Source of the DNA: Mesorhabditis belari
Taxonomy: Eukaryota; Nematoda; Chromadorea; Rhabditida; Rhabditidae
Direction of reading: 5' to 3'
Assembly (NCBI GenBank): GCA_958450365.1
Contig: CAUEEP010000917.1
Location: forward strand, 1,078,001-1,142,000
Length of the DNA: 64,000 nucleotides
Below, piece by piece: positions 1-64,000 of the stretch. The notes beneath the pieces are model-generated. The model was not told the DNA's origin, searched no databases, and was given only the letters and a program-made list of their open reading frames with translations. The position numbers were made by a program, and so were the translations under genes. Within the stretch, counting starts at the first letter, position 1. Each line of letters opens with the position of its first letter.

Positions 1-287
1 TCAAATTCGCAAAGGGTATTCGGTTATGCGGGTTTTTAGGACTGAACTCAGTCGAGTACGGGATTTTAGACTTTTAGACATCAATTTTTACACTCACCTC
101 CGCTCGAGTATTGACAATTCGCTGGAAATCTTCGCATTTGCGCCATTTGCTGCGGGCTGAACGAGGTGTTCGACGAGGAGGTCGACGTGTTCGACGGCGA
201 GCACAAATGGAACGGCGGTTCGGTGTCTGGCTGAAAAATTTGCATATAAAAAAAGCTATAGATTTATAAACGATAAAATCTATCTTT

Positions 288-683
288 CTGGATGTCACAG
301 TAGCCTTTGGGTATAAAAGAACGTCAATAGCTATGAAATTTGAAAATTTGGTTTTGCCGATTCGAGTTCGGCTGGTTTTAAGCAGGGTTATTTCGGATCT
401 AAGTGCTGTATTCTGATTCCTACCTTTGGATATAGGCTGCTTGTTTGAATTTGGTTTTGCCGATTCGAGTTCGGCTGGTTTTAAAGCAAATGAAGCGTTA
501 TTTCAAGATTCTAAAAGCTGGACTGGCGATTCTGGATGTCACAGTAGCCTTTGGATATAAAAGGACGTCAATAGCTATGAAATTTGAAAATTTGGTTTCG
601 ACAATTCGAGTTCGGCTGGTTTTAAAGCAAATGAAGCGTTATTTCGGAATTCTAAAAGCTGGATTGGCCATTCTGGATGTCAC
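288..683. repeat. Local tandem array with motif
   Basis: Copies of a unit containing CTGGATGTCACAGTAGCCTT, a TATAAAAG-like string and GATTCGAGTTCGGCTGG follow each other, with motifs at 288, 532 and 673. The last interval is 141 bp, the modal spacing of the whole domain; the first is 244 bp because one copy is partial. Confidence 0.8.
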
Positions 684-1480
684 ACCTCAAGTTTCCAGGG
701 GAAATTCGGGCTGTAGGCGGGTGGATGGAAGGGGAAGGAGCCGAACGGGAGGTGGTTAGGCGGAGAGAAGTGGGCGCCGTTTTGCGGGCAAGGAGAGCCT
801 GGAATTTGAAATTTTTTTTTGTAAATCGCCAAGCTGGATGGTATTTGGCAAAAGTTTTGATGTAATCACCAGAAAAAAATTGTTTAAAAAATTTCAAAGC
901 TTAAATGTTCAGAGTTGAAATTTTTCAAGTGTTCAAAATTGGTTTATCGTTGAAACTTCAATAGCCAAATGTTGTTGTGCCATCCAGGATTGACAAATAT
1001 TTTCTTAAAACTTTGAAATTTGCATACCTGAAGGAGAAAAGTGAGCAGTCTCGATTTTCGGGTAGAGAGGCGGGGGAGAGACGCTGAACGGCCCATTGAC
1101 AAAGGGATATGCTGGGGGGAGGGCCTGGAAATGAAAAGAAACTTTTTTTTGAGCAATATAAGCCAGTACTTATAAGTAAATGTTCAAAAATTTACATTTA
1201 ACTATGGTTGAAACGAGTTCATGGCTATTTATGGTAATTTTTATGGTTAAATGAATATAAAAATCTTATTTTCGTCGATTCTGGAAGTCACTCTACCTCT
1301 TGGAATTCTTGTTGTTGCAGAACGCCTTGTAAGTACTGAATGTAGCGAGCCGCCTCGCGGACTGTGTCCACCTAAAATCGAAAAAATTAGCATAAAAGTG
1401 GAAAAATTTTGAGCGCATAGTTGGAGCTGGAGGTCACTACGCATTTTGAAATTAAAATCTATCAAATAATCGAAAGTTTC

Positions 1481-1548
1481 ATGTTAGCCTATTGGTAGTG
1501 GGCGCCACTGCTTCCAGTCAAACGACCCAGGTTCGAGTCCGCGGGCAG
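1481..1548 (+). repeat. tRNA-derived (SINE-like) element
   Basis: A box A-like string (TAGCCTATTGGTAGTGG) is followed about 40 bp later by box B GGTTCGAGTCC. The acceptor and T stems do not pair well, so this is a degenerate tRNA-derived repeat rather than a working tRNA. It shares TATTGGTAGTGGG with the copy at 2744-2806. Confidence 0.55.
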
Positions 1549-2743
1549 GTTTTTTAGTTTTTTTTTTTTGGTTTTTTTGCTTTATAAGGCTAACTAGCTT
1601 TTTTTGCACCCACTTTGGACATTTTCTTGTTGCCTCCGTGCGTGACTCTTTCTCGTAATCGCTCATACATTTGATTCATCTAAAACAAAAAAAATAAAAA
1701 TTTTTTTAAATGCCAAATTTTCAAATCTAAAACTTTTTTAGGTGTTGTGACATCCAGAATGACAAACCGTGTCTACTCGACGTCGTTCGCGTTCATTCCG
1801 ACGCTGTTTCTGGGGTGGAAGCTTTGTGCCAGGCTTGAGTGGGGCCATGATGTGAAATCGAAAGCGAAAAAAATCGAGTTAAGAAATGGGAGAGCTCTGG
1901 AGGGATAGAGAGAGAGGATGGAGGGATGGAGATTAGTGGAACAAGTGGTTTTAGTTGATATGCGGGGGATGGAAGGGCAGAGGCTGGAGGCGGAGATGGT
2001 AGGGGGCGGGGCTTAAGGGTATCCTTGGTCAAAAACCTTTTTGCGGCAAGGGTTCAAAGGGGGGTTTTTGGGAAGTAAAGATGGGTAAACTCAGGGCGAA
2101 AGTCAAGGTCAAACGCACTTGAGAAAAGCGAGACTTGGCTGGCGGTGGCTGGCGGTGGGGCGAGTACAGTAGCCTAGAGTCGGTTAGGGAAAGCCAATTA
2201 TGCAAATTGAGAGTAAACAAAAAGTTTAGCCGCCAAAAGGGTAGTGTGACTTCCAGGATGGTCAAAGAAAAAACTAAAAACTGAAAAAAGTGAAGCTACT
2301 GAGTGGGAAAGCTAGGGGATTCGAATCGTCAAAATCTAGCCAAATCGAAAATGTTAGCTGAGAGAATCTCCAGCTAAGGGAATCTAGTGTGACTTCCAGA
2401 ACGACCAAAAATCGATTTTACAACTTAAAAACATAAATGTATAGGCGTAAAAGTCGTAGGGAAAAAATGAAGAAAAAGAATTTCTTTAAATTCTTGAGAT
2501 TGACCTCTATAATTCCCTCTCTTTGCTTCAAAAATTATGCCAATCTTAGCTTAGAGACGAAAATTCGATTTGATTGGCGAAAAAGCGATCGCTTTTGACA
2601 CTTCCGAGAAAAAGAAAGAGTTTGCCGGGTTTTTTCAAATCTAAATTTCGATATTTTTGCTGAAATTAAAAATCCTTCAGTTCTGGATGTCACACAAAAA
2701 TTTAAAGTGATAAAAGTTCAAAAAAGAAAAGCAAAAAATTTTA

Positions 2744-2806
2744 TAGGGGGGTCGAACCAGGGTGTTGCGACTGGTAAAACCGACCCACTACCAATACACT
2801 GAACTT
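2744..2806 (-). repeat. tRNA-derived (SINE-like) element
   Basis: On the minus strand it reads GTATTGGTAGTGGGTCGG and later GGTTCGACCCCCC, matching box A and box B spacing. It is related to the element at 1481-1548. Stem pairing is poor, so a functional tRNA is unlikely. Confidence 0.5.
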
Positions 2807-3018
2807 TACTTTGTGGAATTTAGGATTTCTTTTTAAGCCAAATTCTTGTGTGACATCCAGGATGTGCAAAAATTTGAATGAATCCTCGAAAGAGCTCTCG
2901 AAAAGTCGCGGATACCCGAGAAATCTGCCACTCGTTAATTTCCGAGCAAAAATTGGCGTTTTTGAGCTCAATTCACTGAAAAACCAGGTGGTTTCTTTTG
3001 AACTTCGAGGGAATTATT

Positions 3019-3343
3019 GAAAAAGTGATGGCTAGGGGCTTTTTTGGATGAGAGAGGGGGGATAAAGGCATAGCCTCATTTTCCATGCTTGATTTTACAG
3101 GACTGGTTGATTTTACGAAAAACTGGATATCCTTTGATTATTTTATTCATCGAATAGTTTAATCTGGATATCAGTGCATTGAAAAAGTGATGGCTAGGGG
3201 CTTTTTTTTGGAAAAGAAAGGGTGGATAAAGGCATAGCCTCATTTTCCATGCTTGATTTTACAGGACTGGTTGATTTTACGAAAAACTGGATATCCTTTG
3301 GTTATTTTATTTATTGAATAGTTTAATCTGGATATCAGTGCAT
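3019..3343. repeat. Tandem duplication, 162-bp unit
   Basis: Two nearly identical units start with GAAAAAGTGATGGCTAGGGG at 3019 and 3181, and a third truncated start lies near 3344. Each unit ends in the motif-like CTGGATATCAG (3164, 3328). The unit length matches a minor class of motif spacing seen elsewhere. Confidence 0.85.
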
Positions 3344-6003
3344 TGAAAAAAAGTGAAATTAGATTAGAAAAGTTGTTTTTTGAAAAGGGTGATTGTTGAG
3401 AAAAGAGATCAGGAGTTAAATTCTCGGCCTACTAGGCCTACTCGAATTCTTTTTTTAAAATTTATTAAATCTGGATTGCACATGAGATATTGGAAGGGTT
3501 TTAGAAGAAGAACTAGAAGAATTTTTTGGTAAAAATCGAAATTTTGGTCGACAATCGACACTAACCCTTTTTTTACTCGTTTTTGAATTGAAATGAGTGT
3601 CCGAATAAAATCAGAGCCAATCCTGGAACGCACTAAGCGCATTAGCCAACTCAAATTATCAAAAAGAGACTAAATTGGTGTCAGCCTATTTCACAACCAG
3701 ACTACCGTAACCCGATTGGTTTCCATCTGATAGGTGAAGTTCTAAAGCCCCGTTTTCTCCAAAATTTTGCATTCATTCTCCCTTGTGCCTTCCAGATCTC
3801 GGATTTCCGGGGTTTCAAAGCCATTCTGCATGTCATCAGATAAGTTTTTCGTCAAAGACAATTTCCGGTGCCTAGCGATTTACAATCGATTTTTACAATC
3901 ACTCACAAAAACGAAAACAATGTCATTGTCGACTCTTGTGACATCCATAAATATCAGATTTAAGAAAATAAAATCCCAAATCTCAGTTAATTTTCGAGAA
4001 AATCAACCAGTCCTAAATTTCTAGTACCAGAAATGACTCGATTATCTTCCCTTATCCTTTTCTTCAATATCCGAGCTCTCCTTTTCCTCAAGTGAGATCC
4101 AGTTTGCCGGGAAAGAAGGAAAGAACGGATTAAAGCCTTTCAGCGAATCAGGGAAACGAACCGGTTTTCGAAATTCGAATCCAATTGAGTTCGGTGGCTT
4201 AAAAACGTTAGAATTAAAGTAATTCTGGAAATTTAAAGATTTTTAGGGATTCTGGAGGTCACTAAGGTACTGGAGGTGAAAAAATTGTAACAATACCAAG
4301 AAAGCACAAGTACGGTTACTGTAGGCGGTTACTGTAGATGACCTGAAAAAGGTCAAGATTTAAAATCCGGGAAAAATCCCAAGTTTTTTAGCTAATCTGG
4401 AACGCACAGCTTTCAGAGGTGTCAATTTTTTGGCTTTAATTTCATTTTTAGTGAATCGAGTATCTCAAGTGCCACTCAACTATTGTATTAAAAATTTGAA
4501 TGAGATAAATCGTCGACCGATTTGCCATTCTTTTGCCCAGCTGATCCGCTAGCCACTTCTTCCCCGCAAAACACTCATCCCAAAGGGTAGCAAGTGCTAA
4601 ACAACGGCTCACAAATCTTTTCGCTCGTCAAATTTGCATCTGAACACTCGCCAGCCACTTTAACGACCGTTTTCTTTGGCAGCCATCAAATCTCTTTCAC
4701 AATTCGGCCATTCTGGAACGCACTTTACGAGTTTTCAATGAGATTTGATGAGTTTACGCAAATTTAGAGAATTTCGTTTTTGAAGGTTTTACCAACTCCG
4801 AGATTGGCAAAATTTTTTTCCCAAAATGGGATATTCGAATTTCTAAGATCTCCAAAACTCGTTGTGTTTTCCAACTTGAAGATTCGATAAGTTAAGATAA
4901 CAATTTGATGATTGATTTCTTTAGAAAAAGCGCCGAGAACGCGCCGAGGGTAATTAAACGAAAGATTGATTAGAAAAACTCGAAAAAGCAATAAACGAAA
5001 ACGATTCCCGTCGGCGAGCTGTCATCCAGGATGATCAAAAAAAAAAGAAAGTACAAACGATTTGCCCCAAATTGAGTCCTCAAATGGGTAGCAAGGCGGT
5101 AGATGGCTATCGCCTTCAATCCACTCGACCACCGACAAGTTTACGGGGTTTTTATGGAGGAATGGCTAACGCTGGAGGTCATTCGAAAATTCGGCACTCA
5201 AATTACCCGAGTTACCGTGCTTTAGGAAAAATTGACTTTACAGAAACAACAAAATGCCAATTGTCGAGGTCAACCGACGGGAAACTTCTGAAACGGCTGT
5301 CTTTTAGAGTTTTTTTTTGAGTCGGCACGGTAATCACAGCCTTTTTGAGAGGTGGGAGAAGAGAAAATCGAGCGCTAAGTGCTAAGCCCTTCCAAATGAT
5401 ACTTGCGAAATGAGTTGGCCGACTTTTTTTCCGATTTTCACAAGAAATTCGACAAATCAGGGTTACTGTAGTCTGAGCTGGAGCGCACGGGACATTACAA
5501 AACAATCTATGCAAATTTTTCGCTAACTTTCACTTTTGAGCTTTCGGCGATCAAGTTGCTCAACTTTTCTTCGCCTTTTTATAAAAAATACGACAAATGA
5601 GGGTTACTGTAGTCTGAGCTGGAGCGCACAGGACATAAAACAATCATTTATACAAATCTCAGAGCAATTCGAGATTTCCGATTTTTGTCGTCTAGAACAG
5701 TGAAAAGTCGATTTTTCTAAAACTTTCAATTTCCCATATTTCACAATTTTAGATTGTTCTGTGCGTTCCAGGATTGACTCTGGAGGCATTTCTGCTCAGG
5801 GCAGGTGTTGTTTTTTCCGAAAAAAATCGAGGATCTCATTCATCTCCTCCATTTCCTCCCCTACTGATCCCCGATTTGGATTGGGTTGAAATGAGAAATT
5901 TTGGTGGCAGGGGAAAGAAATGGATTGATGAATGATGAGTTAGAAAGAGGGGGAAGGGTTGGAAATAGTAAGAGATATTCAGGGTAGACCCTGAGGGTAC
6001 CCT

Positions 6004-6175
6004 TCATAGCCTGAGCCTAAGCCTGAGCCTGGGCCTGAGCTTGAGCTTGAGCCTGGGCCTGGGCCTAAGCTTGAGCCTGAGCCTGAGCCTGACTCTGAGC
6101 CTGAGCTTAAGCTTGAGCCTAAGCCTGAGCCAGAGCCTAAGCCTAAGCCTGAGCCTGGGCCTGAGCCTGAGCTAA
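6004..6175. repeat. Degenerate interstitial telomeric hexamer repeat
   Basis: About 170 bp of hexamers GCCTGA, GCCTAA, GCCTGG and GCTTGA. GCCTAA is the complement of the nematode telomere unit TTAGGC, so this is read as a decayed internal telomere tract. It lies in a triple-length gap (5761 to 6216) of the phased motif. Confidence 0.7.
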
Positions 6176-7591
6176 ATAGTGAAATTGAGCCGAAATCTTG
6201 TTAGCAGCAGCTTTCGTGACATCCAGCATCACCGAAAAATGTATTTTCAACCCTGTTAACCAATGCGGATATTTCTAAAAACCCTCAAACCTTTTCCACC
6301 ACTTTGGACTATTTTTCCGATTTGCCGATGACTGAATTTAACTTTTCGTTTTTTGTTTAGTGCGTTCCAGATCGAAAGTTCCCCGGAGTGGCAAGTCGGA
6401 TCCTTTGACGCAATACCCCATTTCGTCGAATTTCCGGATCATCCACTATTGCGCCAACACCAATTCACAGTTTTGTTCTCGAAAATCAGGAGAATGGTCG
6501 ATTTGCAAAAAGAGTGCCGCCAAGGAGAGGTGATTCGCTTGAGTTGGCGCCGATTCGATTGCACAAAACGAGAAAAGAGAGCCGATCAGAGTTAATTGAT
6601 CACAGGTGGCTGCGAGAATCGGGATGAGGCTCGGGAAACGCGAATTGTTCGCTTGAATTCGCTAAAAAAAGATTTTAACTTTAAAAACGCGTGATCTGGA
6701 GGTCATTGGTTAATTTGAAAAAAAGTTAGCGCAAAAATTCTTTAAATTTAAAAAAAAAAGTTGAGCGATTGAGCGAGATCAATTTTTATCGCTCTGATGC
6801 CATTTTTGGAGATTTCCTTTTTATCAATGCTCAAGCTGGAAGGCACATGGCTGAAATCTGAGATAAAATTTGGGGGTTGTCAAGAAAAAAGTTGGGGCCG
6901 AAGTTGGCACCGTCGACCCACTCCTCCCCACCGAGCCTGGACCTCCAGCAGTTGCCCCTCTGTCTCTGCACCGATCCAGCCAGCCATCTAGCCTCAAATC
7001 AAAGGGATCTAAGGATTGACCAATTCCTTAGATCAATTCTTTGCCTTAGCCAAGTCAAGCATTGGTTTATTTACCCAACTCTGACTTTCCCATCCCATCA
7101 ACAAGATCAAGAAGCCGGCCTCTTTGATCCGGCTAACATGTCAACATGCGCTCCACAAATAACGAATCAGCGGGAAATTTGGCGATTCGGTGGCTCGGCT
7201 GCGCGAAAAGGGCTCAGTCCTATATTGTTGCATAACGAGTTCATGGATAGGGTTGTGTTCGGCGAATGAACTCTTTCGATCACTCGTGTGCCTCCCAGGA
7301 TCGCCAAAACTTGTTTGATCTTTGTTTGATCTCTTTTTGTTTTCGAGGAAATGAGGTAGTCCTGTAACTTGTCCGTTTCACTCCTTTGTTCTTCGGTCAT
7401 ATCAGACTATGAGTCGGGATTATGCAATTTCGGCAATTTGGTGGCTCGATGAAAGTTCATGGCCTATTCACAGCCGTTTATACCACAGGCTTTGAGGTAA
7501 ACCGCTTTTTAGTTGAATATCTTACTTTGCGGGGGTACTGTAGATTTATAGATTTATAGATTTGATGAATTCAAAGCCACCGTAACCCAAC

Positions 7592-7886
7592 GTGACCTCC
7601 AGATAGACGAAAGAAAAAAAAATAATATAGAAATTATCAGAAAAAGCCAATGCAATCAAGTGGAAAGCTGTTGCAAAAATGTGCCTTCTCGTTTTCTAAA
7701 CTTTGCCTCAGTTTGGCGTTACCGTAACCCCCTGTGCCCTCCAGATAGACGAAAGAAAAATAATAATATAGGAATTATCAGAAAAAAACCAATGCAATCA
7801 AGTGGAAAGCTGTAGCAAAAAAGTGCCTTCTCGATTTCTAAACTTTGCCTCAATTTGGCGTTACCGTAACCCCGTGTGCCCTCCAG
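7592..7886 (+). repeat. Tandem array, 142-bp unit, three motifs
   Basis: Units with AGATAGACGAAAGAAAAA and TTTGGCGTTACCGTAACCCC repeat with motifs at 7592 (GTGACCTCCAG), 7734 and 7876 (both GTGCCCTCCAG). Both intervals are exactly 142 bp. The variable centre of the motif differs between otherwise near-identical units. Confidence 0.9.
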
Positions 7887-8629
7887 ATGGTCGATTTCGC
7901 GAAAGATACAATCAAAATGACAACAGATAACGATAGAAAAGCGGGGGGTGCGAAAAACTCAAGGCGCACCAGGTGCAGCGCCAATTTCCAATTACGCGAG
8001 CATTGGCGATGGGTCTCGTGCGCTGCAGCTTGGCCGAAAATATTGTTGTCGGGGCACGGGGGTTGCGTCATTCGCCGAGAAACGGGCCACTTTGGCTATT
8101 CACTCAAACAGAAGCATTAAAAACGAGGAATACAGCTTAATTAGCAACAAATTGACCTAGACAAATTGGCAATCGAAAAAATAAAAGAAAATTGGTTTCA
8201 CTAGGTGATTCTCTTTGTAAAAAAAACTGAATTTGAGCATTTTTTTTCAAGCATTTCGAGTTCACTGAAATTTTCAGCTTGCCAATGGGAATTTAAAAAA
8301 TTTAAGCTTTTAATTAGAGTATCTGGATGTCACAAGAGATAATGAAATCGTTTTTGACACGTTTTTGACATTTCAAAGTCGGATGAGTTACCCAATTTCG
8401 AGTTGGCGTTAATTGGCTGTGAATTGAGGCGACTGATCGGTCTTTTGATTCGATTTCTATTCATTCTGGATGTCATGTAATCCGAAAATTGATTAGAAAG
8501 AGAAAAAGTGTGGCTTTGTTTGATAGAGATCTACAAGGTCTATGCCAAATTACCGTCAATCACTTGAACGCGTGAGTTCGCCAAAAAGAAATTATCTAAA
8601 AATTGGGCTACGATCAAACTGGAAGTCAC

Positions 8630-9135
8630 AGGACATAAAAATATAAAATTTGTAGTTGTCTGAACATTTTGAAAGGGTACTGTACTCACTGGAGCTGAGG
8701 GTTACTGTACTGGCCCTACGAAATATCCAATTTATGGAATTCTCCTGATTTAACATATCCAAATTATAGTGTGACATCCAGATTGATAAAATCAGCCTTC
8801 AAAAAGTACGGTAACTTTAGCATTTTATAGTTTTACTCACTAAAGGAGTACGGTACTAATCCTGCTAAATATCCAATTCATAGACTCACTCGATATAATA
8901 TATCCAAATTATAGTGTGACATCCAGCTTGCTTAAACCAGCCTTCAAAAAGTACGATAGCTTTAGCATTTTATAGTTTTACTCAAGGGGTACGGTACCGG
9001 CCCTAGTAAATATCCAATTTATAGAATTCTCCTGATTTAACATATCCAAATTATAGTATGCCATCCAGCTTGATCAAGTCGGCCTTCAAAAAGTACGGTA
9101 GCTTTGGCATTTTATAGTTTTACTCATTAAAGGGG
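8630..9135 (+). repeat. Tandem array with motif, inverted copy downstream
   Basis: Units with CATATCCAAATTATAGTGTG and AAAAAGTACGGTA repeat around motifs at 8771, 8916, 9058 and 9202. The same sequence occurs inverted at about 10,325-10,740 (motifs 10417, 10559, 10710), giving a large inverted duplication with a spacer of about 1.2 kb. Confidence 0.85.
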
Positions 9136-10324
9136 TACGGTACTAGAACGGTAAATTTTCAAATCATTCTATTCGCCTCAGAAACCTATTCAAACTCCAC
9201 TGTGACATCCAGATTTAAAAGCACAACTTCTTGGCGGGTGATTTGCCCACTCGTAACCTCATTTCATCAATGAATAGATCAAATAATCAGTTCAAGGCCA
9301 TTTCCACTCATTCATTTCGACATCACCTGGCCATTTCACTCAAATCGTTCAAATTGGATGTCACTACGGGGTTTCCAATCAAAAAAATCAGTTCAAGGTT
9401 TGCGGTTTCGATCAGCTGGAGGGGAGGGTCAGGTTAAAGGGTACAGGGGTGAGCAAAGTACTCAAAAAGTTCTCAAATTGAAAAATCTATAAAGTGTGCG
9501 CTCCAGATCGGCTGAATATCAAAAATCTAGGAGCATTTATTGTACAAATGGCACCTAAACACGGTTGGTCAGGATACCGTACCCCTACTTTGATCAAAGC
9601 ACTTGAAACCTTCTCATTTCAACAAATTAAGGCAGTGTGAGCTCCAGATCGGTTGATTATCGAAAATAGAGTCGTACTTGTTTTGCAAATTATAACTAAA
9701 AACGGTTGATAAGGAAATCTCGCTGATTTTTTATGCTTTTTATGGAAAAATTTTATCTAAACCGAAAGGAAATGATTTAGAGATTTTTTTTTCGTAAAAG
9801 GAGGTGCAAGGGTTATTTCTTTTTTGATTTCTGCGTTTTGAGCAGGGTTGGGTAATTCGCTCTGAACGCTCCATTGATCAGCGATTTCCAGATTTCCCTT
9901 TGAACCCGCAAAAAGTGTGAATCTTGAGAATTTTATTGAAAAATTTCGGCAAATCTTCAATCCTGGAACGCGGTTGTGAGTCGGGAAAGCAATCTGCTAT
10001 TTGTCTAGCATCTGCTGCAAATCTGCTGCAAATTTGTCTAGCATCGAGTTCATTCAAAGATGCGAAACGAGTACTCATTAGAATGCGGCTGAAATTTGCA
10101 TGTATCAAAAATTTGAATTTAAAAACGGTGGTCCTGGATGGCACAGCACAATTTGAACTTAAGAAATCTGAAGAAAACTTGAAAATGAAAAATTTGAATT
10201 CAGCCCGTAATCTGTTGGCATTAAAATATAGCCAAAATTTGCATATATCAAAAATTCGAATTTAAAAATGGCCATCCTGGAACGCACACAGGTTTATTCT
10301 TTAAAATGAATCGTCTTAAACGGT

Positions 10325-10740
10325 CGCTTTCCTTTTATCCAGTACCGTACCCCTTTAGTGAGTAAAACTATAAAATGCTAAAGCTACCGTACTTTTTGAA
10401 GGTTGATTTGAGCAAGCTGGATGTCACACTATAATTTGGATATGTTAAATCAGGAGAATTCTATAAATTGGATATTTAGTAGGGTCAGTACCGTACCCCT
10501 TGAGTAAAGCTATAAAATGCTAAAGCTACCGTACTTTTTGAAGGCTGATTTCTTCAATCTGGATGTCACACTATCATTTGAATATGTTAAATCGAGTGAG
10601 TCTATGAATTGGAAGTTCAGTAGGGCTAGTACAGTAACCCTCAGCTCCAGCGAGTACAGTACCCTTTCAAAATTTTCAGACAACTTCAAATTTTATATTT
10701 TTATGTCCTGTGACTTCCAGTTTGCTCGTAGCCATTAGAT
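10325..10740 (-). repeat. Inverted copy of the 8630-9135 array
   Basis: Contains TTTTACTCACT and TATCCAAATTATAGTGTG in reverse orientation, including the flanking GTACTGTACTCACTGGAGC string. Motif spacings inside are 142 and 151 bp, as in the forward copy. Confidence 0.85.
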
Positions 10741-11709
10741 AAAAAATTTTTATTTCTAATGAAGCCATCCCGGAACCCGTAATCTGTTGACATTAAAATA
10801 TGACTGAAATTTGCATTTATCAAAAATTTGAATTTAAAAACGGTCATCCTGGAACGCACACAGGTTTATTCTTTAAAATTAATTGTCTTAAACGGTCGCT
10901 TTCCATTTATCCATCACCGTTTAAAGTAAGGTTTCGGAATCTTTGCAATAATCGCTTTCTGATAATATGAAAAGCTGGTGTGCGCTCCAGATCGGCTTGG
11001 CAAGTGATTTTCGAAAAGTTTAGACATTTGCAGCGAAGCATTTGACCTCTCGAGTCTCTCGAGGATCCCTGATTGATGGATTGGGCTTAAAATCCCTTAA
11101 AACTACAGGAGAACTGTTACTGTAGATACTTTAAAATTGCTGTAATCCGAGTCCCAGCCCATCTCCCCGTTTCCAGGTCATCAACATCGACAAACGACTC
11201 CAAAATTACACCCGAATCCTCCAAGACATCGATCAACGCCTTTACTTCTTTAACGTACAAGTTTTTTTGCGAAATTTGTGAAGTTTTGAGCATTATGGAT
11301 GTCACAGCACTGCTTGAAATCGATAAAACCTAAAAATTTAATGGTTACGGTAACTTGTTCACATTGTCCAGAGTGAAAAGGGTACGGTAACTTGTCCAGA
11401 TTTTAGATTTTAAAAGAAAAATTATTTGAGTCTAGATTTTTTTTAGCGGAAATTGTTGTGTGCGTTCCAGAATGTCGAAAAATTTCAAAAATTCTCCATT
11501 TTATAGAGTGGACGTGGATGATAGCCGGCGAGAAGTTGTTATGAGGCGCGCAAGAGGCCACAAACTCTCTGGAGGTGAGATTTTGAAATTTTTCTCTAAG
11601 CTGGATGTCAGGACGGGGATTGGGAAAGCTTTTGGGTGGGGAGGGAGAAGGAAACTCATTTTCCGGTCAGGCGGCCAGGCCACCCAAAGTACAGTACCTA
11701 CACTAGAGT

Positions 11710-11970
11710 AAAAATTAAAATAACGAAATCATGAGCAACAACTTTTCGAGCAACTAAGTTGCCCTCCAGATAGCACAGATCTGCAGCAGAAAATTTGATT
11801 TTCAAAAATCTCGGCGAGAAAATCGCCCATTCTCAACACGAAAAGCCGGCGCATCCGAAAAGCTTCTGTTTACAAAGGAAAAGTGGGGAATTTTTTGCAC
11901 GACAGGGTAATGCTGGAGCGCACACGGGGTAAATCCGTCAAAAAAAGCGAAATTTTCTCGGAGTACTCAC
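11710..11970 (+). repeat. Left arm of a long inverted duplication
   Basis: About 260 bp running from the GAAATCATGAGCAACAAC string through a GCCCTCCAG motif remnant to a CTGGAGCGCAC motif at 11913. It recurs in reverse at 13,740-13,990, and partly at 12,918-13,050. The motif slots are copied with the arms. Confidence 0.85.
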
Positions 11971-12225
11971 TTTTTTCAATTTCTGCGTATGGGTTGTGAC
12001 CGATCGGTTCCCTTTTTAGATTGCTCGGATTATTTGGGTTTCTACGAGTTGTGGCTCCACCGTTTGCTGCACTATTTAAATATGGTCTTCGTTTAAAACA
12101 TCACAAAAAGGGTTATTCAGTGAAACTTCTCATTGGAATAAATCTTATTTATAAATTACAGTAAGCCTGGGTTTTTTTGACTTTTTAGGAGGTCTAGAAA
12201 AATTTTAATTCAATTTTTGGTAATC

Positions 12226-12524
12226 CTGGAATGCACTAGAAAAATTGGCATTGAGAAAAAATGTGCTAGTCGAAAATGGACTTGGGTTACTGTAGCCAGA
12301 TTACTGTAGCCGGATTACTGTAGCTTCTAAGGGTCTTAAAAACTTTTTAATGATATTTTTGGCAGTCCTGGAACGCACATAGTAGTTTGGTATTGAGGAA
12401 AAAGTCGAGTTGTCCAAAAAATGGACTTGGATTACTGTAGTCGGATTACTGTAGCCTAGATTACTGTAGTTTCTAGGGGGCTTAAACACTTTTTAATGAT
12501 ATTTTTGGCAGTCCTGGAGCGCAC
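12226..12524 (-). repeat. Tandem array, 142/146-bp spacing
   Basis: Three units with TTTTTGGCAGTCCTGGA and GATTACTGTAGC carry motifs at 12226 (CTGGAATGCAC), 12368 (CTGGAACGCAC) and 12514 (CTGGAGCGCAC). The centre of the motif differs in each while flanks stay alike. Confidence 0.85.
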
Positions 12525-13739
12525 ACTACACCTCGGAATTTCCAGAATTGACGAATCGGGTCTTTTTCTTTGAGTCCTCAACTACACGGGTTTCTCACTT
12601 TCTCGCCTAAACCGTTGTCCAAACGAATCTCCCGATTCTCGTTCCCCGCACCCGGTTTTTTTTTCTTTTCTTTGATTTCCGTTGTTCCTGGATCGCACAC
12701 CGGCCATTCACACACAATTTTCCCTTTGGTAGATCATTTGCTTTAGGCATTTTGACGAAATTTTGACGGAATTTCGTCTTTGGATTTTGGTGACACCTAA
12801 AAACGATTTAATTTTTCAACTTTTCTTCCTTTTTATTTGATTTTTAACTTTCCTGGATGTCACAGGATATATCTAATAAAAGGGAAATTAAAATTCTTAA
12901 TTTAAAAAAAAAAGCTTTTCGTATCGTGTTGAGAATGGGCGATTTTATCGCCGAGATTTTTGAAAATCAAATTTTCTGCCGCAGATCTGTGCTATCTGGA
13001 AGGCAACTTAGGTGCTCGAAAAGTTGTTGCTCATGATTTCGTTGATTTTGATTTGGTGCTCTCGATCTCTCGATTTTTTTCGAATTTTGGATTTTTGTGA
13101 CACCTAAAAACGATTTAATTTTTCAATTTTTCTTTCTTTTTATTTGATTTTAAACTTTCCTGGATGTCACAGGATATATCTAATAAAAGAAAAATTTAAA
13201 ATTTCCATTTTAAAAAGATTCCTATGGAAAGAACGAGTTTGGGTGTCTATTTATCGAAAAAAATCATCGAAATCATTTCCAGATTTCGAAAATGGTCAAA
13301 CTGGAGCGCACACTTGAAAATGAGATCATTTTTTTTGAAATCAGAGAATTTAAAAATTTCTAATTTTAGCTTACGGTAGTCTTACGGTATAAAATTTTTT
13401 ATAAATAATTTTGAAGTTTTTTCAGCCTCAAACCCTCCTGTGACATCCAACTTGGGTAAAAATAAGAAAAATTTAGAGATCCTTTCATTTTTAAGCGCTA
13501 AAAGTGCTTTCATAAAGTTCGGGGTCTATTTTTCTGAACTTTCCCGAGCTTTTCTGAACTTTTCTTCCTTGAGAGTATCCACATCGGATCTATGTGTGCT
13601 TGTGTGTTTTTCTAGCCTTTCCCAGCCACAACAAGGGGCACTATCCATGCATTTTCGAGGGCCACAGTCGGAGAGGCGGCTAGCCGTTCACCCAGGGTCC
13701 TCTGCTATTTACCCTCACCCCCCAACCCCCTTTCCCCAA

Positions 13740-13990
13740 CTCCGAGGAAATTTCGCTTTTTTTGACGGATTTACCCCGTGTGCGCTCCAGCGTTACCCTG
13801 TCGTGCAAAAAATTCGCCACTTTTCGTTTGTAAACAGACGCTCTTCGTAAGCGTAGGCTTTTCGTGTTGAGAATGGGCGATTTTCTCGCCGAGATTTTTG
13901 AAAATCAAATTTTTTTGCGGTAAATCTGTGCTATCTGGAGGTCAACTTAGGTGCTGGGAAAGTTGTTGCTCATGATTTCGTTTTTTTGAT
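13740..13990 (-). repeat. Right arm of a long inverted duplication
   Basis: Reverse copy of 11,710-11,970 with GTGCGCTCCAGCGTTACCCT and GAGAATGGGCGATTTTCTCG. The spacer between arms is about 1.8 kb and contains a third copy at 12,918-13,050. Confidence 0.8.
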
Positions 13991-14459
13991 TTGGTGCTCT
14001 AGAACAATTTGAAGATCTCTCGATTTTTTCGAAAATTTTGTAACAAGCGCTTTGCTTAATCGATTTCTGAGTTTCCTGGGAGGTTTTTGAGAGAATGGAA
14101 ATCGATTTTGGCAGCAAATCGAAATTTGGGGAAATTTTTCGATTCTCAGGGAAACGAGATACTCATCTAGAGGGAAAATTTCGGCAAAGCTCGAGTTTTT
14201 TCAAAAGTCTAAAATCTTCTTTTTCCTTCATTTTACAAGTCTAATTCGTTTATTTTTTAAATTTCGTTCAATTTTCGAATTTTCAAATCATTTTGAGCGT
14301 TTCGAAGTGCAATTTTTATGGAAACAACGAGTTTGGGTGTTTATTTGTCGAAAAAAATCATCGAAATCATTTCCAGATTTCGAAAATGACCAAACTGGAG
14401 CGCACACTTGAAAAAGAGATCATTTTTTTTGAAATCAGAGCGTTTTAAAAATTTTTCGA

Positions 14460-14590
14460 AAATTTGCATTTAAAATTTGTGAAAAATTTGCATTTAAAAT
14501 TTGCTTTAAATAATTTTTTATTTAAATTTTTAATAAATTTTTGTTTAAATGCAAATTTTTGTTTAAATGCAAATTTAATGCAAATTTTGT
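14460..14590. repeat. AT-rich ATTTGCATTTAAA array
   Basis: Short tandem and inverted copies of AAATTTGCATTTAAA and its complement TTTAAATGCAAATTT. Similar arrays occur at 35,285-35,420, 44,520-44,880, 45,985-46,240 and 48,075-48,240. Confidence 0.75.
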
Positions 14591-15483
14591 CGTTTTTTCA
14601 TTTTTTCGCCTTATTTATTTCTGAAACCACTTGAAATACAAAAACTGACAAACAAAGCACACTCGTGCTTGGAAATAGAAAAGAAAACAATAGGAAACCA
14701 GTGTCGGAGTGAGTGTTTTTCATGTGAAATTCGTTCGTTTTCCGCTTTAACAGAGTTCAAACATTTTTTGTGCTTTAAATTGAGAAATTACTAAAATTTC
14801 TATGCTTTCTATTCGATCTGGAACGCACATAACCATTTCTGAATTTTAGATTTTGATTTTAGATACTTTTACACTATTGGGGTACTGTAGCTAACCAAAG
14901 AAAACCTAAAACTTTTCTATCATCGCAATAGCATTTTTTGCTTTGTGCCAAACACCCTAGTGACTTCCAGAACGCGGAATAATGCCATCAAAATGCCGGT
15001 GTCGTCATTGTTGAGTGCGGAATGGATGCGGGTGGATATCCTGTTTTGATCGGGGTCGGGTGGGGGTCCCCGCCACTAATCGAGTGGCTTTCCCGGGCCA
15101 TTCGATCCCTAATCTCACCTTTAGCCTAAGAAAAAACCCGAACAATGATACAATTTCATTGATTTTCGAGGCCATTCCAATCTTTGACCCCAAGAAAAAC
15201 TCCAACAATGAGACAATTCCATCAATTTTTTTTTCTGACCTGAAATCGATAAGCTACCATTTCCTTTCGTTCCTGTGCGTCCCAGGATTTACTCTAATAT
15301 CGAACAAAAACTTCTTCAAAGCACCAAAGCCGCTAGAAAGCGCCAGTCCTACTTTTTTGAGGTTGACCTCAATTTTCCTTGTTTCTAGTATGATTAAACT
15401 ATGTTTTTGAGTGAAAAATCTTTGATTCTGGATGTCACTGCATCTTTTTCCAAAATCAGAATCAAAAAATTCGACTTTACACT

Positions 15484-15548
15484 CATGGCGCAACCGGTAG
15501 CGAGCTTGATTTCAAAGTCGAACAACCCTGGTTCGAGTCCATTTGAAG
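15484..15548 (+). repeat. tRNA-derived (SINE-like) element
   Basis: TGGCGCAACCGGTAGCGAG followed by CCTGGTTCGAGTCC at box A/box B distance. The acceptor stem cannot be formed. Ends in a T-rich run, as RNA polymerase III-derived repeats often do. Confidence 0.5.
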
Positions 15549-15999
15549 TCAATAATTTTTTATTTTTTTTTTTTTTTTTAATTTTAAAACGATATTGTGA
15601 CATCCATAGTTTCCTCTACTCACCTATTTTCTCGAATATTTGTTCGTTTTCACGAGAAAAATGATCTAGATTGAAGAAAACGCTTAAAAACGTTAAAAAC
15701 GGGAATTTTTCTTTGATCAACACATGAGGACTGTTTTCTCTCGCTTTTTTTCGCAAATTTGGGTGCTTGTCTTTTCTCTTGTGAGTTTCTTTTTCGCTCA
15801 TTGGCATTCAATCATCTCGACGGGTGGCTCGGGGTGACTGGGGTGAGTGAATCTCTCAACTTGCTCGAGAAATCGACCCGAGTCGCTCAGTTGACTTCCA
15901 TAGTTTGCAAAAATTCGAAAATTTACAATCCATTGATCAATGGCGAATTTCTAGAGCGCCAATCTTTTCTCGTTTGCCTTGTTCTCCTCAATTTCTCTC

Positions 16000-16336
16000 T
16001 TCCCAAAAGATATTCAGCTAATCAATTGAATAATTCTTTTATCCTGGAACGCACGGTGGGCTTTGGGCTATTGAAATCAATTGGTTTCCTGTCGGAGTCC
16101 CATCGCAGAGTGGTGTGGTGACTTCACCTCAATTTCTCCCTTCCCAAAAGATATTCAGCTAATCGATTGAATAATTCTTTTATCCTGGAACGCACGGTAG
16201 GCTTTGGGCTATTGAAATCAATTGGTTTCCTGTTGGAGTCCCATCGCAGAGTGGCGTGGTGACTTCACCTCAATTTCTCCCTTCTCAAAAGATATTCAGC
16301 TAATCAATTGCATAATTCTTTTATCCTGGAACGCAC
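16000..16336 (-). repeat. Tandem array, 141-bp unit
   Basis: Three units with AAAAGATATTCAGCTAATC and TTTTATCCTGGAACGCAC. Motifs start at 16044, 16185 and 16326, exactly 141 bp apart. Confidence 0.9.
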
Positions 16337-16690
16337 ACAGACTACTGAAATCATTATTTCGACTGTTCCGAGTGTTTACGATTTTTACGATAAGCACCGT
16401 TCGTCCTTTTCTCATAATCACCCATAAACATTGGTTGCCCAATCCCCCGCCCTCTCCCGCCCTCCCCCAATCATCCTACCGGTTTTCTAAACCCCTTGGG
16501 CTAAAAACAGGCTATTCTATACAGATTTTGAATTTTTTTTTTGTAAATTTTCATTTTAACGCAAATTACTGAAATTTTTCCAGTTTTTTCGCTTATTTTT
16601 CATGCAATACTGTACAAAATTTATTCTAAACTTGATTCAATTATTTATTTCTCAAAAATCTGGCCGTTTTTCAGCAAGAATTAGCAAAAA

Positions 16691-16790
16691 TTCCCGGCCT
16701 GAGGTCGAGGCCGGAGTCGAACTCGACCTCGAGCCCGGACGCGCGCCCCCCGTAACCTATCTCGCTAACCACTCGGCCATCTGGGAAAGT
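16691..16790 (-). repeat. tRNA-derived element, Ser/Leu-like
   Basis: The minus strand reads GATGGCCGAGTGGTTAGCGA and, after a long GC-rich middle, GAGTTCGACTCC. Length and D-arm resemble class II (Leu/Ser) tRNAs, but the ends do not pair, so I call it a pseudogene or SINE head. Confidence 0.5.
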
Positions 16791-17803
16791 CTATAAATTT
16801 GCTTAAAAACAGTACATGCATATCCTGTGAGCTCCATGATTGCTAAAAAATGAGAAAAGAAAGTGATTTGACCTCAAAAATCGGCACTTTTTCCCTCAGA
16901 GTTCTTCCTTTTTCGCGATTTTCGTCTTTTCTTCAGAGAAATCCTGGAAATTCACGAAACTTTCACCAATCCTGACCAAAAAAAGACGAAAAAAGAAGAA
17001 CTCTCACTTGTTTCGCAAAAGAAAACGTTTTTGTGAGACTAGAATTGAAGAAAATCAAATGAATAGTGCAGTTTCGATTTTGATCAGCTCTCACTGGTTG
17101 GTTTTAAGAATTTTCGAATTTCAACGATTTTTTCGCCGATCCTGGAGCTCACACTTGGTTTTGAGAATTTAAAATTTTCAATATTATGAATTTTGAAATT
17201 TTTTTGCTTATTGCTTCGTAATTACGTATTGCTTCGTACTCTATACTCTTTTTTTGTACTTTTTCACATTCTTTTCCTCTATAAAAGGCATTATGCGATC
17301 CGCGAAAGGCTAAGAATGCGTTTTATGAGTGTTTTCGTTGTGTTTCTTCGCGCGATCGGGGCGATCAAATTGTGAGATATCCGAAGATCCGTGTTCACCC
17401 CCGTACAGACAGAAAGTGAGCACTACCCCTGGCTGACACTAACTTCTAAGCACATACTGGAAGGCACAGCAACAATTTAGCATCTTAACTTCTTGATATT
17501 TTCATATTTTGTCATTGCAGATCAAGATTTTTCGTTCTCGTCGCGATTTTATTGCATTGTCGCCAAGAAAACTTTGATTGAAATAAGATTTTCGGGCAAT
17601 CTGGAACGCATGTAACTTGTTGCTATTTAAAATTTCAAAATTTTCTGCACTTTTGATCTTTTGTTTGATCAAGAGGGAAATAGTCAGTCAACCGCTCCAA
17701 AACTGATAACACATGAGCAAATATTATCAACTTTTCCCTTTAGATTTCATAATTCCTGTTAAAAACACATTTGCTTCACAATTTCCAAAAAGCAGAAATC
17801 CAT

Positions 17804-17878
17804 TGGAGCACCCGGGAGTCGAACCCTGACCCTCAGGCTCGTAGCCAAACTCGCTAACCACTTGGCCATGAGGAAACT
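17804..17878 (-). repeat. tRNA-derived (SINE-like) element
   Basis: Minus strand: CATGGCCAAGTGGTTAGCGA, then AGGGTTCGACTCCCGGG. Family shared with 18097, 19486, 22097 and 27250. The element and its downstream motif (17916) are duplicated together at 22,097-22,340. Confidence 0.6.
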
Positions 17879-18096
17879 TTAAAATTTCCTAGATCTGATT
17901 TCTGAAATTTTTAGAGTGACATCCAGCTTAGCAACTACATTAATCGAATTCTCGAAATCACTTCATTTCAGGCTCAAATCGCTTCGATCTCTTTTCACGA
18001 CAAATTCGCCTCTTAAAAATCTTTCAAAAAATCCTCCCTCCATCCTAGCCTATCCCACAAATTCCTAGCGTTTCTCCAAAAAGCAGAAATCTTTTT

Positions 18097-18167
18097 GAGC
18101 ACTCGGGAGTCGAACCCTCGTCCTCCGATTTGTAGCCAAACTCGCTAACCACTAGGCTATGTGGAAC
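18097..18167 (-). repeat. tRNA-derived (SINE-like) element
   Basis: Minus strand: CATAGCCTAGTGGTTAGCGA and GAGGGTTCGACTCCCGAG. It is the 5' part of a segment of about 400 bp (18,060-18,480) repeated in direct orientation at 19,440-19,890. Confidence 0.6.
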
Positions 18168-18822
18168 ATGTGAGATATTTAGGATCTGATTTGCGGAATT
18201 TTTAGTGTGACATCCAGGATTTGTAGATCATTCGTCGGATTCTTAAAACCATAGCTGAGATGGCGGAAAAGACGGCGGACAAGAAACTGCTAAAAACCAA
18301 ATTGTTCAAAAGTGGCTAAATCGCAAAATTCTTAAAACGGAAATGCTTTGTGCGTTCCAGGATTTGTAGATCACTCGTCGGATTCTTAAAACCATAGTTG
18401 AAACAGTCAAAAAATTGGGCCGACAAGAAACTGCAAAAACAAAATTGTTGAAAAGTGGGTTAATCGGAAAATTCTCAAAGCCAAAGTGCTTTGGGCCTGC
18501 CAGAATTCCCTTTAGTAATGAAATTTTGATAATTTTCTTTGCTAAAAGTACTAGATAGGCAGGGAAGAGAAACGTTTTGCTTTTCATCGCCGTTTTTTTT
18601 TATTTCTTTTCCGACAACAATCAATCATCACCTAGCCGGTCCATATGATTGTCTTTGCCGTTTTTTTTTTGCTTCTTCTTCTTCTTTTTGTTTAGAAAAG
18701 TTTTTTGTCTCCTTTTTGTCGGTTTCCCGTTTCTCGAAATCGGTTATCGTCCTTAGTGTTTAGAATTTTTTTCAAAATTTTAAATTCAAAAAAATCAATT
18801 TTAAAAGATTTCATTGGTTAGT

Positions 18823-19116
18823 GTGCGTTCCAGATTGAAGCTTTAAAAAGTTTATTTTTCATTTTTTACCAAAATTTTCGACGTTTCGGCTTCCGTCCAA
18901 TCCAGAACTTTTTCAAAATTTTAAATTCAAAAAATTCAATTTTTAAATATTTAATTAGTTAGTGTGCGTTCCAGATTGAAGCTTTAAAAAGTTTATTTTC
19001 CATTTTTTACCAAAATTTTCGACTTTTTCCGCTTGCGTCCAATCCAGAACTTTCTGTTGTCTCAATTTTATGAAAAACTCGTTTTTAAATATTTATTTAT
19101 GCATTGTGCGTTCCAG
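18823..19116 (+). repeat. Tandem array, 141/142-bp unit
   Basis: Three units with GTGCGTTCCAGATTGAAGC or a close variant; motifs at 18823, 18964 and 19106. The third unit is more diverged but keeps the motif and the spacing. Confidence 0.88.
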
Positions 19117-19485
19117 CTTGAATCCTAAAAACGTTTAATTCCCATTTTTTATAGAAATTTTCGAGTCTTTCGAGCCTGACAAAATTCGGCTCTCCTCTCC
19201 TCGTCGATTTCGGTCAATTGAGCAGAGAAAGCTCTTTTTCCGAGTGAAAGGATAGCTTTTTTTTAAATGCTTTATCGCCTTCTTCATCAGCAGATTCTTT
19301 TAGAAATCTTATTTTTATCATATTTTGAATTTTCACTCTGTCAAAGTAGCCGGTTTTTCTTTAATTTCGATTTCCCATTTCTCTGTCTGACAATCATTGT
19401 CCTGGTAACTCTTCCACAACTTTTTAAACCCCATTCCAGCCTATCCAACAAATTTCTAGTGTTTTTTCAAAAAGCAGAAATCCTT

Positions 19486-19558
19486 TGGAGCACCCGGGAG
19501 TTGAACCCTCGTCCTCCGCCTTGTAGCCAAACTCGCTAACCACTAGGCTATGTGGAAC
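19486..19558 (-). repeat. tRNA-derived (SINE-like) element
   Basis: Near-identical to 18,097-18,167 and part of the same duplicated segment (19,440-19,890), which also carries two motif slots with the AGGATTTGTAGATCA flank. Confidence 0.6.
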
Positions 19559-20211
19559 ATGTGAGATATCTAGGATCTGATTTGGGGAATTTTTAGTGTG
19601 ACATCCAGGATTTGTAGATCATTCGTCGGATTCTTAAAACCATAGCTGAGACGGCGGAAAAGTCGGCGGACAAGAAACTGCTAAAAACCAAATTGTTCAA
19701 AAGTGGCTAAATCGCAAAATTCTTAAAACGGAAATGCTTTGTGCGTTCCAGGATTTGTAGATCATTCGTCGGATTCTTAAAACCATAGCTGAAACAGTCA
19801 AAAAATTGCCTGACAGGAAACTAGCAAAAACCAAATTGTTGAAAAGTATTTAAATCGTAAAACTCTCAAAGCGAAAATGCTTTGTGCGTTCCAGGAGCGC
19901 TAAAAATTAGTGTCTTTAGTCTACCGAGTTCCATTGTGAGTTAAATGAGCTTTAAAACAAAAGCACAAGTTTTAGTCTAGCTTGGGCTGTTGACTACGAT
20001 AAAAGCAAGGTTTATAGCAGGGTGCATGGATCTTCTAGCCAGTTTATCTTGTAGCTGTTTTATTGTAGCAAGGATGTTGAGCGATACAAGCTTGAGCAAA
20101 TCGCCAGTTAGACGAAATGCTTAATTTTTCGAGTTCCAGAGTTGAATCTCGAGATTTCGACAGCAATTTTATGTGACGAGGTTGACTATGAAAGGACAGG
20201 TCAAAGGGGAA

Positions 20212-20243
20212 TCGTATTGTGTCGTATTGTGTCGTATTGTGTC
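20212..20243 (+). repeat. Short tandem repeat TCGTATTGTG
   Basis: Three perfect copies of a 10-bp unit in the middle of otherwise unique sequence. Small; no function inferred. Confidence 0.8.
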
Positions 20244-20785
20244 GAAAAGTTGCTTCTTTTCCCCAAGAAAGTCTTGACGAGAGTAGCCCGTCAAGGCCGA
20301 AACTCAAACTCGAATCCTGACGAGAATTTCAAGTGTCTAAAGTGAAAAGAGAGGATTGTGGGTAATTTAGAAACGAAAGAAGAGAGAAATCTTCAGTCTG
20401 AAAACCTTTACATTACTCATTTCTAGATAAATTCACATTAGAATTGTCTAATCCTTTCTTTTCATCGGCTTAGCTTTTCTAGCTTAGCTCCAAAGCTTAG
20501 CTTTTCCCCAACTCTGCCCTGTCTCTTTTTTGAAAACCATGAATTAGGCATTTCTTTTTGATTCCAAGCTTTCATGGTCTTGACCTAGTTTTCCTTTGTT
20601 GCCTTGCCTGATCTGACTTGCCTTGCCAAAGCTAGCACACAGTTGCCAGCTACCAGAAGCCAGAGAATATTGTGGATTGAGTAGCTGAGTCGATGGCTCA
20701 AATTTGTTGAAATTGCTTCTAGCAAATTTCTCATTCTATCAAAAGATCTCCTGCCTTCCAGAATCTCTATTCTTCTTAAAAACAA

Positions 20786-20915
20786 GCTCAAAGCTAGAGC
20801 TCAAAGCTAGAGCTCAAAGCTAGAGCCCAAAGGCCCAAAGCTAGAGCCCAAAGCTAGAGCCCAAAGCTAGAGCTCAAAGCTAGAGCTCAAAGCTAGAGCT
20901 CAAAGCTCATAGCTA
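20786..20915 (+). repeat. Minisatellite AGCTCAAAGCTAG
   Basis: About ten copies of a 13-bp unit alternating AGAGCTCAAAGCT and AGAGCCCAAAGCT. It lies in a stretch (about 19,990-21,150) where the phased motif is hard to find, so it may mark an insertion or local expansion. Confidence 0.85.
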
Positions 20916-21163
20916 AAGAAAAATCGTTGGACTCAATGCCATGTCAATGCCGTGACTCTTCCATTTGAATACGCTTTTCTCAATGGTCAGAGAATATTTG
21001 TGATTGGGATTAGATGGCCAAGAGGAAAAAAAGGAATGAAAGAAGCGGCAGAAAGAAGGGATGGTGATGACGAAGCTGAGGGGATCAGAACCGGTTATGC
21101 TTCACCTCCCCCATTTTTTTTCCTATTTCTATTTGTGACCATAAAATGAGCTGATCTTTCCTT

Positions 21164-21739
21164 GTGCACTCCAGAATTATTAAATATAAAGTTTCAATGA
21201 TTTTTCTTTAACAAAATTTCGAGAAAACAGCTTGTACTCGATTTTAATCTATGACTAAAGTTCAAATCAATCAATTCACTTTTTTATTAAATCAAATATT
21301 CCTAGTGACTTCCAGAATGGCCAAATATAAAGTTTCAATGATTTTTCTTTAACAAAATTTCGAGAAAACAGCTTGTACTCGATTTTAATCTATGACTAAA
21401 GTTCAAACCAACCAATTCACTTTTTTATCAAATCAAATATTCCTAGTGACTTCCAGAATGGCCAAATATAAAGTTTCTAAGATTTTTCTTTTAAGGAATT
21501 TCAAGAAAACAGCTTGAACTCGATTTTGATCTATGACTAAAGTTTAAACTAATCAATTCTCTTTTTTATCAAATCAAATATTCCTTGTGCACTTCCAGAA
21601 TGGCCAAATATAAAGTTTCAATGATTTTTCTTTAACAAAATTTCGAGAAAACAGCTTGAACTCGATTTTGATCTATGACTAAAGTTTAAACTAATCAATT
21701 CTCTTTTTTATTAAATCAAATATTCCTAGTGACTTCCAG
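21164..21739 (+). repeat. Tandem array, five motifs
   Basis: Units with AATGGCCAAATATAAAGTTTC and AAACAGCTTG repeat with motifs at 21164, 21305, 21446, 21597 and 21729. The fourth has an extra base (GTGCACTTCCAG). Intervals are 141, 141, 151 and 132 bp. Confidence 0.9.
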
Positions 21740-22096
21740 AATGGCTAAATTTTCAATTAAAATTTCAATTTCTTTAGAAAAATCATCATAAAATGCCTTG
21801 AACTCGTTTGATTTCGTTTTTTTCTTAAAACTAAAGATATTCAGCTATTTCCCTGTTGTATCTTCTATTCAATCCATTCTCTTTTCTCCCTTTTCCTTTA
21901 GCCTTCTGTTTTCGTATGCAAATATGGTTTTGGGAGAGAGAAAAAGAGGAAAGGTCGCCTTGGGGGTGTTGAAGTGAGCAAGAAAATCTCACCTCGACAA
22001 TCTCTTTCACAAAAAAACGCGTCAATACAAGTTTGCAAGCGATTCTAAGCGATCTGTAATGCATTTTTTCAATTTTTAAACTAATTTCTATTTTTG

Positions 22097-22169
22097 CACG
22101 ACGAGGGAGTCGAACCCTGACCCTCAAACTCGTAGCCAAACTCGCTAACCACTTGGCCATGAGGAAACT
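22097..22169 (-). repeat. tRNA-derived (SINE-like) element
   Basis: Same family and same downstream sequence as 17,804-17,878 (the AGAGTGACATCCAGCTTAGC flank), so the two are copies of one duplicated segment about 4.3 kb apart. Confidence 0.6.
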
Positions 22170-22802
22170 TTCGAATTTTCTAGATCTGATTTCGGAAATT
22201 TTTAGAGTGACATCCAGCTTAGCAACTACATTAATCGAATTCTCGAAATCACTTCATTTCAGGCTCAAATCGCTTCGATCTCTTTTCACGACAAATTCGC
22301 CTCTTAAAAATCTTTCAAAAAATATTCTAAGAATAAAAATGGCAATTCTGGATGTCACAGCACATTTGTGAGCGGTTAAAAAATGTGATTTCTAAAAAAT
22401 TTGCATAAGTGTCTTGGCTCTTGATCCTTTCAACTCCGACTCGATCCTTTGAGTCCGATCTAGCCGAAAATCGAGAGATTCGCTCTCGTGATATCCATAA
22501 TTTGCAAAGAGGCTCATTTCTTCGGTCGTCATCTTCTCATTTCCCTTGTTTCGTCGTCGATCCTTTCTCTCCTCATATCTCACCTTTTCCATCTCAAAAA
22601 CGGATCCATTTTTGTTTTGGGTGTGAAAACAAGCTCATCCCCAGCGATTCCCTTAGCCAGTTTATGCTTTTTATGCTTTTTCTGAAAGAAAAAATGACAC
22701 TTAGGGTACAGCCAAGGGTCAAGCTAACGACTACGTATCGATTCAAATTCCACCTGCCACAAATTTGAGATTTTTCATTTTCTAAGCTTTTATATCTATT
22801 CT

Positions 22803-23095
22803 GTGCCTTCCAGATCCCCTAAAAATCAAGTTTAAAAATCTTTTTGTTCATTAGCTTTATCTAAAACTGTAGGGTCTTGATATCTTCAAACCAACTTCAG
22901 AAATTTTTCGAATCTCTTGAATCTAAGCTTTTATATCTATCCTGTGCGTTCCAGATCCCCTTAAAATGAAGTTTTAAAATCTTTTGGTTCATTAGTTTTG
23001 CCTAAAACTGTAGGGTCTTGATATCTCCAAGCCAACTTCAGAAATTTTTCGAATTTCTTTAATCTAGGCTTTTTGATTTATCATGTGCCTTCCAG
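22803..23095 (+). repeat. Tandem array, 141-bp unit
   Basis: Three motifs at 22803, 22944 and 23085, each 141 bp apart, with shared flanks AAAACTGTAGGGTCTTGATA and CAGATC(C/T)CC. The motif centre is CCT, CGT, CCT. Confidence 0.9.
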
Positions 23096-23927
23096 ATCTC
23101 CAGAAAATTATCACGAAAATTTTCAAAAACCCATAAAAAAGCCCATTTCTAGTCGAACTCAAAAGCTCACTGAAATCTCGATTTTGGGTGGAGTAGTGCA
23201 AAAGCTGGATGGCTTCCGGTGGTCCAGCTCTAAAAAAGAGAATGTAGAATGGTTGAACGGGGGTGAAAAATTGAGGAAATGGGGGAAAAAATGGGAATTT
23301 CGAGAAGGCAAAAGCGGCTTCCATGACAACTCTCAGAGTGGAGAGGCTATTATGTTGGGCTAGTACTTTTTTTGATATCCAAGCCTATTTTCGATTCCTA
23401 GACCTTCAGTGTCTTCCAGGATTCACAAAAATTCAGAAATTTTCTCGAAAAACCCATTCTGCGATGAGATTTTCGCTTGATCTCGATTTCTCGACTTTTT
23501 CCTGGTTTCCTTGTGATTTATCAAGTTTTAGGTAATCGAATTGGCCCATCTGGACGTCAGGGTCACTGGCTATTGCATTTTTATTCGCTCCAGGAAATGG
23601 ATTGGATGTGGAGTTGGAAGGACTACATGTTTTACGGGATTTGCTCTTGTGGCGGCTCGGGAATCGCCGAGATCGACCCGATCCCCAATGAGAAGTCAGT
23701 TCTGAATCGCTTTTAAACAAAAAAAAATGGATAAAAGAATTTTTGGTGGCCGTTTCCGTATGCAAATTGATCTAAATGGCTTCTACAGTACATCGACAAT
23801 CCAATATAATTTTTTTTCGATATTTTTGCCCGAATTCTATTCCAAAACCCCTAGTGAGCTTCAGATCGCGTAAAAATTCAAATTTGAGCAAAAAAGACCT
23901 ACCGAAGCATAACCAAATGGGCAGTAC

Positions 23928-24818
23928 ACATCGGCGCGAAATAAGGCAAAAATGCGTTTTCTATTGGATTTTTCCGGGAGTACCTTTTTTAGATGCGGAA
24001 AATTGTGCTGATTCCGAATCTGAAGGAATTTTTCAAATCCCGTTGACAGATATTTTTTAAATTGAGTTTTAGCGGTTTTTTGGTCATTTTGTATGAGGAA
24101 ATTTTGTGGTACCCTGCAGTTTGGGGCTCGTAACTCGACAACGAGGGTCTAGAACAAAAAACGAGGGGATAATTTTTATTCTAGAGACTCTCACGAACAT
24201 TTTGATACAAAAATCATCAAATTTGCTCAACTCTACAAAAAGTTATAACATTTTTAAAAAAGAAATGAGAAAATTTAAAAAATTCTCTATTGCATAATTT
24301 TTTTTGTTCAAAAGAACAATGTAGCTATGTATCGTATTCACTCAAAACAATTAAGGAATATGCAAAATAATAGCTCAAGTGTGCGGGAGAGTCGAACTAA
24401 CAACCCCATACTTTTGCGCGGGATTGACGTCGCGCGCCTTAGACCACTCGGCCACGGTTTCCCCTTATGTTTTTAGTGTATTTTGCAATATTTCTTTAAA
24501 AAAAATGTTATAACTTTTTGTAGAGTTGAGCAAATTTGATGATTTTTGTATCAAAATGTTCGTGAGAGTCTCTAGAATAAAAATTATCCCCTCGTTTTTT
24601 GTTCTAGACCCTCGTTGTCGAGTTACGAGCCCCAAACTGCAGGGTACCACAAAATTTCCCCATACAAAATGACCAAAAAACCGCTAAAACTCAATTTAAA
24701 AAATTTCTGTCAAGGGGATTTGAAAAATTCCTTCAGATTCGGAATCAGCACAATTTTCCGCATCTAAAAAAGGTACTCCCGGAAAAATCCAATAGAAAAC
24801 GCATTTTCGCGCCGATGT
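23928..24818. mobile_element. Foldback element with tRNA-like core
   Basis: Arms of about 370 bp are inverted repeats: the left arm (to about 24,297) reappears reversed at about 24,470-24,818, both containing GGTACCCTGCAGTTTGGGGC or its complement. The tips are ACATCGGCGCG and CGCGCCGATGT, flanked on both sides by GCAGTAC, a likely 7-bp target-site duplication (9 bp if the tip is set differently). The 180-bp centre holds a tRNA-like sequence. There is no transposase, so it is non-autonomous. It sits between motifs 23854 and 24894; removing it plus one duplication leaves 142 bp. Confidence 0.85.
24381..24464 (-). repeat. tRNA-like sequence in foldback centre
   Basis: Minus strand: GTGGCCGAGTGGTCTAAGGC (good box A and D-arm of the Leu/Ser type), a GCGCG...CGCGC stem and AGTTCGACTCTCCC as box B. 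The anticodon loop would be too long and the T stem is poor, so it is probably a pseudogene carried by the element. Confidence 0.5.
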
Positions 24819-26013
24819 GCAGTACACTACCGCTACAGTAACCCAGGATAATTTTTTCGATATTTCTGTCTGAATTTCGTTCCGGGACTCCTAGTGAGCT
24901 CCAGATCGCCCAAAAATGCAGATTTGAGCAGAAAAGCTCTACCGTAGCCTACGTAAATGGGAAAAAAATACGTAAAAAAACCCTGGGATAATTTTTTTCG
25001 ATATTTCTGTCCAGATTCTATTCCAGGATCTCTAGTGCGCTCCAGATTGCCTAAAAATCGGAATTTAAGCAAACCTACTATAAGATTTGCATGCAGAAAA
25101 CGGTGACCAAAATGAATTTTTCCAATTTTTCCAAAATTTTCTCAAAATTTTCTCAAAATTGCACAAATTTCGGGGCTGGGCTTTCTTTTTTCGTTTTCTT
25201 TTGCCGGGAATTCTAACATTTTCCTCAAATTTCCCTTCATTTTCCTTTTTGTTTTTTTTCAGATTTGCGCCACTTCGACTCAAAAGTTACAAGTAAGAAA
25301 AAGAAAAAAAATAAAAAATTTTGAAATAACGTCAATTTTTGCACGCCAAGCTTTCAGAGTGCGGTCCAGATTGGAAGAATTTCATATGCAAATTTCTTTT
25401 TGAAACTTTTTTGAGACAAAATTTCGTCTAGAGTCAATTCTCGGAAAATTTTTTTTTTTAATTTCGAAATTTTTCATTTTTTCTTTTACAAAAATTTCTA
25501 GTGACTTCCAGATTTTAAATTGAAAAAAAAATTTTTTCAAAAATTTGCATTTAACAAAAACTTTTGACCGCAGTCTGATTTCTTTGCCTGCATGCTGCAT
25601 GCTATGCTTCGGATTGCTTCGTATCTTTCCCTAAATCCTTTTGTGCTTTCCAATTTACCAATTTCTCTCACTCCTGAAATTATTGGCTTTTTTTTAAAGC
25701 CCTAAAAAGCTTTGATTGATTTTCACAGAAAAATGGAACACTTTAGCTCTAATCTTGGCATTAAATCGTTTCTTTTTGTGAATGATGGAGGGCACGCTTG
25801 CTTCTCCAGCACCTTTTTCTAGAGGTTTAGTGAGTTTTCGAAAAAGGGGGAGTAGGTGGGGTAATCCTCGGGTTGACCTGAGGTTTTTTATGGTCGAGTC
25901 GATCTTTTGGGGGTTTAGCGGTGAATTATAACCCACCCAAAGCCACTAGTTGGAAAGCAAAAAGAAAAGCAAAAAGAAAAACAAAAAAAAGCAAAAAAAA
26001 ACTCAAAAAATTT

Positions 26014-26084
26014 CGAGTGGGGATCGAACCCGGGATCAATCTCACATGGAATACTCCCACCGCGCCACTGCGCCATGGGTACAC
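26014..26084 (-). repeat. tRNA-derived (SINE-like) element
   Basis: Minus strand: ATGGCGCAGTGGCGCGGTGG then CCCGGGTTCGATCCCC. Lies in a double-length gap between motifs 25785 and 26123. Followed on its 3' side by an A-rich run on the plus strand. Confidence 0.55.
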
Positions 26085-27249
26085 TATGAGATTTTTGAAA
26101 TCTAAAAGATGCATTTTTTCGCGTGACATCCAGAATACAAATTCCTGTGAAAATAGCCGGCTAAAAAAGCCTTTTCTGCCGATTTTTCGACCCAGTCCTA
26201 TTTCATTTCGTTCACTTGCGCTCACCTTGAGAATGGGGTGCCGATTTATGCAAATGAGGCGACAAATGTCTTAGCTGGAGCTCATTTCAGCTTTTCCGGA
26301 GAGTTTTGGGGAGATTAGTGTAACTCCCGTCATCCCGTTCCTCGTTCCTACTCCTCCTCTCCACTCCAACAGAGTTGATGACTGATCTCAATGATAAATA
26401 CCCGAGTGACATCTCTCTACGTTCCCCGTGACATCCAGCTTGAAAGAATTCCCAATAAAAACACGGTTTGAGTATAAGCGATTGCTGTTTTCTTAGTGTT
26501 GAAAGTACTGGGGTACCAGACCTCGGCTTAATGCTCAATTTGCTAAAAAAACCTAAACCCAACAGCTAGTGTGACATCCAGGAAACTCAAAAAAGTTGGA
26601 ATTGGAAAAGTTTTTGCTTTTTTTGGCTCTAGAAAGTCTCAGAGTCTTCCGACATTTATGGCTGTGGACAAAAAAAATTTTCTGATAACACCAGCTACCG
26701 CATTTTTTTTTTTTTTTTTGAGTGCTGTGCTTTCCAGGATGAACCAAAATGTTGATCAAATAGGAAAAAGTGTGAAATCGAGGCTAGAAAGTGGGGTGGA
26801 TAAGTCAGGATGGATGACCCTAGTCCAAAATGATTGAAAGCAATCCTGTATCGAATAGCAATCGAAAAAAAAGTCGGCAAATCGGATCGAAACTCTCACC
26901 TTTCCCTGCATTCTCTTTTCGGGTTTCAGCTGTTTTTTTGGAAAAATCGAAATCGAAATAGAGTCGGAATAGAGAAAAAAAGTCGGAATTGGGTTAACCC
27001 CTCGAAAAGGGAATCTGATCTCTAGATAGGCATATTATTTTTGATGAAATACTCGATCTGGAGCGCAGTATGGAAAATGAGAATGTTAGAATTGTATTTC
27101 GATTGTAAATTTCGAGGCCCAATTAATAGCGAAAGAGTTTGGGAGGAATTAGCCCGATTCCTTAAAGCTATCAAAAAATTTTTTAATGAAATGTTCTATC
27201 TGGAGGTCACGAAACATACTGGCTTTCTTAAAACTTAAAAAGCTCACAA

Positions 27250-27322
27250 AAATTTCGTGGCCTAGTGGTTAGCGAGTTTGGCTGCGAGTCAAAGGACGAT
27301 GGTTCGATCCCGGTCACAGCCG
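27250..27322 (+). repeat. tRNA-derived (SINE-like) element
   Basis: CGTGGCCTAGTGGTTAGCGA followed by ATGGTTCGATCCCGG and a T-rich tail. Same family as 17,804 and 18,097 but on the opposite strand. Lies 0.27 kb before the ORF at 27,591. Confidence 0.6.
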
Positions 27323-27590
27323 TTTCTCTTTTCTTTTTCTTTTTTTCCATTCCCAATCACTTTCCCAAGCCTTCCTGACCTCCATAGATTGCGTTTTCTC
27401 TGGCTTTCTGGGGGTCGGGCAGGGCGTGGTCCCGAACAGACACCCAGAGTCAGCCTTTCCCCTCCTCACTCCCAACTCGCAGAAACCCCTAGAAATCGCT
27501 AGAAACCCCATTTAACTCAAAAAAGATTGAAATCGCACGTAATCCTGGCTAAATTCCTCTATCAAACTTTGACCATTTCCCCTCTTCAAC

Positions 27591-28417
27591 ATGAGCACGA
27601 CGATCTGGATCGATCCGAAAAAGTCAACGGAAACAATGAATTCTAATTATTCGAAAACTCGTCGTGCCTTCCAGGATGCCGTTTACGAAGCAAATCCGGC
27701 CTTGAAAACGATTCTCCGCGAGCCCCGGTTGGCAGAGTCGTGCGCGCAGTACGCGCCCTCGAAGAAGCGCGTCTCCATTGCCTCCAGTTTCGGCAATTCA
27801 GGAGATTATGCAACTTTCGAGAAACCTGGAGACAGGCAGACGCCAGACCGTGACCCAGAGTACACCGAGTACACGTCAAGCCAATTTGCACCGCGAGTCC
27901 CGACGACAGTAGCGCTGCCTCGAATTTCTTCAAATAGAGCCTCAAAAATTGCGTTAGACTACGCTGTGACATCCAGAACCGAGAAATCTTTGCTCATTCC
28001 GAGGCCTAGCCTTAAAATCGACTCTGAAAATCGTCGAGAAGCGATTTGTGCTTCATTTTTGCCGAAACCGGGCGATTTTTATGGAAATTCTCTTAAAAAT
28101 AGAGAAATTGGGTCGGAAATTGAAAAAGGAATTGAGAAGAAGCAATCGTTTGCAAGAAAATTACAGCACAAGTGCTCACTGAAGGGATTTAGAGAGGTGC
28201 TGGTGAGGCGGTCGAGGAGTTTGGCGGTACGGGGTGAGGTCGAGATGCGAGAAAGTAGTAAAGAGCCTCCGGTGAGGCTACGAGCGTTACCTGTGCGCTC
28301 CAGAAGGACCCCCGAGAAAGTGAAAAGCCAGGAGAGTTTGGGGAATTTCGAGAACGCGCGTCGTTTCGTGCAACGCCGCAGTGCGAGGGAGTTTTTCAAC
28401 GCTAGAAGCATTCTGAG
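27591..28417 (+). CDS. Probable first exon of long Rap1GAP isoform
   Basis: A frame open from ATG at 27,591 for 348 codons is far longer than any other in the first 49 kb and is GC-richer than its surroundings, as expected of coding sequence. If the exon ends at AG|GTTGGT (28,417) it gives 275 residues plus two bases, and joins in phase to the exon at 39,066. The protein is basic and Ser/Arg-rich with no domain I recognise. Oddly, three copies of the phased motif (27664, 27966, 28293) lie inside the frame, and a fourth (28434) falls just after the proposed donor. It could be a separate gene or a young or decayed exon; the link to Rap1GAP is inference from phase only. Confidence 0.5.
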
Positions 28418-28924
28418 GTTGGTGGGCTTTAAGTTGACATCCAGGACTTTAGAAAAGCTAAACAGAACTTTCAAATCGTTCTCCATTTCTCGCAAATCGC
28501 TCCATTCTCAATTCCATTCCAATGTGGATTTTTTGAAATTCGAAATTTGGATTTTAAATTATTTCATTGTTTTTCCTGACATCCATAATCGTTGGAAAAA
28601 GCTTTTAAAAAAAGATTTCTCAAGATTTTGGCAATAATATCGAAATGATAAGGAAAAGTCTCTCAAAATCCTCATTTTTTTCATTCAAAACTTTATCTCT
28701 TAATTTAATTTTCGTTTTTTATCATATCTACTCAAAAAAAAAGACTGATATTGTCTTTTGAATGGCTTTCTTTTTTGTCTTTCCGTCTTTCCATCTTTCC
28801 GTCTTTCCATAGCTTTCCATGCCTTTCTTTTCAACAATTTCTCTCCGAAATTGAGGGGAATTTTCGGTATCTCCTTTCGATTTTTGATCAAATGGATGAT
28901 TGGATCACGAGGGGAAATGGCAAA

Positions 28925-29037
28925 TGAGGCTCAGGCTTAGGCTCAGGCTTAAGGGACTTGCGGCCTAGGAAGCCTAGGCCCTGAGCATGAGCCTAAGCCT
29001 GAGCCTAAGCCTGAGCCTAAGCCTTGAGCAGCTGGCC
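28925..29037. repeat. Degenerate interstitial telomeric hexamer repeat
   Basis: AGGCTCAGGCTTAGGCTCAG on one side and GAGCCTAAGCCTGAGCC on the other meet head to head around GGCCTAGGAAGCCTAGGCC. The hexamers are TTAGGC/GCCTAA and one-base variants, as at 6,004-6,175, here in inverted arrangement. Confidence 0.7.
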
Positions 29038-29394
29038 TTATGGCTTGAGCTGGCCTTCGTTTGTGGCTTGAGCTAGCCCTCACTCAATTTCGGAGAGAAA
29101 TTTGCTCATCAGGTCAGACGCGAGCTTTTGAGCTTAATCCGAGTCCTGGTCAAGCCCAAGCTTTGATCGAATCCAGATTGATTCCATCCAGGTCTGCCCA
29201 ATCTATGACTGGCTCAGGAGCTGCTCTGAAATCTGGCTTAATTCTGGCTTCAGCCTGGAGTTGTGGTCGATCCTGGATGCTTTGTATTTGAATTTGAATT
29301 AGAATTTGGCCTAAAGCTGACATTGGCGCTCTAAGCTGAATCTGAATCGTCCCGAAGTTGTCGATTGTCTAATTTGATTGCAACAAAATTTGGT

Positions 29395-29640
29395 GTGACC
29401 TCCAGATCAGCTGAAATTGAGATATTTTTAAAATCCGGTCCTTCAAAAATGAGCTAGAGTCTCGAGAAGGTTCTGAAGCCATAAAGCTGACTTCCCAAAG
29501 CTGTCGATTGTCTAATCTGATTGCCACAAGTGTTAGTGTGCCTTCCAGATCAGCTGAAACCGAGATATTTTTTAAATCCTGTCCTTCAAAAAGGAGTTAG
29601 ACTCTCGAGAAGGTTCTGGAGTCGTAAATCAAGTTGCATA
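29395..29640 (+). repeat. Tandem duplication, 143-bp unit
   Basis: Two units with CAGATCAGCTGAAA and TCTCGAGAAGGTTCTG. Motifs: 29395 (GTGACCTCCAG) and 29538 (GTGCCTTCCAG). Confidence 0.85.
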
Positions 29641-29994
29641 CGGGTTTAAACGTTGTTTAAAAGTGTTTAAAAGGTTGAAAAATGATCGGTTTTGCGCTAT
29701 TGGTTTTGGTTTATATTTTCTTTGATAAGTTTCGAGCTTTTTGACGCTTTTGATTTCTTTGAAATTTCAAAAATCTTGGTTTCACTGGTTTTTTACGTTT
29801 TTAAAATCTCTAAAAAATAATGCTGACCTAGAAAAGCGGCTAACAATTTCATTCACACACTGATCGACGATTGATTGAGTGTGTTCGTTTTTAGGGAAAG
29901 AGAGAGACAGAATGACCGGTTCGCGCCCCCGTTGACCACTCAGCTGTGCGAGTAGCCAGTCTACAAATACTGCCTAGTACTAGCTTGGAAATTA

Positions 29995-30240
29995 TTCATA
30001 AAATAAGGATTTCCCTATCACAAAAATCCCCGTGCGCTCCATCAAGAACGTGGAAGTGTTCAGAATATGCAGAGCATTGTGTCATTACGGAGATTTTTCA
30101 CCATTCTCAAAATCTCAAATGCGTTTGCGAGCTTTTCTCCCTAAGTGTTTGATTTCTGAGTGCTAATTTTTTCAAATTGCTCAATCCTGGAGCGCAGGAC
30201 AACTTTTCCGAGCGTTTCCGGTCAATTTTTAGGGAAAGGG
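29995..30240 (+). repeat. Dispersed duplicate, copy 1
   Basis: About 220 bp from AAAAATCCCCGTGCGCTCCA through TTTCCGGTCAATT recur in direct orientation at 34,283-34,501. Both copies span two motif slots, GTGCGCTCCA and CTGGAGC(G/A)CAG. Confidence 0.88.
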
Positions 30241-31431
30241 AAAAAGAAAGAGAGAATGACCGGTTCGCGCCCCCGTTGACCACTCAGCTGTGAGACCACC
30301 CAGTCTACAAATGCTGCCTAGTAGCTATTCATAAAATAGCTATGTAGTGTGCGCTCCAGCTCGAGGTCTGCCTGGTTGAAGCCAGGGTCAAGCACACGCC
30401 AAGTCATCCATTCACCACCGAACTCGAATGTGCTAGAGAGGAATTTTGTAGAATTGGAGAATTTCCGTTTTATCAGTCGAAAAGGCTCCTGTGTACTCCA
30501 GCTCGAGCATTGGCTGAGAAATTTTAAACATAGCTCTGACTATCACAAAGAAATCCCGTCAAACTCAATTCTTCCAAAACAAAAATCTTTTCTCCTAAGA
30601 ACTCGAATTCTTTGAGTCACTGCTTTTAAGTGTGCGCTCCAGATAGCCGAAAATTGAGAGATAATCGAGAAAAAGACGTATTTTTTCGGTGTTTTTCGGT
30701 GTGTTTAGGTATCTGGCTGGTTAGAGGAGTTTAAAGGGGTGAAAAAGAGGTCTTTTTTGATTTTTGATTCCCGAATGACTCACAAACACTCGCTGAACTC
30801 GTTTTCGAGTGGGAAAATCAAAAAAAATTTTTAAAAATGAAAATCTAAAAGGCTAAAACGCGGGGGATCTCAATAAAACCTTGGAAATTTGCATTGAAAA
30901 TTTTAAGAAATTTTAAACTTGTAGATAACGGCATTTTAGAATTCCCATTATTTGCTGTGACATCCAGCTTGCTTCTTGGGATATCAAAAATGACTGGCAC
31001 ACTGCTAGTTGTGGATAAAATCGGACCAACAGTATCGGATCAAATTCGAAATCTCTAAAAAGCTAGCACTGCTGTTTTAAACCTTTTCATTATTTGCTGT
31101 GACATCCAGCTTGCACAATGGCACAACTTAAAAACGTCTAAAGCTTTTTGGGTTTTGAGTAAAATTGAGCTAAGAGGAAAGGGTCCCCTGGGGTTCGAAT
31201 CGAAGGGACATCTCTAACAGATCGAGCGACGAGCACCCTTTTGCCGATTTGAGGACTCGAGTTTTTCGTAAAATTGAGAAAAATTGGATCCTGGGAGGCA
31301 GAATATGAAAAAATGGGAATTGAAGAAATTTGAAATCTTTCGGTTATTGCGTAATTGAACCGGATCATTCGCAAAGCATTTTAGCTGGCTGTAAGCGTTC
31401 AATTGTTAAACAGTCAACAGATTTAGCGATC

Positions 31432-31588
31432 CTGGATGTCACAGCAGGCATTTTTAAACTCAAAACTGTGCTTTCATTGTAAACAGTAGACTTGGGTAAT
31501 TGAACCGGATCCTTCTCGGGGCAATTTCGGTGGGCTAGGAGCGTCCAGTCTTTAAACAACCAACAGATTTAGCGATCCTGGATGTCAC
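31432..31588 (-). repeat. Duplication, inverted relative to 32.2-32.5 kb
   Basis: Motifs 31432 and 31578 (146 bp apart) with shared ACAGATTTAGCGATCCTGGA. The same sequence recurs inverted at 32,199-32,494 (motifs 32199, 32342, 32484), with the shared string GGATCCGGTTCAATTACC. Confidence 0.8.
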
Positions 31589-32198
31589 AGTAAATGTTCC
31601 GAAACTTAGAAACCCCTTAAAACCAATTTTCCCATCGTCACTCGTACACTGGGTAACAAGGCAAATCCGTATTTTTCAAATCATCTGTTTACAAAAAGTT
31701 TTCTTTACCATTTCCAAGCGTGCGCTCCATAATCCCTCAAAAAATCGCTCGATCAATCATTTCCCCAAAAAATGACCTCAAAAAGGCTTTGATAATGAAG
31801 CAAAGCTCGAAAAATTGAGATTTTTCCAAAAATCTCTTAAAAAAAATCGCTTTTTCACTTTCGTATTTTGAAGATTGTAAAGATTTTAAAGGTTTTAAAG
31901 ATTTTTCCGTTTTGGAGACTTTCCAATGACCAATTACAGTTGTTTCACTGAATACTTTTTCCCATTTTTGAGTGTCGAATCGTTGACCCCGTTTCCCCGT
32001 TGGGTAATTGAACGGTTTAGCCTCATTTCATTGAACCATTCGTCGATCTGGATGTCACACTCGAGATCTCGCTTGGCAAAAAAGTGTTTTCTAGCATTTC
32101 CCAGTCATACTCTAAAATGTGCCCCAGTTACAGTAGGTCGAAATTTCGAAATTTCAAAATTTGCATAATCGTCAAATTTTTGTCTTTTTTTATGCGTC

Positions 32199-32494
32199 GT
32201 GCATTCCAGGAACGTTGAATCTGTTGATTGTTTAAAGACTGGACGCTCCTAGCCCACCGAAATTGCCCCGAGAAGGATCCGGTTCAATTACCAAAGCTTT
32301 TTGTACATGAAAGTACAGTTTTGAGTTTAAAAATGCCTGTTGTGACATCCAGGATCGCTAAATTCGTTCATTGTTTAGCAATTGAACGCTCACAGCCAGC
32401 TAAAATGCCTAGCGAAGGATCCGGTTCAATTACCCAAGTTTATTGTACATGAAAGTACAGTTTTGAGTTTAAAAATGCCTGCTGTGACATCCAG
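32199..32494 (+). repeat. Tandem array, inverted copy of 31.4 kb
   Basis: Three motifs 143 and 142 bp apart, flanks TTTAAAAATGCCTG(T/C)TGTGA and ATTGAACGCTCACAGCCAGC. Reverse orientation relative to 31,432-31,588. Confidence 0.85.
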
Positions 32495-33941
32495 GATGGC
32501 TAAATTTGTTCTTTGTTTAACGATTGAACACTCACAGCCAGCTAAAATGGCTTTTTTGTAAAAATTTTGAAATTAAATTCAGGAATCCCGAAAAAGTGAT
32601 CATTTATCAAAAATAAAAAAAAAATGACTCATTTTTGACTGATTTGTCATCTCTTTTTCTTTTAATTTCTCTATTTTTTCGCGGAAACTGAAGGAAATCT
32701 CGTGAAAATTGTGACGTTTTGGGGGATTGTGAGAGGCGTTTTGTTTGATCATTTTTTTTTCTTAGAGTTCGAAGGGAAATATTGCGAAATTTTTGAGAAA
32801 ATTTCAAAAATAACAAAAGATTTGGCCAAGCTGGATGTCACGAAAATGGAAAAAAGTGAAAAAAAAAGCTAGGTTTTTGATTTTGAAAAAGTGTCAGAGT
32901 TGGAGGAAAGAGTTTGACTCAAATACTCCTCGACTCTTTTAGAAATCGGGCAAATGAATGCAGATTTGATCAAGCTGGATGTCACAGTGACTAAATAAAA
33001 AAAAGAACAGCTCTCAACGTCAATTCTCTTCTTTCAACCCGGTTCAATTACGCGATCATCCAATGACCAAATAGCTAAACACAAATTTCGTCTCATTTAA
33101 CTACCGTAATCTTTAGACTGATATCCAATTTGAATATAGGGAAAAGAGCTAGCCTCGTTCTTTCACAGATTTTTGTTTTTTCGAATTGAACTCAAAATCT
33201 AGCTGATCCGGTTGGGATTGCAGAAAAGGTTGGGATTAAAGAAAAGGTAAAGAATGGGAATGGGCTAATAAATGATCTCCAGGCGACCACAAAAGAAAGC
33301 AGAGAGGATCTAATTGTAACAATGTTCATTGGCGCTTCATTGGAGCCGCCTTGTTTTCCCACGTCCATCCCTAGCCAGGGCTAGTCCAGTTCCCTCAAAG
33401 CCATCTCTCCGAAATGACATCCAATCCTTTCCCTTTCTTTTGCCATTTGCTTTCTATGGAGATCGGCCAAGCAGATCCATTTTCACTTTGCTATTTCTTC
33501 ACGTACGATGACCACTTGAGTCCCGTATCGTGACCAGACCAAAATTTTGATCACCTTTTCCCCTAGAAATTTTATTTTTACAAATTCTTCCATTCTGGAG
33601 CGCAGGTTAGATTTCTAAAGCTTTTTTTAACGTCAAAAATCGATTTTGATCAAGGCACTTTGGGTCTGGATGAGTTCAAGACTTTTTTCGCTCGAAAACT
33701 CAAGTTAATCGGTTTCTTTTTGAATTTTTGGCCAATCTGGAGGTCATGCTTTGTTTTCGTAAAGTTAGACTCGTTACTATTCACCAATTCATCGGTCTTG
33801 TGCAACGATTCGAGAACAAGGCCGTCTGAGTTCAAAGCCGTAAGCTATCGACTAAATTCTTGAATATTCGATCAATCTGGAAAGCATGCTAGGTTTTAGC
33901 ACAGTTAGGGTGGTCTGTTTCTACAATTCGAATTCTAGATA

Positions 33942-34045
33942 CTCTACCCTACTCTGCTTCACTCTGCCCCACCCTGCCCCACCCTGCCCCACCCTACCCC
34001 ACCCTACCCCACCCTACCCCACCCTGTCCCACCCTGCCTCACCCC
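33942..34045 (+). repeat. Minisatellite CCCTRCCCCA
   Basis: About ten copies of a 10-bp C-rich unit alternating CCCTGCCCCA and CCCTACCCCA, followed by a (GAAA)n tract at 34,171-34,214. Low complexity; no function inferred. Confidence 0.9.
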
Positions 34046-34282
34046 CCTGCCCCCTCCCCTTTCTCTACGTCCGTCCATTTCATATCTCATAGTCTTATAG
34101 ATGAGCAAAAGGTCTTATAGAGCTCTTTTATATCTAAACGACGGTGAAAAAGGGTGCTTAGTGGAGTTGGGAAAAAGAAAGAAAGAAAGAAAGAAACGAA
34201 AGAAAGAAACGAAAAGAAAGCGCACTCACTTGGAAAATTCGGATGAACTAGGCACGATTGAAAGAGGCTAAGAATGAGGGGG

Positions 34283-34501
34283 GATTTCCCCATCACAAAA
34301 ATCCCCGTGCGCTCCAGCAAGAACGTGGAAGTGGTCAGAATATGCAGAGCATTGTGTCATTACGGAGATTTTTCACCATTCTCAAAATCTCAAATGCGTT
34401 TGCGAGCTTTTCTCCCTAAGCGTTTGATTTCTAAGTGCTAATCTTTTCAAATTCCTCAATCCTGGAGCACAGGACAACTTTTCCGCGCGTTTCCGGTCAA
34501 T
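34283..34501 (+). repeat. Dispersed duplicate, copy 2
   Basis: Direct copy of 29,995-30,240 with only scattered changes, including both motif slots. The sequences outside the copies differ. Confidence 0.88.
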
Positions 34502-34969
34502 TCAAATGCGATTTTAGATGGCTGTGTTTTTGGCGTGTTTCCTCGAATTTCTAGATTCTTTGGCAAGATTTCAAAAAGTAAAAACATTTTTTTTGTTCAT
34601 TCTGGAACGCATTCTATCCATATTTTATCTTACTTTTGAAATTTTTAATTGAAATTTTCAATTTGAATTTTTCAACATATGCAATTCTTGACTCCATAAA
34701 ATTTCCTTTTTTTTTCTGCAATATCACTTTTGCCAAATTTTTTCTACTCAAAAGCTAGTGTGACTTCCAGAAAGCCGACATCAACTCGAATTTCTCAACT
34801 TTCTTTCCAATTTCGACAATATAATCGAGTGACCTCGAAAATTCCGAGTTCTCACTGATTCGTGCCGAAAAATGGCGCTTCCAGCTGCGTTTCTCGTCAC
34901 GCTAGGCTTTCCTGGAAGGCACACGGCAAGGAAAAGCTTTTAGAAGTCTAAAATTAGTCATGCAAAGAT

Positions 34970-35040
34970 TTTGCCTTTTAGTGTATCGGTTAAAACTCTC
35001 GTTTCTCAATCTGATGACCCTGGTTCGAATCCTCTAGCTA
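34970..35040 (+). repeat. tRNA-derived (SINE-like) element
   Basis: TTAGTGTATCGGTTAAAAC followed by CCTGGTTCGAATCC at box A/box B distance. A weak match; acceptor pairing is absent. Confidence 0.45.
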
Positions 35041-35284
35041 TATTTTTATCCTTTTCTCGATTTTATCTAAAAATAGCTCATTTGACGTGTTTGTGGCCCC
35101 GAAAATAGGCTACTTGTTATCCGGGGAAGGGAAAAAAAAGCCAAAATGAGAAGCCAAAATGGTCTGTTTTCGAGATGAGGCCGGAAAAAGCCAAAAATCT
35201 TCGAGATTTCGCGAAATTTTTCAGCTTTTCATGCGATCTGGATGTCACTAGGCTAAAATTTTCAAATTCTATCACGATAGGTAG

Positions 35285-35420
35285 CAAAAAATTTTAAATG
35301 CAAATTTAAAAATTTACATTTAATTAATTTTCAAATTTTAAATGCAAATTTCAAAAATTTACATTTAATTATCCCAAATTTTAAATGCTAATTTCAAAAT
35401 TTGCATTTAATTATGGAAAT
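35285..35420. repeat. AT-rich ATGCAAATTT array
   Basis: Four to five copies of TTTTAAATGCAAATTT and AAATTTACATTTAATTA in alternating orientation. Same family as 14,460-14,590 and 44,520-44,880. Confidence 0.75.
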
Positions 35421-36892
35421 TTTCAAATTACGTCAATTTCGACTTTTTAGCGCTTCAATTGCTAGTGTGCGCTCCAGGATAGAGAGTCTTTTTGAGAATT
35501 TTGAATTCGGATGATGCTTGACCGCATTTTGAGGGAGGGTTAGAATTTCGTCGGGCTGTCGGCTCGAATGGCCACATTTCGTTTTCACTGAATGGCTTTT
35601 TAACTGAATATTCGCTGATTTGTGTTTATTTTCTCATAATAATAGAATATTCAGCTGAGAAATTGAAAACCGAGAGACTCTGAATAATTCATTATTTTGT
35701 GTTTTTTCATTTTACTCGACTCGGAATTCCTAGAAACCACAATTTTCATAATTCAATCAAAAATGGATTTTTTTAAAGCGGAATCGCTCTAGTGAGTTCC
35801 AGGATGAAAGATTAATTTAACAAAATCTCTGAAAACTTTACGAATTTTAAAATTTTCGACCAGTCCTGATCCCGACTCTGACCAATTTCATTCAAATTTG
35901 TCAATTCAGAAAAATTTTTTGCTCATCAGCTGCTGTGCGTTCCAATATGAAAGTTTAGTTTAAGATTTTTAATTAAAGCCTAAAAAAAGACTTTTATTTT
36001 CGCTCAAACTCCTTTCGCGTCCTTTCGGTCCATCGCGGCTCGAAAACCCTGACCGCCATAAAACCAAAGAAAATTTAGAGTCTTCGTCAAAAGATTTCCT
36101 CTTCTATTGCCACCTTTTGAACACAATTAGCATAGGTCTGTAGAGTCTTTTCAAGGGAGAACAGAGGTGGGGAGCGTCAAGGCCAGCGTGCTCCCCATTC
36201 ACTCGAGACTCCTCCAAATGGCTCGACATGGGAAACACAGAGGCAAAGCGTTTCCCGTGCGTTCCAGGATGGTCAATTTTTCAATGAATTTCTTGATTTT
36301 TACTTTCCTGACTCTGAAAAACGTCCAATCTTGCTAGCTCGTTTCGACTTGATCAGATTCGATGAAAATTTGAAATTAAGACTCAAAATATTTTGAATGA
36401 CTTCCAGGATGGGGGAATTTACAAAAAAAGTACTTGATTTGTACTGTTCTGACTCTTAAAAACGTCCAATCTTTTTCTTTTTATGGTTGAGGGTAATTTC
36501 TCCAATTCCCCGGTTGACCCAAATATTCAAACGCCATTTTTCCGCTCATTCTGGAACGCACGACACACGGTTCTCCAAGAGTTTCCCAGAAAAAAAACAA
36601 AGAGCGCAAATTTTTTCACCCTCAACACCACCCGGTTGGGGACTGGGCAATTTGTGGTGTTGTTGACTGGGAAAACGCGGTCGAAAAGGGCTAAGGGGGC
36701 AATCCTGGATGGCATTCGGGCTTTTCCGCTCTTTAGCTTCTTTCTTGGACGCAATTTGATTACCCCATGATTACCATTCTATCGAATTTGGGCAACGTCG
36801 AACAAGGAGCTCAATAATGCCTTAAATCTTTCAACTCTTTCAATTCTTTCATTGAATATTCATTCTTAAGCTTTATTAAGCTTTATAAGCGT

Positions 36893-36960
36893 CCATTACG
36901 GCTAAGTGGCTAACGAGTTTGGTTACAAATCTAAGGGTCCTGGTTCGAGGCCGGTCAAGA
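36893..36960 (+). repeat. tRNA-derived (SINE-like) element
   Basis: ACGGCTAAGTGGCTAACGAG and CCTGGTTCGAGGCCGG. Related to the GTGGTTAGCGAG family at 17.8-27.3 kb. Followed by a T-rich tail. Confidence 0.5.
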
Positions 36961-37338
36961 AAATTTTTGAGTTTATTTTTGAGTTTTTGATTTTTTTTGA
37001 TTTTGTTCACCTAGCGTGACATCCAGGATTTTCATATTTAGCCGAGAAATTCTTTTATTTACTCGTTAGCCGATTATTTTCCATCAAACTCGTTACCCCG
37101 GCTTTTAATCCGCTTTTCTATGGTGAATCCGCATATTTTCGAAATCCGCATGAAATTATGGAACGCACAAAAGGTATTCAGTTAGCTAAAATGGAATAAA
37201 ATCTAAAAATTTCCTATGGTAATTTCTCTTTACAATTTTTAAATGCTAATTTTGTGCCTTTAAACGCTAATTTGGTCAATATATATGATTGTTCAAAATG
37301 ATTGTCAACACCACGAAATTTCTATCAGAACACCTCAT

Positions 37339-37633
37339 GTGCGCTCCAGATTGGCCGAAAGTTGGCAAAATTTTTGATTTTGATCTAAATTGAGCTCTGA
37401 GAGTTGACCAACTCTGACAGCCGGTTTTCAACAATTGTAAATTTGCAAATACTCATGAAATTTGAATTTATTTTTATTGAGTGCGCTCCAGATTGGCCGA
37501 AAAGCGGTAAAATTTTTGATTTTGATGAAAATTGAGCTCTAAAACTTGACCAACTCTGACAGTCGGTTTTCACCAATTTATAAATTACGATTAACCATAA
37601 AATTTGAGTTTAATTTTATCGAATGCACTCCAG
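37339..37633 (+). repeat. Tandem array, 142-bp unit
   Basis: Three units with CTCCAGATTG(G/C)CCGAAA and CAACTCTGACAG(C/T)CGG. Motifs 37339, 37481 and 37623 are exactly 142 bp apart; the last begins ATG instead of GTG. Confidence 0.9.
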
Positions 37634-39065
37634 ATTGCCCGAAAATCGGAAAAATTTTTGATTTCGATGAAAATAAAGCCTTGAAACGCGTTCAACTCTT
37701 TCACACAGTCGGAGAGTTTGTGAAATTTCGCTTTCTGACATCTGTCGACAAGGGGAAATCTCAGCGAAAGTCATAATTTCGATAAGTATTTCGCGGGGGA
37801 ATCGAAAAAGAATCCAAGAACTCAAGAATCCAAAAAGAAACGAGCAAAGTGTTTAGCCGCATAACAGCCTCTCGCAGATGCTGAGATCGACCGAATAAAA
37901 TCTTTCTTTATTGTTCTAGGCTCGATTTTCTTGCGCTGACATCGATTGTGACTTCCAGGATTTCGATTGGAAAACTTTTAAGTCAAATAACTCTTTGGGA
38001 TCTCTCGAAAAAACCTCCAATCTTTTTTTGAGCAAATCTTTTTTTGAAAAATTTCATCAAAACAGTACACCACTTTCCTATTGACGCTTGCTATGTTTCA
38101 GGGGATTTTATGATTTCCCCAGCTTATTACACTGACAGATGATTGAGTGCTCGAATTGAAGGACATAATCCCGGGGCTCTTTGCAAGGGAAAAGGATTTA
38201 CGGAGTAGTTGATTAATCACCGTTCACACCCAACAAAATATTGTCAACTGCATGAAATTTTCCCTAGAAAACCCCAATTGCGCTCCAGATCAACCAAAGA
38301 TTTCAAAAATTTTCGATTTTGATCAAAATTGAAGCTTAAAACTGGTTCAACTCTGACACTCGACTCGAAATTTTTAAATTTGGAAAATCCCTTAAAATTT
38401 GCATTTAATTTTATTGAGTGCGCTCCAGAACGGCTGAAAATTTATTTAAAAGTCGATTTTTGCAAATTGAGCACTTGAAAACAGTTCAATGAGTTTTTCG
38501 AAATAGGACTGCGATCATTTTTCGTCTCCATTTAACTTTTCAGAGTTTTCCCAAAAGAGATTTTTCGATCTGGAGCTCACAGCGGCTTTTTAGCAAGCTA
38601 TTTTTTTTAGAAAACTATTTTTTCAATTTCGGCAACACCTCAACTCCAATAAATTTCGCAATTAGGCCTGAGCGGCAATTGGTGGCAATAAAATTCGATT
38701 TCAGTCGATTTTCACTCATCCCGACGCACACCTGACACTTTGGCCGCGTTTTAAGCGAGGGTTTTAATTGAGGGTTTGAAGTTTTTGAGTCTCAGGTGCC
38801 TCTCGAGAATTTACAACCCCTTCCCACAAATATCCCCGCCTCAAACCCCACCCAATATCCCGTTTTACCTCACTCGACATCCCTAGTGACATCCAGCTTG
38901 GCCATTTTTCCGTTTCTTTCCGTTTTTCCGGCTTTTCGAGCGATCATTCGGTCGTTAGTCACCAATGAAATCGAGAAAACGAAAAATTTTCAACTTTTAT
39001 CTAAAATAATCGATTTTTTAGATAGAATGACTTCCAGATTGAACAAATAAAACTTTATCTTTCAG

Positions 39066-39153
39066 ACGAAACTCAGCGGCAAGCGACATTCTGAGTGAAG
39101 CCGAGCGGATGAGAGGACTGGCGGGATTGGGGCGAGATGGACGCCACGAGAAG
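39066..39153 (+). CDS. RAP1GAP: Rap1GAP upstream exon before GoLoco
   Basis: Acceptor TTATCTTTCAG precedes an 88-nt exon open in only one frame, reading NSAASDILSEAERMRGLAG and ending AAG. The next bases are GTCGGT, a non-standard donor, but the same AAG|GTCGG type ends the certain exon at 56,486, and this choice keeps the phase of the GoLoco exon. It must receive two bases from an upstream exon; the ORF at 27,591 can supply AG. No domain recognised in this piece. Confidence 0.65.
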
Positions 39154-39386
39154 GTCGGTGAACACAGATTTGAGGGATCTGGGTGTCACGGTAGACTCTG
39201 GTTTTGAAATGAAAGCCTAACGGCTACAGTAACCCGGTTACAGTTAGCTACAGTTAGCTACAGTAACCCTTGAAGTCTTATAAAGCCAACAATACCGTAG
39301 TTCGTATTTTAACGTCTACCGTAGCCGTCTACAGCCCTATAGTACTCCCTACAGTACTACAGCCATACAGTAACCGCTTTTTCTAG

Positions 39387-39467
39387 ACGAACGACTTCCT
39401 CTCTTTGCTGGAAAAGATGCAGAGTCAACGGTTGGACGAGCAACGCTGCGAGATGCCCGAAATACAT
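39387..39467 (+). CDS. RAP1GAP: Rap1GAP GoLoco-motif exon
   Basis: An 81-nt exon (acceptor TTTTTCTAG, donor CAT|GTGAGT) encodes DFLSLLEKMQSQRLDEQRC, matching the GoLoco/GPR motif that vertebrate Rap1GAP carries near its N-terminus and that binds GDP-bound G-alpha subunits. The exon starts and ends in phase 0, so it can splice directly to 51,374 or 52,485, which also start in phase 0. It cannot splice in phase to the acceptor at 49,880, so the GoLoco form and the form starting at 49,885 look like alternatives. Confidence 0.85.
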
Positions 39468-40935
39468 GTGAGTTCGAATTTTATGACAAATTTTATTTAC
39501 ATGACCTCCAGCTTAGCTAAATAGCTTTTGAAAATAATTGAATGTCAATGAAATAAAAGAGAAATCGTCTTAAACTGAAAACTCGGTCGGTGAAAAAATT
39601 TTTCAACTGAATATCGCGTTTTTCATTGTATTATTTTAAAGTGTGATATCCAGCTTAGGTAAATTCGTTTTTAAAAAGAATAACTTTCCAATAAAATATG
39701 CAAATTTTTTGAAAGAACCTGTTCACGTGAAAATTGTTCGGAGATTTTCAAATGAAAATTGCGCTTTTAAGTTTTTTATTTTTTTGTGTGCGCTCCAGAT
39801 TGTCGATTTCGGTGATCGCTTTTGCTTTTGTGTAAAGTTTTTGAGGGATTTTTTGACCGAACAAGTGTCGAGTCGATTTTCTCGATTTTGTCAATGTCAG
39901 AAATGATTGATTTTCTTGGATAAGCCAAAAATGCTTCAGAAATCAATAACTCTTCATTAAAAACGACCCTCTACAACCTCTACAACCTCTACAAACTCTA
40001 TCATCTCTTCCTAGCCAGAAATTTGCATCTAAAACTGTTAAATTGACACCGTTGGCAGGACTGGGCCTTTTTGAGCCGAACTCTCATGGTAGTTGAAATA
40101 TTTTCTGCGATTTTTGCCCATCCTGGCATGCACTAGGATGATTGGATGCAGAAAAACGATTTTATTTTTCCTTTTTTGCAAATCAACACTGCCACTAAAT
40201 CCCAACACTGACACCGAAAACCCAAAAATTTCTCCTAACTCAGAATTGTCGCGTTTTCTCTTCCGCAATCCCTTTAGTGACTTCCAGAATGTCCGAAATT
40301 ACACCAAAAAACCCAAATTTACATGAGAATTTCAGCTTAAAACGCGCCAGTCCGGGATTTTCAAGATTGACCGAAAAACCTTTTTTTCTATTTGATAAAA
40401 TTCGAAACGAAACGAATATTTCGCCATTCTGGGAGGCACATTTTCAAATGGGAGTCAAGAATTTCGAGAATTTCGAGATTTCGATGAAAAATCTCTAAAG
40501 CCATATGGCTTATGACAAGAGGAAATCTCTGAAAAGTGAGGGAAAAGTTGGAAAAGCTGGAAAAGCCGGGAAAAAGGCGAGAAAACGAAAAACAAGAGAG
40601 CAAAAAGGGAATCCCAATCCTGGGGAAAATTTCGGCTTTTCGTTTTTTCGAAAAATTTCCGGGCAACGACAGCTGATTTTTTCGAAGGGAAGATAGCGAA
40701 TTTGAAGCTTTTAACCAGGGTCATTGGCCTCAAAATGTCTAGTGAGTTCCAGATTTCCGAGAAAACTACTTACTTGGGCGCCTTTTCTTGCAAGATTTCT
40801 AAAATTTCGCCTAAAATCGTTATCTCTCGAAAATTCTCCGATTTTCTTTCCCAGCTCAACTTTTTTCTGAGCCAGCTATTCAAGCTGGAAGTCACGTAAC
40901 TCAAAAAATATTTCAGAACCTGAAAAACTAACAAA

Positions 40936-41020
40936 TTTCCGGTGGCGCAGTGGTTAGTGGGCTTGGTTACGAGGCGAGTGGGGGTCAAAGGGCGGACGAG
41001 TTCGATCCCGGGTGGCGTCA
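40936..41020 (+). repeat. tRNA-derived element, left arm
   Basis: GGTGGCGCAGTGGTTAGTGG then CGAGTTCGATCCCGGGTGG. Best of the tRNA-like sequences for boxes A and B, but the acceptor stem does not close. Confidence 0.55.
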
Positions 41021-41437
41021 AATCATTTGCATTTTTTTTGTTTTTTAAGTCAAATTTGATTGGAAACAATTTGGCTAAAGAAATATTATAAAATGGAATG
41101 TTCTGAGCCGTTCTTGTAAGAGAAAATGCTTGACTTTTCCGTGTTTTTCCCGAAGAAAAGTGTCTATTATAGAGTTCATTTCCCTTTTTCCCCTTAGATA
41201 ACAAATAACAGTTTCCCCTTTCCATAAGGACTCTCTTTTATGTGAATTGGTGAATCTCAAGTGGTCATTCTTCTCATTTTTCATTCATTCAAGTCACTTT
41301 TTTGATGAGACAAGAGAAGAGAACTCATTTTTTAATATTAAAAAGTTTTCTGGCGTTCAAAAGTTTGATATCTTTAGTGTTCTTTTAATATTTTCCATTT
41401 TTATCGCTTAAAAACAAAGATAAAAAAATTTTTGGCG

Positions 41438-41518
41438 CTGGCCGGGATCGAACTCGCCCGCCCTTTGGGACCCACTCGTCTTGTAGCCAAGCCCACTAAC
41501 CACTGCGCCACCGGAAAT
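41438..41518 (-). repeat. tRNA-derived element, right arm
   Basis: Inverted copy of 40,936-41,020 (minus strand GGTGGCGCAGTGGTTAGTGG, GAGTTCGATCCCGGCC) with several substitutions in the middle, so the two arms have been diverging for some time. Confidence 0.55.
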
Positions 41519-42735
41519 TTGTTAGTTTTTCAGGTTCTGAAATATTTTTTGAATTACATGACTTCCAGATTGGATATCTAGATTGGAAAATGATTGCTTT
41601 TTCAAAGAAAATCGCGAAATTTTTGAGACTTCAGCTTTCAAGGTGCAAAGTTTCTTTAATTTCTCTGTGCTCAATCGCCAAAAAACTCTTTCTTTTTTGA
41701 AACTTTGATTGCTAAAAGCTTTTGTTTGTTTGTTTTTCTGTTTGTTTTTCGCGCTTTTTGGTAGAAGAGGAGTTTGAGTGAATTTGCGAAAAAATCGAAT
41801 GGATTTCAAAAAAAATTTCAATGCCAGACTCGAAGCTGGAGTGCACTGCGTAGAAATCTCAAAAAAAGAAAGTCAAATCTCAATTTTTAAGACCCCCAAA
41901 AATTCCCGATTCTAGTGCACCAGGTTTGGTTCGTTTCTAGGTGACTAGACATAAATTTGAATTGTTCAAGATTCGATCTGGATGTCACGCTGCTTTTTGG
42001 AGTCGTTAGTTGGGTGGAAAGTTAGAAATTTCAATTTTCACTTTTAATTTCAATGTCGATTCAATTACCCATCAAAAACAGAGATCTAGAAAGGGGTGAA
42101 AAGGGCAGGAAAAGCAGGAAAAGCAGGAAAAGCCATCCTGGGGCATTTAGAGGGAGTCTGGGGCACGGGAAGGGCAGGGGGAAGGGGAGGGAAGGCAAAT
42201 CGAATTCCTCTCTCACTCTTCGACACTCCAAATTTTTCACATTTTTCATTTTGATAATTTCATTAAATTTTTTTTTCCAAACTCTTTCGTGACATCCAGA
42301 ATGGAGGATTTCGTTAAAAAACTTTTTCGAAATTTGTCAAATTTTCAAGCAATTATCGAGATCTCGATTTTTCGATTTTTTTGAAGTTTCACGATTTCCA
42401 AATTTCCAAACAGCTGTACTGACTTCCAGATCGGTCAAATTTCAAATTAAATTCAAACTTTTTACAGTAAAATTTGCAAAAATTTAGGTAAACTCCGAGT
42501 TTTTCTATTTTTTGTGCTTAAAAACGGCTATCCCGGAACTTATCCAGAGGTTAACCCTCGTTTCTATCAGTTCTATCTGTGTAATCAAATAATCAAATAA
42601 TCGCGGGACCTGTAGAAAGACTCGGTGTCACCGCACAGCTGATCCGCTTTATTTGATGTCGCGTGGTGTCTTGTCCCCGGATTTTACCCCGGAAAATCGG
42701 GTTTCTCGGGAAATCGCCTGAGAAAATTGTGCATT

Positions 42736-43028
42736 CTGGAGCGCACAGCGTCATTTGGCATCGCTACTTTTCTCGATTTTTGAATTTTTAGCATTACCGT
42801 ATCCTGGTCCGTCTACAGTAATCCAAGGTCCCAAATTTGCATATATTCCCTAATTTTATGTTACCAAAAGCTCTTGTGACTTCCAGGATTCAGTTTTACA
42901 GTATTATTTTAACCCTGGGACCCTGGCGGGCTAAGAAATCCGGGTCCGTAAAAGTTACGTAGATAAAAATTTGCATATATCTACTTATCTATAATTTTTA
43001 GGTTAGCAAAGACTGCTGTGCCTTCCAG
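42736..43028. repeat. Diverged tandem units, 140/142-bp spacing
   Basis: Motifs at 42736, 42876 and 43018; the last two share TTTAACCCTGGG(A/G)(C/T)CC and GCTAAGA downstream. Shows a tandem pair next to an unrelated unit with the same spacing. Confidence 0.8.
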
Positions 43029-44519
43029 GATTTAGGTTTACAGTGTTATTTTAACCCTGGGGTCCTTGCCGGCTAAGATATTTTAGAGCCTACGCCTAAA
43101 GTACGTTACGCTACTTGCCTAAAATTTGCATAAATCTCTCTTTTCAATGCAAATAGCGCTCCAGTGCACTCGATTGTCTCAAGGGCATTCGCTTGTTTTT
43201 ACGAAAGTTGCCGTGTTTCGAGGCCATGGGGTTGATCTGAAAATCGGCCGGCTTAGCTCAGCAGTGTCTACAATTTATATGCTCTGCCTACAATTTTAGC
43301 TTTCCTAACTTCCCTGTGCCCTCCATAGTCTCGATTTTATTCAAAAAACCCCTCGACAAACATCTCCATTGTCGCCATTTTCTCTCAAACTCTTTCAAGA
43401 CATAAATATTTTTTTTGAGCTCGTAATGCGCATTCAGCACTTGTTCAGTCGCTTGTGTGACATCCAAAATAAAGAAAAACGGAAACGGAAAAGCGAAAAA
43501 GCTCATTTCTCTTGTTTAACTTGCCCATAATTCTCGAGGTACTGCTCCATTGCTCTTCTTTTTATTTTTTCAATATCTTTCTTGATTAAAAGCTTCTGTG
43601 CGTTCCAGGATCTCGATTTTGCGGCGTAAAAATTCAAGAAATCGATTTAGCACAGAGATATTTGAGGGAAGTCGTTTAGCTTAAAGAATCAGCCATTAAG
43701 CCGTTTTTAGACTCTTTTTTTCTAACAAAATCGCAATCCTGGAATGCACGGGGGGTTTTGGTTGAAAAAATTCTCGAAAAATCCTTGTTTCTCAAATATT
43801 TGCTATTTGCTCAATTTGCATTTATCCCTGGGCAAGGCTCGTCCAGGTCACTCGAAAAAAACGATGACCAGCGCTGTAAATTTTGTGCGCAATACTTTCT
43901 GTGCGTGCCAGGATAGCCATTTTGTATATTTATTTTTCCGAAAAAGTCAGATTTGTGCAAAAAAAGTCGATGAACCTGTTCATCAACTTTTTCAATTTCT
44001 CAAAATTCGATTTTTCTTTTCGAAAACAACTCCATTCTGCTCTATGCACTCCAGCTTGAGCGTTTTAATTCAAAAATTTTATCTTCATCATAATATTTTG
44101 CGAGAAAACGGCGTCAGTCGAAAAGCCGATAGCTGGGTATAGAAAATCGTTACAGCTCGCCAAAAAAACTAGTCCAGACTACTCGATGCGCTCCAGCGTT
44201 GACCATTGTTCATTTATTTCTCTCAAAGCTAGCCACTAGTGGGGTTAAAATCCACCAGTCCCGTATTTCTCGAGCGATTCGAGTCGAAAACCCGCTCAAT
44301 TAGCGTGCACTCACTTTTCGGATTTTTGCAATCGGCTAGCTGGAGGTCAGCACGGGTTTTCGGGGGTTTTTCTAAACAAAATTTCAAGATTTCAAAAATA
44401 TTGCCCCATTGGCTGAGTAGCTCTCGATATCTTCTCCTCTTGTGGCTCGTTTGGAAAAGCAAAATTATTTTCGGTGATCCTGGAACGCACGACAGCTAAT
44501 TTCAGGCTTAAAATTGAGA

Positions 44520-44880
44520 TCTACAACGTTTAACTTTAAATGGAAATTTTATCTCTAAATTTGCATAGAAAAATTAGCATTTAAAAATTAACAAAATGAA
44601 ATTAGCATTTAAAAATTAAAACTCGAATTTGCATTTAAAAATTAGCAAACCCAAATTAGCATTTAAAAATTAACAAAACGGAATTAGCACTTAAAATTAG
44701 CAGACTCAAATTAGCATTTAAAAATTAACAAAATTAAATTAGCATTTAAAAATTAGCAAAACAAAATTAGCATTTAAAAATTAAAATTTTAAAAAACCCA
44801 AATTAGCATTTAAAAATTACCAAACCAAATTAGCATTTAAAATTAGCAACCCCAAATTTGCATTTAAACAAGCAAAAGCC
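44520..44880 (+). repeat. AT-rich AAATTAGCATTTAAAAATTA array
   Basis: About twelve copies of a unit of about 27 bp built on TTAGCATTTAAAAATTA. It fills a triple-length gap (44480 to 44896) of the phased motif, so it may be an expansion that replaced two slots. Confidence 0.85.
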
Positions 44881-45743
44881 GGTGGCAAATTAGCGTGTGC
44901 GTGCCAGGATCGCCGAAACGGCACCTCTTTTCGCTTAGAGGGGTTTTGGATTGGCGGATATGAGTGAGATCTCTCACCTGCACCTGCCAGCCTCCAAAAC
45001 CCTCAAGTCTATTGAAGGGTTTTGGAGCACCGGCTGACTAGTGCATAATTACTTGTGACTTCCAATTCGCCGATCCGCGCAAGTCGCATTGCATTCATGC
45101 GTCGCTGGGAGTCCTTGAAATGGTCACCATTGAAAAGAGTTGAACAACTCTGGGAAGATTTTCGATGATTTGAAGAAGCGCCGTAATTTCTTCGAAAAGA
45201 AACTTTCTTAATTGGAGCTCATTGGGGGTTTTTGGTTTTACGGATTTGTTTATTTTAGCTATTTTAGCTTTCTCATCGATTTCCTTTTTTGTATGTTTTG
45301 TCTTGGGGAATTCGGGATCAGATTGAGAGAAGAGAAATCAGAAATACGGAAATGGAATTGGCAAATCGGCCGACCTGGAAGGCATTTTTGATTTGTGGAA
45401 AGGAATTAACTTTATAAGTGCAAATTTCGTTTTCGGTCACGGTCAGAGTCGACCCTGATCCTGACCGAAAAACTCGAAAAACCTAGAAGATCATCTTTTT
45501 TGAAACTAATTTCAAATGAATTTAGCATGACATCCAGCATTAGCTTTACTATAGTTTTTTATCCAGCCAATCGACCCTAGAGGCTTTATTTCAAGCCGAC
45601 TCTGTTTCAAGTCCGGATAGCTCGAAAAATTTTGTTTTTATCACGATTTCATTGCGTCGTTGCCTCCTGTGACATCCAGGATTCATCATTTTTTCATTTT
45701 TATTCAGCTATTTGATCTCGTTCGCTTTATTTTCTCTCAAAAT

Positions 45744-45830
45744 CTTCATGAAGCTGAGTGGGCTGGGTGAGCTGGGTGGTTGGGGGTTGGGCTGGGTGGT
45801 TGGGTGGTTGGGGGTGGTTGGATTGTTCAA
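45744..45830 (+). repeat. G-rich GGGTGGTTGG tract
   Basis: Repeats of GCTGGGTGG and GGTTGGGGG. Runs of three or more G on one strand could allow quadruplex folding; this is inference only. Confidence 0.7.
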
Positions 45831-45984
45831 CTGCATCCTAAAAATGAATTGGGATGGGTTTTTGTGTGTGTATGTGTGTGCAAACACTCATCCAAATTCA
45901 TCGAGCGGGCAAAGCTTATTCAAATTTCACTTTTTCTATTTTTCTGTTTTTTTAAAGGATTTAAATCTCAAATAAATCAAAATG

Positions 45985-46240
45985 AGTCATAAAATTTTCA
46001 ATGCAAATTTTTTGGAAATTTGAAATTTAAATTTTTTTGAAAATTTAAAATGCTAATTTTTCGTAAATTTTAAAAACGAATTTATAAAAAATTTGAAATG
46101 CTAATTTTTTTGAAAATTTTAAATGCAAATCTTTTGAAAATTTTAAATGCTAATTTTTGCGAATTTTAAATGCTAATTTTTATTATGAAAATTTTAAATG
46201 CTAATTTTTTGAAAATTTTTATTTTCATTTTGCTTTGTGC
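45985..46240 (+). repeat. AT-rich TTTTAAATGCTAATTTTT array
   Basis: Seven or so copies of TTTTAAATGCTAATTTTT, reverse-complement type of the 44.5-kb array. A related block is at 48,075-48,240. Confidence 0.8.
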
Positions 46241-46654
46241 ACTCCAGATAGCCGAAATTTACTTTTGAAAAATTTTTTTTTACAAAAATTTCTCAACATT
46301 TTCCCATGAACACAAATCTCTTGGAAACCAAATTTTTAAATTTTCCCCTTATCGCCTAAATATTGAAAGCATTGCACTGTGTGACTTCCAGAACTCGCAA
46401 ATTTCTTATTTCTTTTCGATTTCTGACATCGCAACACAGCTGATTATGCGAGTGAGCATATTTTGGGAAAAAGAGAGGTAAAGAGAGTTCTTTTTTGATG
46501 AATGAAAGAAAAGAAATGAATGTCAATCCACTCTGCTCACTAATAAACCCGAAAAATCGCGAAAAGAAACCCTTTTCTTTGCCTTTTTGAATCAGATTTC
46601 TGGAAAAATTGATAATCCAAATCAAATAAATCACAAATTTCCGTTATTCAAAAT

Positions 46655-46930
46655 CCGTTTTCGAGGTTGTTCGAGTGGAGCTCGATATTTCGCCAAGCTT
46701 ACACCCAACTTCTATTTTCTTTCTTTCATTGCTCAATCTGGCACTCACATGAGCCATTCGAAAGTTTTTGACCGAATCCGATAGCTTTTAAAAACAAGCC
46801 ATACTACTGGTCGGAGCTGAGCTCAATATCTCGCAAATCCTACACCCGACTTCTATTTTCTGTCTTTCATTGCTCAATCTGGAACTCACATGAGCCATTC
46901 AAAAGTTTTTGACCGAATCCGATAGCTTTT
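46655..46930 (-). repeat. Tandem duplication with motif variants
   Basis: Two units with GACTTCTATTTTCT(T/G)TCTTTC and ATTGCTCAATCTGG; motifs are CTGGCACTCAC and CTGGAACTCAC, about 140 bp apart. Confidence 0.8.
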
Positions 46931-47452
46931 CGGGAATTGAGGAAATCTCAGTGTTGCAAAAAGTTGAAACTTTCTTTTTTCCGAATCCGATCGATCTTTG
47001 TTGCTTGATAAGCGCTGTGACATCCATCGTGCCCGATCGCGTTCTTCTTTTGTGAATCCGATGATTGGCGGTGGTTAATTACCCGGTGTATCGAACCACC
47101 ATTCCCCCTTTCCGCCCATCCATCCACCTGTTATTCCCCATGCCCATTCAAAAACGCGAAAAAGAACGGCGCTCTCTTTTTTTCGTTTTCCTGAATGGAA
47201 AGGCCTCATTTTTGCGATTCAGCAAAAAAAAAGAAAACTCATTTCAAGGCCATTTTGAGTATTTAAATGTAAATTTCGAATCATTAGGGACCTGGTGCAC
47301 TGAATTTTAAAATTCTCGCAAATCTGGCTAATTGATTATTCGCTGTGCGCTCCAGCTTGCCCAAAAAATCCTCTATCCAAGCTGGAGCTTAATTTTTAAT
47401 CGAAAAAATCCCTCCAGCTCTGTTCACCGATTTCACTTTCGTAAAGTGTGAT

Positions 47453-47720
47453 TTTTCTTTCGCTTAAACGCTCGCCATCTGGCGCAGTGCGTTCCAGCTT
47501 GCGCAACAAGACGAATTTCGTTGCCGCTTTTCCCTGTATTTGCTCGGAAATCGTAGCCAACTCGATCGAGAGGAGTCATTTTCGCTCAAACGCTCGCCAT
47601 CTGGCGCAGTGCGTTCCAGCTTGCGCAGTGCGTTCCAGCTTGCACAACAAGACGAATTTCGTTGCCGCTTTTCCCTGTATGTGCTCGAAAATCGTAGCCA
47701 ACTCGATCGAGAGGAGTCAT
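47453..47720 (+). repeat. Tandem duplication with twin motif
   Basis: Two units with CGCTCGCCATCTGGCGCAGT and AACTCGATCGAGAGGAGTCA. In the second unit a 19-bp piece is doubled, so two GTGCGTTCCAG motifs stand 19 bp apart, the only such close pair I noticed. Confidence 0.85.
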
Positions 47721-48452
47721 TTGGTGTTTATTTTCGGAAAATCTCTCGTTTTCATGGAAAAATCCGAAAAAAATCAATGATTCACATCAAAATGAGAGTC
47801 AAAAACGGGAAAAGTGCTTTGAAATTCGCTAAAATTCTCTCCAAAAAAACTAGCTTGCTCTTTTTTCGATATTTTACGATATTCAGACAATAGCAATGTT
47901 ATATGCTAATTTTTCAAAATTTTCAATATTTCAAATTTCAATATTTCTTTTATTTTTCTTTTTATATGCCTAAAATGCTATCCAGATTGGCTGAATATTC
48001 GAAAATATTTGAATTTTCATTAATTTTAAGCAAAATTTCGCACCAGTCCTCTTTTTCAAGTTTCAACCAAAAAAAATTTGGCTTTAAATGCTAATTTTTA
48101 TTTTGAAAATTTTAAATGCTAATTTTTGCGAATTTTAAATGCTAATTTTTATTATGAAAACTTTAAAGCCTAATTTTTAATTTTGAGAATTTTAAATGCT
48201 AATTTTTATTTTCGAAATTTTAAATGCTAATTTTACGAGTCTCTTTCTCTTGTAACTGGGCAGAAAAAAAGCATAAAATCTGTGAACCAAAACTTTTTTT
48301 TTCCGAGGATTATACGTTCCAATTAGCCGCTTGAGTTTTTTGGCTCTTCGAACAAATGTTGAAAATCGCTCAGGTAGCAGTGCGTTTGTTACCCCAGCGA
48401 TTTCTCTGCCAATTGAGTCGAAAATTTGAATTCTTTGAATTTTTTGTCAGTT

Positions 48453-48750
48453 ATGGATATCACATTAGACCCCAAGTTGCTTGCAATTCGATTTCAAGTC
48501 GATTTTCACAAGTTGGTTTTCGGACCGAACTTCTTCGTTGACTTAAAATGGTTTAAAAGCGACTCCATGAAATTTAAATGCAAATTTTGTCAGTTATGGA
48601 TGTCACATTAGGTCCCCGAGCTGCTTGAAATTCGTTTTCAAGTCGATTTTCACAAGTTGGTTTTCAGACCGAACTTCTTCGTTGGCTTAAAATGGTTTAA
48701 AAGCGACTCCATGAAATTTAAATGCTAATTTTGTCAGTTATGGATGTCAC
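48453..48750 (-). repeat. Tandem array, 143/144-bp unit
   Basis: Three units with TTTTGTCAGTTATGGAT(A/G)TCAC and TTTCAAGTCGATTTTCACAA. Motif analogues at 48453, 48596 and 48740 begin ATGGA rather than CTGGA. Preceded by the AT-rich block at 48,075-48,240. Confidence 0.88.
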
Positions 48751-49120
48751 ATTAGGTCCCGGGTTGCTTGAAATTCGATTTCAAGTCGATTTTCACAAGT
48801 TGGTTTTCGGATCATTTACCCAACTCTCTCGATTCCTTGATTTCCCAGCTGGCTTCCCCTATGTGGCTGAGCTCTCCTGTGCATTCCATTCATTGCAAAT
48901 ATCGCTTTTGATCGACGTGATTGCCGATTTCCGTCGAAAACAGATTACGTGGCTTTGCGTGGGATTAGTTTTCGCTTGTATTCACCGAAATTCTAGATCG
49001 GCCGGGGTTTCCCCGTGAAAGCTGCATGATATAGCAAAAATTTTCGCGGGAAACCCCAAGCTGGATGTCACTCGGCAATTTGCATGTTTTGTTTTCGAAA
49101 AAATTGCTTATTTTTTTTGA

Positions 49121-49165
49121 AGTTGTTGCCGAGGAGGGGTCGGGTTCGATCCCGGTAGCCGCCAA
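49121..49165 (+). repeat. 3' half of a tRNA-like sequence
   Basis: GGGGTCGGGTTCGATCCCGG is a good box B with a self-pairing T stem, but there is no matching box A upstream. Followed by an A-run. Confidence 0.4.
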
Positions 49166-49399
49166 AAAAAAAATTTTATTAAATTTTCAAAAAATTTTAA
49201 ATCCATCATTTCATGTGCGTTCCAGATAGCCCAAATTTCTCAAAATTAAGTCAAAAAAGCGTATTTAAGGGCAGCTTATGAAGCCGGACTCAAAAAAAAA
49301 ACGGGAAAGAGCCATTAGAGGACAAAAGGAAAATTTTCGAAGAACATACAAATGCAAATGTCTAAATCCATCTGTCGCCGAGAAAGAATAGAAATGGAA

Positions 49400-49550
49400 A
49401 AGAGGCGAAAAACAAGCCGGTTTCGGTCTTCGTCTCTCCCCCCTTTTCCCGGATTACTTTTGTCTCCGCGGCGCTCGCTCACTGCTCCATACGAGCCCCG
49501 TGCGGGCTCAATTTTACCCCGTTTTTTCCCTCTCCACTTTTCTTGTGACC
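49400..49550 (+). promoter_or_regulatory. Candidate promoter of the internal Rap1GAP start
   Basis: A GC-rich island (for example CTCCGCGGCGCTCGCTCACT and CCCCGTGCGGGCTC) in otherwise AT-rich DNA, 0.35 kb before the ATG at 49,885. CpG-rich composition and position suggest a promoter; no TATA box or start site can be proven from sequence. Confidence 0.35.
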
Positions 49551-49870
49551 TCCAAGATTGTGTTTGACGAGATAAAGTTCGAGTGATTCTTGTAGAGATC
49601 AGCTTATTTTTATCCATTCTTAAACCGTCGAAATCCAAGATTTCAATTTTTACTCGAAAGCCCAAAAATCTTTCTTTTTCTAGATCCAGTGACTTCCAGG
49701 TTTTCCAGATTTTGAATTATATTTTTGAAATCTTTAAAAATGCGTTCCATATCCGCTTGATCTCAATCCTTCAAAGTTTTTGTCTCTTCTTTTGATCAAA
49801 ATCCATTTTTTACTTTTTCAATTCCTCTCGTGCGTTCCAAAAATCAAATTTCACTTTAAAAAACGATGTG

Positions 49871-49884
49871 CTTTTCCAGTGCGA
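49871..49884 (+). other. Likely SL trans-splice acceptor
   Basis: CTTTTCCAG followed by TGCGA and then ATG at 49,885. A 3' splice site within 5 nt of the start codon, with no phase-compatible upstream exon found, is the usual sign of spliced-leader addition in nematodes. It could instead be an ordinary acceptor for an unseen exon. Confidence 0.5.
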
Positions 49885-50880
49885 ATGGATGCGGACGCTG
49901 AGGTTCGGCACTATATGGACAAGCGGTATACGAGAGAGTACTCGAAGAGGAGGGGCATTCCCTGGAGTACAGCTGACTCTCGCTTAAGGGGATCACAAGG
50001 GAATTTGGCTACAATCAAAGAGCCATCAATTCCCAGTCCTGACTATTCGCCGATACGAGAGCTGGAGGGAAGAGCTGTCGAGGAGTTGGCTAGAGCAAAA
50101 AGTATGCACAGTTTAGAAGCGAGCACTTCAAAAATCGAGCAGCTCGACTTATCAAGACCTCAAAAAGTCAAGTTCTCGAAGTCGACGAAGAGCTTGAGCA
50201 AATCGAGTGATACTTTTCCAGAGTTGAACAACAATGGGACAAAGGGAGTGGACAGAGGATTGGATAGAGGAGTGGATAGAGGAGTGGACAGAGGAGTGGA
50301 TCGTACCCCGAAGTACCCTAGATCACTAGCCTACCCTGAGAAAACCCTAGACTCTAAGAAGCCAGATCAGACCTTGAATCTGAATCCCAACCTGGAAAGG
50401 ACCTTAGACAGGAGTTTGACCCTGGATCGGATCCCGTACCGTCACCCTGGCTCCGACCGCATTCTGAACTACCCTAGTCCAAGCCAATCCCTGGACCAAA
50501 CCCTGGATTACCCTGACCCAAGCCAGACCCTAGACCGTCAGCTTAGCTTGGACCGTACAGCAAACCGGGAAAAACTAAAGCGCTCCCGAATGAGCCTTCC
50601 ATCAAAAGAAGAACAATTCAAAATAATGGCAGCCGAAAAGCTCGTCAATGCCATGGAAAATATGGAGAAAGCAAAGAGGGGAACGGAAACAAAAATTCAT
50701 GGAAGCCATGCAGCAAGGAAAGGATCGAAATCAGCGCTCGAACTTTTTGGGGCATTATTCATCGGCTCTCGTAAAAGCATTGACTCGGAGAGACCGTTGC
50801 TGAAGAACTCTATCGTCTCCCCGCCAACCCTCATTTCGAGTACGGTCAAAGATATCGCGCTACGAGAGTTGCCGAGTGCG
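49885..50880 (+). CDS. RAP1GAP: Rap1GAP alternative N-terminal exon
   Basis: A single 996-nt exon encodes 332 residues, basic and Ser/Pro-rich, starting [20 protein letters not shown]. The middle is low complexity: [16 protein letters not shown] is a 12-bp minisatellite in frame (about 50,245-50,310), followed by many [11 protein letters not shown] repeats. Later [20 protein letters not shown] may form a helix. No domain recognised. The exon ends TGCG|GTGAGT in phase 0, fitting 51,374. It holds no clear phased motif, unlike the ORF at 27,591. It replaces the GoLoco exon in this isoform. Confidence 0.8.
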
Positions 50881-53800
50881 GTGAGTGAGGGATTTTATAA
50901 TTATGGAACGCAGTACGCGTTATCGAATAGGCAGAAGTGCTGTAATCCGTAAAAATATCTGATCAGTACTGGATTACGGTAGCTGGAGCGTTATTTAAGA
51001 AACAGATAACGGAAGCGTATGGTAAATGGCGGCTTTGGAAACTATGGGAGGCACTACAGATTATCCAATAGTTAGAAATACCGTAATCCGTGTAGAAATA
51101 TTTGGTCAGTACTGGATTACGGTAGCTGGAGCTTTTTTTAAGAAACCGAGAACGGAAGCGTACTGTAAGTGGCCGCTTTGGGAACTATGGGTGGCAGTAC
51201 AGGTTATCCAATAGTTAGAAATACCATAATCCAAAAAAATTTGCCTTGGGGTACTGTAGCTAATAGTGTTTTTTAGGAAACCGACCGAGTTTCATAAAAA
51301 ATTATAATACTAAGGAAATTAACATTTAGAGCTCCTTTGTGACATCCAAAACCTCATTTTTTTCAATTTTCAGGCCTCCAGCGCCGAGCGAAATCACCGA
51401 GACAACACGACGACCCGTGAAGCGATGAGAGAGGTGAGAAATTTTTCAAAAACTCAAGGTTTTGAAAAATGCTGCAAATTTAGAAAAACTCTATACGGAG
51501 TCTACGTGACATCCATTGAATGTCTAAATTAAAATAATTCTTGTTTTTCGATAGTAAAGACGTTCGGATTTACAGGAACCGTAACCCGTAGCGTCGATAG
51601 CGCTTTTTTACCTTTGTATATCCTAGAGCAATTTGAGACTTTAAAAACATCTACAATGTAAATCCTGGATGTCACATGCTAAATTTAGGGAAATTTCTTG
51701 TTAAAAGTACGGGCGCGAAATATAGCTACCGTAACCGGTCAGCTGACCGAGAGTCAATTTGTTACTTTTGTATATCTGACTTTGAGACTTTACAAGAGGC
51801 TACTGTGACATCCAGATTAAATGTCTAAATTAAAAAAACCGTACTATTTCATGCTAATCCTGATTCAATTTCGTTTCCAAGAAAGCCATCACAATTCCGT
51901 TAGTCGCTTTTTTTTCGTTAGTGGGTCGAAAACCTTTGAATTGAATGGGAATTGAAAGAAAAATGGAGAAACGAGAAAAGAACGGTTTGGAGAATCCGAG
52001 AATTGAATAGAAAAGTTTTCAATGAGAGGAGAGAGGGCCAATCTCAGGGGTTGAGGTCAGGGAAAGAGGACTGGCAAGAAAATAGGAAATCTAGCTTATC
52101 AAGTAGGCGATTTTAGATTTTAAAATAAAGTTATGGATGTCATGTAATGTATTTCTGCTTTCAAAATTGTCTATAAAGCTTTTTGGAGAAGGGCTAGGGT
52201 CAGGGTTAAGGACTGGCAAGAAAATAGGAAATCTAGCTTATCAAGTAGGCGATTTTAGATTTTAAAATAAAGTTATGGATGTCATGTAATGTATTTCTGC
52301 TTTCAAAATTGCCTATAAAGCTTTTTGGAGAAGGGCTAGCTCAGCCTCGGGGTCAGGGTTGAGGACTGGCGGGAAAATAGGGAATCGAGTTTGTCAAGTA
52401 GTCAATCTTAAGTTTTCAAGTACAATTCTGGACCTCATGCTAGCTATTTCTAAATGTGACTGGGCTAATAAGAGAATATTTCAGATGCTCTCCCGACCGG
52501 GTCCCTACCCACAAATCGTCACTCAATCCTCGGGATTCTGGATGGACGGTGAGTCTCAATCCTTCTGGATGAGGATCAAAATTAGACCAAGCTCCTTTCT
52601 GGAGGTCACATCACTCGTTTAGTGTTTCAAAAAGTGACTAACTTATTATTTATGCTACTAGGTACTGTAGGGTAAACGCCATTTCAGAGTTATGGCTTGA
52701 ATGGCTTGATTCGAGTCAGTGACAGATTTAGAGACTAGCCTGCGTTCCATCATTGACCAAAATTCCATTTTTAACGGCATTTTCTATCAATTCAAAGGAG
52801 TTATTAGAGTCAAATCGTGTTGGCCCGATTTCTGCAAAATTGAACAAAGAAATTGTGACCAAAAATCTTTCTAATCCAAATCCTGGATATCACACTTGAG
52901 ATCGAGCACGAGAAATCGATTCTATGAACGTTTTGGAATTTCTACTTTCAGGCGTGTCCAGCTCAAATCTAGCGATCGACGAGGAGATCGGGCAGAGCCA
53001 CTCGAATGCCCACCAAACAAACAGCTGTGCCCGGTTCAAGCTGGAAATGGATGACACCGGCAATTGCTATCGGAGGCATTTTTATGGACGAGTGAGTGAA
53101 GCGTAGACGGTTCACTTGAAAGGAACACCACGATTTTAGGAACACCACGATTTCTACGCAAACGATCCACAATTGGGCCCACTAGTGCTTTCGGTTCGCA
53201 CAGAAACCATCTCCTCGCAGGATCATTTCCGGATAATGTTGAGGACGAAACAGGGCACAATTCACGAGATCGTCCCGGCTAGTGGTGAGAAAAAGAAATA
53301 AATAAAAAATATGGAAAGCACTGGGTGTTAGACAAAAAATCAAGCCTAGTGACATCCAGGATGGCTGAATATTTTCGATTTTCGACAGTCAAGACGTTCG
53401 TTTAAAGCCACCGTAACCCGTCACGTCTATAGCGCTTAGCTACCGTAATCTTAGCTACCGTAGAGGCAACTTAGCTTAAGAACGCCAAAAATGTAAATCC
53501 TGGATGTCACATGAGATTTTGGGATTGTCAGAAAATCAGAAAAGTTGAAAGCAGTATATAGCTACCGTAACCCGTAGCGTCTAGAGCAAGATTACGGTAT
53601 ATCTACCGTAATCTTAGAGAAGACCTAGCTTGAAAACGTCAAAAACGAAAATCCTGGATGTCACAGGAGGTTTTGGAATTGTTTTTGATCAGAAAAGTTG
53701 AAGGTATACAGCTACCGTAACCCGTAACGTCTATACCCACTTATCTACCGTAATCCTAGAGGCGACTTAGCTTGAAAACGTCCAAAATGTAAATCCTGGA

Positions 53801-56800
53801 TGTCACATGAGATTTTGGAATGGTTTTTGAGTGGAAAAGTTGAAAGTATACAGCTACCGTAACCCGTAACGTCTATAGCGCATATCTACCGTAATCCTAG
53901 AGGCGACTTAGCTTGAAAACGTCAAAATGTAAATCCTGGATGTCACAGGAGATCTTGGAATTGTTTCAGAATAGTAGAAAGCAGTATAAAGCTACCGTAA
54001 CCCTGAGGCTGATCTGGACCTGGCTCTAGCCAAATCTCTGGCAAGCTAACTCCAATAGAATCTCTCTGTCGTTTATGTAAATTGTAGACTTGAAAGCTTC
54101 ATTTTACCGTATCCATTAGCTACCGTAATCCCCAAAAAAAGCAATTTCAGATCTTTTGAAAAAAAACTCTCTTTTTGTAAGGGCTTAACTGAAAAACGGC
54201 TTTCTTTTTAAACGACTACTGTAATATTAACCAATTTTTAGCATTGGCTGACAAGCCATCCGCGTCTCGTATGGCCCGACTGCTCTGCGATGAGGTGTCC
54301 ACGGATAAATTCTGTCCGGTCGCTTTTCCGGGTGGTTCCGAGAAAATTGTCGAGTGAGTTTTGAAAAATTTGAAAATTTTTGTGCAATCTGGAACGCACA
54401 ACACAAAATTAGTGAAAAAAATTGAGGAAAAATCCGAAAAAAAAATTTCGCTACAGTACCCCAAATCGTCTATAGTCCTAAAAAATTGGCGAAAATTGAG
54501 TTAAATGGAATTTTTTTTTCCGCTAAAGCTGCGTTCTGGAAAGCATGTGACCCAAATTTGAATAGAAACTCGGAAAATTCGGCGAGTTACCGTAAGCCAG
54601 GGAAGTGATTTTTATAGTGCGCCTATCTACCGTAATCCTAGAGAAGACCTAGCTTGAAAACGTCCAAAATGCAAATCCTGGATGTCACAGGAGAGTTTGG
54701 GATTGTCAGACAATCAGAAAAGTTGAAAGCAGTATATAGCTACCGTAACCCGTAGCGTCTAGAGCCGCTTATCTACCGTAATCCTAGAGGCAACTTAGCT
54801 TAAAAACGTCAAAAATGCAAATCCTGGATGTCACAGGCGGTTTTGGAATGGTTTTTGAGCGGAACAGTTGCAAAATAGTTTCTACCGTATACGCAGACAA
54901 TTACATTTACTCTTAAATGCAAATTTCTTTAGATACGACGAGCACGTGCTGACGAACACCTACAAATTCGGTGTGATCTACCAGAGAAAGGGTCAAGTGA
55001 CAGAAGAGGAGCTATTCGGGAACGCGATTCCGTCACCGGCTTTCGAGGAATTTCTGGGGATACTTGGGGACACGATCGAGCTGCAAGGATTTACGGTGCG
55101 TTGAGTTATTGTCATGTAATTTTGAGCATCCTGGGAATCATCCGTCAAAAGTGTAAATCCTGGATGTCACAGGAGATTTTGGAATGATTTTCGAGTGGAA
55201 AAGTTGAAAGTATACATCTACCGTAACCCGTAACGTCTATAGCGCTTATCTACCGTAATCTTAGAGAAGACCTAGCTTGGAAACGTCCAAAATGCAAATC
55301 CTGGATGTCACAGGAGGTTTTGGGATTGTTTTTGATCAGAAAAGTTGAAAGCAGTATATAGCTACCGTAACCCGTAACGTCTATACCCACTTATCTACCG
55401 TAATCCTAGAGAAGACCTAGCTTGGAAACGTTAAAAATGCAAATCCTGGATGTCACAGGAGGTTTTGGAATGGCTTTTACGAGGATTATTCTGACGGATC
55501 AGTTTCTAGCCTGGCTTCTGGTCTAAACCTGCCTACAGAACTTAGGACTCGCTTAGAATATTCTTGGCTACAGTACAGTAACCCTGGCTATAGTAACCGG
55601 ATGTTTCAGCCGGTCTCGAGGCCTATAAGGGCAGGCCAAAGCTCGCGCAAATTTTCAGATCTGAATTCTGACCAAGACAAGCCAAAACCTGAGTCTAAGG
55701 CTTAAAACTAAACCGCCACAGTTTATGCAAAAGTTTTCAGCGTTACCGCGGAGGTTTGGACACGACGCACGGGCAAACGGGTCGCCAAGCGGTTTACACG
55801 GATTTTCGCGGTCGTGAATGCCTCTTCCACGTCTCCACGATGCTCCCGTTCACCGTTGGAGACACGCAACAGTTGCAGGTGAGATGGATGCGATTTTTCT
55901 AGCACAATCCCTCAGCTGTGCTCCAGATCAGCTAACAAAGTTGAAAGATTTTTGGAAAGAGAGCGCGATACGATAGAAATTTTGAGCCGAAAGAATCGTC
56001 AAGAGTACACCCGAGTACTAAGTGCTCCAAATTCCGTTTCGAAGTGTCGAAACTTTCTAGTGACTTCCAGATCGGCTAGAAAGCTGCTTAACTTTTTGAT
56101 ATCTAGCGTGTACGATAGAAATTATGATCGGAAAGAATCGTCAAGAGTACACCTGAATACTGAGTGCTCCAAATTCCGTTTCCAAATGTCGGAACTTTCT
56201 AGTGACTTCCAGATCGACCAAAAAGCTCATAAAATTTCGTTCTCTCTTTGCAGATATGCAAATTTTAAGCGAGTGAAAGTAAAGAGTACAGATTCGTACT
56301 AAAAGCCTCTAATTCTCTAAAAAATCAAAATTCTAGCGTAAACGGCACATCGGAAACGACATTGTGGCCGTGGTTTTTCAAGAGGAGAACACGCCATTCG
56401 CGCCCGATATGATCGCCTCGAATTTCCTGCACTCTTACATTGTTGTGCAACCGGTTGACGCATGCACCGAGAAAGTTCGCTACAAGGTCGGCTTTTTTCT
56501 AGCCAATTAACAAGTGTGACATCCAGGATGAGCAATAAAATTAAAAAAACCCCTAAAATTAACTACAAAGCATCTCTTGGCCGTGGTTAGACTTCAAGCT
56601 GATTTATCTCGAAATATTGGTTTTTAAGACTCGAGATTTCAAAAAAAGCTCCTCCTGGGTGTCACCGGATCCGAATTCGTCAAAAAAATGATTTCAAAGC
56701 TTTAAAAAAATTTTGTTCAATTTGGTAGAAGGGGTGTGTTTGGAAAAGATGGGTTTTAGGTGGCTGTAACGGCTCGCGATGATGTTCCATTTTTTGGCCC

Positions 56801-59669
56801 AACCCTCCCGGCACCGCCAATCTTCCGAAGAGGCCAAGATTTCCGAAATTTCCTGTTGACGAAGTTGATCAACGCTGAGAATGCCGCGTACAGGAGTACG
56901 AAATTTGCGAAACTCGCTGTGAGTTTTTTTGGCGATTTTAAAGGAATAACTAGCTAGTGTGATGTCCAGAATCAAGATTTTTCGACTCAAAAGTGACTAT
57001 TGACTGAAACGCATAGGGTATACTGTAGAGAGAACGTTTCGGTACTGCCGTCCAATTCAAGAAGACCCCATGATCCAGATTTAGATGAATATTTCTTGAG
57101 TGTGACTTCCAGGATGCCCAAATATCAATTCGAAATTTCAGGAACGCACTCGCAGCTCCCTGTTAACGGACCTATTCGATTTCCTGAAGCAACGAGCCGA
57201 ATTCTACGGTTTACCGCTTTTGGAATCGGTCGAATTGCCGCCACCGTCCACTGGGATCATCCAATCCGTTAAAAAAGCGCTGAGTGGAAGGTTTGTAAAC
57301 GAAAATTCTTGAAATCATCCGTTTCAGCTCCAAAACCGACAGCAATTAGGGGTAAATCGGGTGCATGCTCATTTTAGATATTTTCCTTTATCTACAGACT
57401 CCAAATGAATATTTTTTAGAGATTATGGATGTCACAGCATAAAGCTACAGTAATAGAATGATAGATTGTCGTTGAAAAATATACTATGCAGCTAGGATTG
57501 CTGTACAATAAAGTACAGTCTCGTAGCTTTAGCCAAACCATATGTTATCTAAATTTTCTTAAGTTATGGATGTCACAGCATAAAGTTACAGTAATAGAAT
57601 AGGCTGTCGTTGTAAAAATATTTACCTATGTAGCTGTGATTACTGTACGACAAAGTACAGCCTCGTAGCTTTAGCTAAACCATATGTGATCTAAATTTTC
57701 TTAGATTATGGATGTCACAGCATAAAGCTACAGTAATAGAAAAATAGATTGTCGTTGAAAAATATTGTCCTATGCAGCTAGGATTGCTGTACGACAAAGT
57801 ACAGTCTCGTAGCTTTAGCTAAACCACATGTAATCTAAATTTTCTTTAGTTATGGATGTCACAGCATAAAGTGACAGTACTAGGAGGCGGGTTTTCGGGC
57901 TTTTGTTTACTCCGGGGTCACCCTGCTTTAGGGATAAAACCTTAGTTTTTTGATTTCTTGAAAACCCTTTCTGAAACTTTCCTAGCATATCGTGTGCGCT
58001 CCAGCTTGGCCAATGCTAAAGTTTCAGATCGCGGTCGGTGTCCCAAGACGTGAACGGTGCGTCTACGCCGACAGCGCGGACCACGTCGATGTCAATGCCG
58101 CAACGACAGTACACAGCTCCACCGAGGCGAATCGCACACTCGGAGACTCTCTCGAAATCGAGCAGCTCTTCGCAGGACAGCCGCGAGAACGGCCAGCACT
58201 CACCGCCGCATTTGCCCGACGATAAAGAGTTAGTTTTAGGACTGGCGCTTTAAAAAGAGATTGCTTGGGCGGAATTTGAAATTTTTTGAAAATTTGGCGG
58301 TTTTGGATGTCACTGTAGATATCTAGCTGAAAATCGCCGTCGTTTCAAGCGTTTTAAATTTCGAGAATCTACGCTTTTCGATTATCCAAAAAAATTTCAG
58401 ATCTCGCGACTCGCTTTTCGACGAAATCGATTCGGCACACGTTTCAACTGGCTCAAACGGAGTGCGAGGCGTTCAGAAAAGAATCATTCACCGCCATTTA
58501 TCATCCTCGATCCACAAGCACTCGCCGAGTCAGACAAGAGAGCGGTGAGTATGACAGAGTTTCAGGACTGGCCCAAAAACTCTTTCCACAAGCTAGGCAT
58601 TCTTTAAATAAGAGCAGAGACACCCGTTCTGGATGTCACAGTAGACAATGAAACCGTTTGCAAAACATATCTTCTCGATTTTAGTCGAACCGACTGGGAG
58701 AGCTCGTCAACGGAGGAAGCCGAGCAAGAGCACGACTCCGACACGGGAATGGTGGGTTTTTGAGAATGGATTACCGTAATCTGGAGCGCACATTAGCTTT
58801 CTACGCATAAAAGATGTAAAGATTAGTGTATCTCAAAATGAGTTTTGGTCGGGGTTACGGTAACCGGGTCACTTTATAGGAGTTTATCGAGATCTCAAAT
58901 CTGAGTACGGTAGAGCTTTCGTTTTACAGTGTGACCTCCAGGATTACTGTATTCGGCTTTAAAAAATTGAATTCAAGCTGGGAAAAATGGTTTTTCTTGC
59001 AGGAATCGCTTTCGTCGGCGGATCTGCACTCAAATACGCGTTTATCGTGTTCATTTTGTGCTGAGGACATGCTGTTGACGTCGCCAGCAAGGCTGGAGAC
59101 GATTCACGGAGTCGACAATCATCAGCACATCATTTTAAAGCACAACGGGCACAATGGAGAGGTCAAAAGCGGGAACAGGTACAAAATATCAAAATTTCCA
59201 TAAAAACAAAAACTTTTGCATTCAGAGGGCACTGTGCCTTCCAGGATCTCGATTTATAATCAAAAAAACCAAAGTTTACAAAGAATTTCGTTTTTTTCAT
59301 CTTGTCATAAAATTTGGCTCAAAACTGATTAAGCAAAATTTTTCCAAAATCGAAATTTTCTTATTCCTAATTCTTTGATGCACTCCAGGACTCAATGATT
59401 TCGAAAAATAAAGCCGAAATCTCATTTCTAAATCAAGAAAATCCTTCAGAACCGCTCACCTGACCGACGAGTTGAACCGGGCGAACGAGGAGATCGCCCG
59501 GCTGAAGCGGCTACTGAAAACGGCACCGGACGGGCATTCGGTGGCCACCGTACACCAGGCTACCGTGCACCAGCCGGCCACAGTACATTTGCCGAGGTCG
59601 ACCGCCGAAGAGGTCACCGTGTCCCAGCAGCCGAACACCACCAACATCACGATCGTGTCAGCGCAATGA
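49885..59669 (+). CDS. RAP1GAP: Rap1 GTPase-activating protein (Rap1GAP), 16 exons
   Basis: Rap1GAP speeds GTP hydrolysis by Rap1, switching off Rap signalling at membranes. Exons read here: 49885-50880, 51374-51433, 52485-52548, 52952-53091, 53140-53284, 54242-54353, 54933-55095, 55741-55878, 56337-56486, 56760-56918, 57142-57290, 58028-58228, 58401-58544, 58685-58751, 59003-59178, 59450-59669. All phases match and sum to 3,084 nt, 1,027 residues. Family blocks appear in order: [82 protein letters not shown]. The Asn of RKRHIGND (about residue 613) is the catalytic asparagine thumb of RapGAPs. One donor is non-standard (AAG|GTCGGC at 56,486). The N-terminal 332 residues are not conserved family sequence. 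Confidence 0.93.
50245..50310 (+). repeat. Coding minisatellite, 12-bp unit (GVDR)
   Basis: Five tandem copies of GGAGTGGAYAGA and variants, in frame. Copy number could vary between individuals without shifting the frame. Confidence 0.85.
50960..51240 (+). repeat. Intronic tandem duplication, about 145-bp unit
   Basis: Two units with GTACTGGATTACGGTAGCTGG and ACAG(A/G)TTATCCAATAGTTAG. The motif slot is degenerate here (CTGGAGCGTTA, CTGGAGCTTTT). The intron is 50,881-51,373. Confidence 0.85.
52080..52420 (+). repeat. Intronic tandem array, about 140-bp unit
   Basis: Units with GGAAATCTAGCTTATCAAGT and TATGGATGTCATGTAATG repeat 2.5 times upstream of the exon at 52,485. The motif form is ATGGATGTCAT, a two-base variant of CTGGATGTCAC. 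Confidence 0.85.
52485..54353 (+). CDS. RAP1GAP: Rap1GAP N-terminal (dimerisation) half of core
   Basis: Four exons (52485-52548, 52952-53091, 53140-53284, 54242-54353) encode [45 protein letters not shown], then [12 protein letters not shown] and FCPVAFPGG. These align in order with the stretch of Rap1GAP that precedes the catalytic domain. The intron between the second and third exons is only 48 bp, typical of nematodes, while the others carry phased motifs. Confidence 0.92.
53350..55460 (+). repeat. Intronic motif arrays around exons 6 and 7
   Basis: Units with AAATCCTGGATGTCACA, GCTACCGTAACCCGTA(A/G)CGTC and TATCTACCGTAATC recur at about 53501, 53655, 53798 and 53938, then about 54679 and 54825, then about 55160, 55301 and 55448. 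The same unit occupies both introns on either side of the exon at 54,933-55,095, so copies have moved across or been converted between introns. Confidence 0.85.
54933..56918 (+). CDS. RAP1GAP: Rap1GAP catalytic domain exons
   Basis: Four exons (54933-55095, 55741-55878, 56337-56486, 56760-56918) encode the RapGAP domain, about residues 506-709: [99 protein letters not shown]. Lys, His and Asn of RKRHIGND, the residues known to matter for Rap1 GTP hydrolysis in this family, are all present, so the enzyme should be active. Confidence 0.95.
57142..59669 (+). CDS. RAP1GAP: Rap1GAP C-terminal tail exons
   Basis: Six exons encode [14 protein letters not shown], a RSRSVS segment like the RSRSQS of vertebrate Rap1GAP (a likely phospho-regulated region), Ser-rich stretches, SDTGM|ESLSS similar to the family's DTGLES block, and a last exon with [19 protein letters not shown], predicted to form a short coiled coil. 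A tiny in-phase alternative exon at about 57,328 would end the protein early after SSKTDSN; I consider it chance. The stop is TGA at 59,667-59,669. Confidence 0.88.
57425..57862 (-). repeat. Intronic tandem array, 141-144-bp unit
   Basis: Four units with GTACAGTCTCGTAGCTTTAG or close variants and TTATGGATGTCACAGCATAA; motif analogues at 57425, 57566, 57708 and 57852, followed by an unrelated unit whose motif (57994) keeps the 142-bp step. Confidence 0.9.
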
Positions 59670-60148
59670 TGATGATGCAATAACATTTCCAAATGTTACA
59701 GTGCGCTCCAGATTACCCTCTGGATATCTTTTTAAGTCTTAAAATTTTCTTTATCACCGTCTAAAATGGCCAGTCCTGTATGGTCAGAGAAATTTTGAAA
59801 TTTTAAAAATGCAAAATTTTTTCTCAAAACTTTCCCATTCTTTTCCGTGTTCTCCAGATTGGCCAAAAGCTTGCCGTTTTTTTTTGTGAAAAAATTCGAA
59901 ATAATTCGTTTATCTCCTCGCGAACAGTGCAATGTGTCAAAAAAATTTTGTACCTCGACAGTTTTTTTTTGTGAAACTTTTCGTTTTCTAAAGCCCGGTT
60001 ATTTCTACCGTATGCCTTGTGGGATTTGATTTTTTGCATTTTTCTATAAAAAAATTCATTTCTTTCACTGCCCTCTTTTAAAAATCTTTCAAAAATTTTG
60101 ATGAAATTTTTTTGTTTTTTTTTGATTTTTTGGTGTTTCATTTGGTTA

Positions 60149-60775
60149 CCCTAAAGTCGCGAGTATAACTTCTGTTTGCTTTTCGCATGCAAATTGACGG
60201 CTGTCTCCGGTGCGGTGTGTCGAGGGTTCGGACCCCCCTGCAGCATAACTTTTTCGCTTTTTAAGAACAATAATAGAAGTAAATTTATTGAGGGTTATAG
60301 CAAATTTTATGCTGTTATTTGTTGCTCCGGGCGTGGCTCGGCGTGGCTCGGCGCGTCCGCCCTGCTCCTCTCCGGTGCTCAGTCTTATGGATCCCTCCCT
60401 GGCCCGGGCCAAAGTCCGGTCGACGTTCATCCGGCCAAAGTCCACGTCGACGGTCGAAAGAGATGCTTTCCAGCGTCTTCTTCAACACTATCGTCTGGAT
60501 GTGTATCCATGCACATAACAAATAGCAATGGTGATAGGCTGTCACCATTGCTACCGTATTGGAACCGTATTGGATCAAAAAAAGAACCGTATTGGATCAA
60601 AAAAAAGAATCGTATTGGAATCGTATTGGAACCGTATTGGAGTATCCCGCGCTCCAAGAACAATAATATAAAAGTTTATATAACAATAAAAATGTATAAA
60701 AACCCAACAAAAAGAAATTCAAAGCAATTAAAGCGACGGTAAATTAAGGCCGAACTTATACTCGAGACTTTAGGG
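60149..60775. mobile_element. MITE with CCCTAAAGTC termini, TA target site
   Basis: Terminal inverted repeats of about 23 bp: TACCCTAAAGTCGCGAGTAT at the left and its complement ending GACTTTAGGGTA at the right, with TA at both edges as a target-site duplication. That points to a non-autonomous Tc1/mariner-type element of about 630 bp. Inside are two AAGAACAATAAT strings and a tandem CCGTATTGGA repeat. No transposase frame. Confidence 0.8.
60553..60646 (+). repeat. Tandem repeat ACCGTATTGGATCAAAAAAA inside the MITE
   Basis: Five to six copies of CCGTATTGGA or TCGTATTGGA, some joined by ATCAAAAAAAGA linkers. Local expansion within the element. Confidence 0.85.
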
Positions 60776-61201
60776 TAGTTTTTTCAATCAAAAATTTGCA
60801 AATTCTAATGTTTTTACAAAATTTGCATATCATTTTTCATTTTCCTTCATTGTTTCTTCTATTTGGTCTAGAAGAAAACAAAATTTTATCAAAATATTCT
60901 TTTCGTAAAATTTTCGACTTGAAAATAAAGTGTGATATCGAAAATTGCGGGGAAAAATAAAAAATGCAAAAGGAAACGTTGAGAGAATCTATTTATTAAA
61001 CTGTTTAACAGAACAAGAGTTAGAAAACATTAGAAAACATTAAAAATCATTAAAAAAATTAGCAAATTCAGAAAAAATTCTAAATTATTAAATTGTTTGA
61101 CAGAAAAAGTGCTAGAAATCATTGCATCACTAAAAAAGCATACAAAAACGTTTAGAGTATCGAGATTCAACACCTTTTTAGAACATAGGTACATTAACTT
61201 T

Positions 61202-63709
61202 TTAGTGCGTAGAAGGCCCATCAATCACATTTGGATTGATCGTCACATTTGGATCGGGATTCTTGTCGAGAGCGTCGATTAGAGCCTGAAAAGCTGACAT
61301 TTGGGGGTTTTAACGGATTCATGTGACTCTGGTGGCGGTCACCTAGCAAACAAGTCTTTCACACTTTTCAGAACTCATTTATATTCGCATTTTACATTTA
61401 AACTACAAAGCAAGAAGAACAAATTCTTTATAATTATATAGTTCCTTTATAGTTCCTATTTAGTTGATTAGTCCGATTTCCGCGAGTCAACAGTGCGAAC
61501 ACCGAAAAACGTCATTTCTCACCAACAAAAGAAAAATCACCGAAGGGGTTTCAATGCGGGAAATTGAATGAAATTTGCTGTAAAATTTTGTTTTGGACCA
61601 GTCAGCCAGACCAGTTTTGGACCACTCAGCCAGACCCACAGTACACAAGCTCCAGTCTATAGAGTACTTGTGACTCGGATAAGCCCAAGTATCGATGTAG
61701 AACGAAAGGTTTTAGATGGATGGGAGTTGATCGTCCAAGCCCAGTTTAGAACAAGTTTTGGTACTTTGGCGGTTGGCAGGAGCCACTTTTATCCTGGCTT
61801 AGTTGGGTCTATTGCTTTGAGTGATTGTATTGATAACTTTTATCTATTCTAGGGTAATCGAATATGCTTCATAGATTGGTGACTATTTTAGCAGATTTTT
61901 GATAATTCTAGCCTAATCTACTTTAACCTATCTAATGTACTTTAACCCCTTCAAACGCTACCTTCAAAGCTGCTTACATTTGAAAATCAAATAAAATCAA
62001 TCAATATGAAAATTGAAACATGTTGTAAATGCTCTAAAAGTATAACCATATTTGATTACCCTAGAATAGGTAGATCAAAGGTATCAATACAACCACTCAA
62101 AACATTAGATCCAACTCAGACTCAGGATAAAAGTGGCCCCTCCCAACCACCGAGGGCCCCTCCCAACCCAAGTTACCAACTTGAACTCAAGCAAATTTTC
62201 TTTTCCGTTATCAATTCAAAAGTTTCACCTTGACTTCCGTTTCGAATTTCCGAAGCCCAGGCAAATATCGTTCAGTTGTTGCCTCGAAGTCCGTCTTAAC
62301 CTTTCTAAAAGATTCGAATAGCCAAACTTCAGCAAAAACCGCTAAACCCACGTGAATGTCTGGTGTTTTTCCATCAAATCACCAAAAGTTGAAACGTCCG
62401 TCAGAATGTTTTCCTTCAAGAGCAATTTCTGGAACATGTTAAAGTGTAGATTTCACGCAAAGTTTACCGTCTTGAAGAAGCTGACATCCTCGAGGATTCC
62501 CTTGTGCAGCTCGGGCAATAAATCTTCGTAATTTTTGACAACATTCGCCGAATCATTTCGCAGTTCCACCAACATTTCACCGGCCTTAAAGCAGATTTCC
62601 TTTTGATTTTAAATGAATGCCTATGCCTATGCCTACCTGTTTTGTCAATAGCGATTTGGCATCGTGCAAACGGTGTTGCAAATAAGCGCAAGAGCCACAA
62701 ATCTAACGAAGAATAAAGATTAAGTTGTTTCTAAAAGAAATCGGCTTACTTTAATCCGACACATAGAGCAGTAAAACATGACGTCGATGATGTACTAAAA
62801 AAAACGGGTTATTATTGGGTTGTCCAGTTATGAATGCGCGTTTTCTTACTATTTTGTAAATTTCTCAAGATACCGAACAGATGTATATGAGTGTTATATA
62901 TCATTCGAAAGCTGAAGATCTCCTCTACATTTTGATATAAACAGCTTTTGGGCAAATTGACTGCACAGAAGAAGAGGTGGCCAAAAAATGGCGCCTTTGG
63001 GTGGAAGGATGCCTTTGGATCAAGTTTTGACTCCGCTCAAATTGAGTTAACCGTTTGATGTTTGGCCAATAGATATATCAATACAACTTTTTTTTTAAAT
63101 ATAACAATTTCAGAGCATCTTTTCTTTTCTGGGCGGTTATTTTACACCATAAAACTTGAGGAATAGCTAAACTGAAATCGGTTTTTTCGAAAACGACCTC
63201 TCCCTTTGTGCGGTCAATTTGCTCAAAAGCTGAATAAATTCAAAAACTTTTTATATCAAAATGTAGAGATCTTCAGCTTTCGAATGATATATAACACTCA
63301 TATACATCTGTTCGATATCTTGAGAAATTTACCAAATAGTAAAAGCGCGCATTCATAACTGGACAACCTAATAGTTTGGTTTAGCAATATATTTTATAGA
63401 TTATTTGAATAAACCAGATGAATCTTAGCTAAGAATCTCCGCTAAATCCTTTATCAACATTTTTAGATCAGCTTTGCTTTTAAATCACCATAAGAAAGCT
63501 TGGATTTTAATGGTTGGGTGGTGCTTGACCGGATCCTGTTTTAATTGCTTGCTAGACTTGTCAAGGCAATAATTGCAGCACGATTTATAGGTGTCAAGAG
63601 TTGTTTAACCTGTTTGACTCTAACAATCAACGACAAAAAAGCTTATTACCGAAAAGCTTGAAACCTTGAAAAGCCGGAAACTTTTTATCCCAGAGTTAAG
63701 AGTTTGAAA

Positions 63710-63742
<33 letters not shown>

Positions 63743-64000
63743 GCTCAAAACATAAAGCCCGACCAAGCAAATAAAGGCCTATAGCGAACAACTATGACCC
63801 AAAGATACCTTCTCATAGCACTCATCACAAGTCGGAGCATTCATGGCCGCCTGCAATTGTCGTGTCATCCTGGGCAATTCGTCGAGAAAATCTGAATCAA
63901 GATTAGTTTAGCTAGCAGCTAGCAATGAAAATTTTACCATGCAATCGATCCTTCCACTTATCACGGCTCGTCTCGCTGCCGGCGCCGCAAGTCGGGCAAG
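61202..64000 (-). CDS. B-box zinc-finger (TRIM-like) protein, 3' part
   Basis: Exons on the minus strand, in gene order: 64000-63938 (partial, CPTCG...), 63891-63809, 62794-62750, 62702-62637, 62584-62468, 62428-62348 and 61285-61202. Phases agree throughout. Reading CDECYEK, FYCSMC, ICGSCAYLQHRLH gives the metal-ligand order C-x2-C, C-x2-C, C-x2-C, H-x2-H of a B-box; CPTCG before it may end a RING or first B-box. After it come KSLLTKQ and ELRNDSANVVKNYEDLLPEL, helical and probably coiled coil as in TRIM proteins. The last exon reads NPDPNVTINPNVIDGPSTH then stop. If the donor TGG|GTTTAG is not used, the protein ends two residues later at a TAG at 62,342. The 5' end lies outside the window. 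Cellular role unknown; TRIM family members are often ubiquitin ligases. Confidence 0.8.
61745..62185. repeat. Diverged inverted repeat in last intron of B-box gene
   Basis: CCACTTTTATCCTG...TTCTAGGGTAATC at 61,783-61,862 recurs inverted at 62,048-62,145 (GATTACCCTAGAATAGGTAG and AGGATAAAAGTGG). Weaker similarity extends outward. Probably an old foldback or MITE with a spacer of about 175 bp. Confidence 0.65.
62815..63371. mobile_element. Mariner-type MITE with long terminal inverted repeats
   Basis: Left end TTGGGTTGTCCAGTTATGAA and right end complement TTAGGTTGTCCAGTTATGAA, flanked by TA on both sides. The inverted repeats extend about 150 bp (shared TATATGAGTGTTATATATCA and AGCTGAAGATCTC). 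The TTAGGTTGTC-type end and TA target are typical of Tc1/mariner relatives. About 557 bp, no transposase. It lies in an intron of the B-box gene. Confidence 0.88.
63711..63742 (+). repeat. Short tandem repeat GAGCAC
   Basis: Five copies of a 6-bp unit in an intron of the B-box gene. No function inferred. Confidence 0.85.

Follow-up and report, generated by a model that had tools for sequence, protein, structure and literature searches.

A conserved 11-bp box at nucleosome-sized steps in nematode intron DNA: a candidate DNA-encoded nucleosome array

The window, here meaning the whole 64,000-nucleotide stretch analyzed (C694:1078001-1142000, or 0.03% of an assembly of 207.6 Mb in 714 contigs), contains a long array of short boxes, each lying at a fixed phase within an AT/GC ripple of about 10 bp. 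Judged from sequence, this array is probably a DNA-encoded, tightly packed series of nucleosomes, each carrying at its dyad a box that a protein would bind, and its nearest known kind is the PATC intron DNA of nematodes.

Exact matches to GTGNNNTCCAG were found at 173 places in the window (102 on the forward strand, 71 on the reverse). A box matrix of 20 columns, refined from these matches and used at a cut-off of 11 bits, detects 246 sites, 137 on the forward strand and 109 on the reverse, as compared with 2, 3, and 1 sites in three first-order Markov simulations. The regions defined by these sites are:
282 to 59863, both strands: array of 246 boxes with the core GTGNNNTCCAG, located by the 20-bp matrix and compared with Markov controls
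2246 to 2399, forward strand: example pair of boxes 143 bp apart, with cores at 2246-2256 and 2389-2399
59864 to 64000, no strand: box-free DNA past the array, according to the matrix site list

Fifteen of the 4-kb bins contain 13-22 sites each, and the last bin contains none. The initial annotation had described hundreds of evenly spaced copies of an 11-bp motif beginning at position 288. The copies and their even spacing stand, with 246 sites against 1-3 simulated and a main class of 138-147 bp, but the beginning does not: upstream of the window the array goes on, and three adjoining 10-kb pieces, scanned at a matrix cut-off of 12 bits, contain 44, 28, and 13 sites.

The downstream part of the array occupies the introns of a Rap1GAP gene:
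49880 to 59669, forward strand: 3' part of the Rap1GAP gene, with 16 exons read by hand from Rap_GAP matches and exon borders, and a stop codon at 59667-59669
55722 to 55878, forward strand: exon encoding part of the Rap/ran-GAP domain (Pfam PF02145, E = 4.3e-15)

The frame at 55.7 kb is above the Pfam family cut-off, while an open frame at 54.9 kb matches Rap_GAP below it (E = 6e-4). Further Rap_GAP pieces were found at about 56.3 and 56.75 kb, and solved Rap1GAP structures match frames of the window (7e-15). In this one gene, with exons read by hand between AG/GT borders, no boxes were found in 3,108 bp of exons, as compared with 36 in the 6,681 bp of introns between them. The array ends about 190 bp past the stop codon.

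An unconfirmed coding-like frame at 27591-28499 contains three boxes and has no Pfam match; it is perhaps an alternative first exon. Another piece of the same contig (L018) is densely coding, presumably for a DEAH-helicase-like protein, and contains one box site in 10 kb. Nothing was found in the window by ARAGORN.

The 245 intervals between adjacent boxes fall mostly into a few classes: 138-147 bp (101 intervals), 150-156 bp (25), 157-175 bp (13), and 278-350 bp (60). The remaining ones are shorter than 130 bp (5), 176-277 bp (4), or longer than 350 bp (35), and two, of 130 and 131 bp, lie between classes. Nineteen local tandem arrays with a period of 141-145 bp and 1.8-4 copies were detected in the window by TRF, so part of this regularity results from recent duplication. 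The following three belong to them:
21182 to 21750, forward strand: tandem array with a unit of 141 bp in 4 copies (TRF, 93% matches)
53461 to 53966, reverse strand: tandem array with a unit of 142 bp in 3.5 copies, in a Rap1GAP intron (TRF and sequence)
57423 to 57883, reverse strand: tandem array with a unit of 144 bp in 3.2 copies, in a Rap1GAP intron (TRF)

The first of these appears to be a recent duplication of entire box-bearing units. Regular steps were also found among units without detectable homology (865 pairs, referred to below as non-homologous). Their distances form one-step clusters at 141-143, 151-154, and 162-165 bp and two-step clusters at 282-288, 294-296, 304-305, 313-315, and 322-327 bp. 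The two-step class has a period of about 10.4 bp (0.26, as compared with a 95th percentile of 0.188 and a maximum of 0.228 under jitter). The periodicity is weaker in the three-step class (0.206; control 95th percentile 0.173, maximum 0.231), and no helical stepping of non-homologous units was found at distances of 560-700 bp. The one-step class, which has few peaks, is best fitted by 11.3 bp. Both the interval classes and the helical stepping of non-homologous units agree with the earlier claim that the spacing is not random. At two places in another locus (L023, 3797-4563 and 9754-9899) the box spacing alternates between about 50 and about 94 bp, giving two boxes per 144-bp step.

In total, 522 units from the analyzed DNA, a set that leaves out three overlapping or allelic loci, were assigned to 335 sequence families, of which 260 have a single member. 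The view that the boxes lie in unrelated surroundings is borne out by these many families, but not by the duplicated units of the 19 tandem arrays. Homologous units are mostly close neighbors: of the 225 homologous pairs on C694, the contig of the window, 168 are no more than 2 kb apart and 7 are separated by more than 20 kb, and only 2 of the 335 families are common to C694 and other contigs. Apart from these, distant copies were not found to share sequence beyond the box. This distribution points to array growth by local tandem duplication rather than by a mobile family.

The search for homologous partners was run on box-masked units, and the presence of a box was thus not a criterion of selection. 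From 359 raw pairs, 199 were retained after reciprocal duplicates and pairs with a flank identity outside 70-98.5% had been dropped; the mean flank identity is 85%. In these pairs, which within one family are not independent, the core has 44 substitutions in 1,592 positions (2.8%) and the flanks 3,285 in 21,682 (15.2%), or 5.5 times less change in the core. Gaps were found in 0 of 2,189 positions of the 11-bp box and in 208 of 21,890 flank positions. The motif has therefore been kept while its surroundings diverged, as had been proposed at first sight of the array. Positions at AT peaks of the ripple changed in 11.7% of cases and those at troughs in 17.0%.

The three central bases of the box (NNN) are not free. 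The commonest variants, ACA, CGT, CGC, and ACT, account for 170 of the 246 boxes in the window, and adjacent boxes share the same NNN in 65 of 245 pairs, as compared with 38 expected. This perhaps reflects two sub-specificities or shared descent.

When units are aligned on the box, AT dinucleotides oscillate with a period of about 10 bp (a ripple of about 10.2 bp), to about 57 bp on the right and about 54 bp on the left. The peaks are located near -46, -36, -26, -14, +15, +25, +36, +47, and +57 relative to the box. The same fixed phase was found in 250 singleton families and at 61 isolated sites, which shows that the ripple is not due to duplicated units. For 335 family representatives, the peak-minus-trough difference is 0.286, and none of 300 random-offset controls exceeds 0.022; for the 42 families confined to other contigs it is 0.273, against a control maximum of 0.055. 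Profiles from two disjoint sets correlate at 0.84, and at no more than 0.37 when wrongly shifted. With a template built outside the window and the box masked, 86% of the 246 window sites score above the 95th percentile, although some training families from neighboring pieces are possibly homologous to window units.

In 304 families, the right flank contains 2.96 bits of information as AT/GC class, as compared with 0.95 and 0.60 as base identity. In the left flank of the same families the class contains 2.90 bits, and identity is partly retained (1.97 and 0.90). What the ripple retains is thus mainly the AT/GC class and, to a lesser degree, the individual base. With a decayed common ancestor, base identity would be expected to be at least as strong as class; with class the stronger, the ripple looks structural rather than ancestral.

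The ripple is also coherent over longer distances. With boxes masked, its coherence in arrays is 0.0128 at lags of 130-260 bp and 0.0068 at 260-400 bp, as compared with 0.0027 and 0.0024 in other DNA. These longer lags separated array from other DNA; short-lag autocorrelation of AT dinucleotides did not. For runs of at least four A or T in the units (n = 1,486), the best period is 10.25 bp. Thus AT/GC alternation of about 10 bp, at a fixed phase to a centre, was found here as is characteristic of positioned arrays, and histones would very likely sit on the ripple. An AT ripple of 10 bp, of short range, is still present in two 10-kb pieces with 0 and 1 box sites (L010 and L018) and hence extends beyond the box arrays.

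Boxless steps lie on the same lattice, because two-step gaps without a middle box keep the ripple: when 61 such gaps were scored with the masked template from outside the window, the fit oscillated with a period of 10.25 bp and was best at distances of 142, 153, 163, and 173 bp to the box at the edge of the gap. The same held for 112 gaps scored with a pooled template.

The position of the box within the particle is indicated by inverted neighbors. Among convergent neighbors 130-175 bp apart, 15 of 29 are at 139-143 bp; among close divergent neighbors, 20 of 46 are at 138-146 bp and two pairs at 131-132 bp. A particle centre 5 bp off the box would make the closest approach of convergent and divergent neighbors differ by about 20 bp, and no such difference was seen. 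As both orientations take the same step, the point of symmetry of the spacing is the centre of the box. Ripple symmetry taken alone gives candidate centres at 0-0.5 (r 0.36) or 5-5.5 (r 0.45), with a slight preference for +5. Spacing is symmetric about the box and the ripple is asymmetric, its +57 peak having no partner at -57. At half-integer turns from the dyad, the minor grooves of AT-rich DNA are turned toward the histones. Ripple peaks near 15, 25, 36, and 47 on either side of the box agree with this rule if the dyad is at the box; the missing -57 peak does not. On balance, the dyad likely coincides with the box.

The initial annotation had proposed that a sequence-specific protein is placed once per nucleosome-sized step. 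The conservation of the box, its fixed phase in the ripple, and the stepping of about 10 bp support this proposal, and we have high confidence that such a protein would read the box. In the mechanism suggested here, the ripple would position nucleosomes and a putative factor would bind the box at their dyads. At the conserved GTG and TCCAG halves, about 3-5 bp either side of the centre, the major groove would point away from the histones, which the variable NNN at the centre would face, so the factor could read the box while it is on the nucleosome. New units would arise by tandem duplication of DNA one nucleosome long, after which selection would retain box, ripple, and spacing but let individual bases drift. 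A full nucleosome core particle covers about 147 bp. With a step of 142 bp, the cores would be slightly unwrapped at their ends or would alternate between registers.

A stronger form of this proposal, plausible but tentative, is a dyad code: a lineage-specific factor would read the 11-bp box through the outward-facing major grooves of wrapped DNA at the nucleosome centre, and box and ripple together would write a nearly linker-less fibre across gene bodies, its centres 14, 15, or 16 helical turns apart. If so, genes would carry their own chromatin fibre within their introns. By analogy with the PATC intron DNA of C. elegans, it is possible rather than probable that the ordered, nearly linker-less array serves to hold long introns in a defined chromatin state; it would then likely protect the gene against silencing in the germline or against spurious transcription.

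Readings of the array as transposon, pairing-centre, or centromere DNA have less support than the nucleosome-array reading. According to the first of these, the array consists of old 142-bp units derived from a satellite or transposon; the box would serve recombination or a transposase, and the spacing would be inherited with no selection at the level of nucleosomes. The 19 tandem arrays, the shared NNN of adjacent boxes, and the mostly same orientation of neighbors in the 140-147 bp class would be expected of such units. This origin is nevertheless unlikely, because the families are local, the AT class outlasts base identity, inverted neighbors take the same steps, and the core is conserved between duplicates.

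The distribution of the box in the genome bears on two further readings. The pattern GTGNNNTCCAGNAT has 3,988 matches genome-wide, 72 of them within the window, as compared with 36 for the reversed pattern. The expectation that a genome scan would give a density above control is thereby borne out, as it is by the matrix sites of the window, which lie far above the simulations. Among the places listed by the pattern searches, sites are clustered in stretches on a subset of contigs, and box variants with mixed NNN occur on many contigs. Six of seven arbitrary 3-kb samples of the genome contain no boxes, and the seventh (L030) holds five. The same box runs with the same spacing were found on the paired contigs C159/C569, C427/C553, and C491/C688, which are probably uncollapsed alleles. 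The one pair compared, C159 and C569, is 99.2% identical across 8 kb, with 0.46% substitutions; core and flank changes (0 of 256 and 18 of 3,506) were too few for a comparison with power.

Two of the parallels named in the initial annotation, pairing centres and centromeres, fit less well than was supposed. Meiotic pairing-centre DNA would have a ZIM/HIM-8-like zinc-finger protein on dispersed boxes in chromosome-end domains. The short box, clustered on part of the contigs and lacking in most samples, resembles the ZIM/HIM-8 motifs of C. elegans in being repeated across large domains. Those motifs are, however, 12 bases long, chromosome-specific, and enriched near one chromosome end, and the available portion of the source does not mention their nucleosome phasing (PMC9071541); here one and the same box, with its NNN variants mixed, is spread over many contigs, which makes a pairing centre improbable. 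In holocentromere units, the box would recruit CENP-A nucleosomes, the role proposed for a 19-bp box in Meloidogyne. The present array resembles the Meloidogyne and CENP-B box-like satellites, as far as the available portion describes them (PMC9673304), in keeping a short box within divergent repeats, and its nucleosome-scale spacing would suit this reading. Those repeats form satellite families on holocentric chromosomes (PMC9673304, same portion), whereas the units described here are mostly single and intronic, with an AT ripple and helical steps. As the array fills introns, spares the exons read, and occupies only part of the genome, unlike a satellite centromere, we regard this reading as highly improbable. 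An RNA-level signal, such as intronic splicing elements or structural RNA, would account for boxes that are intronic and lacking in the exons read, but it is extremely improbable given the nearly equal use of strands (137 and 109), a 10-bp stepping that is a property of the DNA helix, and the lack of any Rfam family at gathering score in the window.

The nucleosome-array reading has closer relatives. PATCs, which the initial annotation did not name, just as it did not name the ripple around the box, are periodic, A/T-rich stretches of Caenorhabditis introns and UTRs that act against silencing in the germline, according to the available portions of two reports (PMC6468775, PMC7725773). The array resembles them in its A/T runs in a register of about 10 bp, coherent here over several hundred base pairs, and in its location in introns, as seen in the one gene Rap1GAP. 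It differs in having a conserved box in each unit, at fixed phase and with a spacing of 14, 15, or 16 turns; neither a box nor a nucleosome-length step is mentioned for PATCs in those portions. In budding yeast, the preferred nucleosome repeat lengths are 151, 161, and 171 bp (PMC5807854, available portion), close to the 152, 163, and 173 bp found here. The yeast values were measured on chromatin and involve no box in the portion available (PMC5807854), whereas the present ones are read from DNA alone and include an additional, shorter main step of 142 bp.

Among the titles and abstract openings listed from an open-access library, outside which the original PATC papers lie, no account was found of nematode introns that carry a box at the dyads of their nucleosomes. 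A search for the box strings returned unrelated titles among the matches listed, and a term search in the available portions of PMC4595182 and PMC11230420 gave nothing relevant. The ripple alone would be PATC-like; what we have not seen described is a conserved box that centres the ripple units and is spaced by helical turns in otherwise unrelated DNA. The sharing of box, ripple, and 10-bp steps by hundreds of sequences that have no relation to one another would constitute a natural experiment on selection for nucleosome position at near base-pair precision. It touches on two long-standing questions: how far DNA sequence dictates nucleosome positions, and what role PATC-type intron DNA has.

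Past the array, the box-free tail of the window contains a nested inverted repeat (62813-63373), with arms of 77, 49, 32, and 28 nt that are 80-97% complementary; it resembles a short non-autonomous DNA element.
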